NCBI RefSeq assembly: GCF_007859865.1
Contig: NZ_SJPI01000001.1
Span: forward strand, 3,481,241-3,545,240
Direction: 5' to 3'
DNA: 64,000 nucleotides
Origin: Rubripirellula amarantea
GTDB taxonomy: Bacteria > Planctomycetota > Planctomycetia > Pirellulales > Pirellulaceae
In this document: piece by piece, positions 1-64,000 of the stretch
How the letters are laid out: each line of letters starts with the position of its first letter
Position numbering within the stretch: position 1 is the stretch's first letter
Notes under the pieces: model-generated
Seen by the model: only the letters and a program-made list of their open reading frames with translations
What the model was told of the DNA's origin: nothing
The model's database searches: none
Made by a program: the position numbers and the translations under genes

Positions 1-1828
1 AAAGATCCGCCAGCACATCGTTGGGGATGATCAGGTCATCGCGGCTCATGTCGTACGTGAACGCTTTCCAGTCGTCCCAGTTCACGCGAACTGCTCCGTC
101 GTCGTGAACTTTAACGATCGTAACGTCGCACCACTTTCCTGCATAACAAGCCTGTAATTTGATTCCCGGCTTCAAGGACATCTCGGCGGTCAACGGCTCA
201 GCGTCTTCGGGGATAGGCAAGTTGACCGGGTAGCGCTTGAGCGTCCGCGGCCGATCACTGGTCTCGCGCTCGGTAGACGTTGTTAAGTTTGGTGGAGCCG
301 GCACTGCGTCAGCGGCGATTGGACGCGAGGGGTCGCTTCGTGCTGACGAGTTCGATGGTTCGCCATGCGGTTGATCCATCGTCCTGGGTTGCCCGAAATG
401 GGAACGCTGGGGTGGGACATAGCCGGGACGATATGGATCATGGTGAGGAGTTCGGTGCTGAGATTCTTCGTGCCATTGAGCCGCCCGCCGTTCGGCAGCA
501 AGCACCGCCTCATCCATACGACGAGCTCGCGCATTTTGCGATTGAAGCCCCATCAGCATCATCAATGTGAAAGCGAACAAACCCAAGCAATACTTCGCCG
601 CTAGCACCCGAGCGATTCCAAAGTAACGCCATAGCGTGATGAAAATAGCCACCGTCACGAAGAAGGTCAGGATGCTTAGTCCGATCTGAAGTAACAAATA
701 AGGGTTGTTCAGAACTTCGGGATCCAAGTTCGGGTTGTTCTGCATCCGAGATCGTGCACGAGACAGGCGTAGTCCCGCTAGCATCAGCAACAGAACGAAA
801 CCACCTGATCCCATCGACAATACTTGGGCTCCTACCTTATCCATGATGCGTTTGACAATGTGTTGTCGAGGCACAAACAGGAGCCCGACGATGACGGCGC
901 CCACCGGCATCGTCGCCGCAATGATGACCAACATGGGCGGAAAGATAATGCAGACCAACAAAGCAAACGCGTTGAGCAACACGATTGCCGTTACCCAGCG
1001 ATGGTTGTTCAGCCATCCCAAGAATCCAGCCCGTTTGACTGACTTACGATGAGGTGTGTAGGGATTGCCAAGGGGACCCGCGTTCGCCGACGGGAATCCG
1101 TTACTCGGCTGAGAGCTGTGAAGATTTCCCGGCGTTGGCAACTGACCTAGGTCTAAGATCGACGACTCAAAATTCGCCGCCGGCAGGTTTGACGGTGGGG
1201 GATTAGACAGTGGGGGAGTCGCGGCAGCAGTTGCGCGCAGAGAATCAGACGCGACGGGGCGCGGGTTGTGTCGTGCCGCTGGGCTTGTCGTTCCATGTGC
1301 GGGCAGTTGCGTTTGTGTCGCGGGCGGCATCGCAACCGGCGGTTGCGCCGGAGGTCGACGGTTCGTAGCGTGACGGTTCGCGGTAGAGTGCGCGCTTGTC
1401 GGAGCCGACGGTTGGGGCGACAGTTGAGCTGGCATGGGCGGTCGTGTCGGTGAGGAACCGCCTGCGCCCGGGGCACCTGAAGCTGTTCCAGCGGGGACTT
1501 GAATTTGTGCCTTGCAGAGCGGGCATTTCGCGATCGAGCCTTGAGCGCTGACCTTGACTGAAATGTTGCTCCCGCAATTCCCACATGCAACGTTCTTACG
1601 TTGGGCAGGTTGGGGGCCGGGCGGGGTGGCTACTGAAGCATGTGATGTTTGACCCGCAGGTCGCGATTGTGCTGTCGCTGAGTTTCCTGTCGCTGAGGCG
1701 GCATTGGCGGCAGGAATCACGGATAGAGATTGGCACTTGGGGCACTTCACCTGCTTGCCCGCGGACGCTGCTCCCACAGCAAGTCGCTGCTGGCACACTT
1801 CACAATCGAATTGTATTTTGCCGTCCAC
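1..1828 (-). CDS. Zinc-ribbon multi-pass membrane protein, C-terminus cut by window edge
   Basis: The frame is open from a GTG at 1828 to the left edge, so about 609 residues are visible and no stop is seen. A GGGGAG Shine-Dalgarno sequence lies a few bases before the GTG. The N-terminus holds a zinc ribbon (Cys 9, 12, 29, 32) and a second follows near residues 82-104 (CGNC...CPLC). Next comes a Pro/Ser/Ala-rich linker of roughly 150 residues, then four or five hydrophobic segments between residues 270 and 430. The last visible part, about residues 565-609, looks like a small SH3/Tudor-like beta domain (YAGKWCDVTIVKV). Planctomycetes have many such zinc-ribbon plus membrane proteins without assigned function. 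I do not know what it does; the ribbons should face the cytoplasm. Start and frame are well supported, function is not. Confidence 0.75.
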   Translation of the reverse strand, partial: MDGKIQFDCEVCQQRLAVGAASAGKQVKCPKCQSLSVIPAANAASATGNSATAQSRPAGQTSHASVATPPGPQPAQRKNVACGNCGSNISVKVSAQGSIAKCPLCKAQIQVPAGTASGAPGAGGSSPTRPPMPAQLSPQPSAPTSAHSTANRHATNRRPPAQPPVAMPPATQTQLPAHGTTSPAARHNPRPVASDSLRATAAATPPLSNPPPSNLPAANFESSILDLGQLPTPGNLHSSQPSNGFPSANAGPLGNPYTPHRKSVKRAGFLGWLNNHRWVTAIVLLNAFALLVCIIFPPMLVIIAATMPVGAVIVGLLFVPRQHIVKRIMDKVGAQVLSMGSGGFVLLLMLAGLRLSRARSRMQNNPNLDPEVLNNPYLLLQIGLSILTFFVTVAIFITLWRYFGIARVLAAKYCLGLFAFTLMMLMGLQSQNARARRMDEAVLAAERRAAQWHEESQHRTPHHDPYRPGYVPPQRSHFGQPRTMDQPHGEPSNSSARSDPSRPIAADAVPAPPNLTTSTERETSDRPRTLKRYPVNLPIPEDAEPLTAEMSLKPGIKLQACYAGKWCDVTIVKVHDDGAVRVNWDDWKAFTYDMSRDDLIIPNDVLADL

Positions 1829-2107
1829 CTAGCTCCCCAAGGCCTTTGCCTGGCTCCCCAGGGCCTATGCCCGTAGCCTGTACGAATTGTCTCTCGTCCA
1901 AGTTTAACTCAAAAAAGCCTTCGCTGTCCAAGCAAGTCGGCTGACCGCAGTGGTAGCTAACCGCAGACGACCAGCATCGAGATCGTGCGGAAAGCTATTG
2001 CGATCCTTCGACGACACTGATGCGACCTTAGTTCCGCTTCGAAATTCGGGCAACGCAAGAAAGCAACGTCGTTGGCACAACCAAAGAAGTTAGGCAAACA
2101 TGTTCAG

Positions 2108-3337
2108 CTAGGGCTTTGGAGCATCCTTCTCTGCTATTTTTCGAGCGAACCAAGCTTGTCGTTCACTGCCTGATGCCAAGCCATCGCCGTTGGCGTCAAC
2201 TTCTAGGAAATTGGCTTCGACCTTGTCTTGGTTCCAGTTCCAACCATTCTTTTTCCAATTCGCTTTTTCCTTCGCGACATACTCGTCCTTGGTCCAGTCG
2301 CTCGCGGTTTTCTTGGGACTCTCGCGATCGACGTTTGATTCCTTCAATTGCCAAACGCGAACGTAGTCGACGGACATGTTTGTCGGGAAGCCTACGTCCG
2401 TGGTCTTCTCAAGTACAGGCAGTCGTTCCCCATCGGCATACTTTACAAACGGATAACGTAGGCCGAGTGAAAGCGTTACGTGCATCGGTAGGTGCCAGTA
2501 GAGATTGGGTTTCCGAGCGACCTCATTGCCATCGATGTACCAAACGATCCATTCCTTTGTGTTCTCAGCACCGTAAACGTGATAGTCCTCGCGAGGATCC
2601 CACGGGGCATCGAAATGGTTCTTGCAGATGTCTGGAAAATTATTGGGCCGAACCCATTCGCGTTTGCCGTCGCGCAGCAGGGTAGTGTGTAGATTGCAAT
2701 CGATGCGAGTGACGGGGAAGTGTGTTTTGGTCTCGAAGTCGTACTCGCTTTGCTGAAGTTCGATCACGTCGATTTCCGAGTAGGCTACCGTCTCGCCGTC
2801 AGCAGCCTGGTAGCGATTGTTGGGGCCAATGCTGTAGAGCCAAAATGCTGGTGAAGCACCGGGATAACGCGAGCAACCTTTGACACGAGCTTCGAAATAT
2901 CCGTAAGTGATCGTCTTATCCATGCGAGCCATGCCCGATGTGTAAGCCAATTCTTGCTTTCCACGTTGATGTGTTTGCTGAGCCATCGTCAGATGCATTG
3001 AGCCGTTTTTCTGGCTTACGTTTTCCGGCTCCCAACTCCACACGCCAAAGTCGGCGGAATCGATGTTCCATTTAGCGAGATCAACCTCGGCTGAATTGAA
3101 CTCGTCGGAAAACTGGTCGTTGTAGATCCAAGCTTGTGAGCGAACACTTGGCTCGAGAGTGACCGGAACAGGATCAGCAGCTTGAGTCTCCGCTACTAAC
3201 AATGTCGCTACTAACCATACCGCTACTATTAAAGCACCGCTGAGATGCGTCAGGCGGATTCGAATCGCGGTAGTGAATTGCAAAGTACGAGGTGTGGCCA
3301 AAGGTATTCCTTCAAATACGAAGTGGAGTTGACTCAA
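2108..3337 (-). CDS. Secreted glycoside hydrolase family 16 with C-terminal EF-hand
   Basis: GH16 enzymes cut beta-1,3/1,4-glucans or marine galactans with retention of configuration. The catalytic signature ExDxxE is visible as EIDVIE near residues 186-191, followed by LQQ. That variant resembles the carrageenase/porphyranase/agarase side of the family more than the laminarinase side. A signal peptide follows the start (hydrophobic ALIVAVWLVATLLVAE, cleavage probably after ETQAA). Near the C-terminus DANGDGLASGSE fits an EF-hand calcium loop, an addition outside the usual GH16 fold. The longest frame starts with TTG at 3337. A second TTG at 3301 has AAGGA five bases upstream and is the likelier start, giving 397 residues. 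The gene stands alone, with no neighbouring transporter. Family assignment is firm; substrate is inferred. Confidence 0.9.
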   Translation of the reverse strand: MSQLHFVFEGIPLATPRTLQFTTAIRIRLTHLSGALIVAVWLVATLLVAETQAADPVPVTLEPSVRSQAWIYNDQFSDEFNSAEVDLAKWNIDSADFGVWSWEPENVSQKNGSMHLTMAQQTHQRGKQELAYTSGMARMDKTITYGYFEARVKGCSRYPGASPAFWLYSIGPNNRYQAADGETVAYSEIDVIELQQSEYDFETKTHFPVTRIDCNLHTTLLRDGKREWVRPNNFPDICKNHFDAPWDPREDYHVYGAENTKEWIVWYIDGNEVARKPNLYWHLPMHVTLSLGLRYPFVKYADGERLPVLEKTTDVGFPTNMSVDYVRVWQLKESNVDRESPKKTASDWTKDEYVAKEKANWKKNGWNWNQDKVEANFLEVDANGDGLASGSERQAWFARKIAEKDAPKP

Positions 3338-4069
3338 CGATCACGCAGCACGCATTTCGATGGGAAAGCAGCGCGAACGCGGCGAACCAGGATAGATGCG
3401 AGGTACAAACGATGGTCAGGTAGATGGATGAGTGAACGGTGAGTTAACAGCTCAGTCGTTGGGGGCAGTCGTTAGCGGATCGGTCCTGGTTACGATCTGG
3501 TAGCCCGGCGGAAATGATCGGCTGCATGTTCCCAGTCGTAGTTTGCTGGTCATCTCGCGATGGTAAGCCCATGTCGAGGGGCGATGTTGGCGTCACCGAA
3601 TGATTTTGGTTGGGAAAAGGAGCGAGCCTAGAAACAACCATCACTGAAGCAGAGTCACCGGTTGGACATCCAATTTGCAAACTTGCCAAGAAATCCCGCT
3701 GCACCAGACTGCGTTGGTCGGCTCTATGAGCCGTTGCCTTCTGTACATCCCTTGAGCCCGATCGAGTGATCAAGCTTCCAATCGGTGGCGCGTTTGATGG
3801 CTAAGGGGCGAAAGCCCGATGATGCGCCGCCGCGACGATGCTCGTTCCTGAAATCGAACAGAGCATCTCTGCCAAGGCAGAATTTTCGAGCCGAGATATA
3901 TCTACGGCCGTGACAGAGAGTGGCGCGAGAGTGGACGCCCCACGAATTGGATCATTGGCACGTAGCCAAGGCGTCAGTCGTCCAAAGAATTCTTACCAAC
4001 CCATTCGCGGAGTTCGCCCGGTCGGTACGCCGCGAGCGGTTCATGAACAACTAACCGATGGGATTTCCA
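3338..4069. other. Intergenic stretch without a supported gene
   Basis: This 730-base stretch lies between two minus-strand genes. Short open frames exist on both strands (for example minus 3444-3773), but their translations have no recognisable domain, no good start context and a composition rich in Ser/Arg/Thr typical of chance frames. I see no RNA gene, operator or strong hairpin. The promoter of the GH16 gene should lie at its left end. Confidence 0.5.
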
Positions 4070-4474
4070 CTAGCTCACGGAATGAGCTTTGTCGACTCTC
4101 AGTTCGCGGTCCATGCAACTGATACCGCCGCGGATTCCCAGTTCGTACTGGCCGTAGCTGTCACCGTGTTCAAGCGTGAAGTGCATGCCCCCGCATGGCA
4201 TTGCGGCGGTTTCTTCGGCAGTCAATTTCAGTCTCCAAAGACCATCGGCGGTGAATTGGCAGCGCTCGGGGTCGGTGACTTCGACGACAACATGCTTGTC
4301 GACGAGTTGGCTGTAGACGCGAAACCTTGGGCAATGCCCTGACCAATCAACCGTTGTTCCACTTTCCGAGTCCGAAATCTCTAGCATCAAGTCACAAGGG
4401 TATCCTCGCCGCACCCGCAGCCAGGACGTGAGATTGTGAGATGTTTTCTGAACGGGACGAGCTAAAACGGCCAT
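4070..4474 (-). CDS. Hypothetical protein, 134 residues
   Basis: I do not recognise a family. An ATG at 4474 is preceded by AAGGAAG at a six-base distance, which fixes the start better than the upstream ATG at 4522 of the longest frame. The protein begins MAVLARPVQKTSHNLTSWLR and reads as a soluble, beta-rich domain: alternating polar and hydrophobic stretches (FRVYSQLVDKHVVVEV, WRLKLTAEETAAM, MHFTLEHGDSYGQYELGI) with several Cys and no signal peptide or membrane segment. The pattern of a short N-terminal strand followed by a single beta-sandwich recalls baseplate or tail-fibre domains of phages, but this is only a resemblance. No phage genes lie nearby. It stands apart from its neighbours on both sides. 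Confidence 0.55.
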   Translation of the reverse strand: MAVLARPVQKTSHNLTSWLRVRRGYPCDLMLEISDSESGTTVDWSGHCPRFRVYSQLVDKHVVVEVTDPERCQFTADGLWRLKLTAEETAAMPCGGMHFTLEHGDSYGQYELGIRGGISCMDRELRVDKAHSVS

Positions 4475-4796
4475 GTTAAACTTCCTTTTCAAGATCTCAA
4501 CAAACGGTGGCATGTTTCTCAAAAGAGATCGCCGTGTTGTTCAGCTTGCAAAAGCAATGAATGTGCCGTGGCTTGGCTGTTTCAGCAGTGATCTCTCTAG
4601 ACCGCTACTGGCACTCCAATCATGTCGTTACTGGCTTAGAATACGCCTCTAGTATTTTCGCTCACTTTTATCCAAGCCTAATTGTTGGGCAGATTGCCGA
4701 CTTCGTTGGCAGGTGGGGTGGCCATCACCAGCCTCTGCTAATCACGCAGTTGCTCACGCAGATGCTCACGCAGTTGCTCACTAGGGGAGCTCACGA
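4475..4796. other. Divergent intergenic region
   Basis: This holds the upstream regions of the hypothetical protein (minus) and the PhyH-family gene (plus). A frame at 4561-4800 exists but has no ribosome-binding site or family signature. A 12-base tandem repeat sits at 4741-4781. No operator was recognised. Confidence 0.4.
4741..4781. repeat. 12-bp tandem repeat, 3.4 units
   Basis: Units read atcacgcagttg, ctcacgcagatg, ctcacgcagttg and a partial ctcac. The repeat ends about 15 bases before the TTG start of the dioxygenase gene, so copy-number slippage would alter its 5' leader but not the protein. Confidence 0.8.
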
Positions 4797-5534
4797 TTGA
4801 TAAAGGACGACGTTGTTGACAATATCACTAGCCAGGGATTCGCGGTCATCCATCGGGCGGTCGACCGTTTGATGGTGCAGCGGTTAACGACCAGGTGCGA
4901 GCAGGCATTTGCGTTGGAAGAAGGTGTTGAACGAGCGCGTTCAAGCCGCGGACATGTCTATGCCGCTCGCAACCTGATGGACGTGGTTCCCGAGGTGCAA
5001 ACTTTCTGGTGTAGCGGAGTATTGGCTGAAACGCTGCGCCGTGTTCTAGGAGATCGGTTTGGCTTGGTGCGAGTGTTGTTTTTCGACAAGCCTCCCGACC
5101 GTACGTGGGCGCTGCCCTGGCACAAGGACACCGCAGTCGCGGTACGGGACAACTCGCTAGAATCAGCGAGCTTTTCCAGGCCAACGACAAAGGCATCCGT
5201 GCCGCATGTGGTCGCATCCGACAATCTGCTCACGCGGATGTTAACGCTACGAGTTCATTTGGATGAAGTCACCGACGAAAATGGTCCGCTTCGCGTGATC
5301 CCGCGTTCGCACGCCTCGAGTACCTGTGACGGCGATGGTGTCGAGGCGGCGGAAACGATTCATTCGGCACCGGGCGATGTGTTGGCGATGCGTCCGTTAC
5401 TGACGCATAGCAGCGGATCGTCCCAGAAAGGAACGACTCGCCATCGCCGCATCTTGCACCTTGAGTTCGCAGCGGACCGCGAACTACCCGATGGGTATGC
5501 CTGGCATGACTTTATCCAGCCAAGCAACCCGTGA
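4797..5534 (+). CDS. Phytanoyl-CoA dioxygenase (PhyH) family Fe(II)/2-oxoglutarate oxygenase
   Basis: PhyH-family enzymes hydroxylate small molecules using Fe(II), O2 and 2-oxoglutarate. The facial triad is visible: His109 and Asp111 in WHKDT, and distal His204 in LLTHSSG, followed by Arg near 217-218 in HRRILHLEF, the usual 2-oxoglutarate contact. The segment ENGPLRVIPRSH is typical of the family. Length (245 residues) fits a single-domain member without a signal peptide. Translation starts at TTG 4797, with AGGGGAG seven bases before it; no ATG fits. The gene ends 16 bases before the end of the convergent aldolase/dehydrogenase gene. Substrate cannot be told: the family includes enzymes acting on phytanoyl-CoA, ectoine and natural-product intermediates. 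Confidence 0.88.
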   Translation: MIKDDVVDNITSQGFAVIHRAVDRLMVQRLTTRCEQAFALEEGVERARSSRGHVYAARNLMDVVPEVQTFWCSGVLAETLRRVLGDRFGLVRVLFFDKPPDRTWALPWHKDTAVAVRDNSLESASFSRPTTKASVPHVVASDNLLTRMLTLRVHLDEVTDENGPLRVIPRSHASSTCDGDGVEAAETIHSAPGDVLAMRPLLTHSSGSSQKGTTRHRRILHLEFAADRELPDGYAWHDFIQPSNP

Positions 5535-5550
5535 TATCGAAGCGATGCTG

Positions 5551-7743
5551 CTACCTGAGGAATGCCTCGTGCAGACCACCATCGACCGTAATCACTTGGC
5601 CGGTGGTCTTGCTCAAGCGATCGCTCACCAGCAAGAAGTAAGCTTCAGCTTGATCGGCGGGTGTGATCGGTGAACGAGTCAACGTGCGATCGGCGTAGAA
5701 CTGAGCAAGCTTTGTGACTAGCGATTCGGTTGGCTCGTCGTCGGTGTAGGGGATGTCATACTTGGCGAGCGATCCAATCACGCGATCACGTGGGAACATC
5801 GCGCTTCCTTGAACCACGGTCGCCGGTGCAACGCCGTTCACGCGAACCAGCGGAGCCAGTTCAATTGCCAATTCACGTACCAAGTGGTTCGCGGCAGCCT
5901 TACTGGTGTCGTAGGCAACGCTTCCCTTCTTGGCTACCGCCGCGTTAGCACTTGTGGTCAACACAAGTTTGCCCGAAAGGCCTTGGCGTCGCCACGATTT
6001 GGCCGCCTCATCAGCCACCATATAACTGCCCGTCACATTGATCGCGTAAGTGAGCGCCCATGCGTCATCGGGAATGTGACCGGTAGTATCGGCCGCCACG
6101 AAGATGCCTGCGGTCACGCATACCGAATCGAACCCGCCATAGCAGATAGCGACCTCGTCAAGCATGGTGCGAATGGTGTCGCGTTTGGTGATATCGCAAG
6201 CCAAGCCGACCGCTGGTCCGCAACCGGATAAACCCGTGCCCGCGACGCCAATGCCCAGACCATACTTGTCGGTAATTTCTTTCGCGGTGGCTTGCGCTGC
6301 TTCCGCGTTACGGTCGACGCAAACGATGTGGGCTCCGTCGCGAACGAGTCGGTGTGCGGTTTCCTTACCGATGCCTGAGCCTGCGCCCACCACGCAAATC
6401 ACTTGGCGGTCGAGTTCCTTTTCAGGTGGCATGCGTTGAAGTTTTGCTTCTTCGAGCAACCAATACTCAATGTCGAAGGCTTCTTGCTGAGGCAACGAAA
6501 TGTAGCGATCGATCGCCTCGGCGCCACGCATGACTTCTACCGCACAATTGTAGAATTCAGCGGTGACTCGCGACTCGGACTTGTTCTTGCCCCAGGCGAT
6601 CATTCCAACACCAGGGATCAAGACGACCGTCGGATTGGCGTCTCGCATTGCCGGCGAATTGTCGTGCTTGCACGCTTCGTAGTAAGCCGCGTAGTCGAGA
6701 CGATATTGAGTCAGCCCCGCTTCGAGTTTGGCTTCTAAAGCAGCGATGTCTTCCTTTTGCGGATTCCAATCAACGTACAGCGGCTTGATTTTCGTACGCA
6801 GGAAGTGATCGGGACAACTAGTGCCAAGTTCGGCTAAGCGAGCTGCGTCGTTCGAGTTGACGAATCGCATGAGTTTGTCATCACTTTGCAGCGTACCAAT
6901 CATGCGTCGGCTGCCACTGACTCGACCTCTCAGCCACGGCATGATTTCTGCGGCAATGGCAAGTCGTTCTTTGTCACCCATGGTTTCGTACTTCGCACCG
7001 CCAAAGGCAGCGGCGTGTCCGCCCTTTGCTTCGTAACGCGATTCAATGAATGCGGACGCTTTCTCGATCATGTCGAGTGTTTGTTCGTAGCAGGCTTTGT
7101 CATCGTCGTGCCAAGCAATGAAGCCGTGTTGTCCCATCATGATGGCGCGAACGTCTGGCTGGTCGCGTTCAATCTGTTGCATCGCGAGTCCAAGTTCAAA
7201 ACCGGGACGCATCCAGGGCACGTAGGCCATATCCGAACCGAAAATCTCAGCCGTCAGTTTTTCGCAATTCTCTGATGCCGCAATTGCAATGATCGCATTG
7301 GGGTGCATGTGATCGACGTGGCGACCAGTAATGAAGCTATGTAGCGGTGTGTCGATCGAGGTCGGACGAGGGTTCAGGTTGAACGTCGTGTGCTTGTACA
7401 TGCCCACCATCTCGTCTTCGGCAGGCGACTTAAGGCCTTTGTCCGATCGAGCGGCATAGACCGATTGAAGGCCCATGACCTTGTCTTGGTAGAGCGACGA
7501 AAAGTTTTCTCGCTTGCTGGTCCGCAAATCGCCGCCAGAGCCTTTAACCCATAAGACATCCACGGTTTCGCCGCTCAACGGGTCCTTCTGATGAATCTTG
7601 CTTGAGGTATTCCCGCCACCGGTGTTAGTGATGCGCTGGTCGGTTCCAAGAATATTGGACCGGTAGACCAATCGTTCGACCGGATCGAGCTTGGCTGCGT
7701 GTGAATCGTCCCAAAGGTAATCGACGTATTGATACTTGGTCAT
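5551..7743 (-). CDS. Bifunctional rhamnulose-1-phosphate aldolase / short-chain dehydrogenase
   Basis: This two-domain enzyme (730 residues) belongs to the RhaEW/YuxG type. The N-terminal class II aldolase domain (about residues 20-400) splits a deoxyketose 1-phosphate into dihydroxyacetone phosphate and L-lactaldehyde. Its zinc histidines are visible in HSFITGRHVDHMHPNA near residues 135-148. The C-terminal short-chain dehydrogenase domain (about 440-730) has the NAD-binding GAGSGIG near 453-460 and the catalytic YDTSK near 608-612, and ends with GQVITVDGG, as is standard for SDR enzymes. It would oxidise the aldehyde product. The role fits breakdown of L-rhamnose or L-fucose from algal polysaccharides. 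No rhamnose isomerase or kinase gene lies in the window, so the pathway partners must be elsewhere. Substrate preference (rhamnulose or fuculose phosphate) is inferred. Confidence 0.9.
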   Translation of the reverse strand: MTKYQYVDYLWDDSHAAKLDPVERLVYRSNILGTDQRITNTGGGNTSSKIHQKDPLSGETVDVLWVKGSGGDLRTSKRENFSSLYQDKVMGLQSVYAARSDKGLKSPAEDEMVGMYKHTTFNLNPRPTSIDTPLHSFITGRHVDHMHPNAIIAIAASENCEKLTAEIFGSDMAYVPWMRPGFELGLAMQQIERDQPDVRAIMMGQHGFIAWHDDDKACYEQTLDMIEKASAFIESRYEAKGGHAAAFGGAKYETMGDKERLAIAAEIMPWLRGRVSGSRRMIGTLQSDDKLMRFVNSNDAARLAELGTSCPDHFLRTKIKPLYVDWNPQKEDIAALEAKLEAGLTQYRLDYAAYYEACKHDNSPAMRDANPTVVLIPGVGMIAWGKNKSESRVTAEFYNCAVEVMRGAEAIDRYISLPQQEAFDIEYWLLEEAKLQRMPPEKELDRQVICVVGAGSGIGKETAHRLVRDGAHIVCVDRNAEAAQATAKEITDKYGLGIGVAGTGLSGCGPAVGLACDITKRDTIRTMLDEVAICYGGFDSVCVTAGIFVAADTTGHIPDDAWALTYAINVTGSYMVADEAAKSWRRQGLSGKLVLTTSANAAVAKKGSVAYDTSKAAANHLVRELAIELAPLVRVNGVAPATVVQGSAMFPRDRVIGSLAKYDIPYTDDEPTESLVTKLAQFYADRTLTRSPITPADQAEAYFLLVSDRLSKTTGQVITVDGGLHEAFLR

Positions 7744-8133
7744 GGAGAAAATGAGGTGAGTAAAGGGAGGAGGCGAGAGAGAGTATGGGGGGAGAGAGCG
7801 TGTTCGTAAGAAGTACGAATCGAAGAACCAGGATAGCGGATTCGATTCACGGTTGGATGACCGGCAAGCAGCGAGCGGGATCTTTTCTCGCCAATGCGAT
7901 CATGGCCAAACAAATAAAGCACGAAGTTCGCATTTTCGGAACAACCAAATCTTTCGTCGTGAGAATGGGGGATCGAGCGATGTGAAGATTGGGTTGAGGA
8001 TTGGTTTCGTGTTCACGCGGACGTTTTCACGCCTGCGACGTTTTGTCGATTCTGGGCTACCAATTAACGCGGGCTACCGATTAATCTCGGCTACCTGTCA
8101 ATCCCGGCTACCCGTCAATCTGCGCCACATTGA
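7744..8133. other. Intergenic region upstream of the aldolase/dehydrogenase gene
   Basis: About 390 bases separate the 3' end of the DAHP synthase gene from the start of the aldolase gene, both on the minus strand. Open frames on either strand show no domain. A 17-bp degenerate tandem repeat lies next to the DAHP synthase stop. The aldolase promoter must be in here, but no clear -35/-10 pair stood out. Confidence 0.45.
8054..8121. repeat. 17-bp tandem repeat, four degenerate units
   Basis: Four consecutive 17-base units start at 8054, 8071, 8088 and 8105, each of the form (g/c)ggctacc followed by a ten-base tail such as aattaacgc or gtcaatct. They end 13 bases before the stop codon of the minus-strand DAHP synthase gene, so they lie in its immediate 3' flank. 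Confidence 0.85.
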
Positions 8134-9204
8134 CTAGCCAAGATTGCGACGCGTCGTGACCGCGTCGGCAAGGTCTTGCAGAATGGCGACCGTTTCATCC
8201 CAACCGATGCATGCATCGGTGATGCTCTTGCCTCGAACCAATTCGCCCGCGCCGAGATCTTGTCGCCCTTCGACAAGGTTACTTTCGACCATCACGCCCA
8301 TGATGCGAGTGTCACCTTCAGCAACTTGGCTGCAGATGTCTCGACACACGTAACGCTGACGCGTGTGCTTCTTGCGACTGTTGGCGTGAGACGTGTCGAT
8401 CATGATGCGAGGTCGCAGACTCGCTTTTTCCAACAACTCAGATGCAGCGTCAATACTGGCGGCGTCGTAGTTCGTATGCGTGCCACCTCGCATGATCACA
8501 TGGCAATCGCTGTTGCCCAGCGTTGCAAAAATCGCAGAGGTGCCCTCTTTGGTGACCGATAGAAAGTGGTGAGGATTTTGAGCTGAACAAATCGCATCGA
8601 CAGCAATTTGGACGTTTCCGCTAGTGCCATTCTTGAATCCGACCGGGCATGACAAGCCCGATGCCAACTCGCGGTGTCCTTGGCTCTCGGTGGTGCGTGC
8701 CCCGATCGCTCCCCAACCGACCAAATCGGCAATGTACTGCGGACTGATGAGATCCAGGAATTCCGTGCCTGCTGGCAAACCCATCGCACTGATGTCTCGC
8801 AATAGTCCTCGAGCGGTATGAAGTCCCTGGTTGATTTCAAAGCTATCATCGAGGTTCGGGTCGTTGATCAGGCCTTTCCAACCCACGGTGGTTCGAGGTT
8901 TCTCGAAGTAAACCCGCATCACGATTAGCAGTTCGCCTTCGTGCTTTTGTTGCTCGGTGACCAACAGCTTTGCGTAATCTAACGCCGCTTCGGGGTCGTG
9001 GATGGAACATGGTCCAACGACGACGACCAACCGATCGTCTTCTTCACGAAGGATTTTTTGGATCCCAGTTCGACCACGAACGACGGTTTCGGCAATCGCC
9101 GGTGTGACGGGGATTTCGGCCATCAATTCGCTCGGCGGCACCAGGGCCTTCATAGCGCGGATGCGGAGGTCGTCGGTGGAGTTCTCTGGGCGGGGGCCAG
9201 TCAT
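8134..9204 (-). CDS. aroG: 3-deoxy-7-phosphoheptulonate (DAHP) synthase, type I
   Basis: This enzyme joins phosphoenolpyruvate and erythrose 4-phosphate in the first step of the shikimate pathway to aromatic amino acids. The protein aligns throughout with the E. coli AroF/G/H type: DDLRIRAMKALVPP at the N-terminus, GPCSIHDP, the KPRTTVGWKGLINDP active-site segment, GARTTESQGHRELASGLSCP, and a metal-binding IDTSHANS region. The open frame extends to 9288, but the ATG at 9204 (MTGPRPENSTDDLRI) gives 356 residues, the usual length, and the extra 28 residues have no counterpart in the family. The gene is monocistronic by position. Which aromatic amino acid inhibits it cannot be decided by eye; the symbol is given by resemblance to AroG. 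Confidence 0.93.
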   Translation of the reverse strand: MTGPRPENSTDDLRIRAMKALVPPSELMAEIPVTPAIAETVVRGRTGIQKILREEDDRLVVVVGPCSIHDPEAALDYAKLLVTEQQKHEGELLIVMRVYFEKPRTTVGWKGLINDPNLDDSFEINQGLHTARGLLRDISAMGLPAGTEFLDLISPQYIADLVGWGAIGARTTESQGHRELASGLSCPVGFKNGTSGNVQIAVDAICSAQNPHHFLSVTKEGTSAIFATLGNSDCHVIMRGGTHTNYDAASIDAASELLEKASLRPRIMIDTSHANSRKKHTRQRYVCRDICSQVAEGDTRIMGVMVESNLVEGRQDLGAGELVRGKSITDACIGWDETVAILQDLADAVTTRRNLG

Positions 9205-9418
9205 GAAATTGTTCGTGTCAGATGGATCGTGCAAGGGGCAACAAGATATTTCTTTCCCCGAATATCGTTGATCAACCGTGAATAGCAACTAGGCAGGCCA
9301 AGCGGACCAAGGTTTGGTGGTACTTTTTTGAGGCGATAGAGGCATACGATTGGCAAATCCCTTATTCTAAGAAGAGTCGCCTTCTCATCTTCATTCTTTC
9401 GATTCGGTGGATTTTATT

Positions 9419-10921
9419 ATGTCTGCAGTCGCCAATTCACCCCTGTTTGATTCCGTTCAATCGTTCTTAAGTTCGCCCAAACAGCTCTTGATCGACGGCC
9501 GCTGGGTTAGCGCAAAGAGCGGTAAGAACTTCGACGTGTTTGATCCCGCTACCGACGAAGTGGTTGCTCAGGTAGCCGAAGGTGACGCGGCCGACATCGA
9601 TTTGGCGGTCACGGCAGCACGGAAGGCGTTCGATTCAGGTCCCTGGTCCAAAATGACACCTTCCCAGCGGGGCCAGTTGATTTGGAAGGTCGGCGAATTA
9701 ATTGAACAAAACGCGGATGAACTGGCTCAGCTTGAAACTCTTGACAACGGCAAGCCCTTCAATGTTGCCAAGGCCGCTGATGTCGCTCTCGCCGCGGACA
9801 TGTTCCGCTACATGGCCGGTTGGGCAACGAAGATCGAAGGCGACACGCTTTCACTTGGCGTTCCCTACGCACCCGACGCTGATTTCCATGCGTTCACTAT
9901 GCGAGAGCCAATTGGCGTTGTCGGCCAAATCATTCCGTGGAACTTTCCGCTGTTGATGGCGGCTTGGAAACTTGCTCCCGCGCTGGCAACTGGCTGCACG
10001 GTTGTTTTGAAACCAGCCGAGCAAACTCCATTGTCGGCCCTTCGGCTTGGTGAGTTGCTATTGGAAGCCGGCATCCCTGCTGGCGTGGTTAACATTGTTC
10101 CTGGGTTTGGTGAAACCGCGGGGGCGGCGATTGCTTCGCACGATTTGATTGACAAGGTCGCCTTCACCGGTTCGACCGAGGTTGGCAAGATCATCATCAA
10201 GGCCGCTGCGGGTAACCTGAAAAAGGTAACCTTGGAACTCGGCGGTAAGAGTCCAAATGTGATTTACGATGACGCTGATATCGACATGGCGATTGCGGGG
10301 GCGGCAGACGCGATCTTCTTTAATCAAGGTCAAGTCTGCTCGGCTGGTTCGCGACTTTACGTTCAGAAAGGAATTTATGACGAGGTGGTCGCTGGCGTCA
10401 GTGAGATCGCGAACAATCTAAAAGTCGGCAGTGGTTTTGATCCCGCGACGCAAATGGGACCTTTGGTTTCCCGCGAGCAACATGAGCGTGTCAGTGGTTA
10501 TCTGCGAGCTGGACTTGCCGAAGGTGCTCAGGCCTCAGCCGGTGGTGCACCGCTAGATCGACCCGGTTATTTTGTGCAGCCTACCGTGCTGAAGGACGCC
10601 TCGGTTGATATGTCGGTGGTTCGCGAAGAGATCTTCGGACCGGTTGTCGCCGCGATGCCATTTAGTGACGACGGTGATTTGGTTTCCCAAGCTAACGATT
10701 CGGCCTACGGTTTAGCGTCAGGGATTTGGACGAAAGATATCTCCAAGGCTCACCGATTCGCCAAGGCCGTCAAAGCGGGAACCGTTTGGATCAATTGCTA
10801 TAACATCTTCGACGCATCGCTGCCGTTCGGTGGCTACAAGCAATCGGGATGGGGCCGCGAGATGGGGCACGCAGCACTCGAAAACTACCTGCAAACGAAA
10901 TCCGTCGTCATCAAGTTGTGA
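9419..10921 (+). CDS. NAD(P)-dependent aldehyde dehydrogenase
   Basis: The protein is an ALDH-superfamily enzyme of normal length (500 residues from the ATG at 9419; an in-frame GTG at 9407 would add four). The catalytic cysteine is Cys307 in GQVCSAGSR, and the general base is Glu273 in LELGGKSPN. Other family blocks are visible: IIPWNFPLLM, FTGSTEVGK, EEIFGPVV and PFGGYKQSGWGREMG near the end. The closing INCYNIFDASLPFGG resembles the class of retinal/phenylacetaldehyde/betaine-aldehyde dehydrogenases. No signal peptide is present, so it is cytoplasmic. It lies next to the DAHP synthase gene (divergent) and ends 43 bases before the convergent GH16 gene. Its substrate is unknown; lactaldehyde from the nearby aldolase is one option but is not shown by the sequence. 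Confidence 0.92.
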   Translation: MSAVANSPLFDSVQSFLSSPKQLLIDGRWVSAKSGKNFDVFDPATDEVVAQVAEGDAADIDLAVTAARKAFDSGPWSKMTPSQRGQLIWKVGELIEQNADELAQLETLDNGKPFNVAKAADVALAADMFRYMAGWATKIEGDTLSLGVPYAPDADFHAFTMREPIGVVGQIIPWNFPLLMAAWKLAPALATGCTVVLKPAEQTPLSALRLGELLLEAGIPAGVVNIVPGFGETAGAAIASHDLIDKVAFTGSTEVGKIIIKAAAGNLKKVTLELGGKSPNVIYDDADIDMAIAGAADAIFFNQGQVCSAGSRLYVQKGIYDEVVAGVSEIANNLKVGSGFDPATQMGPLVSREQHERVSGYLRAGLAEGAQASAGGAPLDRPGYFVQPTVLKDASVDMSVVREEIFGPVVAAMPFSDDGDLVSQANDSAYGLASGIWTKDISKAHRFAKAVKAGTVWINCYNIFDASLPFGGYKQSGWGREMGHAALENYLQTKSVVIKL

Positions 10922-10964
10922 TTGAGTCATGGGCCGACAAGCAATCTGGTCATCGCGTTAGCGA

Positions 10965-11807
10965 TTATTGATACACGCGAACGTAGTCGATCAAGAACGC
11001 TTGCGGAAACGTCGTGGACGCGTCGGGATTGCCGACGAAGTGGCCGCCCACCGAAAGGTTCAACAGCAGGTGGAAACGCTGGTCAAACGGAGCCGGGAAT
11101 TCGCCACCATCGGATTCCCACTGCGTTTGCGTTTGAACCGCTTTTCCGTCAACGAGCCAGGTGATTTTTCCTTCTTGCCAATCCACCGCAAAGGTGTGAA
11201 AGTCGTCCGCGAACGTACCCTCGGCTAGCTGATACGGGGCGCCGGTGTATTTGTTCTTGGGCCATGGTGCACCGTAATGCAAAGTGCCAATCACTTCGTT
11301 CGGTGTTTGGCCGCGGTACTCCATGATGTCGATTTCACCACTCGACGCCCATGAACCATACGCGTCATCGGTGGGCAACATCCAAATTGCGGGCCAAATG
11401 CCCTGTCCAACAGGCATTTTGGCGCGGACTTCGATGCGTCCGTATTTCCACTCACCGCGATTCTTCGTTCGCAACCGGCCTGACGAGTACTCTCGTTGCG
11501 TTCCGTTAACGTTTGCATTGTCGCGGTGAGCTTCAATGACGAGCGATCCCCCTTCGACTCGTACGTTTTCACGACGATCCGTGTATATCTGCAACTCCTC
11601 ATTGCCGCCGCCAAACGCGTTGACCTCGATGCCCCACTTTGAATAGTCAAGCGAATCGCCATCGAATTCGTCACTCCACACAAGCGTCATGCTCTTGAGT
11701 TCACGAACGTCGGTGTCAGCCACTGCTTCTTGACTGCGGACATGCGAAGCGGAAAGCAGGGTCGCGATCGCCATCGTGCTAAGGATTCGGTGCATGGATG
11801 AAATCAT
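10965..11807 (-). CDS. Secreted laminarinase-type glycoside hydrolase family 16
   Basis: The classic GH16 beta-1,3-glucanase signature is present as GEIDIMEYRG near residue 158, preceded by GIWPAIWMLP and followed by LHYGAPW. LVWSDEFDGDSLDYSKW at the N-terminus and FLIDYVRVYQ at the C-terminus mark the complete sandwich domain. A signal peptide (HRILSTMAIATLLSASHV) precedes it. The ATG at 11807 has AGGA eight bases upstream and is preferred over the frame opening at 11852. The gene is the last of a minus-strand operon (symporter, GH94-like enzyme, GH16), starting about 48 bases after the GH94-like gene. Outside the cell it would cut beta-1,3-glucan such as algal laminarin into oligosaccharides for the symporter. 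Compared with the other GH16 in the window, this one is closer to laminarinases and lacks the EF-hand. Confidence 0.92.
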   Translation of the reverse strand: MISSMHRILSTMAIATLLSASHVRSQEAVADTDVRELKSMTLVWSDEFDGDSLDYSKWGIEVNAFGGGNEELQIYTDRRENVRVEGGSLVIEAHRDNANVNGTQREYSSGRLRTKNRGEWKYGRIEVRAKMPVGQGIWPAIWMLPTDDAYGSWASSGEIDIMEYRGQTPNEVIGTLHYGAPWPKNKYTGAPYQLAEGTFADDFHTFAVDWQEGKITWLVDGKAVQTQTQWESDGGEFPAPFDQRFHLLLNLSVGGHFVGNPDASTTFPQAFLIDYVRVYQ

Positions 11808-11855
11808 GGGAATTGTCCTGAGATTGCGAGAGAGAACCATTGCAGGAGACAACGC

Positions 11856-14800
11856 TCAACGATTGGCGGTGTCGAAAGGGAATTGAATTTTGATGCTCGA
11901 GATTTCTCCGTCGCGACTAAACAGTGAGCGACTTTCTTCGCTTGTTAGCAGCAAGTCGTCGCGTACCACTGTCGATTGGTCTTTGCGATCAACCGATATT
12001 CGTTGGCTGCTGTGACGTTCATACAGAATCGGTACTTGGCATAGCGTGAACGCGAAGCAACCCGCAGGTACCTTTAGAGATCGCCGTTGGTGGTTGACGT
12101 CGAAGTATTCCAGCGAGGCATCGGCTTCGAGCAGTTCTGATGTTTCAAAGAAAGCGAGATCAAAGCGGACCTGACCGTCAGAAAGTCGAATGCCAATTTC
12201 GTCCCAGCGAGAAAGAATATCTTCCTTGACTTGACCAGTCATGCCGGGTTGTTGAACGCCAGCACCGCTGGGCGTATGAGAGTACGGGTCAGACGGAAAT
12301 GCGCCGTATTGCAGCGGGGTTTTCGTGGTGCCAATGCCGTTTCGTACGTCTTGGTAATGTTCGTGCAATCTTTGAATGACTTGTCGATCGGACTGGCTTT
12401 GGGCAACTAAACACTGTTCCATCACGGCTAGCGATAGTTTTGACACCATGTGCCAATAGATTGACCCTAACCCTTCGTATCCGAAGAATGTTCCCGATCT
12501 GCCGGTGAAGTGTTGATGACCAAACGTCTCTTCAAACAATTGGCATAGTTGCCTTCGTTCTTGAGCAACGGCGTCGCTGAACCGTTCGTCGTCGCTCAAC
12601 GCATCCAGTGCGGCTTTGAAGTCAGAGACGTTGCGAAGGTTGCCATTGAAGTGAACGTTTCCTCGCAAGTCCTTGCGAACAACGGAGGTGTGAGATTGAT
12701 CGACCAGCATGGTTAGCAGGCGAGATCGAGCAACGGCGGCCGCTGGGACGATGTTCTTTTCCATGAACCGCGGCAGCTCTCGGTCGGGGTACAGCATGTA
12801 GCTATGCTGGTCCTCGCGGTACATGCGGCTGTTTCGCAGAGCATCGAGCACTTCCAGGGCTTCCTGGGGCTTAAGCAGTCCGCTGGACAGTACGGCAACT
12901 TGCCCTTCCAGCATTTCGTACATGTGAGTCACATTCGCCGACTCGTCTTCGATGTCAAGCAAATTGTAGGAATGATACAGTCCGTCGTCGCGACGATTCG
13001 CCCGGATCGTGTGGTCAACCATTTTCCGCGCCGCGACGAAGTGATCGACTAACGATGAGAGCGAAAGCGACTCTCGTTGTCCGCACAATCCATGTTCGTA
13101 AAGATCGTTTCGGTAGTCTGAACCGGCAGTTGCTAGTTGATCCAAAATGACCTTGCGAGTCCGAGCATCGAGCAATTCGCCGGTATCGCTATCGAATGAG
13201 CTGGCATGGCGGATCAGGATTTGTTGCACTCTTTGTATCAGTTGCCAAACTTCACGTGAGATCAAGACTTCGCTGGGAAGAGAGGCTTCGTTGCTTGAGA
13301 ACCAGTCAATTAAAAACGTGAGGTATCGACGAAGGTAACAGACCGTGACCATGGACAACCCACGTCCCACAAGTGCGTTGTTCGCGTCGTTCCATTCAGG
13401 ACGTTGGGTGTTGAGCCAGATTCCACCACCGGGAACGAAGTTGGTGAGTTTTGCCAGCGCAGGGACAATCAGTTTTTCGGTCAAGCTGACGCGATAGGGT
13501 TCATCATTTTCATTCCACAAAAGCTTGCCATCGCTGCCAACCGATTCAACGCGTCGTGCGATCACTTCGGCGAGCCTATCATCGAAGTCGATCGTGACTT
13601 GAGGGTTCAAACAAATTTGTTTGTGCGAACGAATGCGATACGGCACGTTTGCGTAAGTGCAAGTGTCCTGGGACAAGCACTCGTTTAGTCGATCCGGAGT
13701 GATTAAGCGGCCCCACTGCAAAAGCTTTTGGAAGTAAATGATTTGATGATCGCCCCAATAACCAATGTTCGACCAAGGGTCGTCGGCATCAGGGACTTCC
13801 CATTCGAATCCGTTCTTCGTTATTCGGTAAGGGTTGTGCCCATCCGCTGTTGAAGCGCCGGCGAACCGAAAGACCATGTTGGCAAGGTAGTTGGGGAACG
13901 CAATCGACAACGCTTCCCAATTTTGAAAGATGTCGCGCCAATTTCCTTCATAGCTGAGGTTCGGTTCGCCATCTTCGGTCCACACATCGATCGAAAACTC
14001 ATTCCACGGCCGCGTGGGGTCACCGTGCCGCCGGCTAAAGCAAAGCGGTAGGTATTCAGATGCCAATCGCACCAAGTTCGAGTCGGCCGATTGAGCAACG
14101 CGAGCTTGTAAGTCAGCCATCGAAAGCGTTTCGGGCAGGGAGTCCAGGAATGCTTTGCATCCGCTCGCCACTGAGCGATTGGCCTGTCGCACGTGGTGTC
14201 GGAAGTCATCGGCTTTGACTTCGTATCCGTTAGCGGGAAGTCCGCCTCGCATCACATTGAAAAGCACATTGGACTTATGACGCTCAGTTCGCATTCGATC
14301 GGCGCCCATCTGAACGCCGTCTGCGGAGGAAAGGATTTGCAGCAATCGTTCTTCGTTGGCTTCTTCATCTTGAGCCAGTTTGGCGTTGACGTCCGAGCAA
14401 GTTGTCAAAAACTCGTCGAGTTCGACAACATCACTGTGGTCGTAGTTGACATCGGCAACGGTCGTCCATCGCAGCGGCTCGCCGGGGCAAAGCTCGACTT
14501 GACGCGATGCAAAGTAGGCACCACGCCGACCTCGGACGTCGTGTTGCTCAACGGGTGCCGCCCCACGTCGGATGTTTTCCAGTGATTCACTGCTGAGTGA
14601 AACTGTTGGATGTGGCAACCCATGCTGCCAGGCCACCGTCGTTCGCAGGCCCTCATTGGGTTCGGCTCGATCAGTGGGAATCGAACTGAGGTAATACAAC
14701 CCGATGCCTGATCCGCCGAGCAGTTCGTTCTTTTTGTAAGCGTCTCCCAGATTGCTGAACCGGAGTTGAAAATCTTTGCCAAGACCAGGCGGCAATAGGT

Positions 14801-15677
14801 TTTCGAGTCCATCGGTGAGGTCAATTGTGCGCGGAGCATCTCGCAGATTGACTAATTCGCAGCGACGAATGAATCCGAATCGGTGGCCGGTGGACCAAGT
14901 GTACGAGAACGAAAGTCCTAGGTCGTGATGCACCTCTTCAAAACGAAGGCGATTGCCAAAGGCATTCTTGTACAGATTTCTCGAACGACTTTGGTCACGA
15001 ATGGGAGCGGCTGAGAATGGTTCCCACAACTCGGTTTGACCATCGGGGCGAGCCACACGCACAATCGTTTTCGGGCCCGTGCGTCCAGCATGGTCTTGGA
15101 TTTTATCCGACGAGTAATAGGGGAATAGAGCCGATTCCGCGTTCCGTCGACCTGCGGACAAGGCACCGCTGCTAGAGATGAACATCCAATGGTCGCTTGA
15201 GCTGACCACGCTAACGAAGAAGTCTCGCATGCGATGAACGTTGCCGATCTTGTACCAGCATTGTCCGTCGGCGGTCACGTATTGCCCCTGAATACCGTTG
15301 TCCTGAACACCGTTGTCTTGAGCGCGGTTGCCTTGAGCGCGGTTGCCTTGAGCGCGGTTGCCTTGAGCGCGGTTGCCTTGAGCGCTGATGTCCTGTGAAG
15401 GTTTGTTCCCTACATCGTTGCCAGTTCCGGTGTTGGCGCACTCGCCGTTGATTGATGCATCAACGTCTGCGGAATGAGTCTCTGGACCTAGCGATCCGAT
15501 CGCCTCGGGCGAAGACACTGGACCGGCCGGGTTGGACGATGTTTGATCGGACGTTTGATTGGACGAAGGTTGATCGAACGAGGGAGGTTGCGAATCGGTA
15601 CTCAAGGAACTGCTACTCATAGCATCGAGGCGAGAAATGAAGGGAACGAGAGGTGTCAGGCTTAGGTTTCCGGCCAA
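11856..15677 (-). CDS. Very large GH94-like glycoside phosphorylase/hydrolase with repetitive N-terminus
   Basis: The 1273-residue frame has a domain beginning near residue 145 (FFVSVVSSSDHWMFISSSGALSAGR) and extending to the end. The middle contains EWNDANNALVG near residue 763. This resembles the DWND segment that carries the general acid in GH94 and related clan GH-Q phosphorylases. TPSGAGVQQPGMTGQVKEDI follows near the C-terminus. I therefore read it as an (alpha/alpha)6-barrel phosphorylase or hydrolase acting on beta-glucosides, possibly one of the beta-1,3-glucan phosphorylase families; the exact family is uncertain. No signal peptide is seen, so cytoplasmic. The first 140 residues are Ser/Gln/Asn-rich with AQGNR repeats. 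The frame opens at a TTG overlapping the symporter gene by 16 bases; an ATG at 15620 is the more natural start (1254 residues). Together with the symporter and GH16 it forms one operon. Confidence 0.7.
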   Translation of the reverse strand: MAGNLSLTPLVPFISRLDAMSSSSLSTDSQPPSFDQPSSNQTSDQTSSNPAGPVSSPEAIGSLGPETHSADVDASINGECANTGTGNDVGNKPSQDISAQGNRAQGNRAQGNRAQGNRAQDNGVQDNGIQGQYVTADGQCWYKIGNVHRMRDFFVSVVSSSDHWMFISSSGALSAGRRNAESALFPYYSSDKIQDHAGRTGPKTIVRVARPDGQTELWEPFSAAPIRDQSRSRNLYKNAFGNRLRFEEVHHDLGLSFSYTWSTGHRFGFIRRCELVNLRDAPRTIDLTDGLENLLPPGLGKDFQLRFSNLGDAYKKNELLGGSGIGLYYLSSIPTDRAEPNEGLRTTVAWQHGLPHPTVSLSSESLENIRRGAAPVEQHDVRGRRGAYFASRQVELCPGEPLRWTTVADVNYDHSDVVELDEFLTTCSDVNAKLAQDEEANEERLLQILSSADGVQMGADRMRTERHKSNVLFNVMRGGLPANGYEVKADDFRHHVRQANRSVASGCKAFLDSLPETLSMADLQARVAQSADSNLVRLASEYLPLCFSRRHGDPTRPWNEFSIDVWTEDGEPNLSYEGNWRDIFQNWEALSIAFPNYLANMVFRFAGASTADGHNPYRITKNGFEWEVPDADDPWSNIGYWGDHQIIYFQKLLQWGRLITPDRLNECLSQDTCTYANVPYRIRSHKQICLNPQVTIDFDDRLAEVIARRVESVGSDGKLLWNENDEPYRVSLTEKLIVPALAKLTNFVPGGGIWLNTQRPEWNDANNALVGRGLSMVTVCYLRRYLTFLIDWFSSNEASLPSEVLISREVWQLIQRVQQILIRHASSFDSDTGELLDARTRKVILDQLATAGSDYRNDLYEHGLCGQRESLSLSSLVDHFVAARKMVDHTIRANRRDDGLYHSYNLLDIEDESANVTHMYEMLEGQVAVLSSGLLKPQEALEVLDALRNSRMYREDQHSYMLYPDRELPRFMEKNIVPAAAVARSRLLTMLVDQSHTSVVRKDLRGNVHFNGNLRNVSDFKAALDALSDDERFSDAVAQERRQLCQLFEETFGHQHFTGRSGTFFGYEGLGSIYWHMVSKLSLAVMEQCLVAQSQSDRQVIQRLHEHYQDVRNGIGTTKTPLQYGAFPSDPYSHTPSGAGVQQPGMTGQVKEDILSRWDEIGIRLSDGQVRFDLAFFETSELLEADASLEYFDVNHQRRSLKVPAGCFAFTLCQVPILYERHSSQRISVDRKDQSTVVRDDLLLTSEESRSLFSRDGEISSIKIQFPFDTANR
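15291..15395 (-). repeat. 15-bp in-frame tandem repeat (AQGNR)
   Basis: Four identical 15-base units (agcgcggttgccttg on the plus strand) run from 15321 to 15380, with diverged units on both sides, giving about seven units in all. They encode AQGNR x4 then AQDNG, VQDNG and IQG in the N-terminal low-complexity stretch of the GH94-like enzyme. Gain or loss of units keeps the reading frame. Confidence 0.9.
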
Positions 15678-17356
15678 TCGCTTTGTTTGCGACTTTGCAG
15701 GTCAGCCTCAATTTGTTGTTCGAGTTGTCGGCTGATGTTGTAAAGAAGCAGGCAACCGGCAGCCGTCAAAAGGAATGCCGCGGGAATTACGCTCATCATC
15801 ATTCGCAAACCCGACATGGTGACATCCGATTGCGCTTGGTCCACGCCCTCAATGGGTTGAGAGTAGTTGTAGAAATCCAAGGCGAAGCCTGTCATCGCAG
15901 CGCCAACGGCGCATCCCATCTTTTGTGAGAACGTGGCTGCGGCAAAGACAAGGCCCGTAGCCCGACGCTGACTCCGCCATTCCGAGTAGTCAGCCGTGTC
16001 GGCATACATCGCCCACAACAACACGGGCACCGGGCCTCCGATAAATGAGGCCACGATGTGGATAGCAAACATCAAACTGATCTGGTCAGGGCCAAGAAAG
16101 ATGAAGGATGCGTACAGGACCGCCACGCTGAAATTCGTGCCGATCATCAAGTTCTTCTTGCCGAAGATGCGGGTCAACGGTTTGGTCAACAACATGCCCG
16201 CGATGGCTGCGAAGCTACCCGATACCCAAAACGGAGGTGCCAGATCGGCGTCACCGCAGTAGTATTTGAAGTAATACAAAACGGCACCGCCGCGAATGAA
16301 CAGGCCGGTTAGCTGGAACAAGCCAAAGCCAAACAAAACCAACCAAGGTCGATTGGAAATCAAGTCGTTGAAGTCGGATTCAAGCGTGGATGGCCCCGAC
16401 ACGTCCGCGAATCGCTTCTTCGCTACGCCACGGACTACCATCGAAACGGCGCTGCCGATTAAGTAGGCCGCTAAGATTGGCAACAAGGTTGCCGTGGCCA
16501 TTCCCGTCGTTAGGCACGCCAGCAGCGTCAAGCCTAGCAGCAAGACTTGGTGGACTCGCAAGCTCGTCAATGCGAAACGCAAATCGGCGCGGAATGTCGA
16601 CTCCGATGCAACGGACGGTTCAACTCGTTCTTTAGTTGTGGCGAAGGTGATCAAGAAAAGGATCACCGCCGCGACCGAGTAGACCACCATCGTCCAGAAG
16701 AAACCGCTTTGTTCGTCCACCACGATGTCTTTCGCTACTCCATCGACGATCGTAGTTTCTGTTCCCCCAAAAAAACCAACCATGCCAAGGGTGCAGTACT
16801 GAACCACGATCCCGCCGCAAAAGGCAGCGACAAAGCGATAGGTCGACACGCTAGTGCGTTCAATCGAGTTCGGTGTGATCACGCCCATCAACGCGCCGTA
16901 CGGAATGTTGATTGCCGTGTAGGCCATCATCACCAGCGTGTAGGTGATGTACGCGTAGATCAGCTTTCCCGTTGGTCCGACATCTGGCGTGTAGAACGTT
17001 AGGATGCCGGTGATGGCAAACGGAACGGACATCCAAACCAAGTACGGACGGAATCGACCCCAGCTCGTGCGGGTCCGATCGGCAAGGTAGCCTACCATCG
17101 GGTCGTTGATGGCGTCCCAGATTCGGGTCACCAGCATCAAGGTGCCCGCTGACTTGGCCGTCAGGCCGAACACGTCCGTGTAGAAGTACATCAAGAAAGA
17201 CTCGAACGTCTTCCAAAATAGGTTCGAAGCAGTGTCGCCAAGTCCGTAACCCACTTTTTCCGTCACACCGAGCTTTTGCGAGCTGGGTCCCGCGGGAGCC
17301 AGGTCAGCCGCGGGGGTCGGAGCAGCCAGGGGCGCCGGGTCAGTCGTCTTTTCCAT
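15662..17356 (-). CDS. GPH-family sugar:cation symporter (MFS superfamily)
   Basis: The protein (564 residues) is a glycoside-pentoside-hexuronide:cation symporter: EKVGYGLGDTASNLFWKTFE is the family opening, followed by the loop DPMVGYLADRTRTSWGRFRPY and about twelve hydrophobic segments. The N-terminal 30 residues are Ala/Pro-rich and probably cytoplasmic. A large extra loop (about residues 260-330) and acidic patches lie in the middle. It would bring mono- or oligosaccharides released by the secreted GH16 across the inner membrane together with Na+ or H+. It is the first gene of the minus-strand operon. Its ATG at 17356 is followed by the GH94-like gene, which overlaps its 3' end. A promoter and LacI-type operator lie about 130-170 bases upstream. 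The transported sugar is inferred from the context. Confidence 0.9.
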   Translation of the reverse strand: MEKTTDPAPLAAPTPAADLAPAGPSSQKLGVTEKVGYGLGDTASNLFWKTFESFLMYFYTDVFGLTAKSAGTLMLVTRIWDAINDPMVGYLADRTRTSWGRFRPYLVWMSVPFAITGILTFYTPDVGPTGKLIYAYITYTLVMMAYTAINIPYGALMGVITPNSIERTSVSTYRFVAAFCGGIVVQYCTLGMVGFFGGTETTIVDGVAKDIVVDEQSGFFWTMVVYSVAAVILFLITFATTKERVEPSVASESTFRADLRFALTSLRVHQVLLLGLTLLACLTTGMATATLLPILAAYLIGSAVSMVVRGVAKKRFADVSGPSTLESDFNDLISNRPWLVLFGFGLFQLTGLFIRGGAVLYYFKYYCGDADLAPPFWVSGSFAAIAGMLLTKPLTRIFGKKNLMIGTNFSVAVLYASFIFLGPDQISLMFAIHIVASFIGGPVPVLLWAMYADTADYSEWRSQRRATGLVFAAATFSQKMGCAVGAAMTGFALDFYNYSQPIEGVDQAQSDVTMSGLRMMMSVIPAAFLLTAAGCLLLYNISRQLEQQIEADLQSRKQSDWPET

Positions 17357-17395
17357 GCTTCAGGTCCAGTGCCCGGGAAAGTGCCAGAAAGTGAG

Positions 17396-17440
17396 ATGAG
17401 TTGCATCGCGATGAGATGCATCGCGATGAGTTGCATCGCA
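17396..17440. repeat. 15-bp tandem repeat in symporter leader
   Basis: Three units of atgagttgcatcgcg (the second with a in place of t) occupy the 5' leader of the symporter gene, between its promoter and start codon. They are rich in short palindromes (gatgcatc, tcgcga). No function can be assigned. Confidence 0.8.
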
Positions 17441-17486
17441 CTGGCGCGAGAACGCACCCTCATATGAATCCAAACGGAACCGCTAC

Positions 17487-17525
17487 GCAACCGGTTTCAT
17501 AGGATTTGATGCGTCTTGCCTGCAA
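17487..17525 (-). promoter_or_regulatory. Promoter and LacI operator of the symporter/GH operon
   Basis: On the minus strand TTGCAG (17525-17520) and CTATGA (17502-17497) are separated by 17 bases and could be -35 and -10 boxes. The operator-like sequence GCAACCGGTTTCAT (17487-17500) covers the -10 box, so a bound LacI protein would block RNA polymerase. The -10 box is a poor match, so the exact promoter is uncertain; the operator match to the other sites is better. Confidence 0.55.
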
Positions 17526-17551
17526 AGAAGCTTAATTGCGGAATAGTTTCC

Positions 17552-17607
17552 TGAAAACGGTTGCAGTGGTGCCTGGAGTCCTGTACTATGGGTTGAAACC
17601 GGTTTCA
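17552..17607 (+). promoter_or_regulatory. Promoter of LacI gene 1 with two LacI operators
   Basis: TTGCAG at 17561-17566 and TACTAT at 17584-17589 are 17 bases apart and face the LacI gene. Operator TGAAAACGGTTGCA (17552-17565) overlaps the -35 box. Operator TGAAACCGGTTTCA (17594-17607), a perfect 14-base palindrome with the central CG usual for LacI-family sites, follows the -10 box and should cover the start of transcription. The arrangement indicates autorepression relieved by a sugar. Confidence 0.7.
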
Positions 17608-17691
17608 CTGTGGCTTCGTAACCCCCCGTTTCTTGGGGCGTTCCTTTCGGTGGGCGTTGGTTTCCTTAGGGCCAAGGGTACGAGCTAGTCA

Positions 17692-18696
17692 ATGAGTATG
17701 AGCACCACCACGATCAAAGACATCGCCGAACGTGCGAACGTGTCTAAGAGCACGGTGTCGCGCGTGATCAATGACAAGGCGATCGTCAATAGTCGAACAC
17801 GCTTGGCTGTCCTTGATGCGATGAAGTCGCTGGGCTATGAACCCAACTTCTTTGCCCGCTCGTTAGCCAGCGGCCTTTCGATGACCGTCGGGGTGGTGAC
17901 GCAGAAGCTCGGCAGTCCGTTCTATGACATGATTAGCCAGGGCGTCATTCAAGGCTTCGCCGGAACGGGCTACTCGCCCCTGTTCGTTGATGGTCAGTGG
18001 GAAGAGAGCACTGAACTAGAAGTCATTCGCACCGTGCTGGGGCGAAAGGTCGATGGGCTGTTGTTGCTCGGTGGCGACATTTCCGAACAAGATCTCAGTG
18101 ACCTGAAGGATCGCTTGCCCACCATCGTCGTTGGCAAAGAAGTTCCCGGTTGGCAAGATCAGTGCGTGTTTGTTGATAACGTCGGTGCCGCTCGCAATGC
18201 CGTGAAGCACTTGCTTGAGTTTGGCCATCGCAACATTGCGATGGTTTGCGGGATCTCCTGTCACCAGGATGCGATCCGCCGATACGAGGGCTACCGACTT
18301 GCGTTAAGTGAAGCCGGCATCGAGGTCGATCCAGGGCTCGTACTCGAAGGTGACTTCTCGGCTCAGTCAGGAATCATGGCCGTCAACACATTGCTGATGC
18401 GAGGCAAGCCGTTTAGCGCAGTGTTTTGCGCCAATGACATGGTTGCCTATGGCGTCCGCTTGGCGCTCCAGCGTAAAGGCATTCGTGTTCCCGAGGATGT
18501 GTCGATCGTTGGTTTCGATGACCAGGGCGAATCCGCTTACATGTGCCCGCCGCTAACGACGGTGCGTCAGCCCGGCAACGAAATGGGCGAGGCCGCCGCC
18601 GCCGGCTTAGTGAAATTAATGCAGGGCGAAACCTGCAGGCTGCCTGTCTTCGAGGCTGAGCTTCAGTGCCGTGAATCCGTCTCGCGGCTGGTTTGA
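17692..18696 (+). CDS. LacI-family transcriptional regulator, copy 1
   Basis: The protein (334 residues) has the N-terminal LacI helix-turn-helix (TTIKDIAERANVSKSTVSRVINDK), the hinge segment (GYEPNFFARSLASGLS) and a periplasmic-binding-protein-like effector domain ending in GFDDQGESAYMCPPLTTVRQP. It should bind the 14-base TGAAACC-type operators around 17.5 kb and release them on binding a sugar or sugar phosphate. It is divergent from the symporter/GH94-like/GH16 operon and directly upstream of a DUF1559 gene (80 bases). A second copy lies at 20507: from the third residue of the DNA-binding domain to residue 319 the two proteins are identical, and their DNA differs at only six positions that I can see, all silent. 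Only the first few residues and the last 15 differ. Confidence 0.95.
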   Translation: MSMSTTTIKDIAERANVSKSTVSRVINDKAIVNSRTRLAVLDAMKSLGYEPNFFARSLASGLSMTVGVVTQKLGSPFYDMISQGVIQGFAGTGYSPLFVDGQWEESTELEVIRTVLGRKVDGLLLLGGDISEQDLSDLKDRLPTIVVGKEVPGWQDQCVFVDNVGAARNAVKHLLEFGHRNIAMVCGISCHQDAIRRYEGYRLALSEAGIEVDPGLVLEGDFSAQSGIMAVNTLLMRGKPFSAVFCANDMVAYGVRLALQRKGIRVPEDVSIVGFDDQGESAYMCPPLTTVRQPGNEMGEAAAAGLVKLMQGETCRLPVFEAELQCRESVSRLV

Positions 18697-18776
18697 TTGT
18701 TGATTCATTTCCCGTGCATCTAGTTCTGTTTCAAAAGTAGTTTCCCTGTTTCTTTCTTTTTTTGAGGCGTTGTTTT

Positions 18777-20129
18777 ATGATCCGAACGAAATCTTCCCGT
18801 CCGGGCTTTACGCTCGTCGAGCTGTTGGTGGTCATCGCCATCATCGGCGTGTTGGTTGGCCTTTTGTTGCCAGCCGTTCAAGCTGCCCGTGAAGCGGCCC
18901 GCCGCATGAGCTGCAGCAACAATTTCAAGCAGATTGGTATTGGTCTTCACAATTACCACGCTGCGTTCAAGCAAATGCCCACGCAAATGTCGGGTCCTGC
19001 TCGCATTGGTTCGTGGGAACACGAAACTCGTCATGATTCGGTCATGATGTCCAACAGTTTCTTGGTTGGTCTGTTGCCGTTCGTTGAGCAGCAAGGTCTG
19101 TGGGAGCGAATTTCGAATCCCGACAACCAAGCCGTCAATGGTCAACCGCCATTGCCGACGCCATTTCCGGCCTACGGTCCTCACCACGATACCGATCCTG
19201 ATGGTGGCGGTAAGACCAATGCCGGTGGACGTGCTTACGTGCCATGGCTGACTGAGATTCCAATGTTCCGTTGTCCTAGTGACCCCGGTTCAGGTCTGCC
19301 AGCTCAAGGTCGTACCAACTACGGTGCCTCCATGGGTGACGCGATTCACAAGATGAATTCCGGAACCATCGGATGTAACTGGGCGAACTCGACTTGCAAC
19401 TGGTTGTACAGCTACGGCGACGACCAAGATGCCAACTCGGATGCTCGCGCAGCCGCCCGAGGTTTCTTCGTCGCTCGAACTGAAATGAAGTTCCGTGACA
19501 TCATCGACGGTCTGTCCAACACGATCGCTTGCGGTGAAATCGTCACTGACATCGGTGACCGTGACGTTCGTACCAACGCGAACTTGCAAGCCGACCTGTC
19601 GACGGACCGTAACAACTGGGGAGCCAACATTCCTGACTTGAACATCTGGAAGACCATGGTTGACCTTGAGCGTCCGCGTTTCTGGAGCGACGGTGTGGCT
19701 CCTAACCCGACGTCCCCTGTGATTGCATGTCCTGGAGACTGGCGAGATCGTTATGGTCGTGGTTATATGTGGGCCAACGGTGGAGCGTACAACTCGGGCG
19801 TTCAAACCATTCGTCCGCCAAACTCGGCTTGTAGCTTGGCCGGAGCGGGTCCGAATGCTTGGTACGCCGGTCACCTCGAAGGCGTTTGCCCTCCCGGTAG
19901 TCGTCACCAAGGTGGTGCTCACGTGATGATGGGCGACGGAGCGGTTGTGTTCATGACCGACTCAGTTGACTGTGGTGGTTTGGATTCAGGCGTGGTGCCA
20001 GTTCGTAACCAAAACGAAACGCTGGACCCAACTTACCCACGTGCGGGTAGCAAGAGTCCTTACGGTTTATGGGGTGCTTTGGGTACTCGTGCTAGTCGCG
20101 AAACCATCGAAGAGCAACTCAACCAGTAG
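18777..20129 (+). CDS. DUF1559 pilin-like protein, copy 1
   Basis: DUF1559 proteins are a large planctomycete family with a type IV pilin-like N-terminus; their role is unknown. The prepilin cleavage/methylation motif GFTLVELLVVIAIIGVLVG follows a short basic leader, then the family hallmark AAREAARRMSCSNNFKQIGI and LHNYH. Near the end HQGGAHVMMGDG is the H-X9-DG motif of the family. The start is the ATG at 18777, with GAGG about ten bases upstream; this gives 450 residues. The gene follows LacI copy 1 by 80 bases, which contain no clear promoter, so the two may be co-transcribed. It ends about 35 bases before a strong intrinsic terminator. It is probably exported and surface-anchored like a pseudopilin. 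Confidence 0.93.
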   Translation: MIRTKSSRPGFTLVELLVVIAIIGVLVGLLLPAVQAAREAARRMSCSNNFKQIGIGLHNYHAAFKQMPTQMSGPARIGSWEHETRHDSVMMSNSFLVGLLPFVEQQGLWERISNPDNQAVNGQPPLPTPFPAYGPHHDTDPDGGGKTNAGGRAYVPWLTEIPMFRCPSDPGSGLPAQGRTNYGASMGDAIHKMNSGTIGCNWANSTCNWLYSYGDDQDANSDARAAARGFFVARTEMKFRDIIDGLSNTIACGEIVTDIGDRDVRTNANLQADLSTDRNNWGANIPDLNIWKTMVDLERPRFWSDGVAPNPTSPVIACPGDWRDRYGRGYMWANGGAYNSGVQTIRPPNSACSLAGAGPNAWYAGHLEGVCPPGSRHQGGAHVMMGDGAVVFMTDSVDCGGLDSGVVPVRNQNETLDPTYPRAGSKSPYGLWGALGTRASRETIEEQLNQ

Positions 20130-20163
20130 TCTTCCTCGAAGCCTAGTTGTTAGTTAATTCAGA

Positions 20164-20195
20164 GCCTTGTCCGCACATGCGGGCAAGGCTTTTTT
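20164..20195 (+). terminator. Intrinsic terminator after DUF1559 copy 1
   Basis: A GC-rich stem GCCTTGTCCGCA / TGCGGGCAAGGC (20164-20189, one G-T pair, tiny loop) is followed by six T residues (20190-20195). Strong by eye. Confidence 0.92.
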
Positions 20196-20283
20196 CGTGC
20201 GCACGTCGGTGTGGAAGTCAGGATTGTCGGCAAATTGGGTGTCTTGCATGAAGGGTGCGATTCGAGCGATGAGCATTGCGGTG

Positions 20284-20360
20284 TGAAACCAGTTGCAGCT
20301 AAAGGTTGCGAAAGACCCCCTGTATAGTATTTAGAGGCCTGGAGCGTGAAACCGGTTGCA
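20284..20360 (+). promoter_or_regulatory. Promoter region of LacI gene 2 with two LacI operators
   Basis: Operators TGAAACCAGTTGCA (20284-20297) and TGAAACCGGTTGCA (20347-20360) flank a likely promoter: TTGCGA at 20306 and TATTTA about 16 bases on. The order operator - promoter - operator repeats that of LacI gene 1, although the intervening DNA has diverged. The second copy therefore kept its control region along with the coding region. Confidence 0.6.
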
Positions 20361-20506
20361 GTTTGGCGGTTCCGTAACCCGCCTTAGCTAACTTTAAGGG
20401 GGATTATTTTTGAAATAAGCGACGTTTTGCCTGGGGGGATGTGGTACGAGTTGGTACATTCAAATGCAGATGGTCAACATTGTCGCCCTTGGATCTCCGG
20501 GATTTG

Positions 20507-21511
20507 ATGCGTTTTAACACCACCACGATCAAAGACATCGCCGAACGTGCGAACGTGTCTAAGAGCACGGTGTCGCGCGTGATCAACGACAAGGCGATCG
20601 TTAATAGTCGAACACGCTTGGCTGTCCTTGATGCGATGAAGTCGCTGGGCTACGAACCCAATTTCTTTGCCCGCTCGTTAGCCAGCGGCCTTTCGATGAC
20701 CGTCGGGGTGGTGACGCAGAAGCTCGGCAGTCCGTTCTATGACATGATTAGCCAGGGCGTCATTCAAGGCTTCGCCGGAACGGGCTACTCGCCCCTGTTC
20801 GTTGATGGTCAGTGGGAAGAGAGCACTGAACTAGAAGTCATTCGCACCGTGCTGGGGCGAAAGGTCGATGGGCTGTTGTTGCTCGGTGGCGACATTTCCG
20901 AACAAGATCTCAGTGACCTGAAGGATCGCTTGCCCACCATCGTCGTTGGCAAAGAAGTTCCCGGTTGGCAAGATCAGTGCGTGTTTGTTGATAACGTCGG
21001 TGCCGCTCGCAATGCCGTGAAGCACTTGCTTGAGTTTGGCCATCGCAACATTGCGATGGTTTGCGGGATCTCCTGTCACCAGGATGCGATCCGCCGATAC
21101 GAGGGCTACCGACTTGCGTTAAGTGAAGCCGGCATCGAGGTCGATCCAGGGCTCGTACTCGAAGGTGACTTCTCGGCTCAGTCAGGAATCATGGCCGTCA
21201 ACACATTGCTGATGCGAGGCAAGCCGTTTAGCGCAGTGTTTTGCGCCAATGACATGGTTGCCTATGGCGTCCGCTTGGCGCTCCAGCGTAAAGGCATTCG
21301 TGTTCCCGAGGATGTGTCGATCGTTGGTTTCGATGACCAGGGCGAATCCGCTTACATGTGCCCGCCGCTAACGACGGTGCGTCAGCCCGGCAACGAAATG
21401 GGCGAGGCCGCCGCCGCTGGCCTAGTGAAATTAATGCAGGGCGAAACCTGCAGGCTGCCTGTCATGCAGGGTGAATTGAAATACCGCGAATCTGTAGCAC
21501 GTCTTATTTAG
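20507..21511 (+). CDS. LacI-family transcriptional regulator, copy 2
   Basis: This is a near-duplicate of the regulator at 17692 with the same DNA-binding helix, hinge and effector domain, so it should recognise the same operators and effector. I take the ATG at 20507 (MRFNTTTIKDI) as start; the frame is open further upstream to 20441, but those 22 residues have no counterpart in LacI proteins. That start gives 334 residues, as in copy 1. The C-terminal residues (MQGELKYRESVARLI) differ from copy 1 after the shared CRLPV. About 755 consecutive bases are identical to copy 1, starting near 20663. It is followed after 84 bases by the second DUF1559 gene, making a full unit duplication. Confidence 0.94.
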   Translation: MRFNTTTIKDIAERANVSKSTVSRVINDKAIVNSRTRLAVLDAMKSLGYEPNFFARSLASGLSMTVGVVTQKLGSPFYDMISQGVIQGFAGTGYSPLFVDGQWEESTELEVIRTVLGRKVDGLLLLGGDISEQDLSDLKDRLPTIVVGKEVPGWQDQCVFVDNVGAARNAVKHLLEFGHRNIAMVCGISCHQDAIRRYEGYRLALSEAGIEVDPGLVLEGDFSAQSGIMAVNTLLMRGKPFSAVFCANDMVAYGVRLALQRKGIRVPEDVSIVGFDDQGESAYMCPPLTTVRQPGNEMGEAAAAGLVKLMQGETCRLPVMQGELKYRESVARLI

Positions 21512-21595
21512 TTTTCTATTTTTCGTGCAATGGATTTGATTTTGAATGTTGATTTGTGTTTTTTGTTTCTCATTTCTCTATTGAGGTGATTTGTT

Positions 21596-22948
21596 ATGTC
21601 TCGTTTCAGACCTTCGCGACAGGGCTTTACGCTCGTCGAACTGTTGGTTGTCATTGCCATTATTGGTGTGTTGGTTGGCCTTTTGTTGCCAGCCGTTCAA
21701 GCTGCCCGTGAAGCGGCCCGCCGCATGAGCTGCAGCAACAATTTCAAGCAGATTGGTATTGGTCTTCACAATTACCACGCTGCGTTCAAGCAGATGCCGA
21801 CGCAAATGTCGGGTCCTGCTGTCGTTGGATCGTGGGAGCATACGACTTCTTATGACTCGGTCATGATGTCCAATAGCTTCCTTGTTGGTCTATTGCCGTT
21901 CGTTGAACAGCAAGGGCTTTGGGAGCGAATCTCAAATCCTGACAACAAAGCTGTCAACGGTCAGCCGCCTTTGCCAACGCCTTTCCCAGCCTATGGGCCA
22001 AGTCACGATACTGACCCCAACGGTGGTGGAAAAACCAACGCTGGTGGTCGTGCCTATCAGCCATGGTTGACTGAGATTCCAATGTTCCGTTGTCCTAGCG
22101 ATCCTGGTTCGGGACTGCCTGCTCAAGGTCGTACCAACTACGGTGCGTGCATGGGCGATGCAATCCACCGAATGAACTCGGGTACCAAGGGATGCAACTG
22201 GGATGGTTCGACTTGTCGTTGGCTTTGGGATTATGGTGACGATGGCGGTGCCCAGTCGCAAGCTCGTGCAGCGGCTCGTGGTTTCTTCGTCGCTCGTACC
22301 GAAATGAAGTTCCGTGACATCATCGACGGTTTGTCCAACACCATCGCTTGCGGTGAAATCGTCACTGACATCGGTGACCGTGACGTTCGTACGAACGCTA
22401 ACCTGCAAGCTAACCTTGCCACGGACTCCAACAACTGGGGTGCCAACGTTCCTGACCTGAACATCTGGAAAACACTGGTCGACCTTGAGCGTCCACGTTT
22501 CTGGAGCGATGGCGTTGCACCGAACCCAACCGCACCTGTGATCGCATGTCCTGGTGACTGGCGTGACCGTTATGGTCGTGGTTACATGTGGGCCAACGGT
22601 GGTTGTTACAACTCAGGTTGCCAAACCATTCGTCCGCCGAACTCAGCCGCTAGCTTAGCTGGCGCTGGTCCTAATGCTTGGTATGCGGGTCACCTCGAAG
22701 GCGTTTGCCCTCCCGGTAGCCGTCACCAAGGTGGTGCTCACGTGATGATGGGCGACGGAGCGGTTGTGTTCATGACCGATTCGGTCGACTGCGGTGGCTT
22801 GGATTCAGGCGTTGTTCCCGTTCGTGGTGGCAACGAAACTTTGGATCCAACCTACCCACGAGCTGGTTCCAAGAGCCCATACGGACTCTGGGGTGCTTTG
22901 GGTACTCGTGCTAGCCGCGAAACCATCGAAGAACAGTTGAACCAGTAG
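21596..22948 (+). CDS. DUF1559 pilin-like protein, copy 2
   Basis: This 450-residue paralog of the protein at 18777 shares its layout: basic leader, GFTLVELLVVIAIIGVLVG pilin helix, AAREAARRMSCSNNFKQIGI, several conserved Cys, and HQGGAHVMMGDG near the end. The start ATG at 21596 follows GAGGTGA at a good distance. Differences from copy 1 are scattered (for example RIGSWEHET to VVGSWEHTT, ASMGDAIHK to ACMGDAIHR, and a variable stretch near residues 200-225). A block of about 120 bases coding for the region after the pilin helix is identical. It has its own terminator. Function is unknown; the pairing with a LacI regulator suggests control by a carbohydrate. Confidence 0.93.
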   Translation: MSRFRPSRQGFTLVELLVVIAIIGVLVGLLLPAVQAAREAARRMSCSNNFKQIGIGLHNYHAAFKQMPTQMSGPAVVGSWEHTTSYDSVMMSNSFLVGLLPFVEQQGLWERISNPDNKAVNGQPPLPTPFPAYGPSHDTDPNGGGKTNAGGRAYQPWLTEIPMFRCPSDPGSGLPAQGRTNYGACMGDAIHRMNSGTKGCNWDGSTCRWLWDYGDDGGAQSQARAAARGFFVARTEMKFRDIIDGLSNTIACGEIVTDIGDRDVRTNANLQANLATDSNNWGANVPDLNIWKTLVDLERPRFWSDGVAPNPTAPVIACPGDWRDRYGRGYMWANGGCYNSGCQTIRPPNSAASLAGAGPNAWYAGHLEGVCPPGSRHQGGAHVMMGDGAVVFMTDSVDCGGLDSGVVPVRGGNETLDPTYPRAGSKSPYGLWGALGTRASRETIEEQLNQ

Positions 22949-22983
22949 TCTCGCAACCGAGGCTAAAATTCAGTTAAAACTTG

Positions 22984-23017
22984 GCCTTGCCCACGACCTG
23001 TGGGCAAGGCTTTTTTT
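22984..23017 (+). terminator. Intrinsic terminator after DUF1559 copy 2
   Basis: Stem GCCTTGCCCACG / TGTGGGCAAGGC (22984-23010) followed by seven T residues (23011-23017). The outer stem bases match those of the terminator after copy 1, so it was probably copied with the unit. Confidence 0.92.
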
Positions 23018-23452
23018 ATGCGACGAGCGATCGAGTTGTGCGACGAGCGATCGAGATCGCAAGCTGGAATCGGTCCTTCGATGTCTCGTCGTTCTCGCCC
23101 CCAACCGCCGAGGTCGCAGGGGTGAATGGCACGCAGCCGAACCGCTCGGCTGATCGAATGCACTGATCCGCAAGACGCAGCGGACTCGCCCACAGCGAAC
23201 GACGCCAATGGCAGCTTGGGCAGAACCGCTGACTTGGCTCAAAGGTTGGACGATGTTGCACTACGACCAGCGTCGAGACCCATTGAAACCGCTCCCTCAA
23301 ATGGGGCCAGCTTGTTTCATATGGGTGAACTGGGGGGTATGATGTCGCGTGGTACCAAACACTCTGTTGTTTTGAACACCTAATTGTTACGGCTCCTTTC
23401 AGCTATTCGCCGGGTCCAGTTCGGCTGTTCGATTGAAACGTAGGAAGCACGC
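23018..23452. other. Intergenic region without a supported gene
   Basis: This stretch of 435 bases follows the terminator. A 17-base sequence (tgcgacgagcgatcgag) occurs twice in a row at 23019-23035 and 23039-23055. Short frames on both strands overlap each other and show no domain. The promoter of the TPR/FG-GAP gene must be near its right end. Confidence 0.45.
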
Positions 23453-26400
23453 ATGCGAACTCGGTTCCCTTCTGATTTGCCTAAGCGTCGCAGAGCGATC
23501 GTTCTATCAGTCGTAATTCTCGTTTGCCAGGTTGTGGGGTGCACTCGGCAATCCGGTGTTGCTGAATCGAGCAGCGAGATTCCCAAAAGCGAAGTCTCCA
23601 TTGGATCGGTTGGTCGCGAACCAAACAATGCGAAAGATGCCTCACGGCAGCCTGTTCAATCGAAGCAGGCGAAGTTGAAGTGCGCAGCTCGCTGGATCAG
23701 TAAAGGCGAAGTTGATCTGGCTGCTGCAAGCATTCAGGATTTGCTAATCGAAGATCCTGATGATCCTGATGCCAATGCACTAATGCTGCAGATATCGATG
23801 GCACGTGGCGACACGTCACGGGGCATCGCAATTCTTGAGCGAATGGCAGAGCTGAATCCCGACCGACGTGATGACATCCACGCCCACGCTGCGAGTTTGC
23901 TGCACCAGAACGGGCAACTCGACGAAGCGGTTGAACGATTGCGAATTCTTCTCGCCCGATCGCCCCAATTCGATGAAGCGCGACGCATGTTAGCTCGCAT
24001 TCTGAATCACCAAGGCTATGCCGCCGAATCGAATCAGCAAGTACGGATTTTTATGGAACGCCAACCGCTGACGTTTGGCGAATTGTTAAGACTAGCGTTG
24101 CCGGATCGATCTTGGGGCAATGTGAACACCGACACTACCGATCCCTCTCAGTTTGAATCGGTCGCGATGATCGTGAACTCAGCTTCTGCGATGCGAATCA
24201 ATGGTGATCCCGCGAGTGCAGTGAAGTTGCTCGATGCAAGTCCCTGGTTTTCGGTTGATGGGCAAGTGGTCGCCAGTCAATCGGTTAATGACCAGTCGGG
24301 CCAAACGCAACCGCATCCTGCGGTCATTTCACTTTATGTCCGTTCGCTAGCGGAATCGCAGCAACGCGAACGTTTAAAAACTGCCTTGGCGTCCTGTCCG
24401 GATTCGTGCCTTCCCTACCCTGATTTTTGGATCGCATGCGGTGTCATAAGTACGTCTACCAATCCGCAGGTTGCTACTGAGTGTTTTGCCAGGGCCATAT
24501 GGCTTGAACCGTTTAACCTCGATGCCTACTACGGAATTTCGCAATCACTCGAAGCCGAAGGGAAGCCAGAGCTAGCTAAGCGGTTTCGTCAGCGTTCACT
24601 TGCCATCGATAGCTTCCAGGATCAGGTTCGAACCATGCAATCGATGAAGCAACCGGATCCAGATGCCTTCATTAAAGTGTCGTCGTTTTTGTCGAACATG
24701 GGACATTTGCTTGATGCGCTGGTTTGGCAGGAATACGCGATTGCAACCTTCTCGCCGCGCTCACGAAAGCTTCAGCAGATCCCTGCGTTCAAGGAAGAGG
24801 TGTTAAAGAAGTACGCTCAAGGTCGCGACGATAGGTTTATCCTGTTTGGCGTTGAAGCAAACAACGTTGCTTTGGCAAACTCATGGCTTGACGAATTACA
24901 GCGTGATCGGGTTGTGCAGCAATCCGACAGTAATGTTCCCTCTACTCACGCTGGGCCGAGCGATCCAATCACACCACCAGTTCTTAGAAACGTGGCATCA
25001 AAGTGCAACTTGAAGTTTCGCTACCAAAACTCGGATCCTCCGGTTGAGCGATACTTCTTAATCTTTGAAGGTCTTGGTGGTGGCGTGGCGTGTTTGGACT
25101 TTGATCGTGATGGCCAGCTAGACCTCTATTTTGCTCAAGCAGCAACAAGACCACCTCAGCAGCAGTCTCAATTTAGCAATGGTTTGTTTCGTCAACTCGA
25201 ACAGAAATTTCATGACGTCATCCATCAATCTGGCGCTGACGATCGGTCGTTCACGTTCGGTGTAACCGCGGGAGACTGGAATCAAGATGGCTTCGCCGAC
25301 TTGATGATAGGCAACCTAGGCCAGAATCAATTGCTGCTCAATCAAGGTGATGGAACCTTTCGTCGACATGACGATCAACAATTGGCGTCCGAGGATGCAT
25401 TCACGTGTAGTGTGGCCATCGCGGATATCACCGGCGATGGTTTGCCGGAAGTATTAGAGATCAACTATGTCGATGATCCCGCCATCTACAAGCCAAATGA
25501 GATAGATGCCAACGGTCGACTCGTCTCGACACCCGGACCGATGAAATATAGATCGGCGAAAGACCGTGTGATTGTGTCGCAGGGTGACGGGTCGATGCTG
25601 GCCAAACCATTAGGCGATCAAGACGAGGCAGCGTATAGCCCAGGACTATCGCTTGTTGTAACTGACTTCGATAACAGGCCCGGAAACGAAGTATTCGTGG
25701 CCAATGATTTGCGTTCCAACCAACTCTGGACTCGCAGCACGAATAGCGATGGTACGAATCAATGGAGCGACACCGCAGTGACTCGCGGAGTTGCCTACGG
25801 TACGTCCGGGAAACCGATGGCATGCATGGGGGTGGCTGCAGCGGACTTTGACCAGAATGGGCTTCTTGATCTCCATGTTTCTAACTTCGAAAGCGAATGG
25901 TCGAACCATTACATGCAAACGAAGTCGGGGTTGTTCGTTGATTCAGCGGTCGCCTTTAAGCTTGACCGGCTTACGCAAAAGATGCTGGGCTTTGGAACCC
26001 AGGCGATCGACTATGACAATGACTCGCACTGGGACCTGATTGTTGGTAACGGTCATATCGAGGACATGAGTTACCAAGGCGTCCTCTTCGCGATGCCCAC
26101 TCAACTGTTAGCCGGACGAAGTGACGGTTTCACTCAGGTTAAAGTCTCGGGCGACGACGAGTATTGGGACACCCGTCACTTTTCACGCGGGATGGCGAAA
26201 TGCGACTTTGATCGCGATGGTCTGGTTGACGTTGTTGTGTCCGATTTGAAAAGCGACGCGGTGCTGCTGCACAACGAGACGGTCGCCAACAAGCAGTGGT
26301 TGCAACTTGAGTGCATCGGAACGGCGAGCGAACGTGATGCAATTGGTGCGCGAGTCACCATCACCTGTGGTTCGCAGTCATGGATGCAAACCGTGCAAAC

Positions 26401-26581
26401 GGGCGATGGGTACCTGTCGAAGAATGAATCTGCGTTGTTCTTCGGGCTAAGCGATGCAGAACTGGTGGATCGAGTCACCGTTCGCTGGCCTAGCGGCGCC
26501 GAGCAGTCTTTCGATGGCATCGAAACGAATCGTCGCTGGCAAATAACCGAAGGGCATCATGCGCCCTGGCTAGATTGGTGA
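23453..26581 (+). CDS. Lipoprotein with TPR, FG-GAP/VCBS and ASPIC/UnbV domains
   Basis: The protein (1042 residues) starts at an ATG with AGGAA upstream. A lipoprotein signal is visible: basic KRRR, hydrophobic AIVLSVVILVCQ, then VVGC with the lipidated Cys. Residues about 60-420 hold TPR-like helical repeats (for example ILERMAELNPDRRDDIHAHAASLLHQ). Residues about 520-900 contain FG-GAP/VCBS repeats of the CRTAC1 type with calcium-binding Dx(D/N)xDG loops (DFDRDGQLDLYFAQ, DWNQDGFADLMIGN, DFDQNGLLDLHVSN). The C-terminus is an ASPIC/UnbV domain (ERDAIGARVTITCG ... GYLSKNESALFFGL ... VRWPSG). Planctomycetes have many paralogs with this order. The role is unknown; it is probably anchored in a membrane and faces the periplasm or outside. 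It is monocistronic. Confidence 0.9.
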   Translation: MRTRFPSDLPKRRRAIVLSVVILVCQVVGCTRQSGVAESSSEIPKSEVSIGSVGREPNNAKDASRQPVQSKQAKLKCAARWISKGEVDLAAASIQDLLIEDPDDPDANALMLQISMARGDTSRGIAILERMAELNPDRRDDIHAHAASLLHQNGQLDEAVERLRILLARSPQFDEARRMLARILNHQGYAAESNQQVRIFMERQPLTFGELLRLALPDRSWGNVNTDTTDPSQFESVAMIVNSASAMRINGDPASAVKLLDASPWFSVDGQVVASQSVNDQSGQTQPHPAVISLYVRSLAESQQRERLKTALASCPDSCLPYPDFWIACGVISTSTNPQVATECFARAIWLEPFNLDAYYGISQSLEAEGKPELAKRFRQRSLAIDSFQDQVRTMQSMKQPDPDAFIKVSSFLSNMGHLLDALVWQEYAIATFSPRSRKLQQIPAFKEEVLKKYAQGRDDRFILFGVEANNVALANSWLDELQRDRVVQQSDSNVPSTHAGPSDPITPPVLRNVASKCNLKFRYQNSDPPVERYFLIFEGLGGGVACLDFDRDGQLDLYFAQAATRPPQQQSQFSNGLFRQLEQKFHDVIHQSGADDRSFTFGVTAGDWNQDGFADLMIGNLGQNQLLLNQGDGTFRRHDDQQLASEDAFTCSVAIADITGDGLPEVLEINYVDDPAIYKPNEIDANGRLVSTPGPMKYRSAKDRVIVSQGDGSMLAKPLGDQDEAAYSPGLSLVVTDFDNRPGNEVFVANDLRSNQLWTRSTNSDGTNQWSDTAVTRGVAYGTSGKPMACMGVAAADFDQNGLLDLHVSNFESEWSNHYMQTKSGLFVDSAVAFKLDRLTQKMLGFGTQAIDYDNDSHWDLIVGNGHIEDMSYQGVLFAMPTQLLAGRSDGFTQVKVSGDDEYWDTRHFSRGMAKCDFDRDGLVDVVVSDLKSDAVLLHNETVANKQWLQLECIGTASERDAIGARVTITCGSQSWMQTVQTGDGYLSKNESALFFGLSDAELVDRVTVRWPSGAEQSFDGIETNRRWQITEGHHAPWLDW

Positions 26582-26775
26582 GCGAGACTGGATCGATCCA
26601 GTTGCCTTACGAACGTTTGAGCGCTGGTTTGTTTGAGCGTTCGGGCGTTAGAAAACAAGTCGAGTGCATCGCCAGAGCATGGCATCATCCCGACGATTTT
26701 TCCCCTGTTCGTTCCAAGGACCGAGCGCCGAGATGCCCCGAGACGCCTGAGCGGCCAACTGGTGCAACCCAGTGT

Positions 26776-28386
26776 TTAGCGACTTGCCTTCGTCCAAGTG
26801 TTGTCACGTTCTGGTTCGCGGACAACGCTTCGAGCCTTCGGTGCAGGTAAGGGCGGATAGGTGCGACTGGTCATCGCCGCTTCACGCACGGGTACCGATT
26901 GGCGAGTTGAGACACTTGTCGCGTCACGGTCTAAGGATCGTGTTGGCAGAGCAGGTGCTTCGAAGGTGGAGCGAGCGGCCGGCAAGTCGAGGCTGCGGCG
27001 AAACGGCGATGGTTCGTCGTCGTCCAAGGCTCGAATCGGCTCGATTCCCGTGAACGAAGAGGTCTCCGTTGTCTGTCGGTTTTGGAAATCTGGACGAATC
27101 GCACCGTACCGAGATTGCGGTCGCGACATCGCGGTGGAGTCATCCGCGTCCTGTAGTTCCCAGTACGACTTTGGCTTTTCGCGGGAGTAATCCGGTTCGC
27201 TCGCCGGCGCTTCGTATTCACGAGGCTCGCGGTCAAGTTCATTCCGGTAGCTTGTTTCATTGCGAGGAGCATAGCTGCTTTCCTCGCGGCGGTAGCTTTC
27301 TAAACGGGGCTGGTCGATCGGCGACAAATCAGCCTGTGGACGCGGGCTGGTTGGCGATCCGGTCAACGGTGCAGCACTTGGTTGGCCATAACCTTGGTCG
27401 GAAAAGCTGGGGGGGGCAGCGGAGCTGGACGGGATCGGCACCGTGAATTGACGAGGAGCAGTTTCCATCGCACTGACTTGACCGATCGCACCGTATTGAT
27501 CTGGGCTGGACGAAACCGGATAGGGTTGGCCCAGCGGCTGCGCGTAAGTTGCTTGCGCGTCGAATGTCGTTGGTGCGGCACCTAAACTTGAAAACGGTGT
27601 GCGTTGCAGTTGATCAATCGTTGACGTGCATGGTTGCTGGATCGTGACTGTGGTATTCGACATCGGGTCCACGGTCGTTGCGGGTCGATAGTACGTAACC
27701 GGTGCACGGTAGTACGAGCTGCGGTACCCGGTGCCGAAGAGGTTGCTAAAGAAACGCGATAATCCACTGCCCAACGTAGGTCGTGGAGCGTTGGGAAATA
27801 ACGGAGCGACGTTCGTTGCCGGAACGCCCGTCATCGGAGTTCCGGTCGGTACCGCGACTTGGGCGGCCGCATAGTTTGCCCGGTAGTAGCTCGAATTCGG
27901 GTACACGTTTGCTGCGCCCATGTACGAACTGGTAGGCCCAACGCCCAACATGCCAGCGTTGCCCAGCATTCCCGTGTTGCCTCGCAAAATCTGCGGCGTC
28001 GTCATGGGGACGCTGTAGGCCGTTTGCAAATTAGTGCCGACCGGTTGTCCGGTGTAGACCGACGGATTGTCGTACGCGGGGCGCTGAAGTTGGTAAGCAC
28101 CGCTGCTAAGGACGGGCGTTGTCAACGGCAGCGTTGTCGTGGGAGCGTAGCCAGCGGAATAGTTCGACTGATAATTCGTCGTAGCAATCGGTGCATAGCC
28201 CGCAGTGTAAGGCGTGTAGGCTGCTGCGTAAGGCGTGTAGGCTGCTGAGTAGGGCGTGTATCCGACTGCGTATGGATTGGCTTGTCGCCCATACAACCAG
28301 TCCGTCAAGCAGCAAGCATCAGCCGACGAGGTCGCAGCAGTCAGGGCAGCAGCTAGAGCGGCAATCTTTAGGCGTTGAAAAGGCAT
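26776..28386 (-). CDS. Exported Tyr/Pro/Ser-rich protein with YTPYAA repeats
   Basis: I do not recognise a domain with known function. The likely start is the ATG at 28386 (MPFQRLKIAALAAALTAATS), giving a clear signal peptide that ends before a CC pair; the frame is open ten codons further. After the signal, GYTPYSAAYTPYAAAYTPYT is a short tandem repeat. The rest is low-complexity, rich in Tyr, Pro, Ser, Thr and Gln, with a basic/acidic C-terminal half (many RSYR and EPREYE segments). Such Tyr-Pro-rich secreted proteins occur across Rhodopirellula-like genomes and may belong to the cell wall or surface. It converges with the TPR/FG-GAP gene, from which 194 bases separate it. Its frame is certain because no other frame is open over this length. 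Confidence 0.75.
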   Translation of the reverse strand: MPFQRLKIAALAAALTAATSSADACCLTDWLYGRQANPYAVGYTPYSAAYTPYAAAYTPYTAGYAPIATTNYQSNYSAGYAPTTTLPLTTPVLSSGAYQLQRPAYDNPSVYTGQPVGTNLQTAYSVPMTTPQILRGNTGMLGNAGMLGVGPTSSYMGAANVYPNSSYYRANYAAAQVAVPTGTPMTGVPATNVAPLFPNAPRPTLGSGLSRFFSNLFGTGYRSSYYRAPVTYYRPATTVDPMSNTTVTIQQPCTSTIDQLQRTPFSSLGAAPTTFDAQATYAQPLGQPYPVSSSPDQYGAIGQVSAMETAPRQFTVPIPSSSAAPPSFSDQGYGQPSAAPLTGSPTSPRPQADLSPIDQPRLESYRREESSYAPRNETSYRNELDREPREYEAPASEPDYSREKPKSYWELQDADDSTAMSRPQSRYGAIRPDFQNRQTTETSSFTGIEPIRALDDDEPSPFRRSLDLPAARSTFEAPALPTRSLDRDATSVSTRQSVPVREAAMTSRTYPPLPAPKARSVVREPERDNTWTKASR

Positions 28387-28623
28387 CAACCAATGTTCCG
28401 TACGAGTTTCACACAATCAGTGAGCGACCGTATTGTAGGAGGGTCGCAAAAAAGGAGCGCAAGGCATCCTGTGTAAGTGGACGCCGCAGGAGCCATTTGG
28501 TCAACGTTTCGTGAGCCAACTTTTGATCAATGTGAATCTTTGCGGCCCATCATTTCCCACATCTAACGATTGCTCCGACTTTAACGCCACCAACCGGACA
28601 CGTTGATAATCTCGATGCCGGTT

Positions 28624-30726
28624 CTAACCAATCGAAGCGGTTCGTAAGTTGCCCCGTTTAGAATCCCGTTCAAAAATCTCAACGCCTTCTTCGGCTGGTG
28701 GATCCCAGGGTTGGCCGCAGTGTTCGCAAGTCGCTAAGTCGATGCGGCGAGCTTGAGTGCATCGCGGACAGTCTTCTTTGATTGGTTTGCGGTAAATCGA
28801 GATCAGTGCAATCACGACGCCAAAGCCGAGCGTCGCGCCTAGAGCTGTCCAGGTGATTCTTGCACGGTTTGACAGCCCCACACGTCCACCCATGTACCAA
28901 ACTGCCAGGCTTGCAAAAGCCGCATGGCCGATGGTCGAAAACACAATGCCCATTGGCGATCCGGGACCGGCAACCCCATAGAAAAGCGACATGGTCGTGA
29001 TCATGAGCGTGAGGATTGCGGGAGGAAAAAACCAGCCGATCCAATCTTCAGAATGACCCGTTTGCATCTTGGGAAGTTGCACGGAGCCCAAGCTTTCCAC
29101 ACCACCGTTGGCGTCGAGCTTCGCGTACTTCGATACTTCTGATGAATAGTTCTCATGAATCAATGCGTGTTCGCCATCGGGCGTTCGTATCACGCGAAGC
29201 ATCTCTTTCGCGTTAGGAGGATCCACTTGAAAGGTTCGGCTACTGACCACTTTGATCGGCGGTAATGCGAATTGGTGCGTGGTTTTGATCGTCGCAGAAT
29301 CTGCTTGCGGCATCTCTGACGAAGTGTCCGTCGGTTCGATCGTATGCCAAGTGAGTTGGTTGTCCGCCATCGTCCATAGCGATGCAGGACGATCGTCCTC
29401 TTCAAGCAACAGCATTGCGTAATCCACTTTCCCGTCGAGCAATTTCTGGGCTCGAAGCTCATCAGCGAGCAGTTGGTAAACGCCATTATCATCTGCTAGT
29501 AATGGATTCACGCTTGTGTTGAGGCCATAGATTGACGAGTTGTGAAGGTTCGACAGCGCATCGATTCCCTCAAATTCGCCTTGGGCATCTGCCACCGAAG
29601 CATAGCCACCTTCAGGGCTTACGATTGCAACGAGAGTATTGACGCGGTCGTACAGCAGAACTCGATTTTGATGGCCAACAATCGAGACCTCGCCAAAGGG
29701 AACCGTCTTAGAAGTTGACGATCCTAAATATTGGAATTGTCGCAGCGGCGAATCGCGATTGTAGTTGGTGGGGCTTAGCTGAGACCCATGAGTTTCTCGC
29801 CAACCCTCGTTAACTTTCGCGAACGCACTCCGGTCGTCGAGATCTCGCACTAAGATTTCTTCTTGATTCCAGTTCCCGCCTCGTCGCGTGATTGCAAGCT
29901 GCTGCCATTCACCCTCGGCATTCATTGAAAGCCTGTAAGTGGTGTAGTCTCGCGCGGTCTTTGGAATGCTTTCGACGAGGAACGCAAACACTACTCCGTA
30001 GAGTACGACGCCTGAAAAAATGAGCCCAATCATGCTGGTCGTCGATTGCCAATGATGGGAAGACCGCGGAGGCAATTGGGATTGATGTGCGAAGGCATGT
30101 CGCGATGCAAGCAGGGTCACCGTCGCGAACGCTGCGAAGATTGCCAGCATGAATGCCATTGAACCAAAGACGTTTTGAAACGGGAGGTTGGATAGTAGCA
30201 GCATCAAGAACATCGTCAGCGTGACTGCACCCACGGCGGGCAACAAGCGAGTTCCCACCCACTTCGCATCTCGATTGACGATCCAAAGCACGGTTGGGTG
30301 CAGTAGAAAGACGATGAAGGAAGAAAGCAAAAACGGTGTGATTTGGCGTGCGTTGGTTGGCAGTCGTTCGACACCTTTGACCTGCAGATACGTCATCGCG
30401 ACCGCAATGGGGACTGCTAGAGTGATCGCGAATGCCACATAGCCGGCCGCTACTTTGCCCCAATAGATCTCGCGAGTGGACGTGGGGCGGTGCAACAGAT
30501 ATCCCCGTGAATCGTTGCGTGTGTCAAAGAGTGACTGCAGCAATCCCAGCCCTATCGCGACCATACCGCCTGTCAAACCAAGTAGGGACATCAGTTTGGT
30601 TTCCATTTGCACTGCTTCATAGACCGACGATGGCCGGATCATCCAAAGCATGACAAGGCCAAAGACCATGCCGAGCGGCGTCCAGCGTAAGCAGTCACGA
30701 AGCTCTTTCTTGAAAACAGCATTCAT
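28624..30726 (-). CDS. ABC-2 type transporter permease with C-terminal zinc ribbon
   Basis: The protein (700 residues) begins with a cytoplasmic segment and a hydrophobic helix, then at least five more membrane segments within the first 250 residues, typical of ABC-2 permeases. A large extracytoplasmic region (about 260-560) without Cys follows, then three or four more membrane segments. The last 60 residues form a zinc ribbon, CPRC...CEHC, in the cytoplasm, which is unusual for this family. Its start overlaps the stop of the ATPase gene by four bases (ATGA at 30723-30726), a sign of translational coupling. Together with the ATPase it would form a transporter, possibly for a lipid, peptide or antimicrobial compound; the substrate is not visible. 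Confidence 0.85.
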   Translation of the reverse strand: MNAVFKKELRDCLRWTPLGMVFGLVMLWMIRPSSVYEAVQMETKLMSLLGLTGGMVAIGLGLLQSLFDTRNDSRGYLLHRPTSTREIYWGKVAAGYVAFAITLAVPIAVAMTYLQVKGVERLPTNARQITPFLLSSFIVFLLHPTVLWIVNRDAKWVGTRLLPAVGAVTLTMFLMLLLSNLPFQNVFGSMAFMLAIFAAFATVTLLASRHAFAHQSQLPPRSSHHWQSTTSMIGLIFSGVVLYGVVFAFLVESIPKTARDYTTYRLSMNAEGEWQQLAITRRGGNWNQEEILVRDLDDRSAFAKVNEGWRETHGSQLSPTNYNRDSPLRQFQYLGSSTSKTVPFGEVSIVGHQNRVLLYDRVNTLVAIVSPEGGYASVADAQGEFEGIDALSNLHNSSIYGLNTSVNPLLADDNGVYQLLADELRAQKLLDGKVDYAMLLLEEDDRPASLWTMADNQLTWHTIEPTDTSSEMPQADSATIKTTHQFALPPIKVVSSRTFQVDPPNAKEMLRVIRTPDGEHALIHENYSSEVSKYAKLDANGGVESLGSVQLPKMQTGHSEDWIGWFFPPAILTLMITTMSLFYGVAGPGSPMGIVFSTIGHAAFASLAVWYMGGRVGLSNRARITWTALGATLGFGVVIALISIYRKPIKEDCPRCTQARRIDLATCEHCGQPWDPPAEEGVEIFERDSKRGNLRTASIG

Positions 30727-31718
30727 CGTTGGGCTCCATTTTTACGGTGGCTGGAGGAAGTCACAGGAGTAGAGAAAAACGATCCATCTCCTCGCTCCCG
30801 CGTAAGGTAGGCGAGTACCGCATCGCCCAGCGTGGAATCGACTCGCTCGGGCGGCTGACCACTCAGGCGATCAATCGCGGCCAGCGTTTCTTCGTCGGCA
30901 TCGGCCACTGCAATCTGCAAGCGATCGCCTAGTTTTCGTGCCTCGATCAAACCGGGGATCGCAGCCACAACGCTGGCATCAAACTCATCGCCGTGAACTG
31001 CAAAAAGTGAAACCCGGTCAGTGAAATCATCCATCATGGTGTCGACTTTCAAACGACCACCCACCATGACGGCCACTCGGTCGGCAATCCGTTCGACGTC
31101 GTCTAACAGGTGCGTGCTCAGGATCACCGTCCGTTTTCCACCGCCGGCGAACTCAATCAATGTTTCGTTGAGTGCTCGGCGACTGACGGGATCCAATCCC
31201 AACGCGGGATCATCCAAGACCAACAGTTCAGGATCCGGCGCTAGAACAAGAGCCAGGGAAACGCCTGCGCGTTGACCTCGCGAAAGCGTGCTCACCCGCG
31301 CGTCTTGGTCGATACCGAAGTGACGAACGATGTCTCTAAAAAGTTCGTTGTTCCAAGTTGCGTAACCCGCTCGTTGAAAGTCCTGGCACTGCCGCACTCG
31401 CATTGAAGGATACAAAAAGTGTCCTTCAACTAAGTATCCAATCCGGGCTCGCGTTGAGACCGACATTCGCGAGGCATCTTCGCCAAGTGTGATGGCTTTG
31501 CCACGAGTGGGCGCTAGCAGGCCCATCAAGATGCGAATGGTTGTCGTCTTGCCAGCACCATTGAGTCCCAGCAACGCGGTCACTTGTCCTTCCGGCACAC
31601 GGAAGTCTAGATCTCGCACAACAGGTTTGGCGCCGAAGTAGCGAGTCAAACCTTGCAATTCGATCGCAGGCACTGTTGGCGACGACCGGTCTGCTGAAGA
31701 TTGCTCATGAGTTTTCAC
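30723..31718 (-). CDS. ABC transporter ATP-binding protein
   Basis: This 331-residue ATPase drives the permease encoded next. Walker A is GLNGAGKTTT, the signature motif LSRGQRAGVSL, Walker B LLVLDDPALGLDP, and the switch histidine lies in LSTHLLDD. The region after the nucleotide-binding domain (about 230-331) is a typical extension of ABC-2 type ATPases. The start is a GTG at 31718 with AGGAG six bases upstream. It begins nine bases after the stop of the GntR regulator and overlaps the permease gene by four bases, so the three genes are one operon. The order GntR(YtrA)-ATPase-permease matches the known YtrABC-like layout in which the regulator represses its own transporter. Confidence 0.93.
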   Translation of the reverse strand: MKTHEQSSADRSSPTVPAIELQGLTRYFGAKPVVRDLDFRVPEGQVTALLGLNGAGKTTTIRILMGLLAPTRGKAITLGEDASRMSVSTRARIGYLVEGHFLYPSMRVRQCQDFQRAGYATWNNELFRDIVRHFGIDQDARVSTLSRGQRAGVSLALVLAPDPELLVLDDPALGLDPVSRRALNETLIEFAGGGKRTVILSTHLLDDVERIADRVAVMVGGRLKVDTMMDDFTDRVSLFAVHGDEFDASVVAAIPGLIEARKLGDRLQIAVADADEETLAAIDRLSGQPPERVDSTLGDAVLAYLTRERGDGSFFSTPVTSSSHRKNGAQR

Positions 31719-31727
31719 TGGGAACTC

Positions 31728-32114
31728 CTATCGCTGAGCGAGTTTTTGAAAGTGCTTTCTGATTTCGGAAACAATCTCATTCTCATCAAAACCAAGTGTG
31801 ACGGCCTCAGCCAAGAACGGACCGATCGCTTCTTCGAGTCGTCGGTTGCGTTCTTTCCTGGTGTAGATTTCGCGGCGTTGAGCCACAAAGTACCCACGCC
31901 CCTGCTGGCTCTCGATCACGCCATCTTGAACGAGTGCGGAGTAGGCTTTGGCGACCGTATTGGGATTGACCACCAATTCCGTTGCTAGGGAACGCACACT
32001 TGGAAGGGGATCGCCCACGTCAAGGCTTCTCGCTCCAATCGATGACCGGATCTGGTCGACGATTTGGCGATAGATGGGAACCTTCCCACCGGTGATGATT
32101 TGAATCTTAAGCAA
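31728..32114 (-). CDS. GntR-family regulator, YtrA subfamily
   Basis: The winged-helix domain is PIYRQIVDQIRSS...DPLPSVRSLATELVVNPNTVAKAYSALVQDGVIE, followed by a short C-terminal extension as in YtrA-type members, not the long effector domain of other GntR proteins. A much longer frame opens upstream to 32423, but the extra 100 residues have no counterpart. I choose the TTG at 32114 because GAGG lies six bases before it and it lies just after a consensus promoter; this gives 128 residues, normal for YtrA. It should repress the ABC transporter operon it leads by binding the palindrome at 32126-32154. Confidence 0.85.
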   Translation of the reverse strand: MLKIQIITGGKVPIYRQIVDQIRSSIGARSLDVGDPLPSVRSLATELVVNPNTVAKAYSALVQDGVIESQQGRGYFVAQRREIYTRKERNRRLEEAIGPFLAEAVTLGFDENEIVSEIRKHFQKLAQR

Positions 32115-32125
32115 AACCAGCCTCA

Positions 32126-32176
32126 CTACTGTACTGCGGTAAGTGGTACAGTAGGCGATCGAGGGAGCGGTGTCAA
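32126..32176 (-). promoter_or_regulatory. GntR operon promoter with overlapping palindromic operator
   Basis: On the minus strand TTGACA (32176-32171) and TACTGT (32153-32148) are 17 bases apart. The inverted repeat CTACTGTAC / GTACAGTAG (32126-32134 and 32146-32154, perfect nine-base arms, 11-base spacer) covers the whole -10 box and the expected start of transcription near 32141. It is the natural operator for the GntR protein 12 bases downstream. Confidence 0.8.
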
Positions 32177-32370
32177 GTTTTTTTCGGTAGAGATCTTCAA
32201 CGGCGTCGTTCTTGAAGTCCGAATACGACTTTTGCAGTTCATGACAGAGCGTGTTTGCGACGCTGTACGTTTGCGACGCTGTCTCTTTGCGATGCTGCAC
32301 ACTCGCGAGGGAAAATGACCCGAGACGTAGTGCGTCCTGTCGTCCTCGTCCATCTTCAAGCCCACCAGAT

Positions 32371-32853
32371 TTATGGGATCGGCTTTGCCATGAAACGCGT
32401 CGGTGCTGAATCACCAACGACAAAGTTTTCGAAACCGAAGCTGGTGTACAACCCGCGTGCCTTTGGGTTGTCGTCTTGAACTTCTAAAGTCAACTTACAG
32501 CAACCTCGTGCGAGTGCAGATGCTTCCGCGCAAGCGAGCAATGCCCGGCCAATGCCTCGGCCGCGATACTCGGGGATGACCGCTAGATCGTGGACGTTTA
32601 GCAGTGGCCGAGCCTGAAAGGTTGAAAAACCAAGGAAGCAGGTCGCCGTGCCAACGATCTGTTCATCAACCGAAGCTAACAGCACTAGCGAAGCGGGATG
32701 CTCAATCAGAGCGGGCACTAAGCGATCCTTGACGTCTGCGGGTAAAGGCTGGCCACCTCCCTTGGGATCGCACGCATAGGCATCAAGTACGTCGACCAAT
32801 CCGCTGGCGTGGGTCGGGTCATGCAAATTGGCTTCAAAAACAAGCAAATTCAA
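32371..32853 (-). CDS. GNAT-family N-acetyltransferase
   Basis: The protein (160 residues) has the acetyl-CoA-binding motif A, VIPEYRGRGIGRALL, with the Q/RxxGxG/A pattern, followed by LTLEVQDDNPKARGLYTSFGF, the usual motif B with the Tyr close to the catalytic site. It resembles ribosomal-protein or small-molecule acetyltransferases of the RimI type. The start is a TTG at 32853 in a weak ribosome-binding context. The gene is on the same strand as the GntR operon, but 256 bases and the operon's own promoter separate them, so it is probably a separate transcript. The acetylated substrate is unknown. Confidence 0.88.
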   Translation of the reverse strand: MNLLVFEANLHDPTHASGLVDVLDAYACDPKGGGQPLPADVKDRLVPALIEHPASLVLLASVDEQIVGTATCFLGFSTFQARPLLNVHDLAVIPEYRGRGIGRALLACAEASALARGCCKLTLEVQDDNPKARGLYTSFGFENFVVGDSAPTRFMAKPIP

Positions 32854-33092
32854 TTGATTTCTCGGGGGAAACGAGCAAGTTGATCATGGAGTGGTGGACG
32901 ATCGTAGCGACTATGGCACCAGCAGAGAGACCGGTCGTCACGGTTAGGATCACGAACTTCCTCCAATTTTGTTCCGCAAAATGCCCGCTTTGGGGGTGCG
33001 TTGGTTATCCTGGCACTGGCCGGTGGGGTGGGTGATTCCCCTGGCGATCGCCCATGTTCGACACATCAAAGTCACTCCAAGGGAACCACGTC

Positions 33093-36000
33093 ATGTTTCG
33101 ACGTCGCCAACCGCCCCGCCCCAACCCGTCTCGCCGCCGCTTGTCGCTGGAACCGCTAGAGCGAAGACGGATGCTAGCCGTTGATTTTGAGTTGCTTGGC
33201 GACATCAATGCGGTACTTAAGATGGAGAGTTCGAGCCCGCAGCATTTTACGGAAGTGGGATCGACACTCTATTTTACGGCCGAGACTTCTCGCTATGGGC
33301 GCGAGCTGTGGAAAACGGACGGGACCGCGTCGGGGACCATTTTGGTTCACGACATCAATGCTGGAATCTACAGTTCCGGTCCCTACAATCTTACTAACGT
33401 CGCTGGCACGCTGTACTTCAGAGCGTACGACGGAGTCAATGGAACGGAACTCTGGGCTAGCGATGGGACTGCGGCAGGCACCACGGTGGTCAAAGACATT
33501 CTTGGTGGAAGCGGTAGTTCGTTTCCGTCGAATCTGACGAACGTCGATGGCACTCTGTTCTTCACGGCGAATGACGGCACTAACGGTATCGAATTGTGGA
33601 CCAGCGATGGGACTGCGACAGGCACGACAATGCTCGACGACATTCGCGCCGGAATCGCTAGCGCTTCACCCGCCAGCCTGATCAATTTCGGTGGTACGTT
33701 GTTTTTCTCTGCAAACGACGGAGTCAACGGAATTGAACTATGGACTAGCGATGGAACCGCTGCTGGCACAAGCATCGTCAGCGACATTCGCCCAGGAATT
33801 TCTGGGGCTTATCCCACAAACCCAACTGAGTTCAACGGTTCGCTCTTCTTCGCTGCCAGTGACGGAGTCAACGGAAATGAACTATGGACAAGCGACGGAA
33901 CGGCATCGGGCACGACCTTGGTCAGTGACATTCGCTTGGGGATTGCTGGCGCCTACCCCTCGTATCTAACAAACGTCGGTGGCACGTTGTATTTCCGCGC
34001 CAATGACGGCACCACGGGAACTGAATTGTGGACGAGTGACGGGACTGCCACCGGCACGACGCTGGTGAGCAACATCAATAGCGGAAGTTCTAGCTCCGAC
34101 CCGAAGCAGTTGACCAACGTCGATGGCACGCTGTACTTTCGCGCCAATGATGGCAGCAATGGTCTTGAATTGTGGACCAGCGATGGCACCTCGGTTGGCA
34201 CGACTCTAGTCAGCGATATTCGGACAGGCGTCAACGGCTCTTCGCCCTCGTACCTTACAGATATCGGTGGCGTTCTGTACTTCAGAGCCTACGACGGAAT
34301 CAACGGAAACCAGCTGTGGACAAGTGACGGGACCGCCGCTGGCACAATCATGGTTAGCAATATCTCCAATGGAGTCACTGGCTCGTCGTCGTTGCGTTTA
34401 ACCGGCTTTGCTGGCGCAATTTACTTCAGTGCCAATGACGGTACCTATGGGGACGAACTGTGGACAACTGACGGGACCGCCGCTGGCACGGCGTTGGTCA
34501 AAGACATTCACGTTGAAAGTCTTGGTTCCAATCCCAACAAACTTACCAACGTCGGTGGCACGTTGCACTTTCTTGCCAATGATGGCGTCCATGGAAACGA
34601 ACTGTGGGCCAGCGATGGGACGGCAGGTGGCACTGGTTTGGTCAGCGACATTCTGGCCGGAAGTTCCAGTTCATCTCCCTCTAGTTTAAGCAACGTCGGC
34701 GGCAATCTATTTTTCGCTCCCAATGACGGCGTCCATGGAAACGAGCTGTGGACCAGCGATGGGACGGCAGTCGGCACATCTTTGGTCAGCGACATTTTCC
34801 CAGGTAGCTCCGGTTCAAATCCATCGAGATTTACCGACGCCGGTGGCACGGTTTACTTTAGCGCGAATAATGGCACCAACGGTACTGAATTGTGGACCAG
34901 CGACGGGACAGCGGCTGGAACGACCTTGGTCAGCGATATTCACCCTGGAAGCCTCGGATCAAATCCGCAATCTCTCATAGGCCTGGGTGGCACCCTATTC
35001 TTCGTAGCCAACGACGGCACCAATGGATTTGAACTATGGACCAGTGATGGGACCGCTGCGGGAACTTCTATGGTTGTCGATTTAAGAGCCGGAAGCAGCG
35101 GTTCAGGAGTGAGCAACCTAGTTGAAATGAATGGCTCACTTTTCTTCAGCGCCACCGATGGCGTGAGCGGAACTGAACTGTGGACAAGTGATGGCACCGC
35201 TGCGGGAACCTATCTAGTCAGCGATATCAATGCCGGCAATAACGGTTCGTCGCCATTCAATCTGACGAACGTCGATGGTGCCCTTTTCTTTACAGCATAC
35301 GATGGTGTTAACGGAGTTGAATTGTGGACCAGCGATGGGACTTCCGCTGGCACGACTTTGGTGAGCGACATTTTCGCTGGGCCGAGTAGTTCCGGCACCA
35401 GCAACCTGACCGAAGTCGATGGCACGCTTTTCTTCACCGCCACTGACGGGACTCACGGAACCGAGCTATGGACGAGCGATGGGACCGCTGCTGGCACAAC
35501 CCTAGTCAGCGACATTCGCGTTGGAAGTTCCAGCTCAACTCCTTCGGTTCTCAACAACGTCGGCGGAGTCTTGTATTTCAAAGCTTTGGATGACGAATTT
35601 GGCAGCGGCCTGTGGCGAGTGGACGAGAGCGATCAAACCGTTGAACGACTGGTTGACTCCAACAATGACTTCCCACAAATTTCGTCGATCCTAGGCATTG
35701 GCAATGAGCTGTTCGTCGTCGGAAGCAGCCCAGAATTTGGGACAGAGCTATACTTTCTTGCTGAATCGGATGACGACGATCAGATCGGCGAAGCCTCATC
35801 GTTGTCCATCGGAACCACCCCCGGCGAACTTGAAACGCTACTAGGTGGGGAGGCAGATGTCGACATATATGGCTTTTTCGCCGACGCGGACGATGTCTTT
35901 GTCATCGACATCGATAGCCCCGTTGGAAATCTCGATTCGTTGCTGAAAGTATTTAATGCTTCAGGAAGCGAATTGGCGTCGAGCGATAATGATGTGGGGC

Positions 36001-37865
36001 CAAGCCCAGAGTATTCCAGCAGCGAAGCTTACTTGAAGTTTACTGCTCCAGCGAGCGGTACGTTCTACGTCGCTGTCACGCGGTCTAGCAACTTGAGTTT
36101 CGATGCCAGTAGTGGCTCCGGTGACGAATTTCAAAGCGTGTCGACAAACGATGCTTACGACTTAATCTTTGAACAATGGTCGCCTTCGGCGGAGGATGAC
36201 TTCGTCGCGACCACCGAGAGCACTTCCTCTGTGATCTCTGTTCTTGGCAACGACACACCCACGGGTGAAGTCACGATTATTGAGCGCAATAGCGCAGCCA
36301 ATGGCTCCGTCACCAACAACGGCGATGGCACATTGACGTACACTCCCGATCTTGGGTTCACGGGCACGGACACGTTCGACTACACGATCGCGCTTCGGGA
36401 TGTGGAACTGGTCAATCCTGTTGCTGACAGCGGTGATCGGTTGGGTTACTCGGTCGACGTTGACGGCGACTTTGCGGTTGTCGGTGCTTACTTGGATGAC
36501 CCCGGCGGGTTGACCAACGCGGGGTCCGCGTTCATCTACGAACGAATTGGCGCGACTGCGTGGACAATGGTGGCTCAGCTCAATGGTGATCTCGACCCGA
36601 GTGATGCGCAGTCCAACTTCGGCTTCAGTGTTGCCATCGATGGCGACACTGTGGTGGTGGGTGCTCAGTACGACCGCGACCTTGGTTTTCAAGCGGGTGC
36701 GGCTTATGTCTTTGATCGAAACGAAGGTGGGCTCAATCAATGGGGCAGGGTGGCAAAGCTGTCAGGCAATGACACCGTCAAGCGAGACTTGTTTGGACGG
36801 TCCGTAGATATCTCGGGCGACACAGTGGTGGTCGGTGCAAGTGTTGCCGATCCGTTGGGCGCTTCCTCCGGTGCGGCTTACGTGTTTGATCGCAACTCTG
36901 GTGGCGCGGGCGCATGGGGGCAAACCAAGAAATTGCTCGGCAGTACGCAATCGGCGGGTGATCGCTTCGGTCAATCGGTTTCGATCGACGCGGATCTGAT
37001 CGCCGTAGGCGCTTTCCGGCACGATGGCGTGGGTAACGACAGCGGCGCTGTCTACGTTTACTCACGCGATCAGGGTGGTGTCGACAACTGGGGTGAAGTC
37101 AAAGCGATCGAGGCATCCGATGCCGCGGCGGCGGACCAGTTTGGTTACAGCGTTTCTCTCGATGGCACGTCGCTCGCGATCGGTTCACCACTGGACGATG
37201 AAGCGGGCGTGAACCAACTGGGCTCGGTTTATGTGTACTCGCAAGACGAAGGTGGCACTGGTAACTGGGGCCAAGTCACCAAGCTGACCGCCGACGATGT
37301 CGAAGCGGGTGACCGATTCGGAACCTCCGTCGCTCTCGCGGCCGATCGCATCGTCGCCGGATCACCCTGGGCCGACGACGGAGGCAACCGCTCCGGCCGC
37401 GCGTACGCATTCGAGAACATCGCTGGGACCTGGACTCAAACGAGAGTCCTGACCAACGACGAAGTCACCACCGCCGATCAGTACGGCATCGCAGTTGCCG
37501 TTGACGGCGACGTTGCCGTGATCGGTTCATGGCTGGACAATCGCCCGGATAACAACTCCGGAGGAGCGTATGCCTTCGATTTGCAGACCGACACCGCGAC
37601 GGTGTCCGTGACGGTTGGTCCAGCGAGTTCTGAAATAGCGTTGCGTTTTGACGTGCAAGAAGACAGCGACGACGCCGAAAATTCGCGAGATGTTCGCCCT
37701 GAGACGATCCAGCAAGCAAAGGCGTTTATTCTTGCCGACTCTTCAAAGAGGATGTCCGTTCGCGAAACGCTGTTCACGTCTGACTTCGATATGAGCGATG
37801 ACGAAACACTTGACGATTTGTTGCTGGAACTGGCGGTGGCAACCATCGATTCCCGACTCGCTTAA
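33093..37865 (+). CDS. Giant secreted ELWxxDGT-repeat protein with FG-GAP propeller (1)
   Basis: The start is the ATG at 33093 with AAGGGAA seven bases upstream (1590 residues). Order: a basic leader ending in LSLEPLERRRMLA, the planctomycete N-terminal motif of large exported proteins; 16 repeats of about 49 residues with the core ELWTSDGTAAGT (residues 70-800) ending in a degenerate GLWRVDES; a PPC-like domain (about 900-1010); an Ig/cadherin-like domain (about 1030-1105, ending TYTPDLGFTGTDTFDYTIA); and seven FG-GAP-like units (about 1110-1505, DRFGxSVxxDGDxxxVGA). The tail has RETLF, an acidic run and two helices. The ELW repeats probably form a beta-propeller or solenoid on the cell surface. 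It is the first of five related genes running in the same direction. Confidence 0.9.
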   Translation: MFRRRQPPRPNPSRRRLSLEPLERRRMLAVDFELLGDINAVLKMESSSPQHFTEVGSTLYFTAETSRYGRELWKTDGTASGTILVHDINAGIYSSGPYNLTNVAGTLYFRAYDGVNGTELWASDGTAAGTTVVKDILGGSGSSFPSNLTNVDGTLFFTANDGTNGIELWTSDGTATGTTMLDDIRAGIASASPASLINFGGTLFFSANDGVNGIELWTSDGTAAGTSIVSDIRPGISGAYPTNPTEFNGSLFFAASDGVNGNELWTSDGTASGTTLVSDIRLGIAGAYPSYLTNVGGTLYFRANDGTTGTELWTSDGTATGTTLVSNINSGSSSSDPKQLTNVDGTLYFRANDGSNGLELWTSDGTSVGTTLVSDIRTGVNGSSPSYLTDIGGVLYFRAYDGINGNQLWTSDGTAAGTIMVSNISNGVTGSSSLRLTGFAGAIYFSANDGTYGDELWTTDGTAAGTALVKDIHVESLGSNPNKLTNVGGTLHFLANDGVHGNELWASDGTAGGTGLVSDILAGSSSSSPSSLSNVGGNLFFAPNDGVHGNELWTSDGTAVGTSLVSDIFPGSSGSNPSRFTDAGGTVYFSANNGTNGTELWTSDGTAAGTTLVSDIHPGSLGSNPQSLIGLGGTLFFVANDGTNGFELWTSDGTAAGTSMVVDLRAGSSGSGVSNLVEMNGSLFFSATDGVSGTELWTSDGTAAGTYLVSDINAGNNGSSPFNLTNVDGALFFTAYDGVNGVELWTSDGTSAGTTLVSDIFAGPSSSGTSNLTEVDGTLFFTATDGTHGTELWTSDGTAAGTTLVSDIRVGSSSSTPSVLNNVGGVLYFKALDDEFGSGLWRVDESDQTVERLVDSNNDFPQISSILGIGNELFVVGSSPEFGTELYFLAESDDDDQIGEASSLSIGTTPGELETLLGGEADVDIYGFFADADDVFVIDIDSPVGNLDSLLKVFNASGSELASSDNDVGPSPEYSSSEAYLKFTAPASGTFYVAVTRSSNLSFDASSGSGDEFQSVSTNDAYDLIFEQWSPSAEDDFVATTESTSSVISVLGNDTPTGEVTIIERNSAANGSVTNNGDGTLTYTPDLGFTGTDTFDYTIALRDVELVNPVADSGDRLGYSVDVDGDFAVVGAYLDDPGGLTNAGSAFIYERIGATAWTMVAQLNGDLDPSDAQSNFGFSVAIDGDTVVVGAQYDRDLGFQAGAAYVFDRNEGGLNQWGRVAKLSGNDTVKRDLFGRSVDISGDTVVVGASVADPLGASSGAAYVFDRNSGGAGAWGQTKKLLGSTQSAGDRFGQSVSIDADLIAVGAFRHDGVGNDSGAVYVYSRDQGGVDNWGEVKAIEASDAAAADQFGYSVSLDGTSLAIGSPLDDEAGVNQLGSVYVYSQDEGGTGNWGQVTKLTADDVEAGDRFGTSVALAADRIVAGSPWADDGGNRSGRAYAFENIAGTWTQTRVLTNDEVTTADQYGIAVAVDGDVAVIGSWLDNRPDNNSGGAYAFDLQTDTATVSVTVGPASSEIALRFDVQEDSDDAENSRDVRPETIQQAKAFILADSSKRMSVRETLFTSDFDMSDDETLDDLLLELAVATIDSRLA
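33300..35520 (+). repeat. Coding tandem repeat array of ELWxxDGT units
   Basis: About 16 units of some 147 bases each, encoding ELW(T/K/A)SDGTAxGTxLVSDI and a variable part with NLTNVGGTLFF-like strands. The units are similar enough in DNA to be prone to recombination or assembly collapse. Confidence 0.9.
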
Positions 37866-38087
37866 AGCGGATCCACGCTCCTAGCTAAAGACAGAATGAA
37901 TGTTCAGGTGTGTTTCTCGTCACTCCGGTTCTTTTCAAGTCGTTACTACGACGTGATTCGACTGTGGCGGGTCTGAGATTCCTTAGATGCCATTGAGGTT
38001 TGGAATTGCAAACAGCGATCGTCACAGACATGGCCAACTCTTGATAAACTGACGGTTTCTAGCGTTTCTGTTATTGAAGAGAGATCC

Positions 38088-41000
38088 ATGCGTCGAAGAA
38101 AAAAGACTTCCCGTTTGCAACGCAAGGCACGCCGAAAGTCAGCGACCTTGGGACTTCATGGTATCGAGCCACTTGAGCCGCGCAATCTTCTCGCGGTCGA
38201 CTTTGAATTGCTTGGCGACCTGAATCCCACGCTAAGCGATCAAGGTTCCGATCCTCAATCGTTCGTGCAAGTCGGATCGCTCACATTCTTTTCTGCCAAC
38301 TCGGCAGCGACAGGTACCGAGTTGTGGCGTACTGATGGCACCACCGCCGGTACCAGCGTGATCGACATTCGAGAAGGCTTCGGCAGCTCGTTTCCTGATG
38401 AACTGATCAATGTCGGAGGCACACTGTTTTTTTCAGCGCAGGACGAAGGTGGCAATACGGAGCTTTGGAAGTCAGACGGAACCGTTTCGGGGACTGTTCA
38501 AGTGAAGAACATTTTCCCAGCTCCCAGCGTCTATGAACGTAATTCATCACCGAGTCATTTAACGAATGTCAACGGAACTTTGTTCTTTTCGGCGAATGAT
38601 GGAGTGAGCGGGTATGAGCTCTGGAAGAGCGACGGTACGGAGGCGGGAACGACGCGCGTCGCCGATATTGCGCCTGGCCTGCTGAGATCTAGTCCCGAGT
38701 CACTCGTCAACGTTGATGGCACCTTGTTCTTTACGGCCAACGATGGCACCAGCGGCCTAGAGCTCTGGAAAAGCGATGGTACCGAACTGGGAACGACTCG
38801 GGTTGACGACATCGAGGTGGGGACTTCGTCATCTTTCCCCAGGGAACTAACCAACGTTGACGGCACGCTTGTTTTTACCGCTTATCAGTCCACTCATGGC
38901 CGAGAGTTGTGGAAGAGCGACGGCACGACGGCCGGGACGGAACGGATCGCGGATATCGCACCGGGCAGCGGTGGTGCATTCCCGACTTCGTTAACGAATG
39001 TTGGAGGCACGGTCTACTTTCAAGCCAACGATTTCATCAACGGAGCTGAGCTGTGGAAGAGCGACGGTACCGCTGCGGGGACAGTACTGGTCAAAGACAT
39101 TCGTACCGGTACTAGCGGTTCCAATTTAAACTCAATCACCAATGTTGGTGGAACGGTGTTCTTTCAGGCAACGGATGGTGTCACCGGAGCCGAGCTGTGG
39201 AGCAGTGACGGAACGGATGCGGGAACGACGATTGTCAGCGACATATTCGCGGGAAGCTCTTCATCCTATGCGTATCGACTGACGAACGTAGGTGGAACTC
39301 TTTTCTTCGCCGCGCGCGATGGCGCCAATGGCACTGAGCTTTGGAAGAGCGATGGCACTTCGGCTGGCACCACCTTGGTCAATGACATCAACTCTGGTGC
39401 AAACGGATCAAACCCAAATCACATCACTGGAATCGGGACGACGCTCTACTTTTCTGCCGATAATGGCGGCAGTGGGGTGGAGCCCTGGACGAGCGATGGG
39501 ACGTCCGTGGGCACCTCCTTGCTGAAGGATATTCGCGTCGGCAGCGCGGGGTCTAATCCCTATGGGTTAACCGACGTCAGCGGCGAGTTGTTCTTTACGG
39601 CTAATGATGGAGCAGCGGGCAACGAGTTGTGGAAGACTGACGGAACCGCGGCGGGAACAAATCTCGTGCTGGATCTTCAGCCCGGTCCATATGGAGCGTT
39701 CCCTTACTACCTCACAAACGTCAGTGGCACACTGTTCTTTACGACAGGCAGTGGGCCCAATACCGGAGAAATTTGGTCGAGTGACGGGACGAGTGCGGGC
39801 ACTAGCCTCGTCGCAGACATCTACCCCGGTGGCTACACCGGCTCATATCCCTACTATCTGACGAACGTTAACGGAACGCTCTTCTTTACCGCCGATGACG
39901 GGGGATACGAAGGACGCGAGCTGTGGAAGACGGATGGCACAGGTGCTGGCACGCTGATGGTGGCCGACATCAACCAACAGTACTACGAGAGTTCCTATCC
40001 CTATGGGCTGACGAACGTTGGCGGGATTCTCTACTTTCAAGCGAACGACGGCGGTGCATACGAATACCAGCTCTTTCGCAGCGATGGTACAGCAGCGGGA
40101 ACATACGCGCTTGTTCCGTCTACGACCATGAGTGACCCTGCCAACTTCACTGACGTCAATGGAACCGTCTTTTTCTCGGCCACCGGCGCGGACGGTCGTG
40201 AGCTTTGGAAGACCGACGGGACCGCGGCCGGAACGGTTCTTGTCAAAGACATCTATTCGGGTGCAGCCAGCTCTTCGCCCCGTCAGTTGACCAATATTGA
40301 CGGAACACTGTTCTTTGCCGCCAACGATGGAACACACGGGCACGAGTTGTGGAAAAGCGATGGCACGGCAGCCGGAACGGTCTTGGTGGAAGACGTTCGT
40401 GTTGGAATCGAGGAGTCTCGCATTTTCCAAATTACCGATGTGGGTGGCACAGCGTTCTTCATGGCCGATGACGGCACGAACGGGATAGAGCTTTGGAAGA
40501 GTGATGGAACTTCTACCGGCACATCTCTGGTGTCCGACATTTACGCGGGCAGTAAGAGCGCGAGACCAAACAACTTTACCGTGCACGATGGAACACTGTA
40601 TTTCAGCGCTCATGATGGAACGCTTTCCAATGCGCTGTGGCGAATCAACTCGTCAACTCAGCAAGCTGAACGGTTATCAGATCCGGCGTCGAATCCACCT
40701 CAAGTGCGAGAGTTAGCATCCGCCGGTGGAGATCTCTTTGCCGTGGCAATTTCGGACGCTGTTAGTACGGAGTTGTATCGCATCAACGAGTCATTGCTTG
40801 ATGCGGTGGATGATTGGTTCGTTGGTCCCGACTCGGATATTAGTTTCAATGTCTTCACCAACGACACGCCGCCAACCGGGGTGATCATCACTGCGACGAC
40901 TGAGCCAAGTGATGGGACGCTTGTTGACAACGGGGACGGTTTCTTCACGTACACGCCGGATCCTGGTTTTTCCGGCACTGATACGTTTGACTACACAATC

Positions 41001-42485
41001 GCCTATGAACCCACTGAACTGATCAGTGGAACCGCATCAGGCGGTGACCGCTTTGGGTACTCCGTTGACGTTGACGGAGACTTTGCGGTCGTTGGATCGT
41101 TCCTGGATGATGCGGGCGGTATCACTAACTCGGGATCTGCGTTCGTCTACCAGCGACAAGGACCATCCGCTTGGACTCAGGTCGCACAACTCAATGGCGA
41201 TCTTGACGCTACTGATGCGCAAGGACAGTTCGGCTGGAGTGTTGCCATTGACGGAGACACGGTCGTTGTCAGTGCTCAAAAGGATCGTGACGCCGGGTTC
41301 CAAGCAGGGGCTGCTTACGTCTTTCAGCGTAATGAGGGAGGCGCCGATAACTGGGGGCGAGTCACAAAGATCGTTGGTAGCGACACGGTTGCGCGTGACC
41401 TGTTCGGAAGGTCGATTGATGTTTCTGGGGACACGGTTGTTGTTGGCGCGAGTGTTGCGGATCCTGTGGGAGCTTCCTCGGGCGCGGCGTATGTTTTTGA
41501 ACGCAACCAGGGCGGCGCTGGTAATTGGGGACAAGTCACGAAACTCACTGGTAGCGATCAGGCAGCCGGCGATCGCTTTGGGCAATCCGTAACGATCGAT
41601 GGCGACCTGATTGCCGTTGGTGCGTTCCGTCACGACGGCGCGGGAACCGATTCAGGTACTGCTTATGTTTTCGAAAGAAACCAGGGTGGGGCTAACACTT
41701 GGGGAGAAATCAAAACGATCGAGGCATCCGATGCGGCGGCAAGCGATCGCTTTGGATTCAGCCTCAGTATCGATGGCTCCACGCTTGCGGTGGGCTCTCC
41801 GCTTGATGACACCGGTGGCCTCAATCAGCTGGGATCGGTTTACGTTTATTCCCAAGACGAAGGAGGCACGAACAATTGGGGGCAAGTGACGAAGCTACTT
41901 GATTCAAACGGCGCCGCAGGGGATCGGCTGGGGCTTTCGGTAGCCGTGGAAGGCAATCGAATCGTGGCTGGATCACCGCAGGCCGACGGCGGTGGAAACT
42001 CGTCGGGTCGCGCCGTGCTGTTTGAGGATGTTTCCGGAACGTGGGCACAGTCACGCGTTTTGACGAACGAAGAGGTGACAACGGCAGACGAGTACGGGAT
42101 CTCGGTTGCGGTCAGTGGCAACACTGCGATTGTGGGTTCGTGGCTGGACAATCGCCCGGTCAACAATTCGGGCGGGGCGTATGCGTTTGATTTGCAGACT
42201 GATACGGCGACGGTGACCGTTAACGTCATCGCGGCGCCTTCTGAATCGCCTCTTGTTGAAAATCAATCTGAGATGATGGTGAGTGAGATGGTGAGTGTCT
42301 CGTACGAAACCGTCACTCCGTCGGTCTTGCATGAGAGTCCCGCTGGCAATTTCGCAGCACCAGGTGTTCAGACGTCGGTTCGCGATCAAGTGTTTATCGA
42401 AGTCGTTGATGGCGATGATGCTGATGACCTTGAAACTTCCATTGCCAATATCGCTGAGGCTCGATTGAGAGCGGAGTTGGTGTAG
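38088..42485 (+). CDS. Giant secreted ELWxxDGT-repeat protein with FG-GAP propeller (2)
   Basis: This 1465-residue paralog starts at an ATG with GAAGAGAG upstream. The leader is rich in Arg/Lys and ends GIEPLEPRNLLAVDFELL. Sixteen ELW-type repeats (residues about 78-815) mostly carry ELWKSDGTAAGT; a few are altered (EPWTSDGT, EIWSSDGT, QLFRSDGT). Unlike its neighbours it has no PPC-like domain: the repeats lead directly, via a linker, to the Ig/cadherin-like domain (about 905-975), then seven FG-GAP-like units (about 985-1380). The tail contains VRDQVF and acidic residues, like its relatives. It lies 222 bases after paralog 1 with no terminator seen between them, so a shared transcript is possible but not shown. 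Confidence 0.9.
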   Translation: MRRRKKTSRLQRKARRKSATLGLHGIEPLEPRNLLAVDFELLGDLNPTLSDQGSDPQSFVQVGSLTFFSANSAATGTELWRTDGTTAGTSVIDIREGFGSSFPDELINVGGTLFFSAQDEGGNTELWKSDGTVSGTVQVKNIFPAPSVYERNSSPSHLTNVNGTLFFSANDGVSGYELWKSDGTEAGTTRVADIAPGLLRSSPESLVNVDGTLFFTANDGTSGLELWKSDGTELGTTRVDDIEVGTSSSFPRELTNVDGTLVFTAYQSTHGRELWKSDGTTAGTERIADIAPGSGGAFPTSLTNVGGTVYFQANDFINGAELWKSDGTAAGTVLVKDIRTGTSGSNLNSITNVGGTVFFQATDGVTGAELWSSDGTDAGTTIVSDIFAGSSSSYAYRLTNVGGTLFFAARDGANGTELWKSDGTSAGTTLVNDINSGANGSNPNHITGIGTTLYFSADNGGSGVEPWTSDGTSVGTSLLKDIRVGSAGSNPYGLTDVSGELFFTANDGAAGNELWKTDGTAAGTNLVLDLQPGPYGAFPYYLTNVSGTLFFTTGSGPNTGEIWSSDGTSAGTSLVADIYPGGYTGSYPYYLTNVNGTLFFTADDGGYEGRELWKTDGTGAGTLMVADINQQYYESSYPYGLTNVGGILYFQANDGGAYEYQLFRSDGTAAGTYALVPSTTMSDPANFTDVNGTVFFSATGADGRELWKTDGTAAGTVLVKDIYSGAASSSPRQLTNIDGTLFFAANDGTHGHELWKSDGTAAGTVLVEDVRVGIEESRIFQITDVGGTAFFMADDGTNGIELWKSDGTSTGTSLVSDIYAGSKSARPNNFTVHDGTLYFSAHDGTLSNALWRINSSTQQAERLSDPASNPPQVRELASAGGDLFAVAISDAVSTELYRINESLLDAVDDWFVGPDSDISFNVFTNDTPPTGVIITATTEPSDGTLVDNGDGFFTYTPDPGFSGTDTFDYTIAYEPTELISGTASGGDRFGYSVDVDGDFAVVGSFLDDAGGITNSGSAFVYQRQGPSAWTQVAQLNGDLDATDAQGQFGWSVAIDGDTVVVSAQKDRDAGFQAGAAYVFQRNEGGADNWGRVTKIVGSDTVARDLFGRSIDVSGDTVVVGASVADPVGASSGAAYVFERNQGGAGNWGQVTKLTGSDQAAGDRFGQSVTIDGDLIAVGAFRHDGAGTDSGTAYVFERNQGGANTWGEIKTIEASDAAASDRFGFSLSIDGSTLAVGSPLDDTGGLNQLGSVYVYSQDEGGTNNWGQVTKLLDSNGAAGDRLGLSVAVEGNRIVAGSPQADGGGNSSGRAVLFEDVSGTWAQSRVLTNEEVTTADEYGISVAVSGNTAIVGSWLDNRPVNNSGGAYAFDLQTDTATVTVNVIAAPSESPLVENQSEMMVSEMVSVSYETVTPSVLHESPAGNFAAPGVQTSVRDQVFIEVVDGDDADDLETSIANIAEARLRAELV

Positions 42486-42614
42486 CGATTGCCAGAGTTT
42501 CCTTGCGACTGCTCGATGCCTGCACTAGGCTGGTCGGTGATTCGTGGTTGGACTTTGAAGGTTGGGCTGAGTGCCTCCGCCCGACACGAATGGTCCTGAG
42601 AACTGAGTTTTTGC

Positions 42615-45600
42615 ATGCACCTTGAAAGTCGCCGAGTCGGTGGACCGCGTCGCCGAAGGACAGATGGGTACAGGCGTCGGAAGTTGCTGGTGGAATGTCT
42701 CGAGAATCGGCATCTCTTGACTGCCAATCCAGTCGTCGATTTTGATTTCGCGGCTGACCAAACTCTTGCACAACTTCAAACCGCAGGTTGGCAACCCGAT
42801 GCGTACACCTTGTACAACCACGTCGGCGCGGAAGACCTGCGCGCGATCGGTGGCGCGTTGGAACTGACTGACGATGATGGGACGACCGCTTACCGATGGG
42901 CCCACGAAGCCACGTTTCCGTTCACGGCAATCGAATCGGGCCATTTGAAAATTGCTGCCGGTACTGGTGGAACCTTCACGGGTAATCCATCTCAATTGAT
43001 TAGCATCCAAAGCGCCGGTGGTCCAATCGCCAACATCGTTTTAAGAAATGATACCGAGGGGCGTTTTGAAACAGGCAGCGGAGATGTGATCTTCACCGAT
43101 GTCAGTTGGAAAGATGGATTTCGCAACTACCTGATCGATTGGTCGGTCGATAGCAATGGGCAAAACGGGATTGTGTCTCTGCGTTTCCAGGCGGATGACG
43201 GAACGATGACACAGGTGGTCGAACAACCGTTCTTAAACGCTGGAGTTCCCAATCAGTTGAAACTGGGTGCGGGGTGGAGTAGTCCGGCCGATACTCAGCT
43301 TCGCGTCGATTTCATAGAGGTCTACGACGAACCCTCGGGTGCCTTCGATGCCATTGAGATCAGTCCTTCGGTTCATCATGACATCATCGCGGGCGCAACT
43401 TCTGGCGAATCTGTCACGGGAAGGTTAAATCTCGTGCAGCCCGTCGTGAGCAACACGCCTCAGTTTTCGATCGTCGGTGGTTCAGGGCAGTCGTTGTTTG
43501 AAATCGTGACCGTGACGGACACGGGTGATCGACACTTCGGCGAGATTGTGATCGCTAATGGCGTGACGTTGAGTCAAACAAATTCCTACACACTGGACGT
43601 GCAAGCTGACAACGCGGGGACCCTTTCAAGCGTTCAGACGATCACTGTTGACGTTGTGGCTGAAACAGCGGCCTCAAAGATCTCTGATTCGCTGCTTTCA
43701 CAGACTCGTTACCGAACGGCCGACATCAGTGACGCAATTGTTGCCGACTGGATGTCAAAGATTCAAACTGACGGGTCGTTTTCGGATTTGAACAACGATT
43801 GGAATACTAGTGCCAATCGCTTGGGGTCACTCGCAGAAGCCTATAGATTCAGTACCACTTATCAAGGAGACGCAGGCCTGCGAAGCAAGATCTATGACGC
43901 GACTGTTTATTGGGCCGCGAATGTTTCATATGCGGGGCAAACGTTCGTCAATCCAGCCTGGGCATGGCCACGTCAGATCGGTTCGGTGGGCTACTATCTG
44001 TTTGATGATATCCAAACCGAGAAATTCAGCAGCGATCCTGTCATCTCGGGTCGAGCGTGGGAAGTTTATGATGCGGTGCTCTCGGGCAGCGAGAGTGTGA
44101 TCACCCATTTGCGTGATTCGGAAGAACACTTTTGGGGCGGCAACCTTGGTTATCGTCTGCACGCGATGCAATTACGTGCTTCCGTCATGGACGACTACAA
44201 CCGGCCTTTGACACAGGTAGGTGGATTTCAGCGCGGCTTTGTATCCACGGCCAGCTTTGCCGATATTGAGTCACTGATGATCAAGGGTTTGCAGCCGTCG
44301 TCGGGGCCATTCTCGGTTGGCCTGACGGCCGACGGAGCATTCAGTCAACACGTAGGTGGCGGAGCCCAGTTGTTCACGTTCGGTTACGGTCGTGACTGGG
44401 CCGCTGATACATCGGCCGCGAGTGTTCGGATGCTCGACACGCCTTGGTCGCTTAGCACCAGCGAGTTGGATGTGATCGCCGATTTCGTACTTGACGGCAT
44501 GCAGTGGGAATCGTTCAACGGGCAAGGTGATTATTTAGCGCAAGGCAGACGCAGCGGAGAAGCAACCACGGGTGCTTACTCGAATGCCGATAGCGTCATG
44601 GCTAGTCTGATCAATTCGCTCGAGACAGCGGCTGGAACCGGGCAACTGAGTCGGCATGCCGAGCTAATCAGCACTCGGGATAATTTGATTGCGGACACTC
44701 ATGATCTTGAAGGCAGCCTAGCGCTTTGGAATCACGACTTTGTCCTGCATCGCAGTGATCAATTTTATGTTTCGACCAAGATGAACTCAGTGCGCAGCAG
44801 TGGCAACGAAACCGGCAACAACGAGAACTTGCTGCACTATCACATGGGAGACGGCACCACGTTGGTGATGCTGGATGGCGACGAGTACGTGAACGCCCGA
44901 GTGGGCTGGGACTGGCATCAATTGCCCGGCACAACCACGGAAAGCCGCACCGATGCTTTGCCGATACGCAATTGGAATACGAATAATGGTGGACTGAACG
45001 CGTTCGCGGGCGTGGCCTCCAATGGCACGGTCTCGGTCGCTACTTTCATCAACGACCGTTACGACGCAGCAAATTCTCTGTATCAATACCACACGGTCAA
45101 CGCCAACAAGAGCACGTTCTATTTGCCTGATGCGATTGTGGCTCTCGGTGCGAACATCGACCGCGTTGGACCTGGGCAGAACCAGCCGATTCGCACGACG
45201 CTCAATCAGGTCGAATGGACCGACGATGTGACGTATGACGTCGGCAACAGCGTCCAGACGTTGGCGATGGGCAACTATGGTGTTCAATCCTTTAGCGTCA
45301 CTTCGCCCGCGTGGTTTCACCACGACGGTATTGGCTACGTGCTCGTTCCGAAGTCTGGGCAAACGCTTTCGGCGCGACTGGAAACTCGTGCGACCAATAA
45401 CGATTGGTACGATCTCGACCACAAAAACGGACAAGGGAACACTCAAGCCGTCGATATCTTCCAGCTTTCCGTCGATCACGGCACCAACCCCAGCGATGAT
45501 CTTTACCAGTATGTGATCGTTCCCAATATAACGGCGGCCGAAATGCCTGCCTACTTTAGCGACATGACGATTGACATGCTGCAAAACGATGCTGGCATCC

Positions 45601-47627
45601 AAGCGATCCATGACGCGGCCATCGGTGTGACACAAGTGGTTTTCTATCAGGCCGGTTCGATTGACTTGGGAGCCGGACGTGTGCTTTCATCGGATGAACC
45701 GGCCATCGTAATGCTCACCGATTCGGGCAACGAGATTGGATTGACGGTTTCAGATCCGTTGCAGTCGACTTCGCTAAGCGAAATCACGATCACGCTAAGC
45801 GAACAGTTGCAGGGAACCGGTGTTACGTGGGATCAAGTTAGCGGAACGTCCACGATCGTCGTTGGAATGTCCAACGAAATCACGTTGGCGGGAAAACCGG
45901 TTTCGGTGAATTTGCAGGTCGTCGAAGGCAGCCCGCCGGTGGCCGTTGCGGACTCGATGGTTACGTCAGTTAATACGCCGGCGACAATCGACGTACTCAA
46001 TAATGATTTGCCACTGGGCGAAGTCATGATGGTTAGCCATGGCAGTGCGAGCCAAGGCAGTGTTATCGATAATGGTGATGGTACGCTGACTTACACACCC
46101 GACATAGGTTTTGAGGGCACCGACACGTTTGGCTACACGATCGCTTTGCAGGACGTTGAACTCATCAATGATCAGACGAGCGGTGGTGATCGCTTCGGCT
46201 ACTCAGTCGACGTCGACGGTGACTATGCGGTGGTTGGATCTTACCTTGACGACGCAGGTGGGCTTACCAATTCCGGTTCCGCGTTTGTCTATCAGCGAAC
46301 GGGGGCGACATCGTGGGCACAGGTGGCGCAGCTCAATGGTGACCTCGACGCTACTGATGCTCAGTCGCAATTTGGTTGGTCCGTTGCGATCGACGGCGAC
46401 ACGGTTGTCGTCAGCGCTCAGTATGATCGGGATCTTGGTTTTCGATCAGGCGCGGCTTACGTATTCCAGCGAGATCAAGGCGGCGTCGACAACTGGGGGC
46501 GAGTGAAGAAGATCGTTGGCAACGACACGATCAAACGGGACTTGTTCGGACGCAGTGTCGATATATCTGGTGATACGATTGTGGTGGGCGCTAGCGTTGC
46601 CGATCCCGTCGGTGCTTCGTCAGGTGCCGCCTACGTGTTCAATCGTGATGAAGGGGGAGCCGATAATTGGGGGCAAGTCAAAAAGTTGACTGGCAGCACT
46701 CAGGCTGCCGGTGATCGTTTTGGGCAATCGGTTTCGATTGACGGGAACTTCATCGCCGTCGGAGCTTTCCGCCACGACGGAGTTGGATCGGACAGTGGCG
46801 CAGCGTATGTCTTCTTGCGAGGATCGGGCGGTACCGAAAATTGGGGCGAGGCTAAAGTGATTGAAGCATCCGATGCATCCGCTGCAGACCAGTTTGGCTA
46901 CTCGGTTTCGATGAGTGGATCCAGAGTGGCGATCGGTGCGCCGTTGGATGACGAGCCCGGACTTAATCAGCTCGGTTCGGTATATGTATTCGACTTCTTT
47001 GAAGGTGGTAACAACAATTGGGGCCAAGTTGCGAAGCTGTCGACTGATGATGGCGCTCAGGGCGACCGACTTGGTCTATCGCTAGCCTTCGATGGAACCC
47101 GCATTGTTGCTGGTGCACCGCAAGCCGATGGTGGAGGCAGCGATTCAGGTCGTGCGTACCTGTTTGAAGATGTCGGCGGCGGTACATGGACGCAAACACG
47201 AGTGCTGGTCAACGACGAAGTCACCACCGCCGACCAGTACGGCATCGCAGTCGCGGTCGATGGCGACGTGGCGGTAATCGGTTCGTGGTTCGACAATCGA
47301 CCAGCCAACAACACAGGCGGCGCATACGCGTTTGATTTGCAAACCGATACAGCGACGGTGACTGTGACGGTCAATTCTGGAAGTTCCGAGTTGCCGCTGA
47401 TCGAAGACTCTCCAGCGATGATGAACATCGTATCGGAGGCAGCGCTACCGAACGTCATGCACGAAAACCAAGACCCCGATCAGGCAGTCTGGCAAGCACG
47501 AGTTTGGGCACGTGATCGAGTGTTCGCACAGAGCATGGAAACGGACGACGAGAACGAAGAGGAAAGCTACCCTGGTGATCTCGCTGCCGCGCGTGTCTTG
47601 ACTGTTGTCCGAGTTCAACTCGGGTGA
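42615..47627 (+). CDS. Secreted polysaccharide lyase family 8 fused to FG-GAP propeller module
   Basis: PL8 enzymes break uronic-acid polysaccharides (hyaluronan, chondroitin, xanthan, alginate) by beta-elimination. The leader ends LLVECLENRHLL. A jelly-roll-like domain follows (residues about 35-230), then a cadherin-like domain (about 255-350). The lyase spans about 355-1110; the tetrad is visible as Asn510 (GGNLGYR), His579 (SQHVGGG), Tyr591 (FGYGRDW, three residues further from the His than usual) and Arg645/646 (QGRRSGE), with ENLLHYHMGDG and LPGTTTE after them. An Ig/cadherin-like domain and seven FG-GAP-like units (about 1185-1590) follow, the same module as in the four ELW-repeat paralogs. 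The tail has ARDRVF and an acidic run. The tail DNA is almost identical to that of the next gene. Confidence 0.9.
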   Translation: MHLESRRVGGPRRRRTDGYRRRKLLVECLENRHLLTANPVVDFDFAADQTLAQLQTAGWQPDAYTLYNHVGAEDLRAIGGALELTDDDGTTAYRWAHEATFPFTAIESGHLKIAAGTGGTFTGNPSQLISIQSAGGPIANIVLRNDTEGRFETGSGDVIFTDVSWKDGFRNYLIDWSVDSNGQNGIVSLRFQADDGTMTQVVEQPFLNAGVPNQLKLGAGWSSPADTQLRVDFIEVYDEPSGAFDAIEISPSVHHDIIAGATSGESVTGRLNLVQPVVSNTPQFSIVGGSGQSLFEIVTVTDTGDRHFGEIVIANGVTLSQTNSYTLDVQADNAGTLSSVQTITVDVVAETAASKISDSLLSQTRYRTADISDAIVADWMSKIQTDGSFSDLNNDWNTSANRLGSLAEAYRFSTTYQGDAGLRSKIYDATVYWAANVSYAGQTFVNPAWAWPRQIGSVGYYLFDDIQTEKFSSDPVISGRAWEVYDAVLSGSESVITHLRDSEEHFWGGNLGYRLHAMQLRASVMDDYNRPLTQVGGFQRGFVSTASFADIESLMIKGLQPSSGPFSVGLTADGAFSQHVGGGAQLFTFGYGRDWAADTSAASVRMLDTPWSLSTSELDVIADFVLDGMQWESFNGQGDYLAQGRRSGEATTGAYSNADSVMASLINSLETAAGTGQLSRHAELISTRDNLIADTHDLEGSLALWNHDFVLHRSDQFYVSTKMNSVRSSGNETGNNENLLHYHMGDGTTLVMLDGDEYVNARVGWDWHQLPGTTTESRTDALPIRNWNTNNGGLNAFAGVASNGTVSVATFINDRYDAANSLYQYHTVNANKSTFYLPDAIVALGANIDRVGPGQNQPIRTTLNQVEWTDDVTYDVGNSVQTLAMGNYGVQSFSVTSPAWFHHDGIGYVLVPKSGQTLSARLETRATNNDWYDLDHKNGQGNTQAVDIFQLSVDHGTNPSDDLYQYVIVPNITAAEMPAYFSDMTIDMLQNDAGIQAIHDAAIGVTQVVFYQAGSIDLGAGRVLSSDEPAIVMLTDSGNEIGLTVSDPLQSTSLSEITITLSEQLQGTGVTWDQVSGTSTIVVGMSNEITLAGKPVSVNLQVVEGSPPVAVADSMVTSVNTPATIDVLNNDLPLGEVMMVSHGSASQGSVIDNGDGTLTYTPDIGFEGTDTFGYTIALQDVELINDQTSGGDRFGYSVDVDGDYAVVGSYLDDAGGLTNSGSAFVYQRTGATSWAQVAQLNGDLDATDAQSQFGWSVAIDGDTVVVSAQYDRDLGFRSGAAYVFQRDQGGVDNWGRVKKIVGNDTIKRDLFGRSVDISGDTIVVGASVADPVGASSGAAYVFNRDEGGADNWGQVKKLTGSTQAAGDRFGQSVSIDGNFIAVGAFRHDGVGSDSGAAYVFLRGSGGTENWGEAKVIEASDASAADQFGYSVSMSGSRVAIGAPLDDEPGLNQLGSVYVFDFFEGGNNNWGQVAKLSTDDGAQGDRLGLSLAFDGTRIVAGAPQADGGGSDSGRAYLFEDVGGGTWTQTRVLVNDEVTTADQYGIAVAVDGDVAVIGSWFDNRPANNTGGAYAFDLQTDTATVTVTVNSGSSELPLIEDSPAMMNIVSEAALPNVMHENQDPDQAVWQARVWARDRVFAQSMETDDENEEESYPGDLAAARVLTVVRVQLG
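47379..47560 (+). repeat. 182-bp near-identical 3' block, copy in PL8 gene
   Basis: This block, coding for the C-terminal tail, matches 52666-52847 with two base differences that I can see and no gaps. The flanking code is similar but clearly diverged. Confidence 0.9.
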
Positions 47628-48121
47628 CTCGGACGTATCACCATGGTCGGTTTCAAGGTTCGCGCTTGACGATGTTGCATCCGCACTGCGCGTGATCTTG
47701 GCCATTCGGCTCGGTTTGTTTTCGCGTTCGCATGGTCTACCCAAAGAAGCGATCTAGAACAGCGTAGAAACTGCCATACGAATGAGAGCTAATATCCAAG
47801 AACAATCGTCTTGGAGCAATACTTGAGCGTCGTTGTCGGTCGACCATTGCCGCAAAACCAGCTCACAGCGGTTGCTCTTTGGAGTCCTAGGCGACTTCGA
47901 TTCCCGCGATTCGAGTCAGGTGGGGAATCTGTGAGAGCTAATTTGGTCGATGACATTCGTTCTTGTCTGGTTAGCTACTGCAGAGAAGTTATCGCTGAAT
48001 CGTGAGGGACGCCTCTCGTGACCATATTGGTTAATAATTTGTTGGGTGTGGATGAATGTAATCGCGCCGAACTATACTTCCAGGGCGTTTCACCCGAATG
48101 ATTCCCCCATAGACTGCAAAC
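47628..48121. other. Intergenic region between the PL8 gene and ELW paralog 3
   Basis: This 494-base stretch has no supported gene; short frames show no domain. No strong terminator hairpin with a T-run is visible. It probably holds the promoter of the next giant gene. Confidence 0.45.
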
Positions 48122-51100
48122 ATGCCTCCACCGTTGAAAACACGTTCCACTAGGCGTATCCGAAGTAGTTCGCGAATTTCCAAACGGCGCTCGATGAAAC
48201 TTGAGTTGCTCGAACAACGCAATCTCCTTGCGTTTGACTTTGAGCTGCTTGCCGACATCAATGATTCCTTGGCTGGTTCCTCTCCTGGCGAGATCACTCA
48301 GGTTGGCGATGCGATCTTCTTTACAGCAACGACTGCGCAGAGTGGTCGCGAACTGTGGACAACCGATGGCACGATGGCTGGAACACGTCAGGTTTCCGAT
48401 ATTCGACCGGGAACACGTGGTGGTGATCCAGTCGAGCTTACAAACGTCGATGGGGTGCTTTATTTCACAGCCAACGACGGAATCAACGGGGATGAGATTT
48501 GGACCAGTGACGGTACTGAATCGGGAACACGTATGGTTCATGAAATCGCGCCCGGCGACAACTTCAGAAGACCGAGGTTTTTGACGAACCATGATGGAAC
48601 GCTGTATTTCTCAGCAACGGATGATGTTGCTGGGCATGAACTTTGGAAGACAGATGGCACGTCCGCTGGGACTACTCAAGTGCTAGATATCAATCCAGGT
48701 TCGGCAAACTCTTATCCGTTGTGGATGACTAGTATTGGCGGCGAACTGTTCTTTATCGCTGATGACGGAGTTCATGGGCAGGAGCTTTGGACATCCGACG
48801 GAACGGCCTCGGGGACGTTCTTGGTCCAAGACATCAATCCGGGCCTCTCAGATGCCCTCAGCGCCAGCTCGTATCCTGTGAGTTACTATTATCCACCATT
48901 GGTCGATGTTAATGGAACGCTTTTCTTTGCCGCTGATGATGGTGTGCACGGATACGAACTATGGTCGTCCGATGGCACTGTTGCCGGCACGGCCCTCGTG
49001 CAAGACATTCAATTAGGGTCGGGCAGTTCGCGACCAACTCAGTTAACCAATGCAGGAGGCTCATTGTTTTTTACTGCGGACGACGACGTTAATGGGCGGG
49101 AGCTTTGGACGAGCGATGGCACTAGTGCGGGAACAGCCCTCGTCAAGGACATTCGAACAGGTAGTCAGAATACGACTATTTTCGAGCTCGCAAGCATTGG
49201 TAGCACTGTTTATTTCACTGCCGGTGACGATTCAGGGCGGTACGAGCTTTGGAAAAGTGATGGGACGACCGCAGGCACAGCGATGCTGACCGATGACAGC
49301 ACGTCATCTTTTGGAACTGTCCCCCAAAGGCAAACCAATGTTAACGGACTGCTTTACTTCGTAACGTTTGAACAAGAACTTTGGACCAGTGATGGCACCG
49401 TTGCCGGTACGAGCCTTTTGAAGGAAATTGGTCCATCAGGCAACGGGTATGTCGAAGAGTTGGCAAATATTGGAGGGACTCTTTTCTTCGCTGCCGGTAG
49501 CATTCGGCAAGAGACGGAACTCTGGTCCAGCGATGGCACGGAAGCAGGGACAAATCAGGTAGCCGATATTCAGGTTGGCACCAATGGCTCGTACCCCAGT
49601 GATTTCACTGAGGTCTCCGGTTCGATTTACTTCGTTGCTAGGAGCGGGGACACGGGAGACGATTTGTGGGTCAGCGACGGAACGATCGCCGGTACACAAT
49701 CATTAGCTAGCACTGGTGTCTCACGAATTGAGAACATCACGAATGTCAACGGCACAGTTTTTTTCTCGGCGTCTGACAGTGTCAATGGAGAGGAGCTTTG
49801 GAAGAGCGATGGAACTGCCGCCGGAACGGTATTGGTGAAAGATATCTCGATCGGGTCTGGAAGGTCTGAACCCGAAGACTTCGTGAATGTTGCGGGAACT
49901 TTATTCTTTACAGCAGATGATGACGCTCACGGTCGCGAGCTTTGGAAAAGTGATGGAACCGAGGCCGGTACTGTCCTGGTACGCGACATTAGGCCGGGTT
50001 CCTTTTTAGACAGCTCCGAACCACGCGAGCTGACCGAATTCAATGGTGAACTGTACTTTCGAGCGAATGACGGAATTAGTGGTGCGGAGGTTTGGAAGAG
50101 CGATGGAACAGAGGCCGGTACAGTGCAAGTGTTTGACATAGAGCCAGGTAACTATGGATCTGGCCCTGATGATTTCGTCAACGTGGACGGCAAACTCTAC
50201 TTCAGCGCCAACTCTAGCGGACTAGGTGTCGGTGACGAGGTCTTTGCGATCGACGGAACGACCGGTGACCTACTGGTGTTGGATATTAGACCGGGCTCAT
50301 CTGGCTCTTTTCCAGGTGCGCTGACGGCGATCGAAGGTCTGCTGTTCTTTAATGCCAATGATGGTACGACTGGGAACGAGCTCTGGAGAATCGATGCGGC
50401 GACGGGCTCGGGTAGTCTCGTCGCGGACATCAATCCCGGTCCGGAGGACTCATATCCCCGCGATTTTACTGAGGTCAACGGAACGCTCTTTTTTGAAGCT
50501 AGCACAGACGCTGAGGGCCGTGAGCTTTGGTCAACCGACGGAACTTCCGCTGGCACGTCGTTGGTCGCTGACCTGAGACAAGGCCCAGATAGTTCCTTTC
50601 CCGGTGAATTGTCCAACGTGGGAGGAGCATTGTTCTTCAAAGCATTCAACGACGAGTTGGGAAACCAGTTTTGGAGAGTAGACGAGAGTGGATCAGCGCC
50701 GGAACTGGTGGTGAGTTCCAATTTCGACATTATTCAAGGCGACTTGCTCTTTGCTTTTGAGAACCGCGTTTTCGCTACGCTTAAGACCGAAGATCATGGA
50801 GTCGAGCTATTTATCGGAACAGATACCGATGAGGACGATCAGATTTCCGAGGCCATTACCCTCAGTCAAGGATCCACGCTCGGTACGATCAAAACGATAC
50901 TCGGAGGCGAAACGGACGTTGATCTATACCGATTCGAAGCCGACCAGGGCGAAGTGTTCGATATCGACGTGGACCGTAGCGGTGGAGAGCTTGACTCAAT
51001 CCTGAGCGTCTATGCGTCAGACGGAAATCTATTGGATATCAGCGACGACGACGTGGGACCGGCACCTGAGTTCAGTGAGCTGGAATCCTACTTGCGATTC

Positions 51101-51136
51101 ACCGCACCATCGACCGGAACATTTTCGTTGCGGTGA
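48122..51136 (+). CDS. ELWxxDGT-repeat protein (3), 5' part of a frameshifted gene
   Basis: This 1004-residue part holds the leader (MKLELLEQRNLLAFDFELL), about 16 ELW-type repeats (residues 73-810, the last ones degenerate: EVFAIDGT, ELWRIDAA, QFWRVDES) and most of a PPC-like domain. It stops in FTAPSTGTFSLR, where its paralogs continue with GTFYVAVTRSSN. Reading one base over gives FVAVTGFSNIDF, the expected continuation, so a T was lost from a T-run near 51122-51125 (TTTTT would restore the frame). The gene would then run to 52911, about 1596 residues, with the same domain order as paralog 1. Either it is a recent pseudogene or phase-variable gene, or this is a sequencing error. Confidence 0.85.
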   Translation: MPPPLKTRSTRRIRSSSRISKRRSMKLELLEQRNLLAFDFELLADINDSLAGSSPGEITQVGDAIFFTATTAQSGRELWTTDGTMAGTRQVSDIRPGTRGGDPVELTNVDGVLYFTANDGINGDEIWTSDGTESGTRMVHEIAPGDNFRRPRFLTNHDGTLYFSATDDVAGHELWKTDGTSAGTTQVLDINPGSANSYPLWMTSIGGELFFIADDGVHGQELWTSDGTASGTFLVQDINPGLSDALSASSYPVSYYYPPLVDVNGTLFFAADDGVHGYELWSSDGTVAGTALVQDIQLGSGSSRPTQLTNAGGSLFFTADDDVNGRELWTSDGTSAGTALVKDIRTGSQNTTIFELASIGSTVYFTAGDDSGRYELWKSDGTTAGTAMLTDDSTSSFGTVPQRQTNVNGLLYFVTFEQELWTSDGTVAGTSLLKEIGPSGNGYVEELANIGGTLFFAAGSIRQETELWSSDGTEAGTNQVADIQVGTNGSYPSDFTEVSGSIYFVARSGDTGDDLWVSDGTIAGTQSLASTGVSRIENITNVNGTVFFSASDSVNGEELWKSDGTAAGTVLVKDISIGSGRSEPEDFVNVAGTLFFTADDDAHGRELWKSDGTEAGTVLVRDIRPGSFLDSSEPRELTEFNGELYFRANDGISGAEVWKSDGTEAGTVQVFDIEPGNYGSGPDDFVNVDGKLYFSANSSGLGVGDEVFAIDGTTGDLLVLDIRPGSSGSFPGALTAIEGLLFFNANDGTTGNELWRIDAATGSGSLVADINPGPEDSYPRDFTEVNGTLFFEASTDAEGRELWSTDGTSAGTSLVADLRQGPDSSFPGELSNVGGALFFKAFNDELGNQFWRVDESGSAPELVVSSNFDIIQGDLLFAFENRVFATLKTEDHGVELFIGTDTDEDDQISEAITLSQGSTLGTIKTILGGETDVDLYRFEADQGEVFDIDVDRSGGELDSILSVYASDGNLLDISDDDVGPAPEFSELESYLRFTAPSTGTFSLR

Positions 51137-52911
51137 CAGGATTTAGTAACATTGATTTTGAGATCGCGGGAGGAACCGGTGATGACATTCGTGACGCACT
51201 GGAAAGCGACGACTATGAGTTGCTGTTCCACAAGCTTGGGCCAACCGCGGTCCCGGACAGCGTGGTAGCGATACAGGATACCGCTGTCTTTGTTCCGGTC
51301 TTGGACAATGACCTTCCATCAGGCGACGTCGAGGTTATTGGTTTCAGCGATCCAGCTAATGGAAACGCAACGGTCAATGCCAATGGGCAGATTGAATACA
51401 CGCCAACGAGTGGATTTCTTGGAACCGATGCATTTGATTACACGATCGCGTTGAAGTCGACCGAGCTTACCAATGCTGAGATCACCGGCGGGGACCGCTA
51501 TGGTTACTCGGTGGACGTTGATGGTGATCTTGCGGTCGTCGGTGCCTACTTGGATGACCCAAACGACGTCACCAATGCCGGATCGGTCTCGCTTTACCGC
51601 CGCGATGGCATCTCTTGGCAGTTTCTCACGCTTCTCACTGGCGACGCGATTCCGCAGAGTCAGTTTGGATGGAGTGTTGCGGTTTCCGGAGACACGGTTG
51701 TCGTGGGCGCGCAGCGAGACAGTGACAACGGGTTTCATTCGGGCGCCGCCTATGTCTTTCAAGACGTAGATGGTGAATGGACCCAAGTTCGCAAGCTCGC
51801 AGGTTCAGACACTGTCAATCGAGACTTGTTTGGTCGTTCGGTCGACATCGATCGTGACACCATTGTCGTTGGTGCCAGTACTGCTGACCCTTTGGGCGCA
51901 TCGTCTGGAGCAGCCAATGTATACAACCGCGATGAGGGCGGTCAGGATAATTGGGGGCAGATCAAGAAGTTGACCGGTAGCACTCAAGGGGCTGGGGATC
52001 GTTTTGGTCAGTCGGTCGCCATCGACAATGCAACCATTGTGGTTGGCGCGTTTCGCAATGATGACCAAGGCATCGACAGCGGTGCCGTTTACGTTTTCAA
52101 ACGAAATCGCTTTGGTGCCGAAAACTGGGGTGAGCTCAAAGTCATTACGGCATCCGATGCGTCTGCGGGTGACCGATTTGGGGCTAGCGTGGCTGTCGAT
52201 GGAACCACGGTCGTTGTTGGTTCACCACAGGATGATACTGGTGGGGTCAATCAGCTCGGATCCGTTTACGTCCTTTCGCAAAACGAAGGAGGTTCTAACA
52301 ACTGGGGGCAGGTTGCAAAGTTGCTTGCTACTGACGGAAACGCTGGTGATCGCCTCGGGCTTTCCGTTGCTTTCGACGGAAGTCGAATTGTCGCTGGCTC
52401 ACCTCTTGCCGATGGTGGTGGTGATGCTTCGGGACGAGGCTATCTGTTCGAATTGACGAACGGATCCTGGACGCAAACTCGTGTACTGGGTAGCAGTGAA
52501 GTCACCACCGCGGACCAGTACGGCATCGCAGTCGCGGTCGATGGCGATGTTGCTGTGATTGGATCATGGCTCGATAACCGCCCGTCAAATAATTCAGGTG
52601 GCGCCTACGCATTTGATTTGCAGACCGACACGGCAACGGTGACGGTGACGGTGACGGTCAATCCTGGAAGTTCCGAGTTGCCGCTGATCGAAGACTCTCC
52701 AGCGATGATGAACATCGCATCGGAGGCAGCGCTACCGAACGTCATGCACGAAAACCAAGACGCCGATCAGGCAGTCTGGCAAGCACGAGTTTGGGCACGT
52801 GATCGAGTGTTCGCACAGAGCATGGAAACGGACGACGAGAACGAAGACGAACGCTACCTCGACGACATCGCCGACGATCGCCTGGGTCACGCATTTTCAG
52901 CCAGCCTATAG
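51133..52911 (+). CDS. ELWxxDGT-repeat protein (3), 3' part of a frameshifted gene
   Basis: This is the remainder of the gene at 48122, in the +1 frame; a GTG at 51133 overlaps the stop region of the first part, so it could be read by reinitiation. It carries the end of the PPC-like domain, the Ig/cadherin-like domain (ending SGFLGTDAFDYTIA), seven FG-GAP-like units and the acidic tail with ARDRVF. Its 3' end (52666-52847) is almost identical in DNA to that of the PL8 gene, and a GTGACG microsatellite near 52634-52660 adds extra TV pairs before it. It has no leader of its own, so without the 5' part it would not be exported. Confidence 0.85.
   Translation: MTGFSNIDFEIAGGTGDDIRDALESDDYELLFHKLGPTAVPDSVVAIQDTAVFVPVLDNDLPSGDVEVIGFSDPANGNATVNANGQIEYTPTSGFLGTDAFDYTIALKSTELTNAEITGGDRYGYSVDVDGDLAVVGAYLDDPNDVTNAGSVSLYRRDGISWQFLTLLTGDAIPQSQFGWSVAVSGDTVVVGAQRDSDNGFHSGAAYVFQDVDGEWTQVRKLAGSDTVNRDLFGRSVDIDRDTIVVGASTADPLGASSGAANVYNRDEGGQDNWGQIKKLTGSTQGAGDRFGQSVAIDNATIVVGAFRNDDQGIDSGAVYVFKRNRFGAENWGELKVITASDASAGDRFGASVAVDGTTVVVGSPQDDTGGVNQLGSVYVLSQNEGGSNNWGQVAKLLATDGNAGDRLGLSVAFDGSRIVAGSPLADGGGDASGRGYLFELTNGSWTQTRVLGSSEVTTADQYGIAVAVDGDVAVIGSWLDNRPSNNSGGAYAFDLQTDTATVTVTVTVNPGSSELPLIEDSPAMMNIASEAALPNVMHENQDADQAVWQARVWARDRVFAQSMETDDENEDERYLDDIADDRLGHAFSASL
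52666..52847 (+). repeat. 182-bp near-identical 3' block, copy in ELW paralog 3
   Basis: This is the partner of 47379-47560, with two substitutions seen. It encodes the conserved tail ending in RVFAQSMETDDENE. Confidence 0.9.
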
Positions 52912-53052
52912 GTCTCTTCCGATACGTCTTTTAGGGCGTTGTTGCATGATGGGGCAGTCGCGGGCGATGAAGGGGATCACCAACTTGATGTGCGGGGGGT
53001 TTAGCGATAGTATCGTGGGAGGTTTGGTTTTTGTGACTCACCACTTTCAAGA

Positions 53053-56000
53053 ATGGGCGACTTCAACATGTCGAAAGCAAGCCATCGCCGCGGTCCGGAG
53101 GGCAAGCGAGTTCAGCGATCTCAAAAACGATGTGCGCTTCGCATTGAACTGCTTGAGCAGAGGCAGTTGCTCGCGGTCGACTTTGAGATGGTTGATATCC
53201 GGACCGGCAGTGGTAGTTCTTCCCCATTGAATTTCACGACTGCGTCTAACACGGTGTTCTTTAGTGCCGATGATGGTATCCGAGGCGACGAACTGTGGGC
53301 CACCGACGGGACCACCGCTGGCACGCGGTTGGTGCGCAACATCAGTGCGGGTGCGAAAAGCTCTGTTCCGAACCAACTCACCAACGTGGGCGGCACGATT
53401 TTTTTTGATGCGTTGGGTGAATATGAGCTTTGGAAGAGCGACGGCACATCTGCGGGCACGAGTTACGTGGACGGTACCTGGCGCGAAGGTAATTGCCTGT
53501 ACGCGGTTTACTGCGATCTTTATAGCGCATCGCCCAACGGATTCACCAATTCGGGCGGCACGCTTTTCTTCAACATGAACCCCGACTTTGACGGGTACAG
53601 TTTGTACAAGAGTGAAGCTCCCCACACGGACATCGAATTTGTAAAACAGATCAATAGCTTCGATGGTGCCTATGGGGCCAAGCCATTCGGCTTTACTGAT
53701 GTCGATGGAACACTTTTTTTCAGTGCTCCCAATGACACGTTCGGCACCGAATTGTGGAAGAGTGATGGCACGGAGGCGGGCACATTCATGCTCGCCGATT
53801 TGGATTCGGGCAGTGGCAGCGGATTTCCAACGCGTCTGACCAACGTTGATGGCACGCTGTATTTCCGAGGCAGCAACGGCGTTCAAGGGCAAGAACTATG
53901 GAAGAGCGATGGAACTGCCAGTGGAACGATTCTGATCCGCAACATTCGTCCTGGTCCGGGAAGTTCGAATCCCGACCGGTTGACCAATGTTGACGGAACG
54001 TTGTACTTCACCGCAAACGATGCGACTCATGGCAATGAGTTGTGGAAGTCCGATGGAACCAACGTTGGAACCACTCTGGTCAGCGACATCATGCCCGGTT
54101 CCGCTGATGCTGATCCCGCCAGTTTGACTGAGGTGGATGGCAACGTTTTCTTCTCCGCGCTTGATGGAACCGGAGGCAGGAAAGTCTTTTTCAGTGATGG
54201 CACTGCTTTAGGAACAAACGCTCTAAGTGTTCCCAGCGGGATGGCGGCGCCCATCGATCCAGTGGATCTAACCAACGTAGACGGAGTCTTGTACTTTCGT
54301 GCGCAGAGCATCGCTGCCGGCCCGGTAGAATTGTGGCGAGTCGATGCGAGCAGTATGACGATCGAAAGGCTGCAGTTAGGGATGGCAAACTCGCCAGATG
54401 TCGGAAGCATACATCCGTTCGCGCAGTCGCTGCTTTTCGCCGGTGAGACCAGCACTCTGGGTGAAGAATTGTATTTCGCTAGCGAGTCCGATGATGACGA
54501 CGAGATTGACGAAGCAATACCTTTGGCGCCGGGCACCGTCACGGGTGAACTGGAAACGCTACTCGGTGGAGATACCGATGTTGATATGTACGCGTTTTCT
54601 GCTGCCGCCGGCCAAACACTTGGGATTGACGTTGATCACCTATCCGGAAATCTTGATTCATTGCTTCGCGTCTTCGACGAAGCCGGAAATCAGCTAGCGG
54701 TTAGCGACAACGACGTGGGAAGTGGTGCAGAATTCAGTAGCCTCGAAGCCTACGTGAGTTTCTTTGCGCCTTCGTCCGGTACGTTCTATGCCGCCGTGAC
54801 CCGGTCGGGCAACTCTAAGTTTGACGCTGGCGATGGAACGAAAGACAGCACAACGTCTCCAGCACTGGACGATGCTTACGAGTTAATCCTTCAATCGGAA
54901 GGATTCGTTTCATTCTTGGCAGTGGATGATGCGGCGACCACTACCGAGAACCAGCCGATCACAATTTCAGTACTCGACAATGATCTGCCTGATGGCGGTG
55001 TGGTCTTGGCCGGACACATGGACGCTACCAACGGAGTCGTCACCGATAATGGCAACGGGACGTTAACCTACACGCCCGACACTGGATTCACCGTTACCGA
55101 TTCGTTTGACTATTCCGTTGCACTGGCTTCGTTGGAACTAACCAGCCCGTCAACGACCGGTGGCGATCGGCTGGGTTATTCCATTGACATTGATGGCGAC
55201 TATGCGGTCGTGGGTGCGTATCTGGACGACCCCAACGGCATCACCAACGCCGGTTCTGCGGTACTGTTTGAGAAGACAACGACGGGCGACTGGCAGCAAC
55301 TGGCGTTACTTACCGGTGACCCACAAGCCCAAACTCATTTTGGCTGGAGTGTCGCGATCGACGGCAACACCGCCGTGGTGGGGGCACACCGTGACAAGGA
55401 CAATGGCTTCTTCGCTGGTGCAGCCTACGTGTTTGACTTTGATGCCGGAGGCGTGACCTCGACGACCAAGTTGATCGGTAGCGATACGATTTCGCGAGAT
55501 TTGTTCGGACGCTCGGTCGACGTTTCGGGTGATACGGTGGTGGTAGGCGCAAGCACGGCTGATCCTGTTGGCGATTTCTCCGGCGCAGTCTACGTGTTCA
55601 ATCGAGATGAAGGTGGCATCGGCCATTGGGGACAGGTCAAGAAGCTGACTGGCAGCACACAAGGGGCCGGTGATCGGTTTGGGCATTCCGTTTCGATCGA
55701 CAACAGCACTCTCGCCGTCGGGGCGTTTCGGCACGATGGCATCGGTGCTGATAGCGGCTCGGTTTACATCTTCGAACGCAATCGATTTGGCGCGGACAAC
55801 TGGGGCGAACTCAAATCCATCGAGGCTCCCGATGCTGCAGCGGGTGATCGATTCGGCTTCAGCGTCAGCGTTCAGGGCAGCACGGTAGCCGTGGGCGCCC
55901 CACACGACGACGAAGGTGGCCTGAATCAACTCGGATCGGTTTATGTACTTTCGCAGAACGAAGGCGGCAGCAACAACTGGGGCCAGGTCGCCAAATTGCT

Positions 56001-56670
56001 TGCCAACGATGGAGCGGCCGGCGATCGGTTGGGATTTTCCGTCGCCTTTGACGCAAATCACATCGTTACTGGTTCACCGCAGGCCGATGCTGGGGGCAGC
56101 AGTTCTGGCCGCGCGTATTTGTTTGAAAACGTCGGCGGCACTTGGACGCAGACCCGCGTGCTGGTCAACGACGAAGTCACCGCTGCCGACCAGTACGGGA
56201 TCTCAGTCGGGCTCAGCAGCGACGTCGCAGTGATCGGATCGTGGCTCGACAATCGTCCGTCCAACAACTCCGGCGGCGCCTACGTTTATGATTTGCGAGT
56301 CGATACCGCGACGGTGACTGTCACGGTAGGTTCCGGGGCGGCAGAACAGTCGGCAAATCAAGCCAAGAAACGACAAACGCTAAGCATCAGGCTACCCGAA
56401 TCAGCGTATTTTGACGCTGCTAAAACGGAAGGCATTCAAGAGCGGCAAGCGAAGTCGCTTTCCGCGATGTCGATGAACTGGGAACCGTTGAAGATAGCGG
56501 CACCGCGATCGAGTTTCTCGATTCACGATCAAGTGTTCGCCTCGGAGATCGATGAAGCCGTTGAATCTGACAGTATCGAACGTGATCTCGAATGCTACCT
56601 CGATGATCTTGTGACAACTGGTTTCGCGCAGGGTTTGCTGAGTTACCGTTTGGCGAGGCAAAGAACTTAG
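53053..56670 (+). CDS. Giant secreted ELWxxDGT-repeat protein with FG-GAP propeller (4)
   Basis: At 1205 residues this is the shortest paralog. The leader (SKASHRRGPEGKRVQRSQK...LRIELLEQRQLLAVDFEM) is followed by a reduced array of about eight repeats (residues 75-430). Several are degenerate or interrupted by an insert with NCLYAVYCDLYS, one of the few Cys-containing parts of these proteins. A PPC-like domain (about 475-600), the Ig/cadherin-like domain (about 620-690), seven FG-GAP-like units (about 700-1090) and an acidic tail (HDQVFASEIDE) complete it. The ATG at 53053 gives the longest form; the ATG at 53068 is nearly as likely. It is the last of the paralog row; 250 bases separate it from the SGNH-like gene. 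Confidence 0.88.
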   Translation: MGDFNMSKASHRRGPEGKRVQRSQKRCALRIELLEQRQLLAVDFEMVDIRTGSGSSSPLNFTTASNTVFFSADDGIRGDELWATDGTTAGTRLVRNISAGAKSSVPNQLTNVGGTIFFDALGEYELWKSDGTSAGTSYVDGTWREGNCLYAVYCDLYSASPNGFTNSGGTLFFNMNPDFDGYSLYKSEAPHTDIEFVKQINSFDGAYGAKPFGFTDVDGTLFFSAPNDTFGTELWKSDGTEAGTFMLADLDSGSGSGFPTRLTNVDGTLYFRGSNGVQGQELWKSDGTASGTILIRNIRPGPGSSNPDRLTNVDGTLYFTANDATHGNELWKSDGTNVGTTLVSDIMPGSADADPASLTEVDGNVFFSALDGTGGRKVFFSDGTALGTNALSVPSGMAAPIDPVDLTNVDGVLYFRAQSIAAGPVELWRVDASSMTIERLQLGMANSPDVGSIHPFAQSLLFAGETSTLGEELYFASESDDDDEIDEAIPLAPGTVTGELETLLGGDTDVDMYAFSAAAGQTLGIDVDHLSGNLDSLLRVFDEAGNQLAVSDNDVGSGAEFSSLEAYVSFFAPSSGTFYAAVTRSGNSKFDAGDGTKDSTTSPALDDAYELILQSEGFVSFLAVDDAATTTENQPITISVLDNDLPDGGVVLAGHMDATNGVVTDNGNGTLTYTPDTGFTVTDSFDYSVALASLELTSPSTTGGDRLGYSIDIDGDYAVVGAYLDDPNGITNAGSAVLFEKTTTGDWQQLALLTGDPQAQTHFGWSVAIDGNTAVVGAHRDKDNGFFAGAAYVFDFDAGGVTSTTKLIGSDTISRDLFGRSVDVSGDTVVVGASTADPVGDFSGAVYVFNRDEGGIGHWGQVKKLTGSTQGAGDRFGHSVSIDNSTLAVGAFRHDGIGADSGSVYIFERNRFGADNWGELKSIEAPDAAAGDRFGFSVSVQGSTVAVGAPHDDEGGLNQLGSVYVLSQNEGGSNNWGQVAKLLANDGAAGDRLGFSVAFDANHIVTGSPQADAGGSSSGRAYLFENVGGTWTQTRVLVNDEVTAADQYGISVGLSSDVAVIGSWLDNRPSNNSGGAYVYDLRVDTATVTVTVGSGAAEQSANQAKKRQTLSIRLPESAYFDAAKTEGIQERQAKSLSAMSMNWEPLKIAAPRSSFSIHDQVFASEIDEAVESDSIERDLECYLDDLVTTGFAQGLLSYRLARQRT

Positions 56671-56921
56671 GTTGCTTGTCGGCTGATGGTGTGGCGCAAA
56701 ATTGTGCTAATTTTGCAAAGGCTACATTTCGAAACGGGTTCATTTCGTAATACGACTTGTCATCGCTAATCAAACGCAGAACGACGTAATGCAGCGGAGT
56801 TCTTGAACCGAGGAAGGAATCGAACCACCCGAAATAAGGGCTAGGGGGTTTTGCTGCCCTTCGTTAGAATTCCGCGAAGTAATGCACTCAGCCATATTTC
56901 CCCGGGATGGAAGCCCTGACG

Positions 56922-57839
56922 ATGACGGTTCAGATAGAAATGCTTAGTAGGAAGCTTGAAGCAGTTAGTGTCGTGAAGTGGTTGTTCGTGCGAATGCTTA
57001 TGAACGTTGCGATCGTTTCGACGACGGTTAGTTTCGCCGATGCGGGAATCTTCTTCATTGGGAATTCGCTGACCTGGGATGCACGACCAATGCTCTTTGA
57101 CCAACCAACGGACTGGCACATTCGGTCGGGCCGCAACCTTCCCTACATTCTCGATCATCCATCGGAATTGAACGGTACAGATTCTACGTCGTGGGATGTT
57201 GGATTGGTTGACCATCAATACGACTGGCTCGTGATTCAGCCTCACTTTCGCTCGACTCTGCAGGAAGACGTGGATGCCATTTCGCACTGGATGCAATTGC
57301 AACCCAACGCAAAAGTATTGCTGCACACGGGTTGGGCGAGGCATGCCGAAATAGCGACGATCTATGAAGGTGGCAACGTCAACGATGTGATGAGTCATTC
57401 GCCGGAGTACTTCGACGACTTGATGTCCGAACTCGCAGCGACCGATCCGGGACGGGAAATTTCGAGAACCAAGCATATGGATGTGCTCTATGAGGTCAAA
57501 AAAGACATCGAGGCGGGGATTGCGCCCATTGATGAATTCAGCGACCTGTTTCGGGATTCGCTGCACTTAACGATTTTCGAGGGTCGCTATCTGGCGCACA
57601 ATCTTCTTCGAAATGCTGTCGGCGAACCCACCAGTACCACTGGCTTTGTCACCCAACGTGGTGATCTGAAGTTTTCGCAAGCAACCAAAGACTACTTTGA
57701 CACGAAATTGCTCGCGGTCTTGCTGGAGGATGTTCCTGCTACCGTTCCCGAAATGAGCACGTTTTTCAGCTTTGTGCTGATCGGCTGTCTGGCGTTATGG
57801 AATCGATTTCCGCGTCGGAATATCCGCAACCGGGTCTAA
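56922..57839 (+). CDS. SGNH-type hydrolase with PEP-CTERM-like tail
   Basis: The protein (305 residues from the ATG at 56922, which has GGAAG eight bases upstream) has a signal peptide (FVRMLMNVAIVSTTVSFADA) and then GIFFIGNSLTWDARP. In this the Ser of GNSLT fits the SGNH block I nucleophile; the Asp/His pair near the C-terminus is DSLHLTIFEGRYLAH. Such enzymes deacetylate or de-esterify carbohydrates and lipids. The last 30 residues, VPEMSTFFSFVLIGCLALWN followed by a basic FPRR end, match the layout of a PEP-CTERM sorting tag: VPExS, a membrane span and a basic end, with Met where Pro is usual. It is probably processed by an exosortase elsewhere in the genome. The neighbours do not suggest a substrate. 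Confidence 0.75.
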   Translation: MTVQIEMLSRKLEAVSVVKWLFVRMLMNVAIVSTTVSFADAGIFFIGNSLTWDARPMLFDQPTDWHIRSGRNLPYILDHPSELNGTDSTSWDVGLVDHQYDWLVIQPHFRSTLQEDVDAISHWMQLQPNAKVLLHTGWARHAEIATIYEGGNVNDVMSHSPEYFDDLMSELAATDPGREISRTKHMDVLYEVKKDIEAGIAPIDEFSDLFRDSLHLTIFEGRYLAHNLLRNAVGEPTSTTGFVTQRGDLKFSQATKDYFDTKLLAVLLEDVPATVPEMSTFFSFVLIGCLALWNRFPRRNIRNRV

Positions 57840-58047
57840 TGCGATTGATTCATGCGTGAAATTCACGTTGTGAAACTGAACGTCAAGCTTTGCGGGTTGG
57901 GCAAGGTTTGATGATTTTTCGGATTATTCCGATTTTGGTTTGAGCTTTCTTGGTCGTCTGGACGATCTAGCTGGTGAAGGGAATATCCAAATCCGACAGG
58001 TGTCGACTTTGGTAGCCATTCAATCCCGGGGGGGAACTTGAGTTTCA

Positions 58048-59787
58048 GTGCGACGGCACTTTGCACGTCCACAATATTCCAGCCATCCATGGGTGAAGCC
58101 AGTGCTTACCTTCCGCTTCCAATCAATCATCTCCCTCGCCATCGCGGCGATGTTCGTTACCAGCACGTATGCGGTAGAGCCGACAGGGCAAAGCTCATCA
58201 CGTCGGACGTCCGCCTACAATACGAGCTCATCCAAGAGCGTGCGGGCTAACGAACGTGTGGCTCGAGCAAGTTGGGCTCCCACTCGGGAAACTAAGTCGA
58301 CAACCTCGACAAAGCAACCGCTAGTGGACCCTGAAACATCGACAGTGAAACTCGTCGATCACGTCATCTCGGAGTCTGTGATCGAAAAGCCAATTCGCGG
58401 TCAGCTCGACGATCGAATCGCACTGTCGCCAGTGCCGGGTTCGCCAATCGACGGCTTGCCTGTGTACGACGGTGGCGAGTTCTATGAAGGCGGACCTAGC
58501 TCATGCGATGCGATGCCAGGCGGCGATTGCGGTTGCGGCTTAGGCGGCTGTGATGGCGGTTGCGACTCGCTCGGCTGTGATTCACTCGGCTGCGGAAGCT
58601 GCGGTGGTGCTGGTTGCAGCACATGCGGCGAACTGGTCAGCCCTAATGCTTGGCGTCCTTGCTTGACGCTTTGTGTTCCTCAGGACGGTTGGGTCAGCTT
58701 CGAATACTTGATGTGGTGGCAAGACGGAATGAGCTTGCCTCCGTTGGTCACGACCAGCGTGGGAACCGCGATTCCAGCAACGGAATCAGGTGTGCTCGGT
58801 CAAGGCCACACTCGCACTCTATTCGGTGGCAATGATGTTCTGACTGACAGCATCGACGGCGGACGACTTCGCTTCGGAGTTTGGTTGGATAAGTGCCACA
58901 CTTGGGGATTGGGTGCAGAGTACTTCGAGTTGGGTGAAGAGAGCGAAGGCTACAGTCGAACCAGCAACGGAAGCCCGCTGCTTAGTCGTCCCTTCTTCAA
59001 TACTGAAACAGGGGTAGAGGACGCCGAATTGGTCGCCTTCCCAGGGATCCTTAGTGGAAATGTAACTGCAAGAGCGACAAGTAAATTGACGGGAGCCGGT
59101 GTTCATCTTCGCCACTTGCAATGTTGTTACGAAGGCTGCGGACGGGGGTTGTTCTGTGGTTGCGACGAGAAGTACTGCAGCCGCACCGAAACGATGTACG
59201 GATACCGTTTCCTAGAACTTGAAGAGAGCGTAACGGTCACCGAAGCGTTGGTAAGTTCAGACACCAGCAATCCTGGATCGTTCGATATCTTGGATCGTTT
59301 TGAGACTCGCAACCAGTTCAACGGCTTTGACATCGGTTGGATGTACAAGCGAACTCGCGGCTTCTGGACCTTTGACGCACTGCTTCGAATGGGAATTGGC
59401 AACACACGCCAAACCGTTCGCATCGACGGCAGCACCACGATCAACACGACCACTCAAACTCCCCAGGTTCAAACCTTCGAGGGCGGCCTGCTGACTCAAC
59501 CCACCAACATTGCGGTTTACGAGCAGGATCAATTCACGGTCGTACCTGAATTCGGTTTGACCGCCGGATACCAACTCACTGACCATTTGCGAGCAACGCT
59601 TGGCTACACCTTTATCTACTGGTCCAACGTGGTTCGTCCAGGCGATCAAATTTCACGAGACGTGAATCCAAACTGGCTTCCCCCTCGTGACGCGACCGTA
59701 GAGGGTGCTCGTCGACCTGGATTTGAGTTCGATACGACGGACTACTGGGTCCAAGGAATCAGCTTTGGTGGCGAGTATCGCTGGTAA
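58048..59787 (+). CDS. BBP7-family outer-membrane beta-barrel protein
   Basis: The family, nearly confined to planctomycetes, is recognised by the segment FEYLMWWQDGMSLPPLVTTS (near residue 220) and a C-terminal series of alternating beta strands ending in Trp (YWVQGISFGGEYRW), as in outer-membrane barrels. The start is a GTG at 58048 after a G-rich ribosome-binding site. The leader holds a hydrophobic SIISLAIAAMFVTSTYAVE signal. Before the barrel lies a Cys-rich linker (residues about 150-195: GDCGCGLGGCDGGC repeats), with about 15 Cys in 45 residues. Further Cys lie in CCYEGCGRGLFCGCDEKYC. The protein has 579 residues. It probably sits in the outer membrane; its ligand is unknown. No operon partner is evident. 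Confidence 0.9.
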   Translation: MRRHFARPQYSSHPWVKPVLTFRFQSIISLAIAAMFVTSTYAVEPTGQSSSRRTSAYNTSSSKSVRANERVARASWAPTRETKSTTSTKQPLVDPETSTVKLVDHVISESVIEKPIRGQLDDRIALSPVPGSPIDGLPVYDGGEFYEGGPSSCDAMPGGDCGCGLGGCDGGCDSLGCDSLGCGSCGGAGCSTCGELVSPNAWRPCLTLCVPQDGWVSFEYLMWWQDGMSLPPLVTTSVGTAIPATESGVLGQGHTRTLFGGNDVLTDSIDGGRLRFGVWLDKCHTWGLGAEYFELGEESEGYSRTSNGSPLLSRPFFNTETGVEDAELVAFPGILSGNVTARATSKLTGAGVHLRHLQCCYEGCGRGLFCGCDEKYCSRTETMYGYRFLELEESVTVTEALVSSDTSNPGSFDILDRFETRNQFNGFDIGWMYKRTRGFWTFDALLRMGIGNTRQTVRIDGSTTINTTTQTPQVQTFEGGLLTQPTNIAVYEQDQFTVVPEFGLTAGYQLTDHLRATLGYTFIYWSNVVRPGDQISRDVNPNWLPPRDATVEGARRPGFEFDTTDYWVQGISFGGEYRW

Positions 59788-59829
59788 CGGTCAAGACTGT
59801 TAGGCCTTATGGCCGATGATGACAAAGAT

Positions 59830-59864
59830 TGCGTCTGAATGAGTCAACACGACATTCAGACGCA
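59830..59864. promoter_or_regulatory. Perfect 12-bp inverted repeat between BBP7 and DUF11 genes
   Basis: TGCGTCTGAATG (59830-59841) and CATTCAGACGCA (59853-59864) are exactly complementary with an 11-base loop. It is 43 bases after the BBP7 stop and is not followed by a T-run, so it may be a Rho-dependent or mRNA-stabilising hairpin, or an operator for the gene starting at 59954. Confidence 0.5.
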
Positions 59865-59953
59865 TCACGACTTCAGTGCAGTTTCACACAATTGATGAAT
59901 TGATCGCACTGTCGTTCACACACGCTCAACCCACTGTTTACGGGACGACCAAG

Positions 59954-62900
59954 ATGACTTGGCAACGCATTCTCAGCCGTTTGACGAAGAAGAATCAAAG
60001 TACTCGACGCAACAAAGTCAAACGACGCGGTCTTCGTTTGGAATCCATGGAAAAACGCCAATTGATGGCGTCGGACCTTGGCGTCATCGCGGGAACCACT
60101 TTCGTCGACCAAGACCTTGATGGATCACCTGTTGGGGACCCACCGGTGCTGGTGGACAACTCCGGCAACCTGGTTTCGCCCGGTACCGCTGGTGCCCAAG
60201 GTGTTCAGATTCAATTGTTCAGCGACACGAACAATGACGACATCTTTGACAATAACGACCTGTTGGTCGGGACTGTCACTTCGCAGATCGACGGAAGTTA
60301 TCGCTTTGATCAACTTTCGCCAGGCACCTATTTCGTAGTCCAAGCCGATGTGCCTCAACTAAGTGTTCCCGGTGCGACTTTGGTTGAAGTCACCAACGAC
60401 GCCGGCATCCGGACCGCGTTGATCGATGACTACACCGATGGTGCGCAAAGCATTCAAGCCAATGCTGGTGCGACAGTTACTGATTCAGCCACTGGCTTGA
60501 CCAACGTGATTGGCGGCGGCCGCGATATTCGTGCCGTTAATACGTCCGGAACAGCGATTCAGGTGATTGCCGATACAACCTCGGGCACTTTGATCATGGG
60601 GTCTACCGGCAATGCGGTTGGAACTGCGTTCGTGCAGTATGACGGCAACGACAACGACATCACACTTGATGCCACAGGGCTCAACGGCGCTTCGCTCGCT
60701 GGCGGAGCCGCTGGCGAAGCGATCGACCCTGATGCAGGTTTGATTGTGCGAACAACGTCCGAACAAGTGGGCGCCCAACTGGTCATCACGATCTACTCGA
60801 CGGGTGGAAACACATCGACGACAACGATCGCCGTTCCGCCTGGTGACGCAGCTTTCTCCGAAACCTTCGTTCGCTTCAGTGCGTTCACCGGATCGGCTGA
60901 CTTCAACGACGTCGGCGCGATCGAGGCTTCATTGGCCCTGTCGTCTAACAATGACGTAGCCATCGAAATTGCTGAAGCCATCACTCCCGAAATCGTTGTC
61001 ACCAATCTTGCGAACATCCAAACGGTAACGCTCGGCGGCCAATTGTTTGTCGACAACTCAGACGTTGGTCAGAACAACGGCGTGCGTGAAGGAACGGAAG
61101 CCGGAATCACTGGCGTGACCGTACAGCTATACGAACTCGCTGGTCCAAACGACGTGGTCGATCCGGCTAATCAAACTCCGATCGCAACGACGACAAGTGG
61201 AGCCAACGGCACTTACAGTTTCCCCGACCTGATTCCGGGGCACTACGCCACAGTCATTCCGGCGTCTCAGTTCACAACCGGTGCGGCTCTGTTTGGATTT
61301 GCCAACAGTACTGGTAACGATCCGGCGAGCGACCCCGATGACAATGTTGATAGCGACGACAATGGAACGGTCAACAACGATGGCGATGTGATCAGTGGTA
61401 CGATCACGCTTGCGTCCAACAGCGAGCCGATAAATGACGACGATACGGATCCGAACACAAATACGACCGTTGACTTCGGTTTCTTCCCCCAGATCAACCT
61501 AGCCATTACCAAGACCCTTAACGATGCTGCGTCGTCGGTCGTTTCTGGCGGAAATGCAGTGTTCGACATTGTCGTTCAAAACGCCGGTCCATTGGCCGCC
61601 ACCAACGTTGTCGTAACCGACGTTTTCCCCGCAGGATTAACGTTTACCGGCATCGCCAATGCTTCGGGCAACTTTACTCAAAGCGTCAACGGAACAACCG
61701 CGACCATTTCGCTGGGAACTATTCCGGTGGGTACGACCGCGACGTTCCAACTGACCTCTGACATCCTTGTTGGCCAGACGAACGATATCACCAATACGAT
61801 CTCGGTGGCTACCGATGATCAGGTGGAAACGGATTTGTCAGACAACGATGACGATGAAGTTCTTGACTTGATCTCTACCGATTTGGTCATCGTCAAGACG
61901 GACGTCACCGATCCGGTGAACGCCGGCGAAACGATCGAGTACGACCTTGTCGTGACCAATAACGGTCCCGATGATGCAAGTGGGGTCGTGATTCGCGACA
62001 CACTTCCCGCAGGCGTGACATTCGCAAGTGGAAACGTAAACGGTGCAGCCAACCTAGTTACCGTTGACGCGGGTACGGGCGACATCATCGCCACCATTGG
62101 GACACTCGCCAATGGTGCCAGTGCAACGGCTCGCATCGTGGTCAACGTCGACGGTGATGCCGGCAGCACGGTCCGGAACAATGCGACCGTAACGGCCGAT
62201 CCAAACACGGACCCGAATCCAGACAACAACACGACCTTTGAGGACACGGATATCAACCGATCGGTTGACGTGCTTGTCACCAAGACGGTCACTGGGAATG
62301 CAACCGCAGGTGGCGTGGTCACCTATCGAGTGTTGGTCGACAACGATGGTCCGAGCCAGGCCCGCGGCGTCACCGTGACCGATACACTTGCAGCGGACCT
62401 AACGCTTGTAAATGGCAGCTTCGATCCTGGCACTACCGGCGTAACGCTCAACCAAAGCGGACAAACATTGACATTCGATGTCGGTGATTTGGATCGCGAC
62501 GAGTCGTTCTTCTTCGAGTTTGATGTTCTGATTGACGCGGGTGCGACCGGAACCATCGACAACACAGCGGTAATTGCGACCACAGATACTGACACGGTGC
62601 CTGGAAACAATACCTCGACAGTCCCAATCACTGTCGGACGCGTGGTTGACTTGATTTTGACCAAGACAGTGGATCTTTCGACTGCGGTTCCCGGACAAGA
62701 TCAGTTGGTCTACACGTTTACCGTTTCGCACGACACCGACAGCGTGAGTGATGCGGTCGATGTAATCGTGACGGATGTTTTGCCGGCCAACGTCGTCAAC
62801 CCGGTAATCACGGCAACAACGGCTGACAGTCAGAACTTTGACACGGGTACCAATACGATCACGGTTGGCTTCGATAGCCTTCCCGTCGGCGAGACTCGTA

Positions 62901-64000
62901 CGTTCACGGTCACAGTGGACGTTCCTCAGGCTGCAACCGGAACCGTTGTGAACCCTGCCTCAGTCACATCGACTGCAACCGAACTCGACGATACTAACAA
63001 CAGCGACAGTGCAACGACGACGCTCACACCTGTGTTTGACGTTGTCGTCGACAAGACTTTGACTAGCGGCAGTACAACGCCTGGGATTGGTTCGACGGTA
63101 ACTTACAACGTCAACGTGCTCAACGAAGGCCCGAGTACTGCTACCAACGTGATCTTGACGGACGCGGTTCCTGCGGGATTGACGTTCAGCTCGGGTACGT
63201 TCAACGGTGTCAACGGCGTGCTCAGCGGAAGCAACGTTACATTCCCCGGAGTCATCTTGAACTCGGGACAAAGTATGAACGCGACATTGTCGTTCGTCGT
63301 TGCGGATACCGCCAATGGAACGATTGTCAACACTGCTAGCGTTCCAGACATGACCGCCGCTGGTGAAGACGATATCACAAACAACAGCGACACGGTTACC
63401 ATCACCGTCACGCCGCAAGCTGAGCTGACGATCTCTAAGACAGTTGACGCAGCCAATGCTCAATCGGGCGGCACGTTGACTTACACCGTGCGAGTTGACA
63501 ACGCGGGACCTGCTGCGGCAGCCGGTGTTGTAGTCACGGACACATTGCCAGCCGGCGTGACCTTCACTGCGGTAACGGACTTGAACGGGCAAGCCTTAAC
63601 GGGTGCATCCGCCGCAAGTGGAGTGGTGACTGTCAACGCAGGAACGATTGCCGACGACGGCTTCTTTACCTTCTTGATCGAAGCCACGATCAATACGGGA
63701 GCATCGGGCACGTTGGTCAACACCGCGTCCGTCGTGACCACGACATCCGAAGTCAATCCGAACAATAATTCGGCAACCGCCCAAACGGTCGTCGATCCTG
63801 TGACTTCGCGAATTGAAGGGACGGTTTACCTGGATGCCAATGGCAATGGTATTCAAGACAACGGCGAAACCGGTATTGCCAACGTAACGTTGAACCTGAC
63901 TGGCACCGATTCGCTTGGAAACAATGTCACCCGGACCGTGAACACGGACGCCGCTGGTGACTACGTGTTCGCACAGCTTGCCGCAGGAACCTATCAGGTC
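59954..64000 (+). CDS. Giant surface protein with SdrD-like and DUF11 repeats, cut by right edge
   Basis: The frame is open from an ATG at 59954 to the last base of the window (1349 residues, no stop). The leader is basic and ends [12 protein letters not shown], the planctomycete motif also seen in the paralog row. SdrD B-like domains with cna-type beta-sandwiches follow ([11 protein letters not shown]...[11 protein letters not shown], near residues 30-125; [16 protein letters not shown]..., near 350-510). Then comes a chain of DUF11 repeats of about 120-130 residues (residues 510-1280) with the recurring V(S/N)AGxxVxYxxxVxNxGPxxAxxVxVTDxLPAG pattern. Another SdrD-like unit begins at the edge ([16 protein letters not shown]). 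These repeats are typical of adhesins and cell-wall proteins, so a stalk or surface-layer role is likely; nothing shows a ligand. Confidence 0.88.

Follow-up and report, generated by a model that had tools for sequence, protein, structure and literature searches.

A C-terminal seven-bladed propeller module carried by predicted secreted proteins with differing N-terminal parts in Rubripirellula amarantea

The window, a 64,000-nucleotide stretch of the Rubripirellula amarantea genome, contains six ORFs on the + strand that give rise to five proteins of 1205-1670 amino acids, and Pfam matches place a common C-terminal module in all five, bearing out a first-pass annotation of five same-direction proteins that end alike. 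Protein 1 (33054..37865, +) consists of a signal, 16 ELWxxDGT units, a PPC domain, a base made up of a probably split Ig domain and a seven-bladed propeller, and an acidic tail; an alternative ATG is present at 33093, the start used in the first-pass annotation. Protein 2 (38088..42485, +) has 17 ELWxxDGT units followed by base and tail, and protein 3 (42615..47627, +) has a PL8 lyase front ahead of base and tail. Protein 4 had been read as one protein, but its reading frame is split. The first ORF (48122..51136, +) encodes a signal, 16 ELWxxDGT units and a PPC domain cut by the frame change, and the second (51133..52911, +) encodes the remainder of the PPC domain, the base and the tail. The change falls inside the PPC domain, at a TTTT run between 51100 and 51136, and may reflect a pseudogene, a sequencing error or phase variation. 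Protein 5 (53053..56670, +) carries an ELWxxDGT front with six units over threshold, then a PPC domain, which precedes the Ig domain here as in proteins 1 and 4, then base and tail. These proteins had been called giant, but elsewhere in the genome this base closes far longer ORFs, of 4465, 11,073 and 14,314 amino acids.

The NCBIfam model TIGR04534 passes 16, 17, 16 and 6 times in proteins 1, 2, 4 and 5, so that earlier counts of 16, 16, about 16 and about 8 hold for proteins 1 and 4 and need adjustment for proteins 2 and 5. Scores were 884.9-1037.9 bits in proteins 1, 2 and 4 and 315.5 bits in protein 5 (cut-off 65). One ELWxxDGT front was modelled as a propeller with best matches to the Vps10p domains of the sortilin family, the model being weak (pLDDT 73; best matches at rmsd 8-12). 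The assignment of the third protein as a PL8 lyase was upheld by Pfam matches over the cut-off to Lyase_8 (4.7e-52, 177.4 bits) and Lyase_8_C (6.9e-17, 62.1 bits); Lyase_8_N, the alpha-helical N-terminal domain, scored 19.6 bits against a cut-off of 24. The nearest solved structure to this front is chondroitinase AC, 1cb8 (E 3e-45), whose catalytic residues we take to be His225 and Tyr234, and the putative catalytic His and Tyr of protein 3 align to identical residues in 1cb8.

In each of the five proteins, a Big_9 domain (PF17963) precedes seven FG-GAP_2 stretches (Pfam, E 3.9e-89 to 4.1e-95), in agreement with the seven FG-GAP-like units noted earlier. In protein 1, the first Ig part spans 36189..36392, the seven blades 36393..37583, and a probable returning last Ig strand, placed through the model of protein 3 and the joined-halves test described below, 37584..37616 (all +). 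The corresponding positions are 40800-41003, 41004-42194 and 42195-42227 in protein 2, with the tail at 42228-42485 (+), and 45942..46145, 46146..47339 and 47340..47372 in protein 3 (+), where pLDDT exceeds 90 in most model blocks of the propeller and the last strand is again probable, from the model and the joined-halves test. In protein 4, they are 51247-51450, 51451-52620 and 52621-52653, with the tail at 52654-52911, and in protein 5, 54919-55122, 55123-56295 and 56296-56328, with the tail at 56329-56670 (both +).

The Big_9 match of the part before the propeller stops at position 74-75 of 89 in all five window proteins. When the two Ig halves were joined, the match extended to 87-89 of 89 in five of five pairs tested, out of eight made, while the shuffled controls, one for each pair, reached 75-78; unlike Big_9, the Pfam Cadherin_5 model failed to tell joined from shuffled halves in two of the five pairs. 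An AF2 model of the protein 3 base (pLDDT 86.9, pTM 0.82) has 11-residue strands, 68-78 and 477-487, flanking the propeller. Taken from the model and the joined halves, the propeller, previously placed behind the Ig domain, most likely sits inside it, held in the last (F-G) loop.

The best PDB fold matches of the base model are integrin alpha heads (probability 1.00), with a TM score against 4wjk of 0.65 by target length and 0.53 by query length at 17% identity, and the base sequence profile matches integrin alpha-M at 4.1e-12. Bacterial occurrence of seven-bladed integrin alpha-type FG-GAP propellers is mentioned in PMC3192720. The base has in common with the integrin alpha propeller the seven FG-GAP-type units as well as the fold, but its units belong to FG-GAP_2 rather than FG-GAP and its propeller is probably inserted in an Ig domain. 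In addition, a pattern search for the DxDxDG calcium loops of integrin propellers found none in 17 of the 18 propellers of the genome and one in the remaining propeller, c2_270. Among these 18 bases, a blade-7 loop, W-x-DNRP-x-NN, is invariant at seven of ten positions. Conservation of the two propeller loop classes, at 0.66 and 0.63, is lower than that of the strands (0.70-0.75), with the figure for the second class raised by the FG motif lying within it.

Genome-wide, 18 genes end in the base, five of them in the window; the base is C-terminal in every case, and the 18 bases of seven blades account for 126 of 128 FG-GAP_2 matches. ELWxxDGT fronts, counted beyond the window by pattern only, are found on nine of the 18 proteins. 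The other nine are PL8, GH10, M36, M10, LTD and cadherin-like fronts, two giants and one truncated front. Three of the 18 base genes are broken or truncated, and an apparent stop lies in c2_365. TIGR04534 describes nine of the fronts, and the base itself is independent of ELWxxDGT fronts. Differing fronts combined with one common C-terminal module point to different working parts mounted on a common base.

The base tree, in which eight of 15 inner branches are weak, cuts across front types. One clade (support 98/97) unites the bases of the GH10, 11k giant, truncated, 37-unit ELWxxDGT and LTD fronts. The ELWxxDGT label requires five changes on this tree compared with a shuffled mean of 6.3, a value as low in 128 of 500 shuffles, and clustering is therefore no better than shuffled. 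Plain duplication of ELWxxDGT proteins plus one accidental PL8 fusion, with no modular system, would fit the nine ELWxxDGT fronts, the four tandem ELWxxDGT genes among the five in the window, and the standing of TIGR04534 as a known family. We regard this explanation as highly improbable, given nine non-ELWxxDGT fronts, of which the eight classified fall into several unrelated kinds, and a genome of a second genus that has the base or its propeller on different proteins (see below). It was rejected by the AU test on the base tree, where a single clade of ELWxxDGT-borne bases had p 5.9e-90.

The front and the base can also be separated by comparison with relatives. The GH10 front is 54% identical over 1171 positions to a congener protein without the base, the alignment ending at residue 1205 and the base beginning at residue 1207, and three congeners have this front without the base. 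The GH10 gene has no neighbour in common with two congeners in flanks of 16-18 kb, about 2 kb beside its own gene lying outside the view. The C-termini of the GH10 homologues, considered as dockerin candidates, look EF-hand-like by eye, with no Pfam match at E 0.01 in the two searched. For the other fronts, distant PL8 proteins are present in three of 59 relatives (27-37% identity), with no base in the ORF parts examined; M36 was found in none of 39 relatives; and the start of the 14k front gave a single partial match (41% identity) in one of 21 congeners. Protein 3 has matches in 26 plasmid records, each below 60% identity and none covering more than 80% of it, the best being a Sulfurimonas plasmid that encodes propellers without the Ig domain of the base.

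The full base is present in one of 22 genomes of the genus, not being found in the 21 congeners, and in two of 199 sampled genomes of the family; searches of order and family covered sampled groups, with at most seven candidates scored per genome. The second genome, G249, from another genus, carries other fronts, one Ig domain plus propeller standing N-terminally before Calx-beta and sulfatase domains and one propeller being without an Ig match. The C-terminal position and the Ig frame are hence not universal. A domain search of other genomes for the base on other fronts, suggested at the outset, accordingly recovered the base or its propeller on non-ELWxxDGT proteins. The joint finding named in advance as counter-evidence, a base confined elsewhere to ELWxxDGT proteins together with a PL8 fusion unique to this assembly, was not obtained: the first half fails in G249, and the second holds as far as searched. 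Collectively, the 18 C-terminal bases, the nine non-ELWxxDGT fronts, the tree, the base-less GH10 congeners and G249 make modular swapping of fronts on a constant base, as first proposed for the window, well supported by sequence comparison.

The planctomycete signal PF07595 (N-terminal, of the RRLxxExLExRxLLA type) is over the cut-off in six of the 18 base genes, including those for proteins 1 and 3, and in none of 14 control genomes; at E up to 5, it matches 17 of the 18, 11 more, and also eight of the 14 controls. Proteins of the PF07595 group are defined by this N-terminal signal only. Long proteins with planctomycete extracellular signals were already known, and fractionation of proteins bearing such signals has been published (PMC8567305). 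On the basis of the signal, the published fractionation and the integrin-alpha-like fold, it is plausible that the base holds the fronts on the cell surface.

We consider it somewhat probable that these are predicted secreted surface or matrix proteins assembled from three parts open to exchange, a front, a constant base and a tail, the propeller docking to one partner. A planctomycete export signal would be followed by a functional front (ELWxxDGT propeller, PL8, GH10, proteases or lectin-rich giants), then by the base, an integrin-alpha-like seven-bladed FG-GAP_2 propeller in an Ig F-G loop, and then by a poorly conserved acidic tail at the C-terminus. The propeller, chiefly its W-x-DNRP-x-NN loop, would dock all fronts to one and the same partner, at the cell surface or in the matrix, comparable to the use of the Dockerin_1 modules found at this position in further large secreted proteins encoded here. 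Dockerin_1 was found in all five of the other secreted C-termini chosen from 16 with the pattern, and Dockerin_1 (PF00404, a paired EF-hand-like repeat) had no Pfam match in the six window ORFs. Dockerin type I of cellulosomal and other secreted enzymes is likewise a constant near-C-terminal module with unrelated fronts, but its fold is unrelated and the base is about eight times larger; the likeness would be one of position and use alone. Secreted proteins of modular build that end in a common module are a kind already known, and no description of the propeller base was found in the open literature surveyed, mostly without full texts.

An alternative function for the propeller is binding of polysaccharide, which would direct the fronts to food particles instead of the cell. 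Several fronts (PL8, GH10, M36, M10) attack polymers, and the wider propeller supercluster includes lectins, according to PMC8023676. We find such targeting unlikely, however: half of the fronts are ELWxxDGT repeats without a Pfam catalytic domain, and the enzyme fronts differ in substrate, yet the long loops diverge little among the 18 bases.

Within their last 45 residues, the tails of the window proteins hold 9-12 acidic and 3-5 basic ones, as had been claimed for the acidic tails, and the C-terminal tail is, by its sequence, acidic, variable and of low conservation. An initial motif search recovered nothing beyond the dockerin helix and was abandoned. A second, trained on 16 of the 18 base tails with two near-copies omitted, gave a weak motif near VD-x-V-[FL] (likelihood 86.0, compared with 69-77 in five shuffled sets). 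It is enriched in 40 tails taken from further secreted proteins of this genome, with a mean best score of 3.07 vs 0.16 (largest shuffled mean 1.56) and scores of at least 4 bits in 15 tails (5.0 expected, maximum 11 in 500 shuffles); with thresholds of 8 and 9 bits, 4 and 4 tails passed, numbers also reached by shuffles. The occurrence of acidic VD-x-V-[FL] tails in these proteins rules out the tail as a base-only feature. Evidence in two congeners is mixed: in G003, the mean was 4.26 vs 0.90 (largest shuffled mean 2.74), with 7 of 20 tails at 4 bits vs 3.2 (shuffle maximum 8), and in G012, it was 2.44 vs 0.60 (largest shuffled mean 3.02), with 4 of 20 vs 2.9 (shuffle maximum 7).

Type IX secretion uses Ig-like C-terminal domains, and base and tail could comparably form a C-terminal address for a secretion machine rather than a final anchor, given their C-terminal place in all 18 proteins, their presence on unrelated cargos and the enrichment of the tail motif in other secreted proteins. 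This role too has a low probability in our assessment, as some 400 residues of propeller would make a large address and one Ig plus propeller in G249 is N-terminal. The tail motif also occurs in proteins without the propeller base, which makes the tail, rather than the base, the better candidate address.

Under the docking explanation that we favor, the module, present in 18 copies in a single genome and borne by enzymes, proteases and giant lectin-like proteins, would be this genome's way of retooling its surface, with the base on 18 fronts, at least one front base-less in congeners, and the base itself not found in the 21 congeners. Very long secreted proteins are numerous in planctomycetes; a recurrent base offers one handle for many of them, and work on the base would bear on all 18 at once.

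The 3´ ends of paralogues contain high-identity patches with abrupt edges, which we infer to be products of recent exchange. One such patch, at the 3´ end of protein 3 (47217..47571, +), shares 90% identity with positions 52498-52858 in protein 4, reaching 96-99% in two 90-base tail windows vs 59% over the remaining base. A more tentative proposal, about which we are rather doubtful, is that planctomycetes have a second docking system besides dockerin, in which the Ig-framed, integrin-like propeller fits a single surface receptor as a universal plug, and that in tandem arrays of such genes, recombination between the constant DNA on either side exchanges the fronts. Such DNA would be provided on one side by the tail of the previous gene, the spacer and the signal of the next gene, and on the other side by the base. 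In c2_470, an 855-base block downstream of the propeller ends in a signal start resembling the next gene's, without its front, possibly a relic of such an exchange.

An ORF search of the window gave five predicted secreted proteins (proteins 1-5), all encoded in the same direction (33054-56670, + strand), and in each Pfam found an Ig domain (Big_9) followed by seven FG-GAP_2 units, with a tail at the C-terminus. We refer to the Ig domain and seven-bladed propeller as the base, and to the part ahead of it as the front. The first-pass annotation had described four ELWxxDGT proteins and one PL8 lyase with a common end, which Pfam and TIGR04534 (the ELWxxDGT repeat) bore out, whereas its reading of protein 4 as a single frame did not hold; a frame change at a TTTT run in the PPC domain (window 51100-51136) gives two overlapping ORFs. 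Proteins 1, 2, 4 and 5 have 16, 17, 16 and 6 ELW units over threshold, in agreement with the earlier counts (16, 16, about 16 and about 8) for proteins 1 and 4 and differing for proteins 2 and 5. The PL8 front of protein 3 has chondroitinase AC as its closest solved relative (E 3e-45) and keeps the His and Tyr of that enzyme, which we take to be the catalytic residues. An ELWxxDGT front (window 53170-54882) was modelled as a beta-propeller, with sortilin-family Vps10p domains as best solved matches to a weak model (pLDDT 73). The window also encodes a 1273-aa ORF for which Pfam gave nothing at E 0.001 (11856-15677, - strand), a TPR protein with UnbV_ASPIC and FG-GAP_3, a different FG-GAP family from that of the base (23453-26581), and a large ORF with DUF11 and SdrD_B domains that runs off the window end (59876-64000).

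In all five window proteins, the Pfam Big_9 match ends at position 74-75 of 89. Upon joining the Ig domain to the segment that follows the propeller (eight constructs made, five tested), the match extended to 87-89 in all five pairs, a gain of 2.0 to 5.6 bits, but only to 75-78 in controls in which that segment had been shuffled (one shuffle per pair). The Cadherin_5 model did not tell joined from shuffled halves in two of the five pairs. In an AlphaFold2 model of the protein 3 base (30 sequences; pLDDT 86.9, pTM 0.82), Ig strands occupy 13-78 and the propeller 81-474; an 11-residue strand follows at 477-487, and the tail beyond it is mostly disordered apart from two helices. Together, the extended match and the model make the F-G loop of the Ig domain the most likely site of the propeller. 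Integrin alpha heads, also matched by sequence, are the best solved matches to the base by fold; the integrin calcium loops are missing in 17 of the 18 base propellers of this genome.

These 18 bases were found with a model built from the window copies; they are C-terminal in every ORF and 51-78% identical pairwise. FG-GAP_2 gave 128 matches in the genome, 126 forming 18 groups of seven and two, both weak, lying elsewhere within a 14,314-aa ORF. Nine of the 18 fronts are ELW, with units outside the window counted by pattern only (37 or 38 in a 4465-aa ORF, depending on which of two patterns is used). PL8 (protein 3), PA14-CBM-GH10, FTP-M36-MAM-GEVED, M10 matrixin with PPC, LTD and cadherin-like fronts occur once each, as does a truncated front without Pfam match. 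The fronts of two giants combine RTX, laminin G, pentaxin and PKD domains (11,073 aa) or RTX, LRR, DUF5122, laminin G and PKD domains (14,314 aa). Three base genes are damaged: protein 4, c2_365 (a stop directly after the signal) and c2_270 (N-terminus missing). The giant ORFs of 4465, 11,073 and 14,314 aa are consecutive on one strand (C2:1373979-1464088), each ending in a base.

The base tree does not follow front type. One supported clade (98/97) unites bases with GH10, 11,073-aa giant, truncated, 37-unit ELW and LTD fronts, and a single clade for the nine ELW bases was rejected by the AU test (p 5.9e-90, log-likelihood loss 172.7); support is good for seven of the 15 inner branches and weak for the other eight. 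Nearly the full GH10 front has homologues in three of 21 congeners (54%, 43% and 26% identity), the homology stopping at residues 1205, 1193 and 1216; the base begins at 1207. BLAST with the whole GH10 protein matched the base in none of these three ORFs, covering the third except for its final 12 residues. Their C-termini resemble EF-hands by eye, without Pfam confirmation in the two tested. The varied fronts, the rejected ELW clade and the GH10 front lacking a base in congeners uphold the earlier proposal of different fronts on a constant base, and modular exchange of fronts is well supported. In DNA comparisons, the genes of proteins 3 and 4 share 59% identity along the base and 90% across the 361 positions that run from the beginning of the last blade into the tail, with 96-99% in two windows of 90 bases. 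Similarly, base genes c2_470 and c2_476 are 62% identical up to a point three codons ahead of the propeller end and 93.5% identical across the next 858 positions, which continue beyond the stop into the next gene's signal region. We read these 3´ patches as probable recent gene conversion or recombination. Downstream of the c2_470 propeller, an 855-base block at C2:475005-475859 (L014:8006-8860), with no front after it, holds a gene tail, a spacer and a signal start like the next gene's; a second copy, 93.5% identical, lies at 482779-483624.

A full base was found in one of 22 genus genomes, with a partial propeller match in genus genome G009, and in one of 60 relatives. Among 199 sampled family genomes two passed 1e-60, this one and G249, of a different genus, which has four matches: one with Ig, propeller and last strand behind an NHL-like front (by eye), one with an M10-like protease under the Pfam cut-off and no Ig match, one truncated by a contig end and carrying another propeller, and one with Ig and propeller ahead of Calx-beta and sulfatase. 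Among 196 sampled order genomes, 12 passed 1e-45 and none other than this one had Ig, propeller and last strand in one match. Scanning named genomes by pattern yielded 107 relatives, of which the 80 kept have best-segment identities of 28-50%. Some BLAST ranges extend into the Ig or tail (L062, 10-478; L032, 20-482; L050, 76-534); in a profile check of all 80 (226 rows), no row passed model position 478 and no Ig lay immediately ahead of a propeller. The PL8 front is absent from the 21 congeners and present in three of 59 relatives (27-37% identity).

At E up to 5, PF07595, the planctomycete extracellular signal, had 72 matches across the genome, of which 17 lie within base genes (six over cut-off). 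For the other 55, 40 C-termini were read and 15, mostly short frames, left out. None of the 40 has the base, since the 18 bases are everything the genome search found; four match its model weakly (22-59 bits). A dockerin-like repeat occurs in 16 of the 40 by a strict pattern and in about 28 by reading of an all-against-all list, and Pfam called Dockerin_1 in all five hand-picked from the 16. With the base in 18 proteins and Dockerin_1 in others, the genome places two or more kinds of module near the C-terminus of secreted proteins.

Among the 18 bases, mean pairwise identity is 0.70-0.75 for strands, 0.49 for the Ig domain and 0.21 for the tail. For propeller loops it is 0.68 (ab), 0.66 (bc), 0.50 (cd) and 0.63 (da, a class whose value is increased by the FG motif lying inside it in several blades). 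Going by integrin structures, the bc and da loops presumably lie on one face of the propeller. In the blade-7 loop (W-x-DNRP-x-NN), seven of ten positions are invariant. This pattern of conserved residues would suit one common partner. From position, fold and signal, the base is proposed to anchor the fronts; less probably, it would bind a polysaccharide substrate or serve in export. In a planctomycete proteome study (PMC8567305), 20 of 52 proteins with this type of signal were detected, eight of the 20 solely in the SDS-soluble fraction. Secreted proteins both with and without the propeller base have acidic tails (L153-L192), several of them ending in LF, that bear a weak motif around VD-x-V-[FL]. 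This feature, for which the statistics are mixed, may act as a general address in planctomycete secreted proteins.
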